64,000 bases of DNA from Heterotrichella gracilis (lineage: Eukaryota; Sar; Xanthophyceae; Tribonematales; Xanthonemataceae): the NCBI GenBank assembly GCA_032358255.1, contig JAULBX010019632.1:17594-81593 (forward strand), read 5' to 3'. Shown in pieces: positions 1-64,000 of this stretch (position 1 is its first letter; every line of letters starts with the position of its first letter). The translations under genes and the position numbers were made by a program. The notes beneath the pieces were generated by a model. That model saw nothing but the letters and a program-made list of their open reading frames with translations, did no database searches and was not told the origin of the DNA.

Positions 1-3000
1 AGGATGCATTGAGCCCAACAGGTATGTACCATAAGGTGGGAAGCGTAGCGCCTCACCTAGGTCTAGACCCCCCACTTCCCCCCCACTTTTGGACCCCCGA
101 AAAGCCTGCCTCAACCACCCAGGGTTGCTCATGGATGGACTCGATGGACACTGCACCTGCTGCATCTCACCTGTGCCTTGTTCCTGTTCTCCAGCATTGC
201 CTTGGCCTGCTTCTCACGCTCAAGGTCATCCACGCTCTTGCCAGTGGCGTCCTTGAACCTGAGTGGCACACACATGTTACACACAGGAAAAGAGCGCTGT
301 TGTGAATGGTATTTGAGCCGCCATGGTTGCTCATGCATGGAACATCCCCACACATGCACGATAGCGGAGGCGCAGGCACAAACCAGCCCTGCGCCTGTTG
401 AGTCCAAGTCACCAATGCCTCAGCCACCACCATGCTGTGCAGCATCAGCAGAAGCATCCCATGCCAGTGCTCCTACCTCTCCAGCTCCTTGTGCAGGCTG
501 TCCCTCTCTGCCCTGGCCGCATCCCTGTCACAGCTCACCGAGGCCACGGGCAGAGTTGCATGCAAGCCCTGCTGACCTGGCGCTATCGATACTAATGAAA
601 TGCGTTCAAACCACTCAATTCTCTTTCGATCTACCCCCTTGGTAATGAGGTGCGACATAGTAGCTACTTCCCTCACCTCTCCAGCTCCCTGTGCAGGCTG
701 TCCCTCTCTGCCCTGACCGCATCCCTGTCACAGCTCACCGAGGCCAGCTCAGTGCGCAACCGAGCCGAGTCCTCCACAGCGCTCTGCCTGCCCTGCTCAG
801 CAGCTGCGCAGTTGACCTGCAACAGGATGGGGGAAGCATGCTTGTGTGGTTCCTTTTGGATTGGAATTGCAGTCCTAATGATGAATTGTGATGGCACGAC
901 ACAAAGGGACAGGTAGTAATTCGCCAAGTAGCGGTAGCTTTTCATTTTGAAGTGCAAAATAATACAGCCTTGTGCTGCATTGTGTGGAAATGCCTGGATG
1001 TTTTAGGAGTGAACTGTAATGTTATTATTTGACCATAATAACATTACAGTTCACCTCAGCCGCACCTTGATGGCTTCCACCTGGTGCTCCAGCGCGGTGA
1101 TTGTACCCTTCATGTTTGCATTCTCCTCAGACCACCCGTTCTTCTCCCCCTGGAGCTTCACCAGGATCTCGTTCACCGCCTGGTTGTCCAATTGCAATTT
1201 TGAGTTGTACTCCTGCAACTGCGCGTTGTACTTCTGGGAGTGTTGGTGCAGCTCGCTCATGCTCTTCACCTACAAGTGGGATACACAGATACCATAAAAT
1301 AATGCTTTTCCCCTTGACCATTTGGGCGTGGGCCGGGGCTCGGGTTAGGCTCGGGTTGAAAGCCCATTTCCTTCAGATTGAATTTAGGACAATAAGGTGC
1401 ATCGATCATCCGAGAAACCCTAGCCCTCACAAGGGCCAAAACCCTAGCAGACCCTACCTGCTCCTGTGACTCCGTGAGCTGCCGCCTGAGCCCCTGCGTC
1501 TCCAACTCAACCCGCTGGATCTGCTGCTCCACGTATGTCAGCTGGCTTTGCGTGCTTGTGAGTGCGGCTTCCAGCTGCTGCTTGTCTGTCGCCAGAGCCT
1601 CTGCTTGACCTTTGGCAGTGCCCAGCGCAGCCTACACGTGTGGGGTTTATGGTGAGGATGAGGTTGATAGGGTGTCGTTACGCGTGCAACTCTTGAATTG
1701 ACTGGTGGGGCTGGCTCGGCCGGCAGCCTCCCTGCAGCAGGGTTAGGGTACTATGCAGGGTATTGGTTGCACATGTGATACCCTATACCCTTTGTTGGTG
1801 CGTAGCTCGCCCCTTCGACTTTATAGGTAGGGTGTTACTATGCAAGCTGACCCTGAGCCCTAAACCCTGTCTCCATGTCCAGCAACTTATTCATCTTTTG
1901 AGATAATTTTGAGATAAGTACCTCGGGAGAGTGCACCAGTTTGCCCATGTGAATTTTATATAACCTGGGCACCGCGCAACAGCGCACACTCACCTCCACC
2001 CCGCACAGCTTTGCCTCCACCTTGGAGAGCGCTTCGGCATTGTTGACTTGCTCGGTAGCCCTGTCCTGCTCCTCGCGCTCCAAGGCACCCTGGATGGTGT
2101 TCAGATCAAGCTCCAGCCTGCAAAACACAAGGTTGTGGCATTGCCTGGAAGGAAATAGCGCTGCCTTCTTAGCATATATGCCCTGCTGGGCACATATAAG
2201 TCAGTTGACGTGTTGACCCTTCTTTGGGGTTCGGTCGGAACCACGCTGCTGAATCTTCCTTCAAGGGTTTAGAGTAAAACTTGCGGGTCAGCTGCGATCA
2301 CTCTTAGGGTATCGTGCCTTTCTGTCAGGGTTAAGGGTATCCGTGTGGGTCCCCTTAGGGTACGGTACCTTTCTTTGAGGTTGAGCAGGAACCAGCCCGC
2401 CGCCCGCAGCCGCTTGAGCTGCACCACCAGTATGGTGTTCTTCACTTGGGGGGTCTCACGCTTCTTGAAACTCAGCTTGTGGTTCAGGCAGTCCTCAACA
2501 CTCCACCCCGTCTCATCCGCTACCTGCTCCCAGCTCAGTTCGTCTGGCGCCTGCTGTGTGGGAAACACATGGTTTATGGTATGGGGGTTATGGTATGGGC
2601 TGCTGGGCAGCAGGGGTGTGGGGTGAGCCTGAGACTGTTGTGTGCACGCATTGAACAAAAGTACCCTCGAGAGGGTTTCCAGCCGGCAAAACCCTAGCAG
2701 GACCCATGTCTTGGTCTTCTGCAACGCGTAGTGCATATGATACAGGGTGGCGATGGTGTGATGTTTCTATTGGCTACTGATTCCCCAGCTCAGCCCAATG
2801 GGTGCCGGTTGCGCATGGCAACACAGGTGAGGGGTTGGGCTGAAACTTGGTTTTGCTACCTGGGATACAGCCTAGCCCGAATATTCGTGTCCCGTATAGG
2901 TAGGACAGGTTCTCAAGGTGCCATGAGCTGAAGCATACCTGTGCTGCAACACTGTCTGGCGCCTCAACCGCAGTTGCCACCCTCTTGGGGTTGGCGTTGG

Positions 3001-3055
3001 CCTTGGAGGGGGTGATCACCTTGCGCTTGCGCTCCATGTCTCGCTGGTTCAGGTC
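1..3055 (-). CDS. Kinesin-14-like coiled-coil protein, N-terminal and stalk exons (motor off left edge)
   Basis: Minus-strand exons 3055-2939, 2550-2369, 2117-1994, 1631-1458, 1269-1066, 816-677 and 258-171 join in compatible phases. The first exon has an ATG at 3037, preceded in frame by six codons after a possible acceptor, so the true start is either that ATG or lies further upstream. The first two exons carry a basic N-terminal stretch (MERKRKVITPSK) and a short domain I do not recognise. The others are heptad-rich coiled coil. The 1269-1066 exon contains YNAQLQEYNSKLQ and the 816-677 exon contains LRTELASVSCDRDAV. These resemble the plant ATK/KatA minus-end kinesin stalk (YNTSLQQYNSKLQ and LQSELQQVRDDRD, recalled from memory). 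In that family the motor is C-terminal, so it should lie left of position 1. Expected role is minus-end-directed spindle or microtubule motility. An alternative donor at 1055 would change the frame of the next exon. It could instead be another coiled-coil protein. Confidence 0.6.
474..546 (-). repeat. Exon echo of kinesin exon 816-677
   Basis: A copy of the 3' half of the neighbouring exon lies exactly 200 bp downstream on the gene strand. It encodes a near-identical VSCDRDAARAERDSLHKELER-type stretch and keeps a GT donor. Its upstream side has no matching exon sequence, and including it would need an acceptor in a compatible phase, so I treat it as a decayed duplicate rather than an exon. 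Confidence 0.7.
1011..1052. repeat. Perfect 17-bp-arm hairpin at an intron 5' end
   Basis: Arms 1011-1027 and 1036-1052 are perfect reverse complements around an 8-nt loop. On the minus strand the hairpin begins within 15 nt of the kinesin donor, so it would form in the pre-mRNA right beside the splice site. Confidence 0.9.
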
Positions 3056-4051
3056 CTACATGGTGGTCAGAAACGGGTGTGAGCAGTGCCAGGACATACT
3101 TGCCTGGATTTGTGTGCAAAAGGATGTCTGCTAGCCTTGCTATATGTATAACTACAGGCATGCAAGTATTTAACCAACTCCTAGACGTAGGCACCCAAAC
3201 ACACATGTGTCACAACCAGAAGTGTGTCAAGGCGTCACTGCCAACCCTTTTCAAGACCTCATCCACCACTTACATTTGCTGTCAACGGCCGTAACAGACC
3301 AGTCCCAGGCACGTGGCCTGGTGCAGGGATCTTTGTCTCCCTTCTGTCCATGGTTATGGTCCACCAGAGCCAACTCGGCCCAACACCGATGCTCTATGTC
3401 ACTATGGACGCACGATACACGTTATTGAATTTGTTGTTAGCCAGAAGAAGGTGACAGGCTATGCATAAGCACACGTTCTGCACAAGTTAGGCGTAACGAA
3501 GTGACAACATTGAACCCATGTCTACGTTGGACCAGACGATATGACGCACAACCCACAAGATATGGATGGCGGTTGACCAGCCCTATCTTGGCAACCGATA
3601 TACCCAGTCACAGCAGCTGTACTCGCCTCGTGCAGGGGGCTTATTGGCCACTAGCTCGCTGGTCAAACCAGGTGTTCGGGTGGGGTTGTCACCTAGGTGC
3701 AACCTTCTGTTCCACGACGTTGACCGTATCCTCACAAGCACGTCGAAGGTGATGGACGCAGAATATATGAGAAGCCCGGCAAACTATATGAAATGTGACG
3801 CACATATGATGTGCTAGCAGATGGTTTGGTCAACTCGGTCTTGGGGACGCGGGAATTCCCCACTGGGGATCACGTTCTCGAGCAAGCAAACCCCATAATT
3901 CCGCTAGCAACTTTGGCAAAGTCTTTTTGGTGTGTACCCACTTGCATACACGCTGATTGCTCCAGTGGTTAATGGCGCAAAATATCTGCAACTGCCTCCT
4001 TAATGTCAGGTGCTCGTGCGGGCAAACCTGCGCGAGCGAATCCCTGTTTCG
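3056..4051. other. Divergent intergenic region, kinesin / SET gene
   Basis: About 1 kb separates the minus-strand kinesin start from the plus-strand SET start. I see no exon-like coding stretch and no convincing TATA box. The two divergent promoters must lie here, unless further 5' exons exist. Confidence 0.4.
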
Positions 4052-7000
4052 ATGTCGGTGGTTAGCCAGGAGTTTAGCGACTGGCTGGAAGCCGGAGGCA
4101 TCACGTTCAACGGCATAGAAGCAGCGTTCGTTGGTGACCAGGGCTGGAGAGGGGTAATAGCCACTTGCGACCTCGAGCCTGGTGAGCATGTCACATGCAT
4201 GCATATTTGAATGGCAATTACTTTTCAATGCCATAGGAAGCAGTGCATGCACCTGCACCAGGGGTTCTAGCTGGGTACAGTTTTTCTCACTTTGCCCACA
4301 CTTTACTGAACCCCATCTCTCTCCGGGTGTATCTAATACGGCGGCAGCCTGCATCAAGCTCATGCCATGCCTAGACAACTGGCAGAGGCCATAGCTTAAT
4401 TCACACGCTCCAGCAGTCCCAACAGCCAGCTTGCTCAGCTGGAACCACCCACTCCCGTCTTGGAGTGGCATTCTTTACAGTTTGACAATACACGAGCCTG
4501 CACCCACGTGGTGCTGGAAACCCTAACCCTTTACCCTAATACTATCCGCCCACTGGCAAACCTTGACCCCGCCCACCCACAGGCACCTGCATCCTCAAGG
4601 TGCCCGAAGAGTTGCTTCTGAGCGAGCAATTCCAGCGGGACCCGGTGCTGGCCGCCGCCCTAACCTTACCAACCCTGACACCCTAAACCCGCCATCCAGA
4701 AACCCTAATCTCCCCCGCCCTGGAGCTTTAAACCTGCCAACCCAGAAACCCTGACCTTACACGCACAAATACCTGAAATCCGGCCCACCACAGGCACCTG
4801 CATCCTCAAGGTGCCTGAGGAGCTGCTACTAAGCGAGCGGTCTGCCCTGCGGGACCCGGTACTGGCCGCCGCCCTGCGCCGATACCAGGGCACACCCACG
4901 CCAGAGCAGGTGTGAACCACCACCACCACCATCGTGATCCACCACTACCATGACCCTCCATCACCACCACCACCACCCTACCACAATACTACATCTGGGG
5001 GCTTTTGATTGTGGCCGTTTTCAGCTTATAATCCGCAGCTGCTGCTCAAGAACGGCTTCCAGCGGCAACCGCAAACGCATGCATGAAGTTTGGCCTGCGC
5101 AAGGATTAGCATTGAGTGCATCAAATGCACGCATTTAGCAACAGCGAGTCCTGCGCCGGCTGCAGGTATTGGCGGCTCACCTGGTGCATGAGGTGAGCAA
5201 GGGCTGCCACTCCCGCTGGCACGCCTACCTTGCCCACCTGCCACGCACCTACTCCACACTGGCCACATGGACTGCACAGGAGGTGGAGGAGCTGCAGGTG
5301 GGCACACAAAACCCTAAAACCTTTAACGGTGAATTCTACACCCTAAACAGCAAACCTTAAACACCTAATAGTATCCCACACTGGCCACGTGGACGCCACA
5401 GGAGATGAAGGAGCTGCAGATGAGCACAAAAACCCTAAGCCCTTAATCATTAACCCTAAACGCTAAGTAGTTTTTTACACTGGCCACATGGATGCGACAG
5501 GAGGTGGGCGAGCTGCAGGTGAGCACAACAAACCCTATAAGCCTAACCTCTACCAATAAATCAGCAGCCCACACTGGGGTCTTGCAACCCTTGCGACCCT
5601 TGCAACCCTAATCATTGAATGTATTCTTGGACCCTTGTGATCCACCGCCCCAATTAATTCTGAACCCTAATCTCTAAACACTGGGAGAAGTCTCATATCG
5701 CATATCCCGAGGTACCACGCCACCGCCGCATGAACAACAATGGGCCACGGATGCCGTAAAATGGAACATACACGCCTAGCAGCTAATGTGTGCCCATGCA
5801 GGTTGAGTATGCGCAGCTTTCAGCACTAGCAGCGATTGAGGATGCCAAGCAGTCATGGCGCCAAGTGCGCCCTCTGCTCAATCAACTAGGTGTGTTCACC
5901 AGCCCATGACTGGGCACCTCTCGCATCACGCTGAGACAAAGTCCTGCATGGCTGTTGCACCCATCCACTACGGTATTCACCCTTTTTCATTGTACCATCT
6001 TAAAAGCGTTTTCTCGATACTTATTGATGTGCACGTGGTATGTGCGGCCGGTTGGAAAACAAATGTGTTGTGGCGCAGGCATGGAGGGCAAGTGGTGCAG
6101 CCTCAAGGCCTGGGTGTGGGCGCTGGCTACCCTGTCTTCCCGTACCATGTACCTCCCCTCCTGCACAGCAGGGGTGCTCACCCCTTTTGGTGACCTGCAC
6201 AACTATGAACAGCCGCCGCCGCTGTGCACTCCCAAGTTTGGTGAGCATGACCTGCATGTGCATGTGGGGAATGCCTGGAAAAGGACAGTTTATGCTGTGT
6301 ACGCCCAAGTTTGTCGAATTTCCCTGAACTTTGCGACGGGATAAAATGGGGAGCACGAAAGTGCGGTAAGCGGCACGACTGGTTGGCTGCCATCTGCCAC
6401 ACTGGAAACAGTGTCAGTTAAGCCTTGGTTCTAGGTCTTGGGTGAGGCATACCCAGACATGCTAACCTGGCTTCAAAGCTGGAAAGCACATACTTACTTA
6501 CTTAAGCTGTGTACACCCACGTTTGGTGAGCGCGACTTGCTTATTTGTGGATCATGACGGCTTGGTGTGCTGCCTCAGTATTGATTGCTCTGCCAGGTTG
6601 CAAAACGCCTGTGTACCTCCCCACCTGCAAAGTCCTACACGAATAAACCAATCAAATGACTTTCAAAATTGCCTGGTGAGGTGGTGCCACCCACTCCATT
6701 AACGCTGGTTGACCATCGTAACCGCCTTTTTTTGCTTTCACCCCATGGACTATCCAACTGAATTCGTGGGTCTGCAGGATTTCAGGCAGGCGGGGAGGAA
6801 TTGAGCGAGGATCAAATTTGCGGTGATGGCAGTTTTGACGAGGACACCCGATGTTACTGTCTGTATGCCCGGCGCAGGTGGGGACTGCAACGCCTGTATA
6901 TGCATGATGATGTTCTGTGCTCTGCGTTCACTACTTGCCAGTTTGAAGCATGCTGGTCTTGTATGTATGGTGGAGGCTGCGCAACCCCAGTTGAATGGAC

Positions 7001-8044
7001 AGCACGTGCAGTGCACATATCTGTTGCTGCAGGTGTGCGAAGTAGCGTAAACATCGTATAATTTGAAAATATAATAGTGTAGTCCACACCCACATGGGCC
7101 TGCTTGGAAGCATTCCATGGACTCTCCAGGGTTTCAGTGAACGCTAAAATTGCCTGTTTGCAGGTACAAGGCTGGCGAGCAGGTGTTCCTGTGCTATGGG
7201 CAGCACACAAACCTGGAGTTGTTAGGTGCGTGACCCAGGTGGCCATTGGGAAAACCCTCAAAACCTAAGGGTCTGAGCATTCAAACCCTATTGTGCGGAG
7301 TGCCAAACATGATTGCATCAATCATTACATGTTACTGAACGCCATGCGCGGTGACATATGCACTGTCGATGGTCCTACCTGCCCACAGTACCTTCCACCA
7401 CCATGTGCGGTGACACACCTACCACTACCATGGCATGCTTATCTGGATGCAATGCACAGTAAAGGTTTTATTTATATCTCCATGCCTTCCTAATGTGCAG
7501 AGCATTACGGGTTCTGCCTGGACAGCAACTGCCACGACCGCGCGCTGCTGCCCGCACCCGTCCTCACGCCGCACCTGGAGCTACCAGCTGACGCACAGCT
7601 GAGGGAGCTGTTTGTGCACCACAATGGGCAGCCGTCATGGGCCCTCCTGCACCAGCTGCGCATGGGTTCCATGGCGCCCTGGGAGCGCAAGGCGTTCAAG
7701 CAGCTACTGGCAGCAGGTGGGGACTTGGCGCAATCACAGTGTTGTATGGGAGCGATTGCAAAGCCATGGTCCGCATGCAGCATCGATGGGTCTACCTTGT
7801 TGGATCCACACTGTGCTTATTACAGATGTTTCAAAAGTCCAAAGAATTTCTGTACACTGCCTGCCGCAGGGGAACCCGTCAGCACAGCAAGTGAGGTCAA
7901 AGCTGCAGCTCTGCTGGTGCAGCTTTGTTGAGAGTCACTGCTGCGCCTGCCCACCACGCTGCACAGCGATGAGGCGCTCCTGTCTGACCCGGCGTTGGAA
8001 GGCAACAAACAACTGGCGGTGCAGTGGCGCGCATGCTACAAGAG
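4052..8044 (+). CDS. SET-domain lysine methyltransferase (SETD3/SETD6/Rubisco LSMT family), in-frame TGA near the C-terminus
   Basis: Exons 4052-4181, 4794-4909, 5139-5297, 5802-5889, 6079-6240, 6778-6877, 7164-7225, 7501-7716 and 7870-8044 join with consistent phases. The start is MSVVSQEF. Family signatures appear in order: FNGIEAAFVGDQGWRGV near the N-terminus; LKVPEELLLSE; the PFGDLHNYEQPPP segment where family members have a xDxxNH-type SET motif; then YKAGEQVFLCYGQHTNLELL followed by EHYGF, the SAM/lysine-channel core. The last exon matches the Rubisco-LSMT substrate-binding domain (LRLPTTLHSDEALL), but a TGA at 7929-7931 interrupts it in frame after VQLC. Stopping there gives 364 aa; reading through restores the family pattern. 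The family methylates protein lysine (or histidine, in SETD3) using SAM. The true 3' end beyond 8044 is unclear. The frame stays open to a TAA near 8092. Confidence 0.8.
4583..4659 (+). repeat. 5' exon echo of SET exon 2
   Basis: This copies the acceptor and 5' half of exon 4794-4909 about 210 bp upstream. It encodes CILKVPEELLLSE again but has a small indel and no donor, so it cannot be spliced as an intact exon. It is flanked by CCCTAA-type motifs. Confidence 0.75.
5255..5530 (+). repeat. Three tandem copies of the SET exon 3 3' end
   Basis: The exon end at 5255-5297 (LATWTAQEVEELQ) recurs from about 5377 and 5476, spaced about 122 and 99 bp apart. The first echo has lost the GT donor (ctgcagatgagc). 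The second has kept one (ctgcaggtgagc). Confidence 0.8.
6312..6504 (+). mobile_element. 5'-truncated SINE copy in a SET intron
   Basis: About 190 bp closely match the 3' two-thirds of the SINE at 31377-31690, including the gacgggataaaatggggagc core and the terminal CTTA repeats. Flanks read gctgtgtacgcccaagttt and gctgtgtacacccacgttt, a likely 19-bp target duplication with two differences. Those flanks are also an echo of the end of exon 6079-6240 (gcactcccaagtttg), so the element seems to have landed inside an exon echo. Confidence 0.75.
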
Positions 8045-8879
8045 GTGCGGATGCTGTCTCCTCTCCACAGTCACTGTGGCCAGATTCCTATAAGTTGCCA
8101 ACTTGAAAATAATGTTACATGGAGTCTGTTGAACTGACTAGTCACTAGAACGCTGTCAAGAGATTGCCAATAAATTACTGTGTGGTTGTCGAATTGGTAT
8201 AATAACTCCCAATCAATTACCCAGCAAACAGTGCAATAAAAAAGCAACAGTGTTTGTCCTTCTTGGTGTCACCCGATAAGCAAGGTATTTCTGCAACCGC
8301 ATAACCCTTATGAAGGGTATTCCTGCCACCGCAGGGCCCTCATGAAGGCTATCAGCATCGCAGAGGCTGCAACTGCAACAACTGGCTGATCACCACTTCT
8401 ACTGACGACCACACAGTGGCCCTGTGCCTCCTGAGGCATATTGTGACCATAGCTCAGGCCGTGTGCCTATCAATGTGCTGCTGCTTCCAGATTTCAACGT
8501 TGCTATGCGCCACAAGGTCGATCTGCGAGGTGAGCTGCTGTGTATGGTGCCAGGTATCAAGCTGCATGTTTTTTTATGTGTCAACGATCTTTCGTCATAC
8601 CATGGCATTCAGTTGTCATTTGAAGTGCTGCAATACTGATTTGTAAAGGCTATAACAATAATGTACTATCAAATTAATCGAAAAAGGCCTTTCTTATTGC
8701 TACATGCTGCCACCCAAGGCCACTCTCGCCAACGCAAATATATTTCAGCAATTCCATCCATGATTCACAAAACTGCCGGCTGTCTGTCAAAATGGTAATG
8801 GAATGTACTATGATATGTAATGATACCCTTGGAATGGGATTTCCATCCTACCAGCTGCATGGCACCTTTTCAAACCTCC
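8045..8879. other. 3' region between convergent SET and ciliary genes, with one exon-like stretch
   Basis: Most of this shows no coding signal. About 8417-8541 (+) has an acceptor-like ccacacag, an open stretch containing VPINVLLLPDFNVAMRHKVD and a gtgagc donor. It could be a late SET exon, since its phase would fit, or part of an unrecognised gene. No following exon was found. Confidence 0.3.
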
Positions 8880-9005
8880 CCGCTACAGGACCTAGGGTCC
8901 TGTTTCATCGGCGCACACGCAGGGTGGGCGTCGAGTAGTAGGACAGTGGAGACACCCTGTTGCGCATGCGCCCCTCTAGGGGGCACGTGGACTCGAAGAA
9001 CGTCT
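8880..9005 (-). repeat. Echo of the ciliary gene's terminal exon
   Basis: A diverged copy of 9100-9210 lies about 212 bp beyond the stop codon. It matches across the segment encoding GRMRNRVPPLSYYSTPTLRV. The copy is outside the reading frame's stop and presumably untranslated. Confidence 0.75.
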
Positions 9006-9101
9006 GATGAAAGAATCACAAAATGCCTGCTGCCAGCAAGTACCAGGTACAGCTTGTGATAACCTTCTCCACCCCCCCTGCTGCGGTGCAGGGCCCTGTT
9101 T

Positions 9102-11924
9102 TCAGCGGCGCACACGCAGGGTGGGCGTCGAGTAGTACGACAGGGGAGGCACCCTGTTGCGCATGCGCCCCTCAAGGGGCCGCGTGGACTCAAAAAAGGT
9201 CTGCGCGTTGTGCAGCCCGTTGTCCGACACGAAGGAGCTCTGGCCCGCACTGAAGAAGCTCATGAGGCCCTTCTTGCTGTCGATGGCGTGCTTGCCCACG
9301 TCCGCGTTCTGCGCAGCTGCCACTGGGTCCGGCCGGGTGCAGAGTGAGTTGGCCAATCCCTGCATGCAGGGATCATCAAACATTGTCAGCAGTGGTATTA
9401 GCCTTGTTATCGCTGTCAGTAACATGGATTGCAATGATCACCGGGCACGTCTGACTTTTGAAACTGTGCACGTCCATGTTTAATTTACGCCCAGCCGCAG
9501 CGCTGGGCCTGATTGGTGCACAGCAGGTTGGCCAACCTCTGCGCATATGCGCATGCTTTGATCCCATTGCCGCGGTCAATGTGAAATTCTGGTAGTATGC
9601 CGACAAGTAACTTTATTGGCTATCAATAGCCAATTACGCGCTGAGTAGCGGTTGTTATAGCACGCACTGACATATGACTCTGTGCAGTGCACACAACCTG
9701 TTTGAGGGCATTTCTAATAGTACCCATCGCAATGCAGGCTTCTCACCTGCGTGGTCACGATGCCGTGGCTGGGTGCAGACACCGGCGCAGCGTTGGCGGG
9801 GTGCTGGGGCTTGTGGGTGGTGCAGTTGGGCACCCGCTCCCGCGCATACTGGTCAAGGTCAAGCAGCAGCATGGCCTCCTTAGAATTGGTGCGCCCCACG
9901 CGGCCCTGTGCATGCTCCATGGCTCGGGTGTTGGCGCTGGACCGCTGGGAGGGCACAAATCCGGTGTAGCCTGGGGAGGAAATGAGGGAGGCCCTGGTTA
10001 CTGAGGGTTTTGTGTTTGAAAACAGTCCAATCCCCCCGCAGCCCTGGACGTTCTGGGTGACTCTGTTACTTTATTATTTTGTATGGTATTATGCGAACCA
10101 TACCTGGGATGTGGTGTGTGGTGGCTGTGGACCCCTGGTTTATGTCTTGCGTGGATGCCATCTTGGTGATCGCACGGGGGTCGGTGACATCCCCGCTCGG
10201 GCTTTGTGCCATTGATGCGGCTGCTTTGAAGTCCTGTAGGTACGATGTGGTGCCTTCCAGCCTAGGCCTGAATGCTACCCTGTCCGCCGGTGCCTGCAAG
10301 TATAACTCATTGACAGTGATGATCATTGTGACTGTTACAGTAGAATGCATATCATGTTCATTAAAATGAGACATTGCATAATTAATTCTTAATTTTCACT
10401 TTTCACTGTAATCCGCATGCGTGCACACCTGCTCCACGCCATGCGGCTTGCTCCTTGGTTTGTTGATATCCAGCTTGTGAAGCAAGGGCGAATCCCCCAC
10501 AAACATGGAACTGTACTGCGTGCGGTACTGCACCAGGGAAGCCTGGCTCCGCTGCTGCCGCTGTCCCTGTCCCTGCTGCTCCATTGCACCGCTGCACACC
10601 GTGTGACAAATGTGAGAAATAATCTATTGCATCGCGTATGCACGCGCAAAAAAAAAAGCATATGCGCAATATTGAGAAAATCTACAGCCTACATCTGACA
10701 GTGTCCTTGAACAGGCAAGGGCCGCACATGCATGCTCCCTGGGCCACTGACAGTGTGTGGCTGCATGCACCGTTGTGTTTGCATGCAATACCTACCTGCA
10801 CGTTGCCGTCGACTCCCTAGCCTGGCCACTGCATTGCCCCTCAACAGTTGCGATTTGACTGGGCTCTGGGAATTCTGTCCTGTACATGGATTGCCCAAGG
10901 AAGTGCTTGCGTTCCACTATGGAAGGGTTTGTGGGCCTGCGCGCAGTAGCCTCGCCATTGCTTTGGATCCTCTCGGGTGGCTTGAAATCTCTCTTGTACC
11001 TGTGTGCGCCAGACGGCCCGGGCTGAGATGTAGGCACACATCAGATGTGTTTCCTACCACCGACCGAGGCAAGATGATAGCATGTGGATACGGTATAGGC
11101 TCTGTTGCCGTTGAACCTATGCATGGATGACAATGACTTACAACAAAACACAAAAACTCCACTTACATGCTGCCAACAGGTGCTGTCTCTTCTGCTAGCT
11201 TTTCCACAACCTCTGGGTTCACATCCACGTTGCCTGCGTCACACAGCTTAGTTGTTCAGAAGAAAAGTTTGGGCCTACTGTCTGACACTCAGTGACAATA
11301 CTGTGACCCAGAGAATGGGTAAATATGTGATGTGCAACTGGTATATCATTGAAGGTATAGCGCTGTGTCTTCCTGCAAGAGGGTCCTGCAATTTTCGCAA
11401 GGGGTGGTGGGCACACACACCTGCGCGATGAGGGAGTTTGGCCAGTGGCATACTGGCCCAGCCTGGTATAAACCCTGTGTATCCTGCAACGCCCACGTCA
11501 TTCCTGTAGCTGATGCTGCTCTGGTTGCCAGCCTGTAGCGAGAGCCAATATAGTTCATTTTGGGGAGTAGATGGAACGATAATTCACCCGCATCTCCCAC
11601 ATGCCGTTCGACTGAGAACTTGGTGCGCCAACTGGTTCATAGCTATAGCACAAATGGCGAAGGCCTATCGCCCAGATGAGTTTTGGGGGAGAATGCAAGT
11701 TCTTGAACGTGCCGACAAGGCGGTGCATGCAAGAACACCCAGCGAAACGGCCAGCCCCTGTTACCTGTCGGCACCCTTTGTGGACATTGTCGTTGGAAAA
11801 CGTTGAACCTGCAGGCTGCCCGTACAGCTTCAGCACCATCTTGCCAGTTATTTTGGGGTCTGCTGTGGAGTACGTCCCGTGGTTGGTGTGATCCCTGGTG
11901 TCTGACCCAGCAACAATTTTGAAC
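9102..11924 (-). CDS. Ciliary/flagellar microtubule-associated protein with GYTGF(I/V)P motifs (5' exon not found)
   Basis: Eight minus-strand exons join in phase: 11924-11765, 11532-11421, 11233-11167, 10999-10796, 10591-10429, 10293-10104, 9970-9747 and 9359-9102 (TGA). About 459 aa are visible. The first exon needs a phase-2 upstream exon that I could not identify. Motifs in order: GYTGFIPGWASM, SMYKRDFKPPE, HFLGQSMYRTEFPE, LVQYRTQYSSMF, LEGTTSYLQDF and HHIPGYTGFVPSQRS. IPGYTGFVP-type motifs are known from FAM166/CIMIP2-like and other axonemal microtubule-inner proteins. Short YxxxF repeats are typical of microtubule-stabilising ciliary proteins. I infer a structural axonemal role; the exact orthologue is not assigned. 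No membrane segment is visible. Confidence 0.68.
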
Positions 11925-12209
11925 CTGGAACTTGAGATCAGCAACAGGCAAGGCTCCAGGCGTTAAGCTTCCTGCAAGTCAACTGTTCTAGAGACCCTCT
12001 TGTCAGGTTGAGCATGCAGCTCGACACCCCCGATATCGATACGAGCCTCAACCCCCTTGTCAAGGGCGGGAAAACTGCAAATGCATGCATATAAGGGGTC
12101 TTGCTGTTCTGACTGGTATGGCAACCCAGCGGGGCGTCTTGCGAGAGTAGCACTTGTTGTTGGGCTGGTTAGCAAGCGTGGCAACGCTTGACAATGCAAC
12201 TACTGTACT
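11925..12209. promoter_or_regulatory. Compact divergent promoter region, ciliary gene / NTAN1
   Basis: About 285 bp separate the first recognised ciliary exon (minus) from the NTAN1 ATG (plus). A TATAAG stands at about 12090, some 120 bp before the NTAN1 ATG, and is a plausible TATA box. The 5' exon of the ciliary gene may also lie here. Confidence 0.35.
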
Positions 12210-13390
12210 ATGCTCCTCATCCAGGGGAAACCCTTGAATGCCCGCACTGGCAATATCTTGGACACCGTGTTGCAGAACGAGTTCTTGTTGCAGAGCACAC
12301 ACGGGTTCTTGACCTCTTCTCACACAACGGTGCCTTTTCATAAGCACATCTACGTGCTGCAAGGAGAGTTTGCAACCATAAATTTGGCCCTTGAGGCCCC
12401 AAACTTGCAGATTGGATCTGAGGATGCCACCACATGCATAATTGTTGTGCTGGTTTGCAAAGAAAGACGCACAGCCTTTGTGGCTCACTTTGATAGCACG
12501 GAGCCACGGGTCCTGGATCCAGTCTTGCGTCCTGTGCTGGAAAAATGCCAAGTTCCAGATCTATTCATAGTGGGCGCATACAGCGACAACAAGGGGGTTG
12601 GCAGGGCTGCGGCCCACCAGCTGCTGGCCTACTTCCAGAATACCGCCACCCAAATCAACCTCTGCCTGGCGTGTGTGGCAGACAATAACACCGCTGCAGA
12701 CGGTACGTGTGGGTCCTGTCTGAAGGAACCCCTTGAAACCCTAATTTTACCCTCCCACCTTCTCCAAAAAGGGGTTCTGTCTGCGCTGTCTGCAATTGCC
12801 GTGGCTTCCACGACCGCATCAAACCCTCAATACCCTACCGCCGGTAGTACCCTGGATCGCCTGTGTAGACCAGGTTTCCAGCGTGCAAACCCGGATTAAT
12901 CACATTAAAATCCTTGAAAGTTTACCCCAATCCTACCCCCCAGCACCAACCATCTACAGGAAGCCCGTGCAGCAGGAGCCTGATTGTGGACACCGGGATT
13001 GGCCTTGCGTTTCCAGGCAGCTTTCCTGACAGAGGCCCACTGCTACCAGCCCGAATGGCCAGGCTATGGCACCCCGTGAGGCAACCACATGGGATGACGC
13101 AAGTGTACAACCCAGCAGATGCAAAGCTCCACTTCATGTTTGATGTTGGAGACCTGGGTGCGCACCTGCAGTACCTTCGCCAGTTGTCTAGGCTGATAGG
13201 CCTGCCAGATCAAGTAGTGCTGGATGCCACCTCAACCTCGCCGGAGCATGAAGGACCCAACTTTCTGCCTGATGTGAGGGCAGCTGTCAACTGGCTGCTG
13301 CAGCAGGCGAGGAACACCCCTTGTGCCAACTGGTTGCAATCACAATGGGAGTGGAGCGCAGCACAGGGATGTTGGACGTGTCCATCCTAG
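12210..13390 (+). CDS. NTAN1: Protein N-terminal asparagine amidohydrolase
   Basis: Exons 12210-12702, 12772-12843 and 12960-13390 join in phase to give 331 aa, close to the roughly 310 aa of animal NTAN1. The enzyme deamidates N-terminal Asn to Asp, creating a secondary N-degron for the Arg/N-degron pathway. Family landmarks: MLLIQGKPLNAR at the N-terminus; LQIGSEDATTC, whose Cys matches the catalytic Cys of the GSDDATTC motif; FIVGAYSDNKGVGR; SFPDRGPLLPARMARLW (SFQDRGP in human); and a YNPADAKLHF strand. The end of exon 2 is repeat-like (CCCTCAATACCC), so its donor at 12844 is the least certain border. Confidence 0.85.
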
Positions 13391-13790
13391 GTTTTCCTTA
13401 CAGTTGACACAGAAAAAAGGTCCACAGAACCGTATCATTCACACGTGGCCTCAAACGGAAACATTGACATTCAGCGGTCAAATTGCTGTAAAATAATTTA
13501 GCTGGAGAGGGCAAACATACGTTCTTGTAGCACTCACAAACTTGGACTGCAACGTCAGAGTCCCTCATCAGCTAGTGCCCCAAATGCACCAAACAAACTA
13601 GAACAACAGGGTCATGGAAGGCTGTTCTGCGGGTACAAGAATGGAACGGGTCATGGTCTAAATCGCGTGGGGATCAGTCCAATTCCCCACTGGCGGCAAC
13701 GCCAGAGAAGTCAAATAAACAATGGGCTCCCCCTCTGAGAGTAGGGGGGATAACGAATCCTGAGGTCTGTTGCTCGGTGCTGCAGCAGCT
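13391..13790. other. Intergenic, convergent NTAN1 / phosphate carrier 3' ends
   Basis: There is no coding signal. A TGTAA occurs at about 13488, the polyadenylation signal type used by volvocine green algae. Whether it works here is not known. Confidence 0.35.
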
Positions 13791-15867
13791 CTACTTGGGT
13801 GCAGCTGGGGGGCCGCCGCCGGTGGTGGGCCTGCGGAAGGTAGCAGGTTGTCAGGCACAGAGACCCACTGTGTTCAAGATGGCTGAACTGACGCTACAAA
13901 AGTCAGGCGGGTTGGTGGAGGGACCTGCTATGGGCACTGCTGTGACGCACATGGGTTGGACATTGGCTGAGCGACGCTGCAAACATCAGGCGGGCTGGTG
14001 GAAGGACCTGCTGGGCACACACTACTGCACAGGGTGCAAGAATGCAGTAACAAGCAAGGTTTCCAAGCCGGGCACTAGCGTGGGTACGCTGCTGACAGTG
14101 CCCGCATGACCACGCGGCATATGCAGGCGGGTGCTGGGTGTGGGGAGGGTACTCACAGTCCCACGTAGACCTTGTAGGCGTCGTAGATGCCCCACTGCAG
14201 GCCCGTGAGGGTCCCCACCATGAGGATACGGATCCCCAGCCCGCGCGTGGCCAGCGCCACCCAGCCATTCTGCTGGATCAGCTCGCTAATGGTCACGCCC
14301 TTGGTGGCGTTCAGCATCGACACCAGGTTGTCGGCGGGCTGGGACACCACCGCACAGAACACACCGGCGATGTACCCGGCTGCGAAGGACACACCCAGCT
14401 GCTCCGACTTGCTGCACTCTGACTTGGGCTTGGGCACCACGTACTTGTACAGCGCCATCACTGTGTTCTCAAAGGCACCTGCAGCAGCGACGCAGTTGCT
14501 TGGACCACTGCTTGAAGCCCTGCTAGGGGGGTGGCAGTGCTAGAGGCACTACGTGGCGCACTGCTTGGGAGGAGCAGTGCAAGAAACAACAGCGGTGAAA
14601 GTGGTTGTCACCGCTGCTTGAATCCCTGCTAGAGGCTAGCAACTCTAGAACGCGACAGTGGTGCAGGTGCTTGAGACACTGCGTGCAGCATTGCTAAGGG
14701 CTAGCATTGCTCGAGCAACAGTGATGCAGGTGCTTGTGCCCCCTGTTTGGAACACTATTTGGGAGGAGCAATGCAAGAAGCAACAGCGGTGCATGTGCTT
14801 GTCACGACACTGCGTGCCGCACTGTGTGGGCCTAGCGATACAAGGGTGGGCAGCTGGGCTTACCGAACTTCATCATGGTGTAGGGGATTTGGCGAGCCCA
14901 CAGAGGCGTCACGCCCTTGAAGAGCCTGTGCAAAGCCGAGCAATGGGTGGTCAGCCAAAGACATAAGGGTTCTGTGTGGGCGTGCAATTTGTTCAGTTTG
15001 AATCTCAAGCTTACCCGCCGACACCCTCCTCAGAGATCAGCTTGGGCATCCCATCGAACAGCCCCTTGGCGTAGCCAGGCACCGTTTGCACTTTGACCTG
15101 CACACAGTGTCTGCTGTCAGTACCCATGGGCTATGATCCACTGCCATTGGAAGCAACTCCCGGTGTCCAACGTAACTTACCTTCACGGCCTCAAAGGGGC
15201 AGAGCCCAATGTCGGCAAAGAACTCAGCAGAAGCAGAGCCAGCCAGGAAGATCAGGGTCTGGTACTTGGCTGCAAACTCTGGGCCAGCAGCATCTGAGTA
15301 CTTCCTAAATTGGAAGGCAACGGGTCAGGAATAGGCAATGGGTTTCAACAAGGACGGCGGGCAAAGCAGCAACCTTGCCTCCAACTAAGAAAACCGAATG
15401 CATACTCACTTCTTGAAGTACTCGTAGAGTCCAAACTTCCCCGCCCCCTGGATGGAATATCCAAAAGCGGTGGGCAGCCACCCCTTCACCAGCCCACCCA
15501 GGCCCTCCTCCTTCGCGATAATGCTGAAACCCTTGCCGATGGTTGGGTACTTGCCCTTGTTGGTCTGCATGCTGCACTTGACCACGTCCAGCGGCGTGAC
15601 CAGCGTGTGTGTGATCCCACAGGACATGATGCCTCCGATCACGCACGCCTGGTAGTACTCCCCAGAGTAGAGAGCAATCTTCTTCTTCTCGGCGACGGAA
15701 GCAGCGGTGAAGCTGTTGTTTGCGGCCGAGGCAAGGAAGCTTTGGCTCAGAGCAGCGAGGGGTGCGGCTGGGGTTTCCCTCTCCACTGTGGGCTTCGCCA
15801 TCCCCAGTCCTGATGGGGTGGCTGGGCTGTAGAGCCCAGCGGGCAGCATCTGAGAGAAGCGAGACAT
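13791..15867 (-). CDS. Mitochondrial phosphate carrier (SLC25A3/MPT3 type)
   Basis: Six exons join in perfect phase: 15867-15410, 15304-15181, 15097-15015, 14925-14864, 14478-14157 and 13830-13791. They give 362 aa, usual for this family. The carrier imports phosphate with protons across the inner mitochondrial membrane for ATP synthesis. It shows three Mito_carr repeats with their signatures: TPLDVVKCSMQTNKGKY, CPFEAVKVKVQT and SQPADNLVSML. Other landmarks are GWLPTAFGYSIQG and LFKGVTPLWARQIPYTMMKF. The end VYVGL|PTTGGG matches plant carriers. It is completed only by splicing to the 40-bp terminal exon; without that splice the frame stops at once. The first 60 or so residues are a probable matrix-targeting extension. 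No exon echo is visible at any of its exons, though the 14.48-14.86 kb intron has loose direct repeats. Confidence 0.93.
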
Positions 15868-17278
15868 CTTGTAACGCTCGACGGGTCTCAGATCCTTGAC
15901 TGAACCCCGAGATGTGGCCGGCCGGCGTTGCAAGGACAGCAGAAAAGAAGTTGTAGCCTTGTGGAGCGTGACTAATAACAGGGCAAAGGGAAGCCTCCGA
16001 GCCGGGCTCGCTGGCAGTGACTGGCACAGGAAAACCCTATAGTGAAACCCTAGAGCGAACCCCTCGCCCGGCGAAACCCTTGGACTTTATCCTGGCATTT
16101 TCTGGTGTCTTTCAAAGGCACCCAGCCGTCAATTGCTTTGTGTACCCATACACCTTTTATCAAAGCATCTTGGTTCGGTACTGTATTCCAAATGCCATAT
16201 GTTACAAGGAGCTTGCCACAACAGGGGTCCTTTATCAATCTCATAGGAACTTGCACAAAGCACCCCGCTGTGCGCTAGCCAGCGCACGCCCAATGCCACC
16301 ACCTCCTGGAAATGTCCAATCACAATGGATTTATTTTTCTTTTTTTATTGTTTTGAATGCCACCGGGATGCTGTTTGCACAGCCTATTTGTGCTTGGAAA
16401 AATCATGAGCAATCATTGCACCCCCAGCACCCCCTTTCTTAGCACATCTGGCTAATCTGGTTGCTAGCATAGCTATCCAGTTTCGTGCACTCGCTTGCGG
16501 CTGCAGACTGGTAACTGGTTACCATAGCCCAACTCAACATCAACCAAGTGCTCAACATGTACGTATTTTTTTCCAATTGGAGTACAGTGGTGAAGGAAAA
16601 AACCTCATGACTCACCAGTGTACAGGATATAAAACGACCCATGCGATGTCCCGCCACATGAGCACTTTGCAACATGAGTGATTCTGTTGGCAAGTCTTTG
16701 AAGCTTGCGCACGTGTGCAACCCCCTGTCTAAACAATGAAGCCCTCCTCCCTATCACCCATGTGTCACCCATGTGCCACCCATGTGATACCCATGTGTCG
16801 CCACTGTATATGCAGCATGCAACTCTTGTTCAACATAGGTGCCTGAGGGCGTCAACTGCAGCTGGCCACACTACTCCAAGTGGTGTGGCACCGGCGGTGC
16901 CTACAACATGTCTTATAATACAGGATATGCATGATGCATGATGCAGAAACGTTCTGAGAAAGCCCATTTGTAGGAACTACGCAGTCGCCAACCCTGCGCA
17001 GTGATGGTGTGCGTGCTGGGGCAACACCCTGGCCACCAACCCAGGTCCCAAATCGCACTTGTGCGCTCACATGTCTGCTGGCGCATCCCTGTTCTGCACA
17101 TGCAGAGGGTTGCAGGAAGCAGGGAAGCAGGTTGCTATGAGCGCACAGGAGTGCTCTGCTCTCCAGAAACCTGGGCGCCAGATCACGCGTCTCCCTGGGA
17201 TCAATTCCCAGCCCTGCGCAAGGGCCTCAGCGGGACATCCGCCCGCACCACCCCACGCTCCCCGTTAAATTGTTGTAC
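15868..17278. other. Intergenic: phosphate carrier promoter and LamG gene 3' region, with exon echo
   Basis: I see no supported gene here. From about 17060 to 17220 lies a decayed copy of the terminal LamG-gene exon (17279-17421), about 220 bp downstream of it on the minus strand. The rest holds no recognisable feature except short CCCATGTG repeats near 16760-16800. Confidence 0.5.
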
Positions 17279-20200
17279 TCAAATGTCTGCTGGCACATCC
17301 CTGTTCTGGCCTGGCAGGGGGCTGTAGGGTCCAGGGAAGCCAGGCGGCTTGGGGCGCACCGGGGTACTCTCCAAAAACTCGGGAGCGAGGTCGTGGGCCT
17401 CCTCGGGATCAATTGCCAACCCTGGGAAAGGGCAAATAGGTGAATACAAAAATGAATTACTTAAAAATAGTAGATTTGGTCCATGCCGCAGCTTTTTATG
17501 TTGGCAGCCCGTTTGGGACAGAGGCAGCACCCCCGCAACAGACATGTGCAGAGCTGGTCACTGACATGGTCAGGTCCATGGCATGCATGCGTGCACAACT
17601 ATAGGCGCAAAGAATCAGGTTCACAAATTGATGCACAGTTCTGTGGACCAAAATGGGACCCACCAGCGTCAGGCTCTTGGCGAGGCACCAGCCTGAACTG
17701 AAGGTTAGGGCGTCAGGTTTAGGGTTAAGAGTTTGGGGTTTAGGGTTTAGGGTTGAACATACCTGCATAAGGGTCTTGGCGGGGCACCAGCCTGGCCACA
17801 CCACGCTCCACTGCGGGGAAAGCGTTGTAAATGGAATCCCGGAAAATGAAGGTGAAGAATCCCAGCGCGGTGATCCCCAACAGGGACACGAGCACGGTTG
17901 CGATGGTTGCACCCACGTGGTGGTGGGTGGTGGTGGGTGTGGAAGGGGGGGTGCTGCTGCTGGATGCGGGCGTTGGGGAGGCGCTGGGGGTGGCGGAGGA
18001 GGGAGGGGAGGGGGATTGGCCCTCGCCACCTGCAGAGGGAATGGGGACTGCAGTCAAAACACTCACCATGATGCACCAACTGTTCTATTCAACTGGTAAT
18101 ATTGACGGAATGTGCGGAGCTATTTAACGATCGTTGCGCAACATGCACCTTATGTGGTGGCAAATACTTCAAAATCCAACAACCCCACAAAAGCTTGTGG
18201 TACCTATACTCTTAAACACGGGACTAAAGTACCCCCCTTGTATAAACAGGCTGCCAAGGACTCTGCAGCTGCCATCATGTTGCTTCAATGCATGCTCCAA
18301 TTTTGATGGTGAGTCACATTCTTGCTGATGCATCCTGTTGCATCTACCTCCAAATGCCCCGGGGCAAGTCACTTGTCAATCCTGGTGCAAGCGGCTTTAA
18401 GTTGTTTCATCTCAATCTAAAGAAAAGGCCGTGCACCACAACATGTGTGGTCCTAATTCCATACATTACACTTGATTACACTTGACAGACAGCTGCAGTG
18501 CCTACACCTGAACCTTCAACCCGACACACCCGTGTTGCCCCCATGTGGGTGCACATTACGCACCGTAGCTGCCTATGCATGTCGCCAGGATAATGCAGTG
18601 AGATTCATTGCTGCTGACAGAAGTAGCCAGTTAATTATGACTCATAATTAATGCAGTGCATCCAAGGTGCTGTGTTTGGAAGGCTATATAGTTGTTGTGG
18701 TTAATGGTCAACTAAAAAATTGGGCGCTGGATGCACACGGGTGGCAAGGGTCATTTCCCTCCATCAATGAAGGTTCAAATGTAAAAGCGTGTTCCTTGGC
18801 CAAGCTGGCTGGTGCTGCTGTCCTGCCTGTAGAAACGCAAATTGAGCAACAACCAAGCTGGGGAGGGAATACATTTTCGCATTTGAACCACCATTGATGA
18901 GGGGAACTCCACTGATGATGACCTCTGCCACCTGTCTGACAAAATTTTGAATTTGAATAATGAGCATCGAGGACGCCCGGATCGCCATTTGTGACCTTTA
19001 GAGGGGATGCTATCCACTTGGCATGCAATATTGATCCTCCTGTCCGCTCGCCTCAACATGCGCCATTCATAGGCACCCCAAAAAGGTCAAGAAATGGTTC
19101 CACTCCAAAAATGAAATTTAAAGGCAAACATTTTGGCCTCAACCGCACACACAGCCTGTTTTGTTTTGTGTGTGTGGCAAAGGCCATTGCCATTGCCATT
19201 GCCATTGCCAGTGCCAGTGCCAGTGCCAGTGCCAGTGCCAGTGCCAGTGCCAGTGCCAGTGCCAGTGCCAGTGCCAGTGCCAGTGCCANNNNNNNNNNNN
19301 NNNNNNNNNNNNNNNNNNNNNNNNNNNNNNNNNNNNNNNNNNNNNNNNNNNNNNNNNNNNNNNNNNNNNNNNNNNNNNNNNNNNNNNNGCGGCTGCACAG
19401 CATTGGCCGGAGTTGCAATCATGCTTGTTAATGGCCTGATCAATACTACAGAGTTCCACTGGTACAGATAGATTAGTACTCTGATCAGTACTCAATAATG
19501 TATCCTCAATACTTACTATACCCTATTCCATATTACTAGCCTTATACTAATAAAATACTCTGACCAGTACTACCTATCTGTTATGAGTATTCAGTATGAT
19601 ATGCCATAGTGGCCCGGGCAACATCAATCAATTCAAATCTGTGCCACTGGCGCACGAGCGCAAAGATATCACAAGACTTGAAGGACCCTATGAACCACAC
19701 GCAGGCTGACCTATATGAACAAATCAGCCTGTTTGGGGTTTGTAAGGCCCTTGAATCTTGTGATATATTTGCCCTTGTGCGCCATGCATACCTGGCGCAA
19801 AAGGTCACAATTGCAGCAACATAAAAAGGAATTCTTTACTGGGAATGAAGAGATGCGACCAGCAACGTGCAATTGCGACCCCTTGTGTATACTGGATTGC
19901 ATGCAGTTTCAAATTGCAGACATCCCTGCTGCTGTGGCTGCATCCCAGCTGGCATACGCACACGGCTAGAACCCTAAACCCTAAACCCATCACGCCAACT
20001 GAGATCTTAGTGCGTAAGGTGCAAGTGGCCCTGCAACTATACATGCATTTAACCCCTTCATGCACATGCACATTTGAGACCTGGGGGCCTGCGCCACCCA
20101 CCTGCTGTGGTTGGTGTGTCGGGCGGCGTCTCCTCATTCCTGTAGCACCTTGATGGGCTTGTCCGGGTGCACACGTAGCCATCCTCAATCTGCGGAGAGG

Positions 20201-23200
20201 GACAGGGGAGGGTGCAAGTGGGTGCGCACAGCTGTGTTGCTGCTAGCACGTGGCACAGGGCTGGTATATCGTATGTCCCTGTGGGTACACAACGGGGCAA
20301 ATTACATGTGTGCCAAGGGGGTGCAGGGTGAATGGTGTACTGGGCAAGGCATTGCTATCCCTGTAGCACCGTGAGGGGCTGGTCCGGGTGCACACATATC
20401 CATCCTCAATCTGCGGGGAGGAACAGGGGAGGTGCTATGGATGGAGGGAGCCGCTGGCACAATGCAGGGGGCTATTAATGCATATTGTGTGCACACTCCG
20501 GATTTGTTCCCAAGCATGCATCCCCAGACCTGCGCCTTGCATATGTGTAGCTGCACGCATTATAATTTCCCCCGCTCCACATCTGTGCCTGGGTCGCACT
20601 CCTCTGCCCCTTCTACAACCCCATGTGCACAGTCTGTACCCTCAGGGTTTTCACACTTTACAAGTGGAGGCTTGGTGCAGCTTTTGCTAAGCACCCCCGT
20701 GTATCCAGAGTCCGGGTCCCACATTTTACATTAGAACATTAAATGGATCAATCCCCCCCTCCTTTTCCCAAAATTGTAGATATACCTTGCATGTGTGGCT
20801 GCATCCATCCCCGTCCACGACAGTCCCTGTATCGCACTCCTCCGCACCCTCCACCACGCCATCGCCGCACACAGACACCCAGCGCACAACCTGGAAACGC
20901 ACCAATTAATTCATCAATGAAGAAATGTAGTAATAATGCTGTAGTATGCAGCGTGTCCTTTTACGCCATGAAAAAGCAAGCCTGTTGATTGATTGCTTCA
21001 TTGCGTATGCCTTGATGCAGGGGCACTCTGTAGTGGGCGAGGATGTCGATCCATCTCTATAATCACAACAATCCTCCTCTATGATCACAACAAAATCACC
21101 CCTACGTTCACAGCAATCCACCTTTGATAACAACAAATCACCGGCCTCCATGATCACAACGATCCACTCTGCCAGGCTCGCATTGCAACGACCAGCCGAC
21201 TTTTGCAGATTGGTATAGGCTGAACTGATCCAACAGCTGCCTGTCACTGCACATGACAGCAAGCCTCGTGGATTGGTTCAGCCTGGTCCAAATCTAGCTA
21301 AAGGCGGCTGGTGTTTACAATGCAAGTTTGGCAGAGCGCCAGACTCCCACTGTGGAGACACTTGACTCTAGCATTCACCAGACTTCCTTCACCCTACACC
21401 CTACACTTTGAAGCCCTGCTACCCTGCACCACCCACCACCAACTGTGCGGTTTCTTTTAAATCAGGTTTAGGGTTTGACCATAACCCAAAACCCTAAAAC
21501 CCCAAACCCTCCAGCCTCCACCCTGCGCCACTCACCACCCACTCTGCCGTCTCAAGATGTGCAGGTCATGCCGCGTGGCATCCTTCACACTGAACCCAGA
21601 GCCTCAACCCAAAACCAAATACCCTAGTAATGCCCTGAAACCCTCCACCCTGCGCCACGCCCCACCCACTCGATTGCTCCGGGGTGTGTAGGTCATGGCC
21701 ATACACTAAATCCCTAAATATTAACATCCAACACCCTTAAACCCTGCAGACTGCCCCACACATCTTGTGTCTGCTTTAATGCAAGGCCGTTCTGTGTGGC
21801 GAGCAATGCCAATTCCTCTGATCACCAATCCAAATCTGCCAGGGTGTCCTGTGGCAACTAAAGGAATTGGCATCTACGCCCTCTGTAGAGCGGCGACGTA
21901 TTAAAGCAATGCAAGACGGTGGCCCATGCCGCGCAGTTTAAAGTGTATCTGGCGTAAGGTTTGACGATTAGGGTGTAGGGTACCCTACACGTGAAGTGTA
22001 TGGCCATGACCTGCGTATTAGAGGAACCGTACCCAACCGTATATCTGACATCATGCCTTCACTAAAACCTGCAACCCAGCGCCACTCCACTTCCTCCAGG
22101 ATGTGCAGGTTGTGGCCCTACCCTAAAACCCTAAAACCCAACCCCGACACCCTTGGAACCCTGCAACCTGCGCCACCGTGTTGCTTCCTGCGCGCATGCG
22201 TGGGCGCTTTGTTGTGGTGAGGATGTCGATTCCTCTGGCCACCAATGAAATCATGCCCATGTGTCCAGCGGCGATCAGAGAAATCCACCATTCTCACAAT
22301 AATAGAGCACCCCCGCTTCAGCACAGAAACGAGACGGTGGCGCAGGTTGCAGGGTTTGTAAACAATTTACAGGGTTTAAGGTGTTGGATTTAGAGATTTA
22401 AAGTGTAGGGTGTAGGGTATTGCTATAATCCTACCAGGGGAGAACTCGTACCCAGGGGAGAACTCGTACCCTCCCATACCCTATACCACAATCTCAATAA
22501 TCCTGCAACCCTGCACTACTCACCACCCACTCCATCTTCTCCAGGATGTGCAGCTCCTGGCTGTACCCTAAAACCCTTAAACCCTAAGCCCCAATACCCA
22601 TGCCCTTGTAACCCTGCACCCTGGGCCACCGCCTTGTTTCTGATTTATGCGTGGGCGCTCTGTAGTGGCAAGGATGTCAATTACTCTGGTCACCAACGGA
22701 GTTCCGCCAGTGTGTCCCGTGGCGCCCGGAGGAATTGAGCATCCTCACCACAATAAAGCGCCCACTCATGAGCGCAGAAGCAGGACGGTGGCGCAGGTAT
22801 CAGGGATGAGATGTTGGGTCTAGGGGCGTAGGGTGTGGGTGTAGGGTATGGCCACACCCTGCAGGCCCATGCCCCGTGGCGTGCTTCACATCAAACCCTG
22901 AACCCTACCCCTAAAACCTACTTTGAAACCCTGCGCCACTCACCTCCCACTCAGGCTTCTCCAGGATATACAGGTCGTGACCATGCCCTAAAACCCTAAA
23001 CCCCACACCCGATACACCACAAAACCTGCAACCTGCGCCACCGTCTTGCTTCTGTCAATGCCTCGAGCTCGGTAGTGCCCAGGATGTCAAGTCACCAATT
23101 GGACTCTGCCAGAATGGCCTATGGCAACTAAAAGATCGACACCCTGGAAACAACAGAGCTCCCAAGCAAATGCGTAGAAGCAAGACGGCGGCGCAGGTTT

Positions 23201-26200
23201 CCAGGGTTGCAAGGGGTGTCAAGTGTCGGGTCTAGGGGTGTAGGGTGTAGTGTAGGGTCATGCCCTTGCCCCGTGGCGTGCTTCACACGAAGCCCTGAAC
23301 CCTAGTCCTAAACCCTACCTTGAAACCCCAAACCCTACGCCACTCACCACCCCCTCCGAATCTCTAGGATGAACAGATTGCGGCCATACCCTACACCCTA
23401 AATCCCTAAACCCCAATCCCAGCACCCGATACATGCATGCAAACTTAACCACTGCAACCTGCGCCACCATTTTGCTTCTGTCTATTGCCTGGAAGCTTGG
23501 TAGTGTCCAGGGCGTCAATTCTTTGGTCACCAATTGGATTCTGCCAAAGTGTCCTGTCGCAACAAAGGTTTAACACCCTAGAAACAACAGAGCTCCCAAG
23601 CATAAGTGCAGAAGCGAGACGATGGCACAGATTTCAGACCTTGGGACAATTGGGTTTAACGGATATCAGGTGTAGGGTGTAGGGTGTAGGGTGTAGGGTG
23701 TAGGGTGTAGGGTGTTACCACAACCGGAACATTCTGAGAGCCAGTACCCTGCCATACACCTGGCATGGTATATCTAGGGGTGTAGGGTGTGGGGGACCCA
23801 CCCTACCCTCAATAAATCCTGCAACCCTGCGCCACTCACCGCCCACCCGGGCTTCTCCAGGATGTGCATGCCCGTCGCGACCTTTACGCTGAACCCCAAA
23901 ACCCTAATTCTAATCAACAAACCCTGCTCTGAAACCCGCCACTCTCCACCCAGCGCCACTCACCACCCACTCAGGTTTCTCCAGAATGTGGAGATCGTGG
24001 CCATGCCCCGTGGCATCCTTCACACTGTATCCAGAGCCCTCATCAAACTGCCAGTACGCCACCAGATCTGCATGCGGTGGCAACACGTGTCAAGGTCCAA
24101 TTCCATTATACATGGCTTATATTATCTAATGTGGGGAGGGGAAACGCGGGGCGTCACGCTACACAGCATGTACATGGCCCAAACATGCCCCATGGACATT
24201 TGGGTCTACCCCCGGTGCGTTACAAGTACACCTCCACATCTCCCTCCTTGCGGCGCAGGTGCGCCTTCATGGGCCCGCACACCTGCTCGCTGCTGCAACC
24301 CTTAGCCATAAACCCTGACCCATGACCCCTAAACGTGATGCCTTTCATTCTATAATAATACTCTCACCCAAACCTTGTACCTGGGTGATTAGGGTCCACC
24401 CAGGTGGATCAAATTCCTAATCTCAAAGTAAAAACCCCTAAGCCATGACCCCTACGCAAGATGTTCTAAAACTCATAACATTCCTGATTTGTCTTAAACC
24501 CTTACCTAGGTCATTTGGGTCCACCCCGGGTGCATCAAAGTCCCCCATTGCTTTCTCCCCCTTGCGAAGCAGGTGCGCCTTCATGGCACCCCACACCTGC
24601 TCGCTGCTGCGCGCCCTAATCCCGAACCCGTGACCCAGACCCCTCTGTAAAATGCCTTAAAATCTATAAAAAAAACACCTCATTCCAAACCCCGTACCTG
24701 GGTCATTTGGGTCCACCCCGGGCGCATCGAAATCCCCCTCCGCTTTCTCCCCGTTGCGCCGCAGGTGTGCCTTCATGGCACCCCACACCTGCTCGCTGCT
24801 GCGCGCCTTCTTCCAAATGCGCACCTCGTCAATGACACCAAAGAAGTCCTGGGCGCCATATTCCTGCTCCCACCAATCCTGGGTGGGGCCCAGGGAGCCT
24901 GCACAAATGGAAAACATGAAGTACATGTAAATCTCAATTACCACCCTGGAAATTCCAGCCAAACTAGGATATATAGAAAAAGAAGTTTTAAATCTGGTGG
25001 TAAATGCCCTGGGCGCCATCTTAATCGAAATTATGTAGTAATTTGATTCCAACCAATATCATATGAACTGGTATCACACCGATACGTATTGCTCCTCTTC
25101 CCTCCCGGGTCTGGGGTGAACACACCGAGGCCCCTTATGTCCATATCACAGGCACACCGACGCACCTTCATCAGAGTCAAAGCAGCCCCCCACGCAGTCC
25201 TGCTCCCGCCCAATCACCAGCGTCCCTCCCGAGGGTATCTCCTTCCCCTTGCCACGTGTCACACTCCAAGACAGCTTCCCATCCAGGTACATGTCAGTGG
25301 CACCGCTATCAGAGCGCCACGTCACCGCCACATGATGCCAGGAGCCATCGGTGGATGATATGCCGCTGGTGTGGTCGTCCCACCCCCCTTCATCCTCCAT
25401 CACGCCAATCCCCCTGCGCAGGGGTAGGTAATCAACAAATCATTCACTGGACCTTTTTTTGAATATATTTTGGATTTTTTGTAAAGCCATTTTGGGCCCG
25501 CCACATGGTGCCATGAACCATCGGTGGACGATATGCCGCTGGTGTGGTTGTCCCACCCCCCCTCATCCTCCATCACGTCAACCCCCCTGCGCAGGGGAAG
25601 GTGATTAACAAAAATATTATTCTACTAGTGCTGAATACCCTGGGACCCCCACCTATTGCGTGCACAGAACCCCGGCAGGTCTTGTGCATGCAAACGACAC
25701 CAGCTAGCTAGACCCTAAGCTTCACCCTGGTACCTCATACCCTAAACACTAAACACTAAACACTGAACCATATACCCTAACCAACCACAGTGACCCATGC
25801 CACAGTGTTTGTTATGTCAGAATTAAAACGCCCAGTCCTGCAGCCCCACATACTGTGGGTCACATTGTGGTGACCAGTACCCTCCCCCAGGGTGTGTTGC
25901 AGCCATGCGCTCTGATGGCGTTCCATCATCACATCTCATTCCACAAAAGCAGGCCACTGCAGCGCGTGGTAGCAAGGCAGCAGCCAGCATGTGCGGACGA
26001 TAATTGTGATGACAGAAATCACAATCCACATGGCTGCAACATACCTACGGGGGAGGGGGTATGGGATGCCGGTGCGGGCCACAGGGACTGGCTGGTACCA
26101 CTGGAAGTTCCAACAGAACAAGCAGTATCTCACAGGCTAATCTGTCTGTACTGCTAGAACGCATGCAAGTACTTATGGGATAGGGTTTAGAACCTAGGGT

Positions 26201-29200
26201 ACATGCTGTAGGGTTTACGGTAGTGTGACAAAGGCGCCTCAGGTGCCAATGCCACTGCGGCTGCTAGCAAAGTTGCAGAAACTGCCCGCTAGGGCTTTGG
26301 TACCAGACCCTCTAGCCCTCTATGGCAGCTGGCTGCGATGCATCCCTGGGAGGGGTGAGGCACTATTCCGAATTTTTCTTGTCCAGACTACTTACTGCTC
26401 GTATACCAGCCAATACCCGTCCACCCAGGCAATGCATACCCTCCCGTGAGTATGTGCAATGCAGCCCTGTGAGTGGAGAGGCAGTCTGCCAAAGCAGCGC
26501 CCCTCAAGCATGCAGGCCACACACCCCTCGGCAGGCATGGTAGCAATGGCCAGCATGCCTGACGGCTGCTGCTATGGCAGATTTTTAACACCCTAACAGG
26601 GCTGCAACGTTAATACACCTATGGGGAAGGTAGGTGGTGCCTGGGTGGGCGGCAGTGGTACATCATTTGGACATACCATATGGGGTTAGGGTTTGGGTTT
26701 GATTTTTAGGGTTCTGAGATTAGGGATTGGGTTGTCCAGGCGTGGTGCCAAAAGCAATGGCCAGCATTGCACGAGTCTGCTGCTATGGCAGACACGTCAC
26801 ACCCCTCACACGGCTGCAACGTTAACACACCTTCGAGGGTGGTGGAGGTGGTGCCTGGACGGTACTGGCTGGTATCATTTGGACTGGGTGGTATCATTTG
26901 CACACAACAACCATAAGGGTTAAGGGTTTAGGGGTTAGGGGTTAGGGTACAGTGTATGGGTTGTGCGGCTGGTAGCAAAGCCATCGCCAGCATTCGCAAG
27001 CTCTATCGGGGCATGCTTGTGTTCTAAGTGCACCAGCCAGAACCCTTGGTCCACACGGGCATCCCATACCCTCCCCTGTAGGTGTGCCGCAGCCATGTAC
27101 TCGGTCAGTTCCTTCATCACAGATCATTCCAGGCATGCAGGCCGCCAGTGCCCACTGCTGCGCGTTGTACCAAGGCAGCAGCCAGCATGTACAGGAGGGA
27201 CCGTAATGCAGGAAATCGCGCAGTACAAGCCTGCAACACATCCGTGGGAGAGGGTATGGGATGCCTGTGTGGACCACAGGGACTGGCTGGTGCCATTTTC
27301 AAATACATCCAGCATAGCCCGGGCTAATCTGTTTGTAAGGCTGGAACGCATGCAAGTACGTATGGGATAGGGTTTATAATGTAGGGTGCATGCTTTAGGG
27401 TTTAGGAGTAGGGTTGTGTGCTAAAATTCACCTGCCAAGGGCACTGCCGTTGTTGGCAAAGCAGCTGCCAGAGGGGGTCTAAAGGGTCTGGTATCAAAGC
27501 TCTAGCGGGTACTTTCTGTTTGAACCGATCCAACCACTATAATTTCTTTTACATTATTTCCGCAACCGTTGCTACCTGCACCCCACCACCCGCATGTGGC
27601 CCCTAGCAAGACAAGCCAACTAGCTTAAACGTGCCTCACGGTACTCCAAATGTTTTTTGTCCAAAGTACTCGTATACCAGCCAATACCCGTCCACCCAGG
27701 CACCGCATACACCCCCCCTATGTATATGCGATGCAACCTTGTGCGTGGGGAGACATCCTGCCAAGGCAGCGGCCCTTGCGCATGCAGGCCACGGCAACCT
27801 CGGCAGGCGCGGTAGCTAAGCAATGGCAGGCATGCATGGAGGGAGATGCCATGGCGCATTTGTCAACCCCATAACAGGGCTGCAACGTTAACACACCTAC
27901 GGGGTATATGGATCTGGTGCCGGGACTGGCTGCAGGTACTGGCTGGTATCAGTTTGGACACAACCACCCTACGGGTCTAGGATTAAGGGTTCAGGGTTAG
28001 GGTTGTGCAGCTGGTATCAAAGCCATTGCCAGCCTGTGCAAGCTCTATCGGGGCATGCTAGTGTAAACAGTTTATGTGCACCATCCCCAAACCCTTGGCC
28101 CACACGGGCATCCTATACCCTCCCCCGTAGGTGTGTTGCAGCCATGTACTCGGTAGGTTCCTTCATCACACATCCTTCCACGCACGCATGCCACAAGTGC
28201 CCACTGCTGTATGCGGTGGCAAGGCAGCGGCCAGCATGGACAGGAGGTGACCATGATGGAGGGACGTACCAAGTACATGGCTGCAACACACCTACGGGGG
28301 TGGGTATGGGATGCCAATGTGGCCTGCAGTTACTGGCTGGTACCTTTCCGACAAATCAACCAATATAAGCTAATCTGGCGTACTGCTAGAACGCACGGGA
28401 CAGGGTTCAGAACTTAGGCACATGGTTTAGGGTTTAGGGTTTAGGGTTTAGGCACTAACCCGGGGCTGTGGGGTGAAGGCACCTGCCAATGCCACTGCGG
28501 CTGTCACAGAAAGAAGAAAGATAGAAAGAATTTTAAAACGCCCACACCGAGGCACAAGGCAGCACACCACAACCAGCAATGTTGGAAAACACTGTGATGT
28601 ACTAAATTTAGAGGGTCTTGTAACAAAGCACTAGCAGGTCACCTCTGTTCAAACCATAACCAGCCAGTGGAATTATCTCATTCGGTCCCTGCACCCTGCA
28701 CCCCACCACCCGCAAGGAACCCTCGGCAAGATAAACCACCCCGCTTGCATGCATGTGCACATCCCGAGTAGCCTTTGTGCAAAGTATACCTGCCAATTCC
28801 AAGGGTAATAAAATCAAAATAGGCCCTATTTTAGGGTATTACTTTTGTCAATACCTGCCCACCCTGGCACCACATACCACCCCTTGAGTATGTGCAATGC
28901 AGCCCTGTGTGTGGTGGTTCTTTTGCCATGGCAGCACCCCCCAGCGCATGTAGGCCATGCAAACCTCCGCAGGTGCGGTGCAAAGCAAAGGCCAGCATGC
29001 GTGGAGAGATATGCCATGGCAGGTTGTCCATCTCACACAGGGCTGCAATGCAGTTACATGGGGGAGGGTGTGTGGTACCTGGGTGGGCCGCAGGTATGCC
29101 ATGGACAGAACAATTCTGCGTGTTTTAGCGTTTCGAGTTTAGGTTATAGGGTTTAGGGTTTGGTTTGTGTGCCAAGACTCCTGCTATGACCGCTGCGCCT

Positions 29201-32200
29201 GGTGGGAAATCAAACGCATGCGCAAGCTCGCTCTCAGCGCATACTTGTGTTCCCAGTATGTGGTAAAAATTGGCCCTATTATATGCCATTCCTGTTGCCA
29301 AGACCTATCCACCCAGGCACCACATAAACCCGTCTGAGTATGTGCAATGCAGCCCTGTGTGAAATGAACAACCTGGCCATGGCAGCGGCCCTTGCGCATG
29401 CAGGCCATGCCAACCCCGGCAGACGCGACAGCAAAGCAATGGTCAGCAGGCAGAGGGAAAGCTGCTATGGCCGGATGTGCACCTCACACAGGGCTGCAAT
29501 GTACCTACATGGGGGAGGGCGTGCGATGCCTGGGTGGGCCGCAGGTATGCCTTGGACAAAACAACCCTGGGTGTTTTAGCAATTAGGGTTTAGGTTATAG
29601 GGTTTAGGATTTGGATTGTGTGCCAAGACTCCTGCTATGACCGCTGCGCCTGGTAGCAAAGCAAACGCATGCGCAAGCTCCCTTTCAGCGCGTGTTTGCG
29701 TTCCAGAAGTATGGTAAAAATAGGCCCTGTTTTATGGTATTCCCCTTGCCAATACCTGTCCACCCAGGCACCACATACCACCCCTTGAGTATGCGCGATG
29801 CAGCCCTGTGTGTGGCGTTTCTCCTGCCATGGCAGCACCCCCCAGCGCTTGCAGGCCATGCCAACCTTGGTATACTGGGTAACTAAGCAACCGCCAGAAA
29901 GCATGGAAAGATACGCCATGGCAGGCTTTCTACTCCACACAGGGCTGCAACACATGTACGGGGGAGGGTGTGTGGTGCCTGGGTGACGCAGGTACTGCTT
30001 GGGAAAATCAACGCCCTACTGGATAGGTTTTAGGGTTTTGGGGTTAGGGTTGTGTTCCAAGGGTCCTCCGATACCCACTGCGCAGCTGGTAACAAAGGAA
30101 TCCAATTTTGGAGCCAGCATGCTTTAGGGAGGCCATTTTGCTCCAAGTTCTATACTAGCCAATACCTGTGGTCTACCGTACACCAAATTAGTATACCAGC
30201 CAATACCTGTGAACCACTCAGGCCAGGCACCGCTAGTGTTAAGCCCCCATGTGTCTATTCTATATTTAGGAAAATGTATATTATATTTCAAAAAAGTAAT
30301 CAATTTTCAAATAAAAAAAACCAGTGATACAGCCCTCGGCTCGGTGGAATTTGCACCATCATACAGCCTGCTGCGCATGCAAGCCAAGCTGACCAATGCA
30401 CCACGTGGTAGCAAAGCACTGGCCACCAGCCACCAAAGGCATTACAAGGTACAGAGCCCAGGGCTGCCACGGACTGCGCATAGGGGCTAATGGGGTGCCA
30501 GTGTGGTCTTCAGGTCTGACTGGTACAACATGATAACCTGCTCCGCGGGAGCGAGGGGGGCCGTGTCGTGCGAGGTCTCTTCAGGTTTCATGCACTGGGG
30601 ATACAAATCGGCACGTTGGATCCCAGGGATGATCCACATGGGGACGCAATAATCAAGAAACTGCTACTCAGGAAATCGCGGTTCTAACTTTGCTATTGCT
30701 GTGCCGTAGCCTTTCAGGCTAGCGGCCGCCGGTGCCCGCCGCCCGCTCGCCTAATACGGCACGCCAAAAAGGCAGACGGAATGCACTTCAACGTGGATGG
30801 TCCCCACCCATCTTTGTAGTGCTTTTCAGTTGTGAGGTTTATTCCAGGTTGCTCCGCATGCACGGTACGCGGCGGTGATGGGGGTCGGGGATTTGGGATG
30901 CAGTGTTGACCGGATTTGAGAACATTAATGTTGAGCCGACTGGATTAGAGACAGCCCTCTCGACAGCAGGGGACAACAACCGGTGGCCAGATTGGTTAGG
31001 GTTTAATTTCAGGGTTGTGTGCAAAGGCTCCTGCAATGGCCGCTGCAGCAAGGCAATCTGATGGCGGCCAACAAGGCGAAGCTCTATGGGTCATATGGTG
31101 AATATTCCATGCAAGTATCTACTAAATGCTACCTGTATTCATCTCTTCAAAATTGGTGACGGTGACCTTGAACTTCAATGTCTACTTGATATGAATATAA
31201 ATGCCATGAAATTTCCTGTACTACCGTATTGAATACAGCAGAATTTCACATGTTTAGTCCAGAAAGGCCTCCATTGCGCATGCAGGCAGGGCACTCTATC
31301 AGCTATGATTCCAAGTTGCTATTTGTGTAATACCAAAAATCAAAACTGGATTTGTATCTGTTATATCAGCTCAGATACAAATCCCCCCTCCAACGGTCGA
31401 CCCAGCCGTTGGCTCAGCACCTGAGTTTGAGTTGAGTCTTGAGTTCAACTAAGCAAGGGGTCGCAGGTTCGAATCCTAAGGGTAGCGATATTTTTCGAAT
31501 TTCCCTGAACTTTGCGACGGGATAAAATGGGGAGCACGAAAGTGCGGTAAGCGGCACGACTGGTTGGCCACCATCTGCCACACTCGAAAGAGTGTCAGTT
31601 AAGCCTTGGCTCTAGAACTGGGGTGAGGCATACCCAGACATGCTAACCTGGCTTCGAAGCTGGAAAGCAAATACTTACTTACTTACTTACTTATATCAGC
31701 TCAGATGCGCTGCAGGTGCTTGCGCAAAAACTGTTTCTGGCGCGTGCAGGTGCAGCGTACTGGAACTGAAGAAACAGATACAAGTCCACGTTTATTTCTC
31801 GTATTATAATATGTACACAAAATAACAACCAGACAGTATAGCTGATAGGATAGCTCAAATGCATTCCATTTGCACGCGCCAAAACCCAGCAACAGAACAG
31901 TTAGTCCCTCAATCTATAGCAGGTGCATTTAACTTAAAGCTGCCGGGGGCGCAAGCTAGGGGGGGGTGTACTACATTTGTGTACTTGTAGGAGTTCAACC
32001 TGATCACTAAGTGATCAGTGACTGATTAGTGCCAACAGCATGGTGCAAGCAGCACTGGCAGGTTTACTGCGCCATCAAAGGCGCAGCACATGTCGGCCCC
32101 TGGGGCCCCTGATTGGGCCAACATGTGCAGTGTGCATGTGCAGCACATGTGCATGTGCATGTGCAGCACTGGGTTGTAGGAAATTGGCAGTTTATCCTAT

Positions 32201-35200
32201 GTTGTGTCTTTCTGTGTTACACATGGGGTTCAATTTGAAAGGAGGGTTGTGGGTGCACGGTTGTCAAGACTCAGAAATGCAGGATTGCAAAAAAAGTCTT
32301 AATTGATATCACAATGTAGGAATTGTAGGGCACCAACAACGTAAAACCTGTTTTCTGAATATCCCGCATCGGTTTCTGTACAGTATGGAGAAATAAGGGT
32401 TTGGCAGCCTATGTACCATATGTATGCTGAAGCTTAAGCGGTGCGGTTTTCCCGCCACGGCCCTGTCTTGTGTGCATGCACGCGCAAGGGCCCCCACTGC
32501 AGTGCATCGTGTGGTGCCAACGCATGGGCCAGCATGTGCACAGCCAGAGTGATGGCGGAAAAGCGCAACGAACAAGCTTTAGCATATAGCATGTTAAACA
32601 GTCTTCCAAACCCTCCTTGCAAATGACCCATATTGTACAAAGCACAAGACTGCATCATACCTACAGGGGATGATTAAGAGCTGCCAGTGCTGGGGGTTAG
32701 CAATGTCAAGGCTGAAGGTTCCAATACCTAATACTAACTGGTATCATGCTATGATAGTCTCATTTGCATAAAGCAGTGCAAAGGGGCCACTGCAGCTGGT
32801 AGCGCAACATTTTCAACATGCACCAAGGGTGTTTTAGGGTCTCTGTGACCCAAGGTACAGTAGCAAGTAGAGGATACACAGGCACATTATGCCACCCCCT
32901 CGCAGGTATGTTGAAAATGTATGTTTAAAGCACTGGTTCATTGCTAGAACTTGTTGCTGCAAGCAGGTAGAAAGGCAGACCCTACTGCCAACACCCTGAA
33001 ACCCTAAAACAGCTGAGACCCCTACCCCCTACCCACCTCCCACCTGATACCATCGTCGTAGTGAACAGAAGGATGGAGTCACCCCCCAAGCTAAAGTCTA
33101 GTAGCGCTACGCTACCCATTACATTGACTGTCCAGTACTGCACAGGGGTAAGCTTCAGCGCGGAAGCGCAATCCCTAGAGACCCATGACTAATATGGGAA
33201 ATCCGCTAAAATTTACATATATATGGGCTTCATATATTTGAAGCCCTCCATATACAAGGACGTACTCACCAGTTGTCATATTTGAACATCATAAATACCC
33301 CCCTTGCCATGAATCCTTGTGCCCTAGCAACTATCTATTTGCAATTCCACAGCCTACAACCAAGACACCCTAGGAAACACCTGCCACCCCACAAACCAAA
33401 CCACTGGTTTAAGACTTCAACTTCAATTTACTCACCAGTCGTTGTAGTTGAACACTAGGAATGAATTATCCCCCTTGCCATAGTCCCCGGTGGCGTAGCT
33501 GAAGGGCACACCCTCCGAGCAGCGGTCCACGCTCCACATCCAAAACTCAAGGGTCAGCTCCTTATCAGGGAAGTCGTGGAAATTGGGCAGGATGAGGGTC
33601 TGCAGGGAGTGGGAAGGGTTTATTTTTTGCTTTGCCCAAGACATGGGCTAGGGGAGGGGGGTAGCGTGTTTCACATTAGTATGGTATTTGTGGCATTTCC
33701 CGCTAAGGCGGTCCACGCTCCACATCCAAACCCAAGAGGGTCCTGTCCTGTCGGGGAAGCCGTGGATCCATCGAAATTCAGCAGGATGAGGGTCTGCAAG
33801 GAGATTTTATACTATGACACAATCAAAATGGATTTCCCGGTTACGGTTTAGGGTTTAGGGTGCGGCTGGAGGATGTGGATCCCAGGTGTCAGGGGGAGGG
33901 GTGTGTTGTCCATGCTGGGTTTCAGGGTTTTAGGGTTTTAGGGCTCCAGATGAAGGTTCAGTGGCACCAGTCCACTATACAGCTGCAGCCGTGGCTGACT
34001 GCACTGGTGGGTATGGGCCGGGTGTGTGATTTGGGTTGAGGGATAGGATCACCCTGGTTTATGTTTTACGGTTAGTAAAACCCTCAGGGTGTTACATTCT
34101 GGGCTTAGGGTTAGTATGATCTCTGTAGTTTACGTTGTAAAAATTCCGTGTGGTATCACCTGTCTACCATGCAGTTGCAGTCCCAGGCGTACTCATACCT
34201 GGTTCAATACTGGCAATTATATTTTGCTACCCTGTCCATGTATCAAGCAAACCTCTATCAAATCTGCTGTATAAAAGTACCATGCACATTCACTATTTAG
34301 GGTTTTGGGTTAAAGTTGTTAGTGAGTGGCCAGTGTGAAGTGGTGGGAGCTTCATATGCATCACACCACACTTAACCACACTGCATGATGACAGGCCGCA
34401 CTGCACCGTGAGGCTTTGAAGGATGTGGAGCTCCCCCAATTCGTGCAGGCCATTCGTTGTTAGCCTAAACCCAAGACCCTAAATTGTAAAACCTTGTTAT
34501 AAATACAATTGGAATGATAATAGCACCGCCTGTGCCACTGCGCCCTTGGTACAAGTTTACCATTGCTTTCACCCTGAATCTGGACGGCGGCGACCTGGAA
34601 CTCCGCCACTGGCCACTGAGTATAACAAAATCTTGAGCCGCTGCTGTTCAGACTGAGGTGACAGCACTATTAAATCCATACGAAGGGCGCAGTAGGTCGC
34701 GGTGCGGTGACCACCCAACCTGGACCATTTCTCGATACTAATTTGAGTTTGCTGATTCCGTAGTTTTCTCTTCCTTTTCCCGTTGCTATTCCCCGGTGGC
34801 GTTCACCCGGATTCAGCTGCAACCCATACCCAGCTGCAGCTGAAATGTAGAGTGTGCCCTCGTGTGCCACTGCTTCACCGCCCCGCTTGAGGATGATACA
34901 GACAAGCCGTTGCCTGATGCCACCCATGGTGGGTAGGGCTGCAACCCATATCCAGCGGGAGCCCTATCCACCAAAGGGTGGCACCAGAATACGGCTGCCT
35001 GTCGTCAGCCTCAAGCGGGGCAGGGAAAGTATTGCCACACAAGGGCACACTCAACATTTCCCAATCCAAGGTTATCTTTGAAACTCATTTTTCTATTGTA
35101 GATGTGACAACTGCAGAAGAAAGTTTTCTGGTTTTTCGTGATTTTCTGCTCACCTGACTGCCATGCAGATGCAGCCCACACTCAACTGAGCCGGGGTATG

Positions 35201-38200
35201 CCCAGCAGGAACTTTACTGTGCCTCCCGCAACAGGGGGCAGTGAAATGCCGCCACATATGTGTGCATTACTTTAATCTTAAACTTTTTTTTCACTTTCTT
35301 CCATCCCTCCCCTCCCCTCACCCACCTGTCTGTTCTGCAGCTGCAGCCCATCTCCAGCCGCACCAGTGGTGGCCCAGGCAGGGGCTTGCCTATGCCTCCC
35401 CAAACGGGGCAATGAAACACCGCCACACAAATGTGCCATATTTTTAACATCCTGAGGTTTGTTTCAGTTCCCCCCCAACCCCTCCCCTGCTCCCCTCACC
35501 CACCTGTCTGTCATGCAGCTGCAGCCCATATCCCGCCGCGCCACGGTTTGAGCAATAGGGTTTTAGACTTTTAGACTTTTTGGGTTTAGGTTTTAAATCA
35601 CCTGTCTGTCATGCAGCTGCATCCCATACCCAGCCGCACCGGGTGTGGGCCCAGGCAGGGGTTTGCCATTGTCATCCGCAAGGGGGGCGGTGGAGTACTG
35701 CCACACGGGCGCGTCACTGCCCAGCAGCAGGCGGTTGTAGCCATCGTGCTGCTTGTCCTTCACTGTCTGCAATTAATTTAAACTAGATTGGGAGATCATC
35801 AATAGTTAACGCTAAGCATACGTTTTGCCAGCAAACGCAGATACGCAGTTCTGCACCATTATTTTGATTTTGCATATTATGTAATCAGTTGCAACTGAAA
35901 ATGCATATTAATAGTGCACTGCAGCGGGGGGAAAAGGGTGCCAAAAAAAAGTAGTTTGGATAGCTTTTTGCCTTTCCGCAGCCCACAGGTAGATACGACA
36001 TATTAGGGTGTAGGGTGTGGAGAGCGAGGATTTGCATCGCAATGCCCAACCTTTACCCTATTTACAACGACCATGCGGCAGCACTTGAAATCACACCCAC
36101 ACGACACCTCCTCTCTAAATTTCACGAATCCTTTCCTTTCCACGCACCATCTGAGAATCCGCAGGTACCATGTTCTGCGCGCCAAAATTGAAATCTAGCT
36201 GGAGCCCCGTCTTATCCCCGGGATCGTTGGTCCACATGGCCTCTTTCACCTGGTCATGTGACAGCACCCGGGCCCACACGCGCACATTGGCTATGTCGCC
36301 ATCCAGCGAGTACTGTGGGGAGAAGCAGCCCCCCAAGCAGTTCTGCATCTGACCAAGCACCAGAGAGCCTGCGGGCAAAATGTAATGGGTGTTTGTCTGG
36401 AGTTGTGAATTGTCTGGAATTGTGAAGAGACACACTAGGCCACAGTATCACAATCTAGTGCTGCAGAGGTAAATATTATTTATATTTTTGATGTTTTTGA
36501 AGCTGTACGCGACGCCTTGACCTAGTAATGACTGTAACCAGCCAGTTCAGCATCTGGCAAAACACCAAATATAAATTAACTGAAGTTGCAGCAGACTACC
36601 TGTAGCCATCTTTGGCCATGGCCAGGGATCCCATTCTTTGGGATTTCAGTGGTTCTGGTATGACACACAATTACAATTGTATCAAAGTCTGGTACTGACA
36701 AGCACATTGTTTTCCATGCATGCGTTGCCAAGGTGGTGTACAAGGAGCAGATGCAATTTAAGGTCAGTAACACAGGACTAGTCATGACCTGTGCAATGCA
36801 TTGCCATGTGTTTGTGTCAATTTTGCAGTCACAGAATGAGCAATCGGCAATGGTACAGCACTGCTTTCAAACCCACGCACTGCAGATAAATTTCCTGAGC
36901 AGTGCGTGACCCATCCAGGTAAATGTAAATGGGTAGGACGATAATCCACTGGCAGCCTGGGGCTCTTTGTCCCCAGAGTGCCCGGGGTTGTGGTACTACA
37001 CTCATACCTTACCTGGAAGGGTCGCGCACTGCTCAGGGCCGTTGGGCACAGGGCGTGACTAGGGAGCTGGACAGTAGTGCAGCGGAATGATACACTAGCA
37101 GGCACTGAACCATCGGTTGCATCCGATGATGGCCAAATACAGTAAGGGCGTGGGTATACAATGGTCCCAGGCAAGGCGCAAAAGCCACAGTCGTTGGCAG
37201 GCGACCATCATGATCACAAAAAATACTCCGTTTTCTGCCCCAATTGTGAAGCAAAAGCACTACACGTGACATTAAATGAGAACCAAGTGTTGCCATCATA
37301 ATGAGTCACTACTGGACCTGGAGACTAGTGTGAAACGCATTGATGGGATCACCCCATACCGTTAAATTTATGGGCTTTGAATTTTTATTGGCTTGGTAAC
37401 ACGCCGGCATGCAAATTCTGAATTCTATGTCCCACTGGCAGGCTTGGCATATTTGTAAACAGTTACACGAATGTGAAGAGAAAGCAGGGACATTGAGAGA
37501 AAGCAAGGACCTTCGTTTTAGAGGAATATTGCATTTTTTGCAATTGTTGCAAGGTTGTGCTGCTTTTCTTGCATACAATCCCATCTACCCACAATAGACG
37601 CCTTCGCCATAGAGAAAACAGGAGCCCCACCTGTTATTGCCCTGGGTGTCCGGGCAGCAATGTTTGGATCCACCCCCCCCTTGTCAGCCCCCTTGTAGTC
37701 AAGGTTACCCTCGGATGAGCGCCAGTAGGGGATCCTTGGCTCCCCATCAAAGTACAGCTTGACCTCCCCTGTCTCGTACTCCCAGGTGACTGCCAGGTGA
37801 TGCCAATTGTCATCCTCCCTGCACCACACGACACTTGGTGAATGCAAAACATTTCTTGTTGGATGTATGTCACAGAGGGTCAGATGGCTAGGGTTTTAGA
37901 ATGGCGTTCAGGGTTTTTTTGTGTTGGCTCCCCATCAAAGCAGTACCTGACTGCAGGGTGGTGCCGGTTATTGTCCTGAAATGCCGCCACATATGTGTGC
38001 ATTACTTTAATCTTAAACTTTTTTTTCACTTTCTTCCATCCCTCCCCTCCCCTCACCCACCTGTCTGTTCTGCAGCTGCAGCCCATCTCCAGCCGCACCA
38101 GTGGTGGCCCAGGCAGGGGCTTGCCTATGCCTCCCCAAACGGGGCAATGAAACACCGCCACACAAATGTGCCATATTTTTAACATCCTGAGGTTTGTTTC

Positions 38201-41200
38201 AGTTCCCCCCCAACCCCTCCCCTGCTCCCCTCACCCACCTGTCTGTCATGCAGCTGCAGCCCATATCCCGCCGCGCCACGGTTTGAGCAATAGGGTTTTA
38301 GACTTTTAGACTTTTTGGGTTTAGGTTTTAAATCACCTGTCTGTCATGCAGCTGCATCCCATACCCAGCCGCACCGGGTGTGGGCCCAGGCAGGGGTTTG
38401 CCATTGTCATCCGCAAGGGGGGCGGTGGAGTACTGCCACACGGGCGCGTCACTGCCCAGCAGCAGGCGGTTGTAGCCATCGTGCTGCTTGTCCTTCACTG
38501 TCTGCAATTAATTTAAACTAGATTGGGAGATCATCAATAGTTAACGCTAAGCATACGTTTTGCCAGCAAACGCAGATACGCAGTTCTGCACCATTATTTT
38601 GATTTTGCATATTATGTAATCAGTTGCAACTGAAAATGCATATTAATAGTGCACTGCAGCGGGGGGAAAAGGGTGCCAAAAAAAAGTAGTTTGGATAGCT
38701 TTTTGCCTTTCCGCAGCCCACAGGTAGATACGACATATTAGGGTGTAGGGTGTGGAGAGCGAGGATTTGCATCGCAATGCCCAACCTTTACCCTATTTAC
38801 AACGACCATGCGGCAGCACTTGAAATCACACCCACACGACACCTCCTCTCTAAATTTCACGAATCCTTTCCTTTCCACGCACCATCTGAGAATCCGCAGG
38901 TACCATGTTCTGCGCGCCAAAATTGAAATCTAGCTGGAGCCCCGTCTTATCCCCGGGATCGTTGGTCCACATGGCCTCTTTCACCTGGTCATGTGACAGC
39001 ACCCGGGCCCACACGCGCACATTGGCTATGTCGCCATCCAGCGAGTACTGTGGGGAGAAGCAGCCCCCCAAGCAGTTCTGCATCTGACCAAGCACCAGAG
39101 AGCCTGCGGGCAAAATGTAATGGGTGTTTGTCTGGAGTTGTGAATTGTCTGGAATTGTGAAGAGACACACTAGGCCACAGTATCACAATCTAGTGCTGCA
39201 GAGGTAAATATTATTTATATTTTTGATGTTTTTGAAGCTGTACGCGACGCCTTGACCTAGTAATGACTGTAACCAGCCAGTTCAGCATCTGGCAAAACAC
39301 CAAATATAAATTAACTGAAGTTGCAGCAGACTACCTGTAGCCATCTTTGGCCATGGCCAGGGATCCCATTCTTTGGGATTTCAGTGGTTCTGGTATGACA
39401 CACAATTACAATTGTATCAAAGTCTGGTACTGACAAGCACATTGTTTTCCATGCATGCGTTGCCAAGGTGGTGTACAAGGAGCAGATGCAATTTAAGGTC
39501 AGTAACACAGGACTAGTCATGACCTGTGCAATGCATTGCCATGTGTTTGTGTCAATTTTGCAGTCACAGAATGAGCAATCGGCAATGGTACAGCACTGCT
39601 TTCAAACCCACGCACTGCAGATAAATTTCCTGAGCAGTGCGTGACCCATCCAGGTAAATGTAAATGGGTAGGACGATAATCCACTGGCAGCCTGGGGCTC
39701 TTTGTCCCCAGAGTGCCCGGGGTTGTGGTACTACACTCATACCTTACCTGGAAGGGTCGCGCACTGCTCAGGGCCGTTGGGCACAGGGCGTGACTAGGGA
39801 GCTGGACAGTAGTGCAGCGGAATGATACACTAGCAGGCACTGAACCATCGGTTGCATCCGATGATGGCCAAATACAGTAAGGGCGTGGGTATACAATGGT
39901 CCCAGGCAAGGCGCAAAAGCCACAGTCGTTGGCAGGCGACCATCATGATCACAAAAAATACTCCGTTTTCTGCCCCAATTGTGAAGCAAAAGCACTACAC
40001 GTGACATTAAATGAGAACCAAGTGTTGCCATCATAATGAGTCACTACTGGACCTGGAGACTAGTGTGAAACGCATTGATGGGATCACCCCATACCGTTAA
40101 ATTTATGGGCTTTGAATTTTTATTGGCTTGGTAACACGCCGGCATGCAAATTCTGAATTCTATGTCCCACTGGCAGGCTTGGCATATTTGTAAACAGTTA
40201 CACGAATGTGAAGAGAAAGCAGGGACATTGAGAGAAAGCAAGGACCTTCGTTTTAGAGGAATATTGCATTTTTTGCAATTGTTGCAAGGTTGTGCTGCTT
40301 TTCTTGCATACAATCCCATCTACCCACAATAGACGCCTTCGCCATAGAGAAAACAGGAGCCCCACCTGTTATTGCCCTGGGTGTCCGGGCAGCAATGTTT
40401 GGATCCACCCCCCCCTTGTCAGCCCCCTTGTAGTCAAGGTTACCCTCGGATGAGCGCCAGTAGGGGATCCTTGGCTCCCCATCAAAGTACAGCTTGACCT
40501 CCCCTGTCTCGTACTCCCAGGTGACTGCCAGGTGATGCCAATTGTCATCCTCCCTGCACCACACGACACTTGGTGAATGCAAAACATTTCTTGTTGGATG
40601 TATGTCACAGAGGGTCAGATGGCTAGGGTTTTAGAATGGCGTTCAGGGTTTTTTTGTGTTGGCTCCCCATCAAAGCAGTACCTGACTGCAGGGTGGTGCC
40701 GGTTATTGTCCTCCTTGCACCAGTGAGAATGTTTCAAAATAATGTTGATTAAAATATTGAATTACACAGCTTGACCTCCCATCTTTTGCACTCCCAGGCG
40801 ACGAGTCATGTTGGTGCCAATCATCATCCGCCCCTGTGCCACAGAAATGCAATAAGTAAATGAATTTACATAACAGCACTTCAGTTTTAAACCTACATTT
40901 ATAATAAATATCTTTCCCAGCCACTATCCGATTTGGCTTCTTGTCGTGTATGCCATTACATATCACTGAACACTTGTGGTAATTGCTTTTCTCTAGTATC
41001 CATATCTACATTGGCTGTTGTTCACTTGCTTTTCCCTCCTCCGCATTGCATTGCCAAACCTCGTTGACCCTCCATTGCTGCCTGGCTTCCAGCAAGTTCC
41101 TTCCTGGTCAGCTGGTAGCATTGGAGGGTCAAAGAGGTTTGCCACTGTGATGAGAAGTCGTGCGCGTTTGGAAAAAGCAAGTGCACATAAATCCGACTGG

Positions 41201-44200
41201 CCACTAGGTGCACCTGGGTAATTTCCAATTTACCTTATTTATTTTGGGGGTTATTTCAAACACTGCATACTCTCGTGCCCCATTTTTGGTGGTCCACGAA
41301 CCATCTCAGTGCAACGTCCACCCAGTGGTCGTACTGCTGCCCATTGCCCTTGTGATTGGCGTTCACATGCAAGCTCACAGACCCCTACGTATACATTCTG
41401 CCCCCAAATTCCACCCACTTATACTTGATGTTCATCCACCATGGTTCCCTTCAAAGAAGACCCTTCACAAGCAAATGCCCACCTCCGTCATTCCTACTCA
41501 CCGTCCCAGTGCAAAGTCCATCCAGTGGTCGTATCTCTGCCCAATATTATCCTTGCAGTGGACATTCATGCTTGCAGACCCCCAGATGAGCTTTGAACCC
41601 TCAAAGTTTATAAATTTTCAAAATGTAATATATCATTTTTAATTGACCCAGAAAGCGCCCAAACCCCAACTCCCTACTCACCGTCGCAGTGCAAAGTCCA
41701 CCCAGAGGTCATATCTCTGCCCATTGCCCTTGCGGTTGGCGCTCACGTGCACACTCACAGAGCCCTACGTGTGAATTCTGCCCCCAGATTCTACCCACAC
41801 ATACTTTGAACCCCATGGGTCCCTTAAAAAAAGGCCCTTCACTAACAAATGCCCACCACCCACCACCAACACTTACCAGCCCAGTGCAAAGTCCACCCAG
41901 TGGTCGTATCTCTGCCCATTGCCCTTGCGGTTTGCATTCACGTGCACGCTCACAGAGCCCCATGTGTGCTGATCCTGGTCATATCCCAGCCAATGGGAGC
42001 CAGCGTAGTCCTTCATGTACTTCTCGATGAGGATGGCATCGTCGGCAAACACCGAGACTGCAAGGGGGTCGTCTGCAGGGGAGGGGAATTGGGGGGCGAA
42101 GCTTCTTTTGGTTGTACATTTGCAGGGTACGGTTCATGGGGGGGACATATGGTGAGTGGTCAAAAAACCCACGTTGAAAAGGTAAGACATGTTAAAGGTT
42201 TATGATTAGGGCAGCGTTTTTGCTCAAAATGCATGCGTCACAATCTGCATATTAATGGTATGCTGTGCAAACTGCAGCGTGCACATGTTTAACATGCATG
42301 CCTCCTAGATGCAGTCCTGGCGCAGATGCAAGGTGTGAATGTTGCGCGGGTTGCTGCAAGACTTAGTGACAAGAGCTCGTCGGCCAGGCAGTGGCGAATC
42401 TACACGGAGTGTGGCCATGTGCTCTGCATCCAACCTGGCTCAGCGCTGAGCGGTGGTAAGTTGCCAATGCACTGATCATAAATGCACTTAATTGTGAAGA
42501 ATTGCGTGGCGATGAGGAAAGTACTGCTCGCTGCAACAGCACTACACCATCTGGCCAGGTTAGATGGAAAGCACATGGCCACACACCGTTCTCTTGCGCA
42601 TACGACGAGGTTGACCAGCCGAGAGCCAATTGTTCTTGACAACTGCAGCAGCAGCTGGGCAACCCGGGCATGCGGAAGCAAATGGTATGTGACCATGTGC
42701 TTTGCATCCAACCTGGCTAGCGGTGGCACTGCCTCTCAAATTGCCAATGCATGGTGCATCACACGCCTGACTGAGTGGCGTTGAGGAAAGTACTGCCCGC
42801 CGCAACAGTACTGCACCATCTAGCCAGGCTGGATGCAACGCACATGGCCTCAAACCGCTTTCAGCATGGGCCTGGTTGACCAGCCGAGGGCCAGTAGTTC
42901 TTGACAACAGCTGCATCAGCTTGTGGAGCACACCATAGCGGAACAAAACGGTTTGAGGCCTTGCGCTTTGCATCCAGCCTGGCTAGCGGTGACAGATTGC
43001 CAATATGGCATGTGCATGATGCATTCAGATTGAGTGGCGTTACACCACTGCACCAACTAGATGCTATGCAAAGCAATTAAATAAACACGATAAATTATTC
43101 CAAGCCTTTACTATATAAACCAACAAATCACCCCCCTTAACCCACCCGCCCACCCGCCACATCCCAACCAGCCTCACCAGGGTTTGTCACATGCACTGCA
43201 CATGCACACGCACATGCACTTGTACGACCTGTTTCAAGCTGTACAAGTCGTGCACATCCTGCTTGTTGCTCCTGACACCCGTACATGCTCACAATCTGAC
43301 CCAGCCACCAACCACAATCAACCCTACCACCACCTAACTGTCACATGCACGGCACAATAGACCATCACCCTAGCCCTCCCACCCGCACGCCACATCCCAC
43401 CCACGCAACTCACCAGGGTTTGTGACGTGCATGGCATATGAAAAAAAAGGTTGTAAAAGCCATGCAGCGCCTGCTTATCACTATTGGCACCAATGCGCAC
43501 CTAGACTTCAACCAAACAGTTGAAGCTAATGTGTCTCTCCCCATCCTTCCAGGGAGCAATCTGCAACCGCCACAATCAACCCTAAACACCACATTTGCCA
43601 CATGCACCACACAATAGACCATCACCCTACCCCACCCGCCCACCCGCCACACCCCACCCAGCCAACTCACCAGGGTTTGTGACGTGCGTGGCGTACGAGA
43701 AGAAGTCGTAGACATCGTGCACCGCCTGCTTGTCGTTCTTGGCACCGGTGCGCGCCCAGAATCTGACCCAACCACCACCACAGTCAACCCTACCACCACC
43801 ACATTTTCGAACACACCATCACCCTAGCCCACCATCCCATCCACCCACCACATCCCAACCGGCCTCACCAGGGTTGGTGACGTGCGTGGCGTACGAGAAG
43901 AAGTCGTAAAAGTCATGCACCGCCTGCTTGTCGTTCTTGGCACCCGTGCGCGCCCAGAATTCAACAGTGAAGTCCTTCTCAGGCATATCTGTTACTGTGG
44001 GGTTCCATGCGTAGTTGTTCTGAAAGCGCAGCTGACCCGTGTGGAGGGTGTGGCCATCCTGTGGGGGGGGGTTGGAGCATGATAAAGGGTTTTGGCAATT
44101 ATAAATCACCAATAAACAAGAGCACCAAGGTCATCTTAATAGTATCATTGGAGGGTGCGGGCATGCTGCGGATTGCAAGGGTCATGTTTAGGGCTTTGTT

Positions 44201-47200
44201 AAGGTTTTGGATGAGGGATTTCATGCAAAGTTGTCCTGTTGTTAGGTTGATAAAAGGGCTTGCACGTACCGCAGCGATGGTCACTTCAGATTGCTCAGGA
44301 TGCCTCAGCAGGGGAAGATCATGCCCCCTGCCAGAGGAATCCTTGGCAGCTGTGTGCTGCACCTGCACGCCCTCATGAGGAGCCCTTGCAAGCTCCGGAT
44401 CGTCCATTTTCAGGGTTCCAAGGTCAGCAGACCTCCCATTCCCCTAGCTAAATCTACGCTCTAGGGTTTAATTTGGGGGCAGCATGATTCCGATTTCGTA
44501 CCGCAGCAATGGTCACTTCTGACTGCTCAGGCGGCCTCAGCAGCGGCAGATCATGCCCCCTGCCAGAAGAGTCCTTGGCAGCTGTATGCTGCACCTGCAC
44601 GCCCTCGAGTTCCGGATCATCAAACTTCCAGTAGGCGGCCAGGTGCGGGTGGTTCTGCAGACCCGCGCTGGAGCGCATGTGGGTGATGATCTCCTCCTGC
44701 GGACAAGCAAGCGAGAAAGCGTCACAATCAAAAGCCAGAATTGATAGGACTATTATTATCTTAATACCCTTGCCAGGGCCCAATAAATTGGTAGTTTAGG
44801 TTGAAGGTGTATGATCCCAACGCTGCAGCCGCTTACGGCACTGGTGGAGCAAGCGGCTAAATTGGTCCTAGTTCATAGTGCTCACATAGTGCTCACATTC
44901 AACCGAATCCGATCGGAATCAAATTCTGAGCCTGGAGGCAATCACATTCTTTGCAGTGTGTTGCCACTGTGCTGGCCAGGTAACAGTGCGCCTGCAGCAT
45001 GCATGTAGGCGCAATGGTTTCTCCCCATACACAATGGCCTAAAACTGCAAGGAATTGTTATCGCGGCAGGCTCAGGATTCGATTCCGACCACACAGATAA
45101 CCATGGGGCACACATATTGCTTCAAAAAAGAAGTGACAACAGCGGCAGGTGATATCAGACAGGCCAATGGGCCTGCACCTGCAAGCCTAAATGCAAGACA
45201 CCCATCATCCTGATAATCTCCCTTGTCCTTTTTCCTAATGTCACGTGATCATGCCTACCTACGAGGCCGTAGCCTATAGTTTAGGTATATTCCAAAGCAA
45301 ATGGTCCAAGTTGGATGCACTACTCCGGAGGCAATGTCTGAGTTGGTCACTTGGGATCACATTTTTGCACCGAGACAGTCAAACACTTCATAGCTTGCAT
45401 GCGCATGTTGCTCGAAAGCACGCAGGATCAGGAAATTTCATAAAACTATCTGCAAGATTAACCAAGCTGTGAGCAACTGCTAGCGTATCTAGCGTACTCA
45501 GCATACGATATCAAGTATGTTAGAAGGTCCTCAGAGCATGGTTAGTCTTGCTGGTAGTTTTCTGAAATTACTTGGCTATAGGTTACAGCATAGACATATG
45601 TGTAACACACATGCAATGGAATTAATGTATTGTTCATGTCCTTGTATTTTTTGCAAAACGTTAGATCACAGTGGGGATGACTCGGGTCATTTTAAACCCT
45701 TTTTGCGATCGATGGCACTGACGGCAAAAGGTGGAATTTGTTTTCCATGCGTACCTCAAGTTCAATGCATGTGCATCAGAAATACAAGCTTTTCAATGTG
45801 GAGCGTGCAATCCTAAAGTCAGTTAAATTATTGGGGCTCACTTGGGGTCCCAAAGAAGTGCACAGGGGACAATAAGATGGGAAACAGATGGGAAGCAGAG
45901 GGATCATTGACAACACTGCGTTCTGACCCTCAGCCACCACACTCTAAACAAAACTGTTACACCCTGCACCCTAGACACAAAATTCCACCCCCAAACTCTA
46001 AAACTACCTAACTGCAGCAGCGCCCTTGCCGGAGCAAACAGCGTGTGGGTGGGAGGGTACAGAAACCCCCAGCTGTGCACAACCCTCACGCCCTCAGGGT
46101 TCTAGACCCTAAACCCTAAACCCCTAAACCCCGGAGGGCGTTGACTCGAAGTCTGGCATCCTGGGTGTGAGGCGAACTCCTGCCAGGTATGTTGGCTAAT
46201 TCTTGTGAGCGACGCCACTAGAGGAAGCCAGCAAACCTCGGCAGAGTCTGTCACACCCCCAGAATGACTGACTTGGAGTCAACGCCTTCAGGGTGAGGGT
46301 GATAGTACAGCTGTGGTGTTGTCACGTTCCGATTTTGTCCACCCTAAACCCTAACCCCACAGCTGCTCTCAGGATAAGCCCACATGTTGATCGGCTGCCT
46401 TCATATGTGCGCATTGCCGAGTCCATTGCAGGCTTAGTCAGAGCTTAAGGTTCCGTAGTGACCTCATCCATGAGCCCAGCTGTTTAGGGTATAGGGTTTA
46501 GGATGTAGGGCTTAAGTCGTTAGTTTCAGGGCGTATGGTCAAACATGCGTGCGCACCATGCTCCACATCCTAGCGTTTACAATACAGGATTTAGGGTTCA
46601 GGGCGTAGGTTCCTCCTACCTGTGTGCGCTCCACGCTCCACAGCCTGACCTCATCCATGAGGCCATAGTAGGCCTGGTTGCTGTCGGTGCAACCCCCGTA
46701 GCAGTCCTGCTCACCACCCAACATCAAGGCGCCACCTGGAGGGGGATGGATGGGGTGTCAAGAGGTGGGGTGTGTGGGTAAGGGTGCGGGTGGAGTGATG
46801 GGGTGGTGGTGGGGAGGGCAGCTGTGGCGAGTGGGGTAAGGATGGGGTAGAGGGGAAGGAAGGCAACAGCTAGGCAAAGTCATGCTGATGATATCCCTGT
46901 CGAACAAACGTTGCTGCCATTGCCCCTGCTCACCACCGAGCCTGAAGGCGCCGCCTAGGGGAGTGGGGTGGGGGCGCCGGTGTCACAGGAGCAGTAGTGC
47001 AAACATATCTTTTTAATTTTATTTACAATAAAAGAAATAACATGTAAATGTTATTTATATTAACCATTATCACTTGTTATCACTAGTTAATAGCGATAGT
47101 GCAAGGGGGTGATAGTACAAGGGGATGGGGGGGATGGTTGGGTGGTTGCTTCCTCATGTTAGTGCGTGGTGGGCACGATGTGTGATGTGGGAAGGCAGCA

Positions 47201-50200
47201 AACCTGCTGTCTGTTTGTGCATGGCATTGTGCCACGTTGCGCATGCTGGGGTTAAAACGTTTGCCTCACCCAAGTCTACCAGGCAAGGCTTTTGCTTTGC
47301 AAATTGTGCTTTTTTATGTGGAACCCAAAGGGAACAAAGTAACATGTACATAAAAGTAACTTAATGTAAGGCAGCAGCACAACATAATCTAGCAAATAAA
47401 AAAAAGATGTTTTGCTTCCACCTGCTAGTTGAAGCCGTGCTGCTGGTTTACATTGGGTTACTTTTACATACATTTTACTGCATTTCCTCGCTGTTCTCCT
47501 ACCATCAGCTGCGGACTTATTTTCTTGCTAGCGTCTCCCCCACCGGCATGCAATGCATGTTCACCTTGGTCAACATCCTTGACTCCTTGCCAAGTGACAT
47601 GTGACGGCCACCCGGCCCCAGGAAAGAGACATGCCCTTGAAAAAAGTATGCATTTGTTTTGCGGATTATAATTTTTGTATCTCCAGTCCTTACCGTCAGG
47701 CAGCGGCGTGGTCTTCTTTGAGGGTGTTTCCGCCATGAGCATGCCATCCATGTACACTTTGGTCAGACCCTCGTGCTCCTTGATCCAGGTGACCGCCACG
47801 TGGCGCCAGGTGGCGTCATGTGATGTCAGATCCACGGTGGTTGAGTGGTTGAAGGCGGCCGCGCAGCTTATCCCCGCAAAATCGGGGATGAGGTCGATGT
47901 ACTCGAATCCCCGGCAGGCGATGAGGTTGCGGGGGTCAAAGATGACAAACTGCGGAGGAAATAGAATTTAAAGTCATGATGACACAATAACTTGATGTTG
48001 ATCTCGAAAATGTATTGGTGGTTATTAACCGGTAGATGAATAATATATATATGTGCAGCCTGTCTTTGAACAGGCGCGTTGGTTAAGGAAGATGATTTAG
48101 CAAAACCAAAAGCATTGCCCTTCTGTCCACTGTTTCCCATACCAATGATTACCGGGCCAAAATAAATACCGTGACGGCGTATTAGGTAAAATTGACTTGG
48201 TCTGAGTTCATGCACTCATGAGGCAGGCAAGTGGACCACAAAATCTATCAATAAATAAATACGTACGTAGAGCGCTCACCTGCGCAGTGCCTTAGCATTA
48301 AAAGCCAATCCTTTACATTTCATTGAATCAAGCCCATTTTCCATTGATCTATGGAAAAATCTACGTGTGTTGGCAGGCTTGTTTGGACCTGAGTGGATGG
48401 AAGGAAGGAGAAAGCATGAAATACTCTAAGTGGGTGTGAGCCATGGCAGTCTCCTTTTATGGATATTTAACGCGTGTGTGTCATCTGGACTGTACACCCA
48501 ACGTGAGCGGGTGGGCCGGTATTGCTGATGCCCATGCCACACAAAATACTGCAACCGCTGTCCAGGGGGCAGCATCCATGTTTACAGCAACGAAAATTAT
48601 CTCGTCATTTGACTGCTGTGGCTACAAATGTGGAGTCAAATGACGAGAAAATTTTGGGAATTACTGCTGCGCCATGTTAATCTTTACAGCAACCAAAGTT
48701 GTCTTGCCTTTGGCCGCTGTGCCTATTCCTGATATTCCAAGGGTGTGGCATACTTGCAGTACTTTGCAACCGTTGCGAGTTGCAGGGAATGAGCACAGAG
48801 GCAACACAAAAATGTGACGCTTCCAGTAACTGGCAACATTACTGGCTCTCCCTGGACTTCCTGTCTGAGACAATCAGAGCATGTCTTGTGACAGGAGCGG
48901 CACAGCTGCTTGCCCGTCCCGCTGAGTGAGGTGTACAGCCCACTGGAAAGAGGATGCAAGCATTCTGGGTGGGTGTAAAAGACACAGCTGCCTGCTATGA
49001 GTGGTTGTTCCCATGTTGTGAACAAATACCCAAGGCAAGTAGCCTGTCTTTTGAACCCCACCCAGAACACTTGCGTTTTCGTTTCAGTCCAAAAAAGGGG
49101 CACAAGGGAGACAACTGGCGTGCGCCATTAACTACAGCTGCACAATCAGCTACATATATGCATGCCATCCGCATGTGACGCGGATAGCAATGCATGCATG
49201 TGGCTAACTGCGCAGCTGTAGTTAATGGTGCACAACAGTTGTGGGACACAACCGGTTTCAATACAAAAGCTGTAGCACCATCACATAAGCAGTCTCGAGC
49301 CCCACCAAAGCAGCGTAGTTGCCATCAAACCTCAAGGTAGGCAAGGATCTCCAATCCCTCAACTCAAAGCCATCCATATGCTCATCATGATGGTGCATCC
49401 ACACGTACAGTGCATGGGCAGGTACATCTCTCTGCGCATGGCAGAGCCATACGCGCACTCGCCGAGTGCGCAGCAGTTGTGCCATGCTTAAAGAAATGGA
49501 CATGCCATGCGCTGTAGATGTGGACAGGGGTTTACATCATCTCAGTGCCACGGGCAGGGTCATGCTGACCTCCCCGGGTACGTTACCACTAAAACTCGAA
49601 TTTCAGGAATAACGTGCCCGGAGGAGGCTATGCATCTTGCTGTGCTAATGTAAGCACCGTAGGTTCGAACCGATTTGAAACACAAGCTCCAACAGCTGAG
49701 CTGTTAGCAAGTTGGCCCTGCTTGAGACACACAGCAGTTCCTTAGCTCAGGCATTCGTGGTATACCTTTCACTATCTTTGGTTTGATTTACAGGGCAATG
49801 TCACAACGCAGTATACATCAAACCCGGGACATGGAGCTTAGGGTGTAGGGTTACCTGGTTGGCATCGATGGTTTGCTGATGTGGGTCTGTGGAGGTGGAG
49901 GGGACAGCATAGGACATGAGGGTGGCTGCAGGGAGGGGGAGGAGGAGGGGAGGTCTCAGTCCTTGGAACTGGGTGGGGGTGGAACGGGGGTGGGTGGGAG
50001 CAATTGAATTGTGGGGTAGGGAAGGCCGATTCAAAGGGGGAGGTAATATGCCGGGTGGGATAGGCAGGGCAAACAGTTGTACAAGTGAGGGTGCGGGTGC
50101 AATGCTGGGAAAGTTGCATTGCCACGCAGTTCGTGGGTAGTGAGTGCAAAATGGAGGGCTACAATTGCTGCAACTGGCAGTGTGAATACATAACCCCATA

Positions 50201-53200
50201 CTGTGTGGATTAAGGGTACAGGTGCTGATCCATGCCTCGAAGGTGAAACCATCACTATGATTTAGGTTTATACTCTGAACACTGGGATACCCCAAACCCT
50301 AAATACTAATCCTAGGGTGAGCTATGGCCTGCAGCACAAATAATGTGCTTCAATTGACATGCCGGTCTACAGTTTGGACCTTGGATTAGAGATTGGAATG
50401 AACGGGTTTAGGGTTTAGCGTTAGTGTACCTCTCACATGTGCAGCATAATGGTGACACAAATAGGGGGTGCTCATCCATGCCTTATAAGCAGGTGCCAAA
50501 TGCATCCATAATCTATATATGCCAACATGTTGCGCCGCGTCACATCTAGGGTTTAGGGTGCAGGTTTATACCTGTTTTCTAAATGACCTAGCCCTCCAAC
50601 TTGGGCTTGAAGCCCAATAATCAGCTCTTGGTGCACTCACATTTGGTGCATGGATGGGCACCTTTTGATAAGTGTGACACCCCGTGCTGCTGCTGCTTAT
50701 GGCCAAAAGATGTGCATGAACCCAAATGAATCATCAGATGCGGTTGATCATTGGAGACGTAGATGAGGTACAAGTGGGGCTGTGGAGGATCCCACAGGAT
50801 TACAAACCAAAAACTCCATCCCCAAGCAACAGGGTTTAGGGTTTGGTTTGAATCCTGGGTGCTCGCCCAAAATCACACTTTACCTCATCTACTGCTCGTA
50901 TGATCCGCACCATCGAGGTATATGATGCCTATTCTTGGCCATACCCATCAGGCGCACGTGGTGTCACACCTATCAAGGAGTGCTCCAAGCCCCGAAGGTG
51001 AGCGCACCAAAAGGGTGCAGGGTTTAGTATGTAGGGTTTAGGGTCGGCTAGCTCACCTGGGTGACACCTGTCCAAGATGCTGACCCATGCCTCGGAGGTG
51101 GGCACTTCAATAGGGTTTAGGGTTTAGGGTTTAAAGTTCAGGGTTTAGGGTCGGCCAGCTCACCTGGGTGACACCAACCCGAGGTGCTGATCCATGTCTC
51201 AAAGGCGAGCGCACCAATAGGGTTTAGGTTTAAGGATCGGCTACCTCACCTAGGTGGCACTCACTAGGGTTTAGGGTCTGGGGTTTAGGGTTTAGGGACA
51301 GTTACTCACCTGGGTGGCACCTGTCGGAGGTACTGATCCATGCCTCAAAGGTGAGCGCGTCACTTGGAAAACCCTGCAGGGGAGGAACAATGTGGGTCTG
51401 GGGACATGTACCTCGGCACCAGGAGTAACACCACATAGACTTGGCAGCGTGTCGGGGGTGGATGGGTGGGTGGGGGGGGTCATGCCTCTGCATAATCAAT
51501 TGCCAAATGGCACACCTCACTTTGAAACAGCATCACATTGAGAATTGATTAGTGCCAAGCAAGGTTGACAAGCCAAAGCAAGTGGGCCAGAGCTTCTCAT
51601 GAGGCAAGGGACCGGGTGCATCAGCATGGTTGGGTGCAGAGCCCTCCCCGTTTTCAGCACTGCCCGCGCATCCCTTGGTGCTTCAGTTAAGGTTTAGGGT
51701 TCAGGTTGCTCCCCGCCTCCTGTACCCATCTTGACCCTCCTTGATGACCACCGCATGAAACATGAGCAAAAATGCTTAATAAGCCCTTCTAGACTTATAC
51801 CTTGTAGTGTTCAGGTTTCAGGATCTAAAACCTATGCCACCCTCTACACCCACAAGTATGACAATGCAGCTTAAATTCCAGACGGGCTGCCAGGGGACCC
51901 TTCCCAAAGGGCAGCCCTGGCAGCCCGTCTTGAAGTCCACTTGCAATGCCATACTTGTGGATGTAGAGGGTGGCGTAGGGATTCTGCCCACATCTTCAAC
52001 ACTCATCAGCACTGCCGTCGTTTCAGCCTAGATCCATGCATCCTTGACCACACGGATCCTGGGCCCCGGGATCTCAAGATATGGGCAGAATTCTATGACA
52101 CCCACTACATTCACAAGTATGGCGATACAGCTGGGTTTCAGCACCGGCAATCCAAGTTGCTTAGTTGTACTCTTTGGAAGGTTGGTATCAGATGCACCGG
52201 TGCATCGTATACCTACCGTTCAATGAGTAAGACGAAGCAACTTGGCTACCTGGGGGTGAAACCCAGCTGTGTGGCCATCTTAGTGAGTCTATCAACAACT
52301 AAGATACCGAGGCGTTTCTCCCAGGCACTGTCAGTGGCAATTCTCCTACAAAATACGCTGATGTCTTGTCAACATTTCTTCAGGGGTGGACAGCGAAACT
52401 CCATCACCAACCTTTTCCTAAGGGTCAAATTGTTTAAACGCTGTTGTCTAGTTTATTTGAACCATAGCAGCAAGACTGTTGCACTCTTCCCCACCTCAGT
52501 TAAGCAGTCCTCAGCTTTGCAAGCAGGCTCGAGCCTGGAAAGATAGTCTTGGACCACTAGCTAGGGTTTTACAGGCAGGCTCCATGGTTCACACTCACTC
52601 CCCATTTACTGCACTCACCATAAACCCCTTGATGACCACCGCATGATCTTGGAACAGGAGTGCGTGCCCCGCTCCGCCAGGCATGGACACATTGCCGTCG
52701 AGCACTGCACACCAAACAATCGTATTAAACCCTAAATTAGGGTCTGTGTCACAGGGGTCAATGAGGGATTGGGGCATAAAATGTAGGGATTTTCGAGGTC
52801 TTGAATGAAGGTTCAGGTGCGTGCATGTGCATGTGCCGCCAGTGCCGCAGCATCGCAGATTACGTGGGTAATAGGGTTTGTGAATAGGGTTGTAGACATT
52901 GAGGTCTAGGATTGCAATGCACGTTGGTCTTTGGCAAATTGGTCATTGGCCAATGCAGGTTAGGGTTGCCTTAGGGTTTGCGGGTATACGTAGGGTTTCA
53001 TTGACGCGGGTTCAGGGCTCTTTCGGGTTTGTAGCTACAACAGCGTACATGGACTTATGGTGCGACCGCTGTCATGCAGACCTTGTGGAAAACCGCGCAT
53101 ACCAAACAGTAGTGACACCCAGTGCCACTGCCAGTGCCCAAAAGGACAGATTCCGGTTTGAAATACAGCTGCAAGAAAGTTGTCCATACCGCCAATAAAG

Positions 53201-53935
53201 ACACAGCTGCACAGATTTCTTGACAACAGGCAGCTAGCGTTGGACATTGCAAGCGCTAAACCCTAAGCAGAAGTACCAGTAAAAAAGAAAATGAATTACC
53301 TGCATCAACTAAAAGGTAAAACAACCCCCCCCACCCACGCTGATAAGTCCGACTTAGTGAGTCACTCTAAGAGGGAGTGACCACAGCTCTTTCCTTTCCT
53401 TTGAAGTGCAGTGGGGCCGCTTGGTGTGGATCTCCACAGGCGGTGGAGGATTTAAAGGATGTGCCTGCCTTACTGTACCATGTCAATTGGTGAAGGAGGG
53501 AGCTGATGGAGGTGTGTAGTTGAGGAAGAGAGCCACTGGCAGGCGGTTTTAGCACCGCTCACGCATGGGGGATGTAGGGTTCATTCTAAGCCTTAGGCAG
53601 CCTCAACTGACAGTGTTACAGCATACTTTGCCATTGGCATAAGACAGACATTCAATGTGATACTATTTGTGAGCCCTTCGGGGCTGTCTGGCAGCCTGTT
53701 TCGAATTCTTGTGGCTGCCCTCATGAGACCATTGTGGTCCCACTTATGATATTGCCTAGTCCATTGGCGGAATGATTCCCCCTAAAGTAGTGATTCGTCA
53801 CATGCCATGGTGACAGGTTGCACGGGGTCACCACACCATACCTGTCGCTGGGCCGCTGCCCAAGCCTTGCACCACCAGAGCCACCAACACGGCAACCAGG
53901 GCAGCCCGCCACTGCCTCGACCATGTGGCCGACAT
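17279..53935 (-). CDS. Giant-intron LamG/DUF4215 single-pass membrane protein
   Basis: Twenty minus-strand exons: 53935-53842, 52704-52619, 51373-51310, 49925-49855, 47949-47694, 46735-46620, 44696-44502, 44058-43869, 42072-41877, 40553-40366, 39103-38883, 38501-38337, 33599-33436, 25413-25166, 24898-24698, 24067-23964, 20890-20786, 20189-20102, 18029-17763 and 17421-17279. Every junction matches in phase, giving 3,162 nt or 1,053 aa. The protein starts MSATWSRQWRAALVAVLVAL, a signal peptide. Three LamG/concanavalin-like jelly-rolls follow, each with a FEAWI/VEFWA/LEFWM strand, a W(R/H)HVAVTW motif, a yMDG/LDGK strand, an (E/Q)(D/N)CxGGC pair and a DEVRIW-type end. A partial fourth module opens with LVAYWQFDEGSG. 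Next is a DUF4215-like repeat (CGDGVVEGAEECDTG, then DGYVCT), a Ser/Pro/Thr stalk, a membrane helix (GATIATVLVSLLGITALGFF) and a cytoplasmic tail of about 75 aa. It is probably a surface adhesin, matrix protein or receptor; ligand unknown. Exons 10-12 also occur as second copies. Confidence 0.8.
18631..18651. repeat. Short perfect palindrome
   Basis: Two 10-bp arms (ttaattatga and its complement) are separated by one base, inside a LamG-gene intron. Function unknown. Confidence 0.8.
18738..18940. repeat. Foldback element in LamG intron
   Basis: The strongest arms, 18759-18809 and 18853-18903, are imperfect reverse complements (catcaatgaaggttcaaatg against catttgaaccaccattgatg). The similarity extends weakly outward. 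It looks like a non-autonomous foldback/MITE. No target duplication was identified. Confidence 0.65.
19183..19388. repeat. GCCATT/GCCAGT hexanucleotide array ending in a 100-N assembly gap
   Basis: About four GCCATT units pass into about fourteen GCCAGT units at 19207-19288. Exactly 100 Ns follow at 19289-19388. The fixed gap length suggests unknown size. Reading frames across it are artefacts. Confidence 0.95.
19648..19784. repeat. Foldback element in LamG intron
   Basis: Arms of about 37 bp (tggcgcacgagcgcaaagat... against ...atttgcccttgtgcgcca) flank a central part of about 60 bp. The arms are roughly 85% complementary by eye. Confidence 0.75.
20362..20690 (-). repeat. Echoes of DUF4215-module exons
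   Basis: About 20362-20411 copies the acceptor and 5' half of exon 20189-20102 (IEDGYVCTRTSPSRC). About 20575-20625 copies part of exon 20890-20786 (VVEGAEECD). Both are partial and diverged, and neither makes a complete exon. Confidence 0.65.
21020..21170 (+). repeat. Tandem TGATCACAAC-type repeats
   Basis: Roughly five diverged units of about 25-35 bp containing atgatcacaacaa, within a LamG-gene intron. No coding signal. Confidence 0.6.
21500..23964 (-). repeat. Echo array of LamG-gene exon 24067-23964 with embedded foldback elements
   Basis: About seven diverged copies of the exon end (KPEWV-GTGAGTGGCGC) occur near 21530, 21655, 22080, 22515, 22935, 23340 and 23830. Most keep the gtgagt donor. 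Between them lie five foldback elements of about 165-185 bp with ~20-bp ends like GCGCCACCGTCTTGCTTCTG, near 21750-21936, 22165-22347, 22621-22797, 23031-23198 and 23456-23632. The unit is about 400-450 bp, so echo and foldback element were amplified together. GTGTAGGG-type short repeats fill the rest, e.g. 23670-23715. Confidence 0.75.
24215..24605 (-). repeat. Echoes of LamG exon 24898-24698
   Basis: Two copies of the exon end (QVWGAMKAHLRR...DFDAPGVDPND) lie near 24502-24605 and 24215-24290, with a fragment near 24380. The first keeps a gtaagg donor. The second carries a stop in the old frame. Confidence 0.8.
25500..25610 (-). repeat. 5' echo of LamG exon 25413-25166
   Basis: This copies the acceptor, the 5' part of the exon and the flanking intron about 165 bp upstream on the gene strand (GGWDDHTSGISSTD). 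It is nearly as intact as the original in the shared part. Confidence 0.75.
25846..30540. repeat. Array of about ten 250-290-bp palindromic elements in an 8-kb intron
   Basis: Copies lie near 25846-26103, 26403-26660, 26735-26890 (partial), 27029-27296, 27670-27960, 28078-28343, 28850-29100, 29303-29560, 29754-30000 and 30190-30530 (decayed). Each has inverted ends of about 65-70 bp, beginning like CCAGCCAATACCCGTCCACC and ending with its complement, around a conserved core (GCCAGCATG, caaggcagc). Two subfamilies are visible: arms containing GTTGCAGCCATGTAC, and arms containing TGCAATGCAGCCCTGTG. Units are separated by TTTAGGG-type motifs and a shared spacer. Adjacent units near 29171 and 29622 repeat at 451 bp. 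No protein-coding capacity. Confidence 0.8.
31361..31706 (+). mobile_element. tRNA-related SINE with perfect 16-bp target-site duplication
   Basis: TTATATCAGCTCAGAT stands at 31361-31376 and again at 31691-31706, bounding a 314-bp insert. The head contains a TGGCTCAGcacctGAG A-box-like stretch and a GGTTCGAATCC B box (about 31467), the RNA polymerase III internal promoter of tRNA-derived SINEs. The body matches the truncated copy at 6312-6504. The 3' tail is (CTTA)n instead of poly(A). It has no coding capacity and would depend on a partner LINE not seen here. Confidence 0.88.
31707..33435. other. Remainder of the 8-kb LamG intron
   Basis: I see no exon. There are TGCATG repeats at about 32130-32165, a TGATCACT palindrome near 32008, decayed relatives of the palindromic family near 32450-32760, and a 3' echo of exon 33599-33436 at about 33262-33305. 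Confidence 0.5.
33960..35600 (-). repeat. Echo array of LamG exon 38501-38337 / 35766-35602 (3' end)
   Basis: Copies of the exon end (YGMQLHDRQ-GTGGGTG) recur near 33975, 34165, 34810, 34910, 35160, 35325 and 35505. They retain the ctgtctgtcatgcagctgcagccc signature to varying degrees. The best copies keep GT donors. Confidence 0.7.
35242..37976. repeat. 2,735-bp tandem duplication, copy A
   Basis: Identical, wherever I compared it, to 37977-40711. It contains second copies of LamG exons at 37818-37631, 36368-36148 and 35766-35602. The junction shares at most one or two bases with its surroundings. In this copy the first exon's phase does not fit the exon that precedes it. See the findings. 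Confidence 0.9.
37977..40711. repeat. 2,735-bp tandem duplication, copy B
   Basis: The copy closer to the gene's 5' end. Its exons 40553-40366, 39103-38883 and 38501-38337 fit the upstream exon's phase and were used in the gene model. It also includes a foldback element at about 39632-39775, whose arms contain gagcagtgcgtgacccatcc; the equivalent in copy A is about 36897-37040. Confidence 0.9.
40640..40860 (-). repeat. 5' echoes of LamG exon 40553-40366
   Basis: Two decayed copies of the exon's 5' half lie upstream on the gene strand, near 40640-40715 (DNNRHHPAV) and 40755-40840 (DDDWHQH). Neither preserves the reading frame. Confidence 0.65.
41290..41790 (-). repeat. Three echoes of LamG exon 42072-41877
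   Basis: Copies of the exon end (GNGQRYDHWVDFAL) lie near 41685-41770, 41505-41590 and 41305-41395, about 195-200 bp apart. The first two keep gtgagt donors. Similarity decays with distance from the exon. Confidence 0.85.
42405..43070. repeat. Tandem foldback elements, about 270-bp period
   Basis: Units near 42545-42726 and 42814-42990 have inverted arms built on accatctagccaggctggat and its complement. A lone right arm at about 42405-42455 and a left arm at about 43040 belong to flanking units. Direct repeats (gaggaaagtactgc) recur between units. Confidence 0.75.
43175..43790 (-). repeat. Three echoes of LamG exon 44058-43869
   Basis: Copies of the exon end (HDFYDFFSYATHVTNPG with GTGAG donor) lie near 43672-43770, 43421-43500 and 43175-43280. 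The first is almost intact, the third strongly decayed. Confidence 0.85.
44266..44410 (-). repeat. Echo of LamG exon 44696-44502
   Basis: The 3' half of the exon (HTAAKDSSGRGHDLPLLR...EVTIAAV) is repeated about 235 bp downstream with few changes and an intact gtacgt donor. This is the youngest-looking echo apart from the 2.7-kb duplication. Confidence 0.85.
46133..46293. repeat. Foldback element in LamG intron
   Basis: Arms of about 65 bp start at ggagggcgttgactcgaagt and end at its complement. It is flanked on the left by CCCTAAA motifs. The related exon echo (RMWSMVRTH) of exon 46735-46620 lies at about 46545-46575. Confidence 0.7.
48593..49232. repeat. Cluster of three foldback elements
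   Basis: 48593-48655 has 22-bp arms with one mismatch (tctcgtcatttgact). 48956-49074 has arms around gcattctgggtgggtgtaaa. 49121-49232 has arms of about 50 bp starting tgcgccattaactacagctg. The sequences are unrelated by eye but sit in a single LamG intron. Confidence 0.75.
49640..49735 (-). other. tRNA-like A/B-box sequence
   Basis: On the minus strand AACAGCTCAGCTGTTGGAGC resembles a tRNA A box, and GGTTCGAACC a B box 14 nt further on. The spacing is too short for an anticodon arm, so this is not a tRNA gene. It may be a SINE head or tRNA relic. Confidence 0.4.
50215..51265 (-). repeat. Echo array of LamG exon 51373-51310
   Basis: Copies of the exon end (FEAWISTSDRCHP-GTGAG) occur near 51245, 51161, 51053, 50985, 50465 and 50221-50264, separated by TTTAGGG runs. 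The last copy also has an acceptor and an open frame (SINLNHSDGFTFEAWISTCT). It could be an alternative exon, but its donor is poor. Confidence 0.75.
51831..52286. repeat. Nested palindrome cluster
   Basis: 51831-51980 folds on itself (cctatgccaccctctacacc against its complement). 51960-52105 pairs its ends through gattctgcccacatctt. 52111-52286 folds around a central gatgcaccggtgcatc. The same arm appears three times in alternating orientation. Reading frames on the plus strand across it are by-products. Confidence 0.75.
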
Positions 53936-55340
53936 GACGCTGTCTAGTCGAGGAACGCCCTCAGGAGTTTGAAGACCACGGACCTTGAACCTCCGAGGCA
54001 AGAGGATGGGGGCCGACGGAGGCTCCAGCAGCAGCAAACTTTGAAGACTCTTTGAACCTCTGAGGTTCACCGCTCACAGTCTGAAATTGCGAGGATACCG
54101 AGCCCTCAGGCTCAACCTGCACACTGTGACTTGCCGCAAGCTCAGCTAACGCTTGGAAGCGGGTTGAGCTCAGCTGAAGAGAGTTTAGGCCAGGACATGG
54201 CCTTGGACAGGTGCTGAAAGGCCCCGAAAGCGAGTGACAGGGCGTTCTTGGCAGTACCAAATTGCCCCTAAAACTATTGCAGCCGCTGTGCAGGCCCTAA
54301 CGCGTCGCAAAATAGGTCCAGACAAGGCTGGGAAACGTCAGGAACTGAAAGCGAGCAAAGCGAAGGCCCGTGACACTGCGTGGCTTGAACTTCGCTGCAA
54401 GGCTCTGTCTTGAGTGAAGGTGCCCATGCAAGCGACAGGGGATCAGGACGAGAGACGAGGCTGAAAATGCATGCTGGATCAGGCCTTGAAAGTGCTTTGC
54501 ATGCAGCTGTTGGCCATAATGGAGCCTCCACATGCAAGTGCGCAAACCAAAAGCAAGTTGTGTGCCCTGCCCGGCTCGTGCCGAGCCACCACTCTTGTCG
54601 AGAGGAAACTGGGCTGGCAGGTGACACCCAGGGTGACCTTGGCACCTCCAAGCTGGTGCACGTGCCATGTGGCATGACATTGTGCCAGCTGGACCAATCA
54701 GGTGACAGTTGAACATGTGGGGGTGGATCACGGTAATTTGGTGGGGGTTTGCAGCATCCCAGGGACAAAGGTCCAGCTCAGTACGTGTAAGGATTGACAA
54801 TGTTCACCTGCAACCCCCACATGGCAGTGTGTTTGTGTGGTCACTAGACCCTGTAGTACGGCTACTGGGTTCCCCCCCTGTTACCAAGTGGTACTACCCT
54901 ATCATGCCGAAAGAGAGGCGCAGTAGCTGCGTCAGACAAAAAGCAATTCTGTTCGACTGCGGCATGCCATGACGACCCGTTGGCAATATTGCGTGAAATA
55001 CGCGCAACTATGGGTTGGCTGAATTCAAAATCTGATCATCAGTTTCTTTCAGTACCTAGTCTAGTGCCTGAAACTCAATGTGTCTGTAAATGCCAGTACT
55101 CCTCTGAATCGCACTGCAGGTTGCGCTGGCGTTGACCAGTCACAGCGGCCACCACGTGAGACGTCCCCTCGCATGGCCCCCCTCCCCCCCTCGCACGTCA
55201 CAGGGACTCCATCTTAATTCAACTGCTGTGGGCATCCAATGATGGAAATCAAGCAGCCAGTCAGGGCAATCACCACTGCACCGGGCCCATGCACTTCCCC
55301 CCCTGCCGCGTCACAACCCAAATACTAAGCCCATGCAGCG
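53936..55340. other. Intergenic: LamG gene promoter / reductase-like gene 3' side
   Basis: There is no supported exon. A CTTTGAACCTC-type direct repeat lies at about 53975-54070. Open frames at 54274-54800 have no recognisable domain or splice structure. Confidence 0.4.
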
Positions 55341-58300
55341 TCACAGCCCTTTCATCAGCTCCTGAGTGCACCCCGCCCGTTGCAGCCAGTGCACATGGAG
55401 CCGCGTCATCTCCCGAGACAGGAAGAAGCCATTGCGCCACTGGAACTCCTGGATTGCCATCTCCATACTGGGGACAGCTTCGGGGATGGAGAGCGAGTAG
55501 GCAACCAGGGCATCCACCACTGCATCGATGCCCATGTAATGGTGTACGAGTGCCTGCTGGGGTGTGCTGGCCGCCAGTGAAGTTTGTAGGGTTTCTGGTA
55601 GGGTTTCCACCCCTGCACTGGGGTCCATGTGGCGCTGGGGTGCGCCGGCTGGGGTTTGTAGGGTTTCTGCCAGGTACCTCTGGCCGAGAGGGAGCAGCTC
55701 TTCCACCAGTGCTTGGATGTCTGGCCTGTGCCTTGTGGCCACCTCACCCACCTGTCATGATACACGTGCGGGGTTTACTTAGTTAGTTAGGTGGTCAGGT
55801 AGTTACATGCATTCCAGCAATCCAGTAAGGCTGGGTTGGGTACCCTGCGCTACGCAACATATATGTGAGGTGCCATGGTGTGCTCAGTCCTGTCTTAGTG
55901 CGCAGTATATGCATGTGACCCAACCTCTCATGAAACACCGTCCAAAGCAGCCCTTCCATCCAGGACTCGGTGTCGTGCCAGTGTCTTGTGACGCTATCTC
56001 GCGCGCTCCCCAGCACCCATACCCATTTCAAGATTTCCAAATTGGGCTACGTCCATCAAAAATAAATTCCTAAATCCAATTTAAATCCAATTTAAACTGA
56101 AATTTGTTGATGTTACAGTGGCCTGTACCCCGCCACACCCCACCCCCACCACCTCACCCCCACCACCACCCACCTTCTTGCCCCCTAGCGCAGCGCTCAT
56201 CATCCAGAAGATGCATGCCCACAGTAGCTTGGTGAGCATGAGGCTGTCATAATCCCCCTTGCTCCCCGCCACCCGACACGCCACCCCCCCGCGCTGCAGC
56301 ACCCCTGCCAGGTCATCAGCCCACCTGCATATGCATGACTTAACTGACAAGGAAGCTCATCAGAAAAAAGGCAATGCGCGTGGGCCCCAGCTGATTATGG
56401 CATCCCAGCAGATTTTGGGGTTTTGTTGCACATCCTACACCCTTCCTGCCCGCAACCTGGCATGTCACCCCTCCACGCTGCAGTACCCCTGCCAGGTCAC
56501 CAGCTCATCTGGACACGTAAACACACATGAGCTCCCTGTCCCATAGGCCCCCGTACGCACATGCAACCTGCTCTAGTCCAACTCTAGTCCAACATGCGAG
56601 CAGTCTGCAGTATGGTGGGCTGCCAGCAATTGGCTGCCAGCTCGTGCGGCACACCTTCCAACCCGAGTGCCATATGCAAATGTAGAATAAATAAAATAAT
56701 ATTGCCTCCATGTTGTGAAGAACCCTAGCCAAGGGTATACCCGCACCTGCCGCATGCGACCGTGCCGCCCCCATCCCTCCCCCTGCCCCCTTCGTCAGCG
56801 CTCAAGTACACCAGACCCTGGGTGTTGCCATACACCACAAAAAACCTAGCCAAAGGTTTACACACACCTGCCAAAGGCAACCGTGCCGCCCCCATCCCTC
56901 ACCTCCCTCCTCCTCAGCGCTCATATACAGCAGACCCTAGATGTTGCCATACATCACAATAACCCTAGTCAAGGGTGTGCACCCACCTGCCGCAAGCAAC
57001 CGTGCCGCCCCCATCCCTCACTCTCCCGCCCTCCTCAGCGCTCATATATAAAAGCCCCTGGGTGTTGTCCTGTAGACCCTCGGCCACCAGCAGCGGCACC
57101 AGCATCCCGTTCTGGAGGAATACCAGGTCGGACCTCCTTGCAGGGGGGATGGCGGTGATGATGGCGGGGAGGGCGTTGGCGGTGGTACACAGATAGATGG
57201 GGCCCTGGGGGGTGTGTGGTGTGTGAGGGGGGGGTGAGTAGGGGTGGTTGGGTGGTTATACACAGGTATATGAGGCCAGTGGTGGTGGTGGTGGTGGCGG
57301 GTGGTGAGTAAGGGGTGTTGGTTGTATACACAGGTACTTAGGGCCGGTGGGTGGTGGGTGGGGTGGTGGGTGGGTGGGTGGAAGGGTGCGTGGAAATGAG
57401 AGCGGTGGTGCATAGGTAGATGGGGCCCTGGGGTGGTGGGTGGTGGGTGGTGTGTGAGGGTGTGGTGTGGTGTGGGGTTTAGGGGAGGAACATGGGGAGG
57501 GGTCACTTGCCAGGGGACTAAGGGGTGATGGTGCAAAGGTATGTGGGGAGCTAGGGAGGGAATGGCGGGAGGGTTGTTTGGCATGCAAATCACGGTGCGC
57601 ACATAGATACTGTACCGGTATACATATGCGGGGTGCGCATATGGCAAGGGTGGGTCAGAGGGGCGGGGGTGGAGGGGCGGGGGTGCAATGTCAACGTGTC
57701 AGCGGGAAACCGGGTGAGGGGAGGTGTGCACTTGAAAGGTGTGTGGTGTGTGGGGGGGACCGTGAGTGGAGCTGACGACAAGGAATGGGTCCCTGCTTAG
57801 CACCTGGCACACCAGTTACTCCCCCACCTGTTGGTCGCTTGGTATCGTCTGCCCTCGTCCTATGACCAGCGGCTTGGTGGGGCACATGCCGGCGAGGGCA
57901 GAGCCCACCCTGCCGGGGCCAACCACTGTCCGGGAAAAGCTCAGCGGCGTAGGCATGGCCAACTAGGGTTTAGGGTTTAGGTGGTGCAAGGGGTCCTCCT
58001 CCTGGCTTTCGAACACGGTGGGGAGGTCGCTCACCCTCCCAACAGCCCTCCCAGACACTTTTCTCTTTACCTTCTTCGACCTGCCCCTGGTGGGACACAC
58101 AACCGCAGGATCAGCCTGTGTAAGGTTTAGGGTTTAGGGTTTTCGGTGGGACACACAACTACAGGAACAAGCTGTTTAGGGTTTAGGGTTTATGATGATA
58201 TGCACAACCACAGGATCATGCTGTGTAGGATTTAGGGTTTATGTTTCCGGTGGGATACACAACCACAGGATCGATCATGCCGATTCGTACAACCCGCCTA

Positions 58301-59592
58301 AGCTTACAACAAGATGCATTGGACCTGTGAGAAGAGTGGAGGATGTTATACCGCAGGGTGTAGTCCATGATACCTGTGGCCAGATGAGTTTAGGGTTTAT
58401 ATTGGACTATACGGTATACACCCCAAAAATATGAATAATGGTCGTACGGTACACCCCAAATATATGAATAAATTATATGGTACTCCCCGGACCTGTGGCC
58501 AGGTGAGCGCGCCAAGATCTGCGTTGCCAGTTTCTTGATGGCGTATCTCTCTGGGCCTTCTGGGAGGTTGAGGATTGCCTCAACCAGCTTGTTGTGACCT
58601 GCAGTACAGAGGAGGTGTAGGGTTTAATTAGGATTTCACCCTAAAACCCTGAATCCTAAACCCTAAACCCAGCTTGTTGTGACCTGCCTTACACTGTAAG
58701 TTACAGAGCTACGTACAAGCAATCGCAGCAGCAAAAGGAATTTCCATACTGAACAACGAGTGGCTTCCAGGCACACACTGCAAGCTTGTGGTTAAAACCA
58801 TCTGGCAGTGGTTTGAGCTAGGTAGGGTGAACAGAAAAAGATGACGACGCCTCTTTTAGGGAAAAAGAGTGCTGCTTGCAACAGGAGGGTGGGGTCACAG
58901 AGTGACTTCAGCATGAGAACCAGCGAGGTTCTGTTTGGCAAGGCGATACACAGGTGTGTACACACCACATACTGACAGTCAGGAGGGAAACAATCAGGGC
59001 AATAAGGACCAACTCTTTTAGGAGCGCTGGGCATGTTGACAACACAAGTTCAGGACCGGATTCAAGACTAGTGCAACATACCTGTTTTCGAGGGTTTCTG
59101 CTGCCTGGGAGGACCCGGAGTTCCTGCTTTTCCACCTGTGCACATAACAGTGGCCTTAATATTATGTAGGTGGTCAACCAAGAACTTTGACCCCAAATAA
59201 GAGTCTTTTGGCGTCAGCGGTCCGTGCAGCACTACTTGCAGTGCACACACAGAGGGGTGATGCACTGGGTAGGCTACAATGGATGCCAAGGCACCTCCAC
59301 TGCGTGCATCACGAAACATGCAGTGTGTTCAGCTTGGGGAGGGGACGGGCTTGCAGGTGAAATGCAACGTGGGCAGTAGCTCACCAGGAAGGTTGCTTCC
59401 TCTCTGGATTCTCAGTAGCTTCTGGACTTCGGCAAAGACCTCGTAGGGGATGGCAATCAGCAAGGATTCCCACCTTGGCAGGCTCAAAGGCAGCCCCTCC
59501 CAGTAGGCCAACACACGGCGGGCCTTCTCCTCGTTGCTCTCAACCAGCTCCAGTTTCTCCACTATTGCTGCAACAGCTTCGTCTTTCTGCAT
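55341..59592 (-). CDS. Ketopantoate-reductase-like NAD(P)-binding protein with N-terminal helical extension
   Basis: Exons 59592-59385, 59135-59082, 58598-58493, 58086-58035, 57962-57828, 57204-56987, 56324-56174 and 55751-55341 join in phase from an ATG (MQKDEAVAAIVEKLEL) to a stop, 444 aa. The N-terminal 130 or so residues are an unrecognised helical region followed by a basic linker (RSKKVKRK). A Rossmann-type VVGPGRVGSALAGM starts the second part. It continues with GPIYLCTTANALPAI, RRSDLVFLQNGMLVPLL, TKLLWACIFWMM and EFQWRNGFF...HVHWLQ. These match a plant/algal family of ketopantoate-reductase-like proteins of unknown reaction (recalled: DLVFFQNGML, KEFKWRNGWF). The substrate is not predictable. 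Constant phase argues for one gene, but two adjacent genes (59.6-58.0 and 57.96-55.3 kb) remain possible. Confidence 0.68.
56465..56955 (-). repeat. Echoes of reductase-like gene exons
   Basis: Two copies of the 3' end of exon 57204-56987 (NTQGL-Y-SAEEGG...GGTVACGR with a GT donor) lie near 56863-56953 and 56740-56832, about 120 bp apart. A fragment of the start of exon 56324-56174 lies near 56465-56520. The second copy is still in frame with the exon it copies. Confidence 0.8.
57205..57500 (+). repeat. G-rich GGTGGTGG low-complexity tract in intron
   Basis: Runs of GGTGGTGGTGGTGG and GTGGGTGG lie between the two central reductase-like exons. The long Pro/His-rich frame on the minus strand here is a by-product. 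Confidence 0.8.
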
Positions 59593-60902
59593 TTGGCACT
59601 TTTCAAACTACCGGTGCCACTGCTATTGAGTGCTGAGTGGCCAGTTGACTACACTGGCTAACCCCCAAGCGCCCAGGTGCGGGGACCAGCATACACGCGC
59701 GGCGATGAAGGCGCTTGGCACATGGTAAACGCTGCAGACCGTGGAACCTCTTGTTTCGTCGGTGGCGTCGATGTTACAGCTTTACAGGCGTAGTTCTGGT
59801 AGGCGCTTGATTTCAATATGCATGCATGCAATGCATGCATTCCTAGTAGGGTTCGCTAGGGTTTACACCCTGAGTGGGTTGGCAGCCCAAAAGCGATCCG
59901 GTTCACACTTCGCTGGTCCTGTCGTGCTGCAGGCGCATGAAGCTGTACTGCAGGGCATAAAAAGATTTTGGTTAGCTAGGCAAGATTCGGGGAAGAATAT
60001 AGGGTGATGTGAAGTTACCCAAGGGGAAGTGCAAGCGGATGCGCTGTAGCACGCTGTGGCGTCGTAAACCCCACTAGGCATTTCTGTCTGTCCACACATA
60101 TACTGACCAAGTCTGCCAGCATCACATTGTCAAGTCTTTGCCAGGTCCCAATCTACTCAAATAAAAGTATGTCCACTGTTGACCGCGCCAACTTGCAACG
60201 TGCAAGTCATGCTAGACGAGGTTTGAAACTAAGTTTCAAAACAAGAGCTAGTGGTAACACTCACTCACTGCCAAGGCATAGCACGCAGTGCAGTCTGCTT
60301 GTCATAACAAACTTGGAGGAGAAGGTGGGCCTGAGCACAACGTGCGGTACTGTGCTGTCTAGTAGGCGTGTAATACATACATACTACGAAGTAGGGCGTT
60401 GTAAAAATAAAAATGGTGCATGTGGGCACTAAGTGGTGCGATAGAAGCAAACTCCCGGGCTACACATCCTGTGCATCTGCGAGTGGGGTGAGCGACCCTA
60501 TTGGCCTCAAGAGAATCCATCGTCAGACCGCGCTACGTGCACCAGCCCGTGCAAAAATCCAATTGCTTTCTTCGTGTTGCAAACGGCCCGCACACCGCAC
60601 ACCCCCACATGACCATTGTTTGCCTTTCAAGGTGATGACCTTTTGAGAGGGTTGGAGCAAAACACATGCCCCCATGGCATTGCTTTCGTTTCCAACCACA
60701 GACGTGGACCCTACAACAGTTGCCCTTATGGATGCTAGTCACTTGTTAACAGCAGCTGCATCAGACCAGTGCGTGCCGCTTCCCTCGGCTCTGGCGCACC
60801 CCAAACCCTAACCCCATACCCCAAACCCTTGTGTCCCGCAGAGCGCTGTGGCTGTCACTGCCATCCACCGCGCCCCATCCCTCGCCTGCAGCGCACATCC
60901 TC
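59593..60902. other. Intergenic between the last two genes
   Basis: There is no supported exon. A small palindrome, TTTGAAACTaAGTTTCAAA, lies at about 60222. This should hold the promoter of the reductase-like gene and the 3' end of the next. Confidence 0.4.
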
Positions 60903-63900
60903 TTAGGCCCTTGCATCCCGCAACGACTGAATGCTGAGGGTCACCCAATGTGCTGCCCCTTGGGATGTGGAGGTTGCAATCTCATCCAGGTGCACACTTT
61001 GGTGGAACTCATCCAATCGGTGCACAACCAACCACAGGTACTCCTGCAACGAGAGAGGGGTTTAATGTGGGTGAGGGTGGACGGGTAATTTCTTTGAACC
61101 TGTATCTCAAATCCTTGCAAATGGCGACATAGTAGGGTCAGGGTTGCAATCTCCAGTGGATTCTGGCATGCTCTGTAGAAACTCATGCAGGGTGTGCATG
61201 CGTGGGTCAGAGTACTGGTGGTGGTGGCGGTGGGCTGGGGCTTACGGCTAGGGGCTAGGAGCTAGGGGTTAGACTCACCATCCGAGCCTGCATGGCCATG
61301 TCGGGCACCTTAAGCGACAGAGCTTCCCTTATCCGCACCACCTCCACATGCTGTACCCTACACCAAAACCCTAGTCACACACTATTGCCCTTGCAGAGCC
61401 CTCTCCACAGTCCCTACAGATCCCATTCACCTGTACCCTCCCCAAAGCCTTACTGGGGATGCACCATTCAAACCTCCATGAGCATGTCCGGAACCTTGAG
61501 CGCCAGGGCCTGCCGCAGTTGCCGCACCACAATACCCTAACCAAACCCTACCCAAAACCCTAATGGCCACGCACCATTCGAAGCTCCATGGGCATGTCCG
61601 GCACCTTGAGCGCCAGGGCCTCTCTCAGCTGCCGCACCACCTCCACCCGCTTGTTCAACAACATGGTGTGCTGTACAAAGGTGTCGTAGTCAGGGGTAAG
61701 CACTGGAGGCAGCAGCGGGGCGGCCAGGGGGGCGGCGAGGGAGAGGGTGGGAGCGGAGGGGAGGGCGGGGGAGGGGCCTGATGCGGCGGAGGGGCGGTGG
61801 ATGGCAGGTGGTAGGGGAAGTGTCCCTGCAGGGGAAGGGCAGGGTTGGGTGTGCAGGGAGGGCAGTGACTTGTACGCACTATGCAGGGCCCTTCTGTGCA
61901 GGGGCTGTGGTTCTCAAGTTTTATGGCAAACTATGCAGCAATTGCAGCAGATGGTGCAATTTGTGGCATGCGCTGTGCAGGGGACGGGCAGCACAGCAGT
62001 GTCAACCCCAACTGCACCAGTAGAAACCCAAACCCTAGGGGTCCCACACCGGGCATCTGCCAGCAAGGGCGGTGTGGTAACAACTGACAACCCGAAACCC
62101 TAGCCCACAACCCGAAACATCAAATGCCCTACCAGCAGCTCTTGGTAGTAAAGGGCACACCAGCCGCCAACTTGCTCATCAAACCCTAAACCCTAAATCA
62201 AAACCCTATTGCCCCCACCTGTCAGCAGCGGCGTGGTGGTGTAGGGCGAGCTAGGCCCAACCGCCACCAGCTGGCCCCCACCCACCCCCTTGGCCTTGCG
62301 GGGCTTGGTAGCCGGGGGGGCCGGAGGGTGTGTGGGGCTCGCCAACCCCGGCGCACCCTGCGGCCGGGGGCCATCCCCAGGGGGCTGGATTACTCGATTC
62401 CGTGCTGCGGCGGTCACTGCGCGGTTGCGTGCCTCTGCAGTGAGGCGCTTGACGTTGGCAACAATGGCCGCCATTTCCGGGGTGGTGGCGGTGGAGGGGG
62501 TGCGGTCCAGCGCCGGGGGTTGGGGTTCAGAGGCTGCGGGGGTGGCGCCGTTGCCAGCTGGCGGCGCCTCCTTTGCCTGACAAGGACAAAGAACAGGTTA
62601 ATCAACACATATATATCCTCACCCATTATGTACGTACAATATCCTAATTTAATACTTGCATGTTTTCAATTTTGCATTCATGACTTTGGTATCATCCGTG
62701 GCCAATGTGCTATTTGCAAGATCCACCCTCGTCCAGCGTCCACAGTTACTGACCAAGGCGCCAAATAAAGGAACAGGCAACAGGTTGCAATAGGGATGCA
62801 CATATGCAATGACCAGGCGAAGGACACAATCAGTAAAGGCAAATGTCTGTGTGAATGTAGGGTTAAGGGTCTGCTGATTTTTACCCCCTGCCTCACCTGT
62901 CCGCTCATGCTGGGCACAGTGGCGTCTGGATGCCCCACCACACCGGACTGGGTATCCACCTCGCCGCTCGCCCCCGCCCCCTCCAGCCCCTCCCCATCCA
63001 CATCCATGGCCGCCACCCCCGCTGTCACCTCCCCGTTCACTTCCTCAGGGGAGGCGCTGCTGAGCTCGGTGGGCTGGACACCACTCCCCGCACCCCCCGC
63101 TTCCTCCGACCCCCCTGGCAGGGCCACAGGGGCATCAGAAGGTGGCTCTCCCCTGGCTTGCTTGGCCTCCGGGGCGGTGTCCGGTTCGCCCTCAGCCGGG
63201 CGCTTGGCGGCCCCCTCCCCTGCGCTCGTTCCTTCCTTATCCTTCCCTTCGTGGATGCTGGGGATCGCCGCTTGGCCGTCGCCATCCCCAGGAAATGCTG
63301 AAGCTGCTCCCTCCCCGTCTACACCGTTGTTTCCATTACCACCCCTGGACGCGGCATCTGCCAGCGCAGCGTTGGCAACCCTCGCCAGCTGTTCCAGTCC
63401 ATTGTGCACCTCGTGTTCCTCCCCGTTTCCCGCCTTCCCATCCTCCCCTGCCACACCCTCCCCGGCCACTGGGGCTCCCATATGACCACTCAGCACCCCC
63501 TGCATGTACTGCGCCAGCCCGTTCTCCACCGAGGGCTTCCCCACTGTCCTACTTCCCCCTAGCCTGATCCTGACCTTGGTGGCGGGGGGGGCCTGCGCCC
63601 CCCCAGGCGCCGCCCCTGCCTCGCCACCTGGCGCCTCAGCCACAGGCGGAACCACGCCCTCGGGCGTGAAGCTCGGCGGCCCCGGCTGAGGGTACTGAGC
63701 CGTCGGCGCTGAGTTGAGCGCGCTGAGTTGAGTCGGGGGCGCCGAGTTGAGCGTGGTGAGCGTGCCCGCAGCTTCCTCCATGAGATTGCTCTGCTGCTGC
63801 TGGAGCTGTGCGGGGGTGGGTGAGGGTTGGGTGGGTGCTGGCGGCTGGGACCCGGGTGGGGAGGAGGCGTTGGGCCACCAGGGGGGCGGGGGGGTGGGCT

Positions 63901-63913
63901 GCGGTTCCTCCTG
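60903..63913 (-). CDS. Pro/Gly/Ala-rich protein of unknown function, C-terminal 588 residues
   Basis: Exons 63913-62897, 62576-62219, 61825-61575 and 61043-60903 (TAA) join in phase. The upstream part is off the right edge, or continues through the hexanucleotide tract, which is also open. The first exon is disordered: Pro/Gln-rich, then KVRIRLGGSRTVGKPS, then acidic Gly/Ala/Glu-rich with AAKRPAEGEPD. The second has a short basic helix (NVKRLTAEARNRAVTAAARN) and PATKPRKAKG. The last two hold a more ordered region, DTFVQHTMLLNKRVEVVRQL and EYLWLVVHRLDEFHQSVHLD. Composition suggests a nuclear regulatory protein. I do not recognise the family. Confidence 0.62.
61274..61545 (-). repeat. Two echoes of exon 61825-61575
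   Basis: The exon end (VVRQLREALALKVPDMPMELRM) is repeated near 61461-61530 (VVRQLRQALALKVPDM) and 61274-61350 (VVRIREALSLKVPDMAM). The furthest copy keeps the strongest donor (gtgagt). Confidence 0.8.
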
Positions 63914-63923
63914 CTGCAAGGGA

Positions 63924-64000
63924 GGTGTGGGTGTGGGTGTGGGTGTGGGTGTGGGTGTGGGTGTGGGTGTGGGTGTGGGTGTGGGTGTGGGTGTGGGTGT
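63924..64000 (+). repeat. GTGTGG hexanucleotide microsatellite at the right edge
   Basis: About twelve perfect units run to the window end. On the minus strand they read as an open Thr-Pro repeat continuous with the first exon of the unknown protein, or as a pyrimidine-rich acceptor tract before cttgcag. Confidence 0.9.

What the first reader, a model, noticed from the sequence alone, without database searches (positions are those of the whole stretch)
474..61700. Exon echoes: decaying tandem copies of exon ends beside exons in most genes
More than fifteen exons in at least six of eight genes have one to seven nearby partial copies of one exon end plus adjoining intron, in the same orientation, spaced about 100-450 bp. 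Most lie on the 3' side and keep a GT donor, although the coding part has decayed. Only the phosphate carrier and NTAN1 look free of them. This looks like a genome-wide process that lengthens introns by copying across exon/intron borders. It would create fields of decoy donors. I know of no named class that fits.
Basis: partly seen in the sequence, partly recalled or inferred. Interest (0 to 1): 0.85.

Follow-up and report, generated by a model that had tools for sequence, protein, structure and literature searches.

The report
Decaying exon-end copies in alga introns
In an unnamed, probably algal, genome about a quarter of the sampled exons have a nearby, decaying copy of one exon end together with its splice signal inside the adjoining intron; this looks like scars of a repair process that lengthens introns and leaves spare splice sites behind.

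Summary
Self-comparison of the window plus 25 ten-kb stretches of the same assembly (314 kb) gives 161 local direct repeat pairs. Of 111 non-overlapping pairs, 42 are exon 3' ends copied downstream (7.3 expected from random shifts) and 24 are exon 5' ends copied upstream (7.5 expected); one lies on the wrong side. 61 of 232 confident internal exons carry an echo. The copies evolve without coding constraint; GT (45 of 56) and AG (24 of 29) survive as neutral decay predicts, so nothing shows selection for decoy sites. Young copies hug the splice signal: median intron share 0.12 against 0.45 in simulated random placement; older bands differ less. DNA between parent and echo is often unrelated to what follows the echo and enriched in telomere-like repeats. 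Spacing clusters near 105 and 195 bp, weaker in independent pairs. Best reading: duplicating repair of staggered breaks with filler; selection keeps events that leave a whole splice signal beside the intact exon. Why copy edges follow the splice signal is unexplained. A new variant of known repair-type duplication. No second species could be tested.

The parts
677..816 (-). parent exon, coiled-coil-like gene A
   Evidence: exon finder; 3' end copied
475..546 (-). 3' echo of exon 677-816, 97.2% identical, GT kept; 128-bp spacer unrelated
4794..4909 (+). parent exon, gene B; borders read from the sequence (finder: 4811-4909)
4568..4661 (+). 5' echo of exon 4794-4909, upstream, acceptor AG kept
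5166..5297 (+). parent exon, gene B
5376..5427 (+). first 3' echo of exon 5166-5297 (GT lost, ATGAGC), followed by CCCTAA-type repeats
5477..5540 (+). second 3' echo of exon 5166-5297 (GT kept)
9114..9359 (-). parent exon, gene C (borders as predicted)
8864..9006 (-). 3' echo of the gene C exon, 84.7%
20102..20195 (-). parent exon of laminin-G gene (frame reads IEDGYVCTRTSPSRCYR); borders read from the sequence
20357..20432 (-). 5' echo of exon 20102-20195, 89.5%, acceptor kept
23948..24047 (-). parent exon of laminin-G gene
21504..23907 (-). field of 3' echoes of exon 23948-24047 (at 23808-23907, 22928-23003, 22493-22587, 21504-21603) inside larger tandem units
24679..24898 (-). parent exon of laminin-G gene
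24194..24615 (-). two 3' echoes (24496-24615, 24194-24296) of exon 24679-24898
25166..25413 (-). parent exon of laminin-G gene (Pfam Laminin_G_3 match at 25197-25397)
25498..25612 (-). 5' echo of exon 25166-25413, 90.4%, acceptor kept
33436..33599 (-). parent exon of laminin-G gene
33708..33803 (-). 5' echo of exon 33436-33599, 77%
35602..35766 (-). parent exon of laminin-G gene (identical second copy 38337-38501)
35151..35542 (-). three 3' echoes (35501-35542, 35323-35428, 35151-35250) of exon 35602-35766
40409..40553 (-). parent exon of laminin-G gene
40766..40843 (-). 5' echo of exon 40409-40553, 77%
41880..42072 (-). parent exon of laminin-G gene (donor near 41880 read from the sequence; finder placed it at 41942)
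41300..41773 (-). three 3' echoes (41676-41773, 41493-41590, 41300-41400), step about 190 bp
43849..44058 (-). parent exon of laminin-G gene
43135..43762 (-). three 3' echoes of exon 43849-44058 in contiguous tandem units of about 250 bp
44502..44696 (-). parent exon of laminin-G gene; donor GTACGA
44265..44374 (-). 3' echo of exon 44502-44696, 90.9%; its donor GTACGT scores better than the parent's
50952..51232 (-). array of 3' echoes of the exon near 51310-51375 (exon read by eye, not called by the finder), separated by TTTAGGG-type repeats
56174..56324 (-). parent exon, gene D
56440..56511 (-). 5' echo of exon 56174-56324
56987..57204 (-). parent exon, gene D, echoed at both ends
56718..56946 (-). 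two 3' echoes of exon 56987-57204, contiguous 120-bp tandem unit with CCCTA repeats
57402..57467 (-). 5' echo of exon 56987-57204
61575..61825 (-). parent exon, gene E
61273..61530 (-). two 3' echoes (61435-61530, 61273-61347) of exon 61575-61825, with CCCTAA repeats between

Best explanation
Echoes are scars of recurrent duplicating repair at or beside exons. A staggered break (two nicks tens of bases apart) is filled in on both sides and rejoined with filler DNA, often telomere-like repeats, so that the stretch between the nicks ends up on both sides of the filler. If that stretch spans a splice site and contains the whole splice signal, the copy that stays joined to the exon body is still spliced normally; the other copy falls into the intron and decays neutrally. 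This forces 3'-end echoes downstream and 5'-end echoes upstream. Events inside exons are lost by selection. Later contiguous tandem expansion of units of about 100-250 bp makes the multi-copy fields. Shown: geometry, neutral decay, splice-site hugging of young copies, unrelated spacer in young pairs, telomere-like enrichment in spacers. Inferred: breaks, fill-in, telomerase, selection. Not explained: why the intron-side edge follows the splice signal, and why spacing clusters near 105 and 195 bp (nucleosome scale is a guess).
For: Geometry 85:1 in the expected direction, far from the shift null. Exon-echo differences per codon position 0.097, 0.077, 0.192: positions 1-2 fit neutral echo decay of about 0.09, and the position-3 excess of about 0.1 fits the parent's synonymous drift. 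Intron similarity beyond the splice region is at null level in 16 of 19 pairs of 88% identity or more (11 of 13 3', 5 of 6 5'), although introns of that age should still be about 80% alike. Telomere-like 7-mers in 23 of 52 spacers against 11 of 52 equal-length flanks beyond the echo (only-spacer 14, only-flank 2, P 0.004; 13 to 2, P 0.007 without the segmental copy) and 18% of matched noncoding segments; they cover 7.3% of spacer bases, 2.8% of the 150 nt beyond echoes and 2.1% of other noncoding DNA. Precedent: telomeric repeat insertion at staggered breaks with flanking duplication, 3 of 66 horse loci (passages of PMC7215372); Pol alpha fill-in makes tandem duplications at 43-bp overhangs in mouse cells (passages of PMC8355091).
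Against: No empty-site comparison exists, so spacer-as-insert is not proven. 29 of 52 spacers carry no telomere-like motif. The spacer-side echo edge is barely richer in the motif than the far edge (8 against 5 of 52; the parent's intron-side edge has 15). A random-break model predicts more intron-only events and longer intron shares in young copies than seen, so an extra exon-linked cause is needed that this explanation does not supply. If the echo kept the old border its splice context should be at least as good as the parent's; on average echo donors are worse (means 1.3 against 2.3 for 11 pairs with up to 5 intron nt shared, 1.8 against 2.9 for 15 with 6-14), with exceptions such as 44265 and 35501. 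In the 10 of 29 5' pairs sharing 12 intron nt or fewer, the echo's upstream acceptor context (0.03) lies between background (-1.57) and genuine sites (1.54).
Confidence: 0.45

Rival explanations
1. Ordinary random tandem duplication plus selection and ageing. Nothing is special about exons; duplications that straddle a splice site are tolerated, intron parts decay twice as fast, so mainly exon ends remain recognisable.
For: Explains the side rule without any exon-specific process; contiguous tandem units exist (18 of 29 short-step pairs keep intron homology); in the oldest band the intron share is close to simulation once repeated echoes of one exon are removed (0.55 against 0.64, n 12, P 0.06).
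Against: Simulation of this model with the same search gives an intron share of 0.45 at 88% identity or more; observed 0.12 (13 pairs, P 1.5e-5) or 0.13 (10 distinct ends, P 0.0004); at 80-88% 0.50 against 0.34 (27 pairs, P 0.01) or 0.31 (21 ends, P 0.003). Pairs touching no called exon are fewer than under shifts, 29 against 65.5.
Confidence: 0.2
2. Templated insertion: a break in the intron is repaired by copying the nearby exon end and going back, so the echo is the insert and the spacer is old intron (polymerase theta or template switching).
For: Unrelated DNA on both sides of the echo in young pairs; nearest echoes of 66 of 69 exon ends lie within 260 bp; echo splice contexts are on average weaker than the parents'.
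Against: The copy should sometimes land in the intron on the other side of the exon; 1 of 57 3'-end copies and 0 of 29 5'-end copies did. Telomere-like DNA is enriched in the spacer rather than beyond the echo.
Confidence: 0.17
3. RNA-linked copying: pre-mRNA or splicing intermediates, or RNA-DNA hybrids whose ends lie at splice sites, set the borders of the copies.
For: In pairs of 88% identity or more the intron part is small: median 6 nt at donors (13) and 10.5 nt at acceptors (6).
Against: Over all pairs the medians are 19.5 (56) and 29 nt (29), so borders are not sharp. Intron bases beyond the donor are copied, so free 5' exons are not the template; I saw no exon-exon junctions in the copies displayed, without a dedicated search.
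Confidence: 0.1
4. Functional decoys or alternative exons kept by selection.
For: GT and AG mostly kept; echo splice contexts are far above background.
Against: Retention (45 of 56, 24 of 29) matches neutral decay at about 0.09 per site (0.83 expected, my arithmetic); only 4 of 42 listed 3' echoes have AG right at their upstream edge, about chance; two displayed echoes carry in-frame stops (L028 3' echo, L022 5' echo; read).
Confidence: 0.05
5. Mobile element (introner-like) whose insertion leaves long target duplications.
For: Spacer flanked by direct duplicates; net insert length clusters.
Against: Spacers are not a family in the sample: 7 of 46 have any weak match elsewhere, the same as 7 of 46 control flanks; in each list two of the seven are the segmental copy. 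Introner target duplications are 3-9 bp (passages of PMC9860276).
Confidence: 0.04
6. Assembly artefact.
For: One 2,735-bp tandem copy in the window is 100% identical and may be one.
Against: Echoes differ from parents by 3-31% and recur across many contigs.
Confidence: 0.01

Closest known systems
Small tandem duplications by fill-in of staggered breaks (CST-Pol alpha; PMC8355091, passages seen; rice and Arabidopsis work recalled)
   Same: local direct duplication of tens of bp, same orientation, adjacent
   Different: I know of no preference for exon ends there (recalled), and the products described are contiguous duplications rather than copies around 50-150 bp of filler
Interstitial telomeric repeat insertion at double-strand breaks (PMC7215372, PMC2246262, passages seen)
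   Same: telomere-like DNA between duplicated flanks at staggered breaks
   Different: duplication is a minority outcome there (3 of 66 horse loci; 6 of 130 rodent, 4 of 25 primate); here the duplicated flanks are exon ends
Daphnia neointrons from staggered breaks (PMC4202315, passages seen)
   Same: terminal bases of an adjacent exon are repeated at the other end of an insert; staggered breaks lengthen introns
   Different: repeats of 4-12 bp and a new intron arises; here copies of 40 bp and more lie within existing introns
Internal gene duplication and intron creation (Gao and Lynch 2009, recalled)
   Same: duplicated exon pieces carrying splice sites
   Different: there segments that create exons or introns; here only exon ends, which decay
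Introners (PMC9860276, passages seen)
   Same: small inserts that add intron DNA, known in algae
   Different: introners are repeated families with short target duplications and create introns

Membership tests
contiguous tandem duplication | whole unit between copies is homologous | tested here: not met
   long-step class: 7 of 36 show intron homology above 19 bits-like score; short-step class: 18 of 29 do. Met by a subclass only
staggered-break duplication with filler | direct duplicates flanking unrelated DNA, with the side fixed by splicing | tested here: met
   for the non-contiguous class
staggered-break duplication with filler | empty site in a relative shows the filler is the insert | not testable with these tools
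   no relative held; three own-genome searches found no paralogue
telomerase-made interstitial telomeric insertion | telomere-type repeats at the junction | tested here: inconclusive
   23 of 52 spacers have the motif against 11 of 52 flanks; 29 of 52 spacers lack it
introner | inserts belong to a repeated family | tested here: not met
   spacers match elsewhere no more than control flanks, 7 of 46 each (314 kb only)
mutually exclusive or tandem exons | copies are intact exons with both splice sites and open frame | tested here: not met
   4 of 42 listed 3' echoes have AG at their upstream edge; decay without coding constraint. 14 of 161 pairs overlapped a predicted exon on both copies and were left out of the side count
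functional decoy splice sites | echo sites conserved above neutral, or used | tested here: inconclusive
   conservation not above neutral; use in RNA not testable

The most novel reading that the evidence does not exclude
A chromatin- or splicing-bounded duplication process works on exons of this genome: it copies some 30-105 nt of an exon end plus little more than its splice signal, in steps of about one nucleosome repeat (about 195 bp) or half of it (about 105 bp), stitched with filler that is often telomere-like, and is a main engine of intron growth.
Probability: 0.3. Interest if true: 0.85.

Novelty: new variant of a known kind. Interest (0 to 1): 0.68.

Why it matters
How introns grow is usually ascribed to transposons. 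Here about a quarter of sampled exons carry local, directional scars whose age can be estimated from codon positions, so insertion mechanism, age and splicing tolerance can be read from one genome. The 3' over 5' excess (44 to 25 exon ends) offers a natural test of how spliceosomes choose between duplicate donors and duplicate acceptors. It also supplies spare splice sites in bulk.

Tried and rejected
Rejected or weakened: plain contiguous tandem duplication for all cases, functional decoys, duplicated whole exons, spacer as repeat family, random placement with ageing. One search had dropped 8 of 56 rows with 120 or more intron nt and left out one row under 70% identity; one search repeats it with none dropped and also with one echo per exon end, and the older bands then differ less from simulation (0.51 against 0.64, P 0.007; 0.55, P 0.06). 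Looking for a paralogous empty site with three whole-genome DNA searches (window 43000-48000, window 55300-58300, L028 5700-9900) found self, one inverted match inside the same region, and matches no longer than 73 bp. A donor-strength test of which copy is the original was not decisive, because the mismatch positions are biased towards poor echo donors. Bimodal spacing: Silverman P 0.002 for 66 nearest echoes (315, 435 and 1336 bp dropped), 0.006 for 65 without the segmental copy, but only 0.096 in 38 independent pairs (microsatellite and second segmental copy dropped), so it is suggestive. The 150-bp split was chosen after seeing the data. The codon-position count uses 85 pairs that include several echoes of one exon and the segmental copy. 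Exon calls come from a home-made finder without transcript or protein support; one donor (41942) was visibly misplaced; 29 of 111 pairs touch no called exon and some of these are echoes of missed exons or echo-echo pairs. Literature: ten searches listed no paper that by title or abstract describes exon-end echoes; passages were seen in nine papers only (eight of them cited or checked for introns), and the library lacks most subscription papers; the DOI I recalled for the Chlorella variabilis genome paper was not held.
Full report
Setting. The window is G000:C197:17594-81593 of a 68.5-Mb, 903-contig assembly. The intron-rich genes and TTTAGGG-type motifs suggest a green alga; no call names it. 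Eight gene models were scanned with Pfam: a giant laminin-G/pentaxin gene on the minus strand (about 17-53 kb; DUF4215 just under its cut-off), NTAN1, a mitochondrial carrier, and five models without a hit. The assembly also holds bacterial-looking contigs, so only stretches with GC above 0.45 were used: the window and 25 ten-kb stretches, 314 kb in all; three stretches of lower GC (L002, L011, L014) were left out.

Observation. Self-BLAST of the window gives 75 direct and 9 inverted pairs. Of 20 other stretches, 14 of the 17 with GC above 0.45 have at least one local direct repeat of 40 bp or more, and only L015 has inverted ones. A small exon finder (codon usage trained on the sample, donor and acceptor matrices) called 326 exons of score 14 or more. 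Of 161 local direct pairs, 14 overlap exons on both copies, 53 on neither, and 94 on one.

Exon linkage. Of the 94, 56 are 3'-end copies downstream, 1 a 3'-end copy upstream, 29 5'-end copies upstream, 0 5'-end copies downstream, 3 span both ends and 5 are internal. After removing overlapping pairs (111 left) the counts are 42, 1, 24, 0, 2 and 4, with 9 both and 29 neither. Shifting pairs at random along their stretch 500 times gives means of 7.3, 3.2, 7.5, 3.2, 1.8 and 9.0, with 13.6 and 65.5. 61 of 232 internal exons of score 18 or more have an echo, 15 of 37 in the window. Distribution is uneven: L005 has 0 of 18, L028 8 of 13.

What a copy is. Of the 19 3' or 5' pairs with 88% identity or more, 18 hold 32-105 nt of exon end plus 2-26 nt of intron; the one exception is a contiguous tandem unit with 84 intron nt. 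Local alignment of the introns beyond +12 (3' type) is within the 95% range of mismatched pairs in 11 of these 13, and of those before -30 (5' type) in 5 of 6. In the 80-88% group 16 of 26 and 5 of 13 are above that range, and below 80% 5 of 16 and 4 of 10, so a contiguous class exists too. Identity is measured over the whole match, so pairs that keep intron homology fall into lower bands. Exon-echo differences per codon position are 158 of 1628, 125 of 1631 and 312 of 1622 over 85 pairs. This fits an echo decaying neutrally by about 0.09 per site and a parent drifting at synonymous sites by about the same; introns of that age should be about 80% identical, so the lack of intron homology in young pairs is not decay. 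It also speaks against old echoes preserved by selection.

Not just ageing. I simulated events placed uniformly over a donor, with neutral decay of echo and both introns, and searched them the same way; 1367 of 1430 were detected (which repeats without its dropped rows). Median intron share of the copy in the bands 88% and more, 80-88% and 60-80% was 0.45, 0.50 and 0.64 in simulation; observed 0.12 (13 pairs, P 1.5e-5), 0.34 (27, P 0.01) and 0.51 (16, P 0.007). With one echo per exon end: 0.13 (10, P 0.0004), 0.31 (21, P 0.003) and 0.55 (12, P 0.06). So young copies clearly end near the splice signal; in old pairs the excess is weak. Median intron part in the young pairs is 6 nt at donors and 10.5 nt at acceptors; over all pairs 19.5 and 29 nt.

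The spacer. For 69 distinct exon ends (44 3', 25 5') the nearest echo was taken; 17 have a gap under 20 nt. Of the other 52, 23 spacers hold a telomere-like 7-mer against 11 equal-length stretches just beyond the echo (14 only in the spacer, 2 only beyond, P 0.004), and 18% of matched random noncoding segments. Without the second copy of the segmental duplication it is 22 and 11 of 51, 13 to 2, P 0.007. The motif lies within about 24 nt of the parent's intron-side edge in 15 of 52, against 6% of random windows; near the spacer-side echo edge in 8 and near the far edge in 5. Spacers resemble nothing elsewhere in the sample more than control flanks do (7 of 46 each).

Two step sizes. Nearest-echo distances cluster near 105 and 195 bp (Silverman P 0.002 for 66 values; 0.006 for 65). 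The short class (30) more often has telomere-like DNA (22 of 30 against 15 of 36, P 0.013) and intron homology (18 of 29 against 7 of 36); the long class (36) has shorter intron parts (median 11 against 31.5 nt) and longer exon parts (69.5 against 40). In 38 independent pairs the two-peak shape is only suggestive (P 0.096).

Splice sites of echoes. GT is kept in 45 of 56, AG in 24 of 29; at about 0.09 per site some 0.83 is expected, so no selection is needed. Of 42 listed 3' echoes 4 have AG at their upstream edge, about chance, so they are not spare exons as a class. Echo donors score on average below their parents (means 1.3 against 2.3 and 1.8 against 2.9 in two groups), a few above.

Mechanism. 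Fill-in of a staggered break followed by joining with filler gives copy-filler-copy. When the duplicated stretch contains a full splice signal, the copy joined to the exon body keeps the gene intact, which fixes the side of the echo as observed. Telomeric repeats at staggered breaks with flanking duplication are documented in horse (3 of 66 loci, passages of PMC7215372), duplications also in rodents and primates (6 of 130 and 4 of 25, passages of PMC2246262), and fill-in duplications at 43-bp overhangs in mouse cells (passages of PMC8355091). Daphnia neointrons carry 4-12-bp versions (passages of PMC4202315). The 3' excess may reflect that after donor duplication the first donor is the right one, but after acceptor duplication the first acceptor is the wrong one; this is inference. 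What remains open is why borders of young copies follow splice signals; nucleosome positioning over exons and RNA-DNA hybrids are candidates without direct evidence here.

Verdict. Real, widespread in the sampled part of this genome, exon-linked beyond chance and, for young copies, beyond ageing; a new variant of repair-type local duplication. No prior description showed in ten searches of the open library, which lacks many journals.

Noticed in passing
window 35242-37977 and 37977-40712: 2,735-bp tandem copy, 100% identical, with three laminin-G exons and their echoes; very recent duplication or an assembly error.
   Followed up: partly
window 6310-6504 and 31491-31685: 195-bp dispersed repeat, 94% identical, ending in an ACTT-type tail; the second has a GGTTCGAATCC box upstream (tRNA-derived SINE-like; motif recalled).
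   Followed up: no
noncoding DNA of the 314-kb sample: Telomere-like 7-mers cover 2.1% of other noncoding and 0.4% of exon bases. In spacers of 5' echoes that hold them, 8 are C-rich on the sense strand, 1 mixed, 0 G-rich; 3' echoes 7 and 7. C-rich repeats before acceptors look like ready branch point plus pyrimidine tract.
   Followed up: partly
G000 contigs C1, C100, C180 (GC 0.35-0.37) and C1, C111, C331, C442, C647 (long laminin-G open frames): Assembly appears to include bacterial contigs.
   Followed up: no
window 25878-30100: Large intron with higher-order repeats of about 450 and 1,200 bp, including inverted copies, not tied to an exon.
   Followed up: no
window 22104-22863: Inverted repeat arms of about 255 bp inside the echo field of exon 23948-24047.
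   Followed up: no
window 51875-52123: Hairpin-like element with an inverted repeat (51948-51996 / 52076-52123).
   Followed up: no
window 14537-14824: Intron-only 130/194-bp direct repeats in the mitochondrial carrier gene.
   Followed up: no
window 19183-19388: Hexamer microsatellite ending in a 100-N gap.
   Followed up: no
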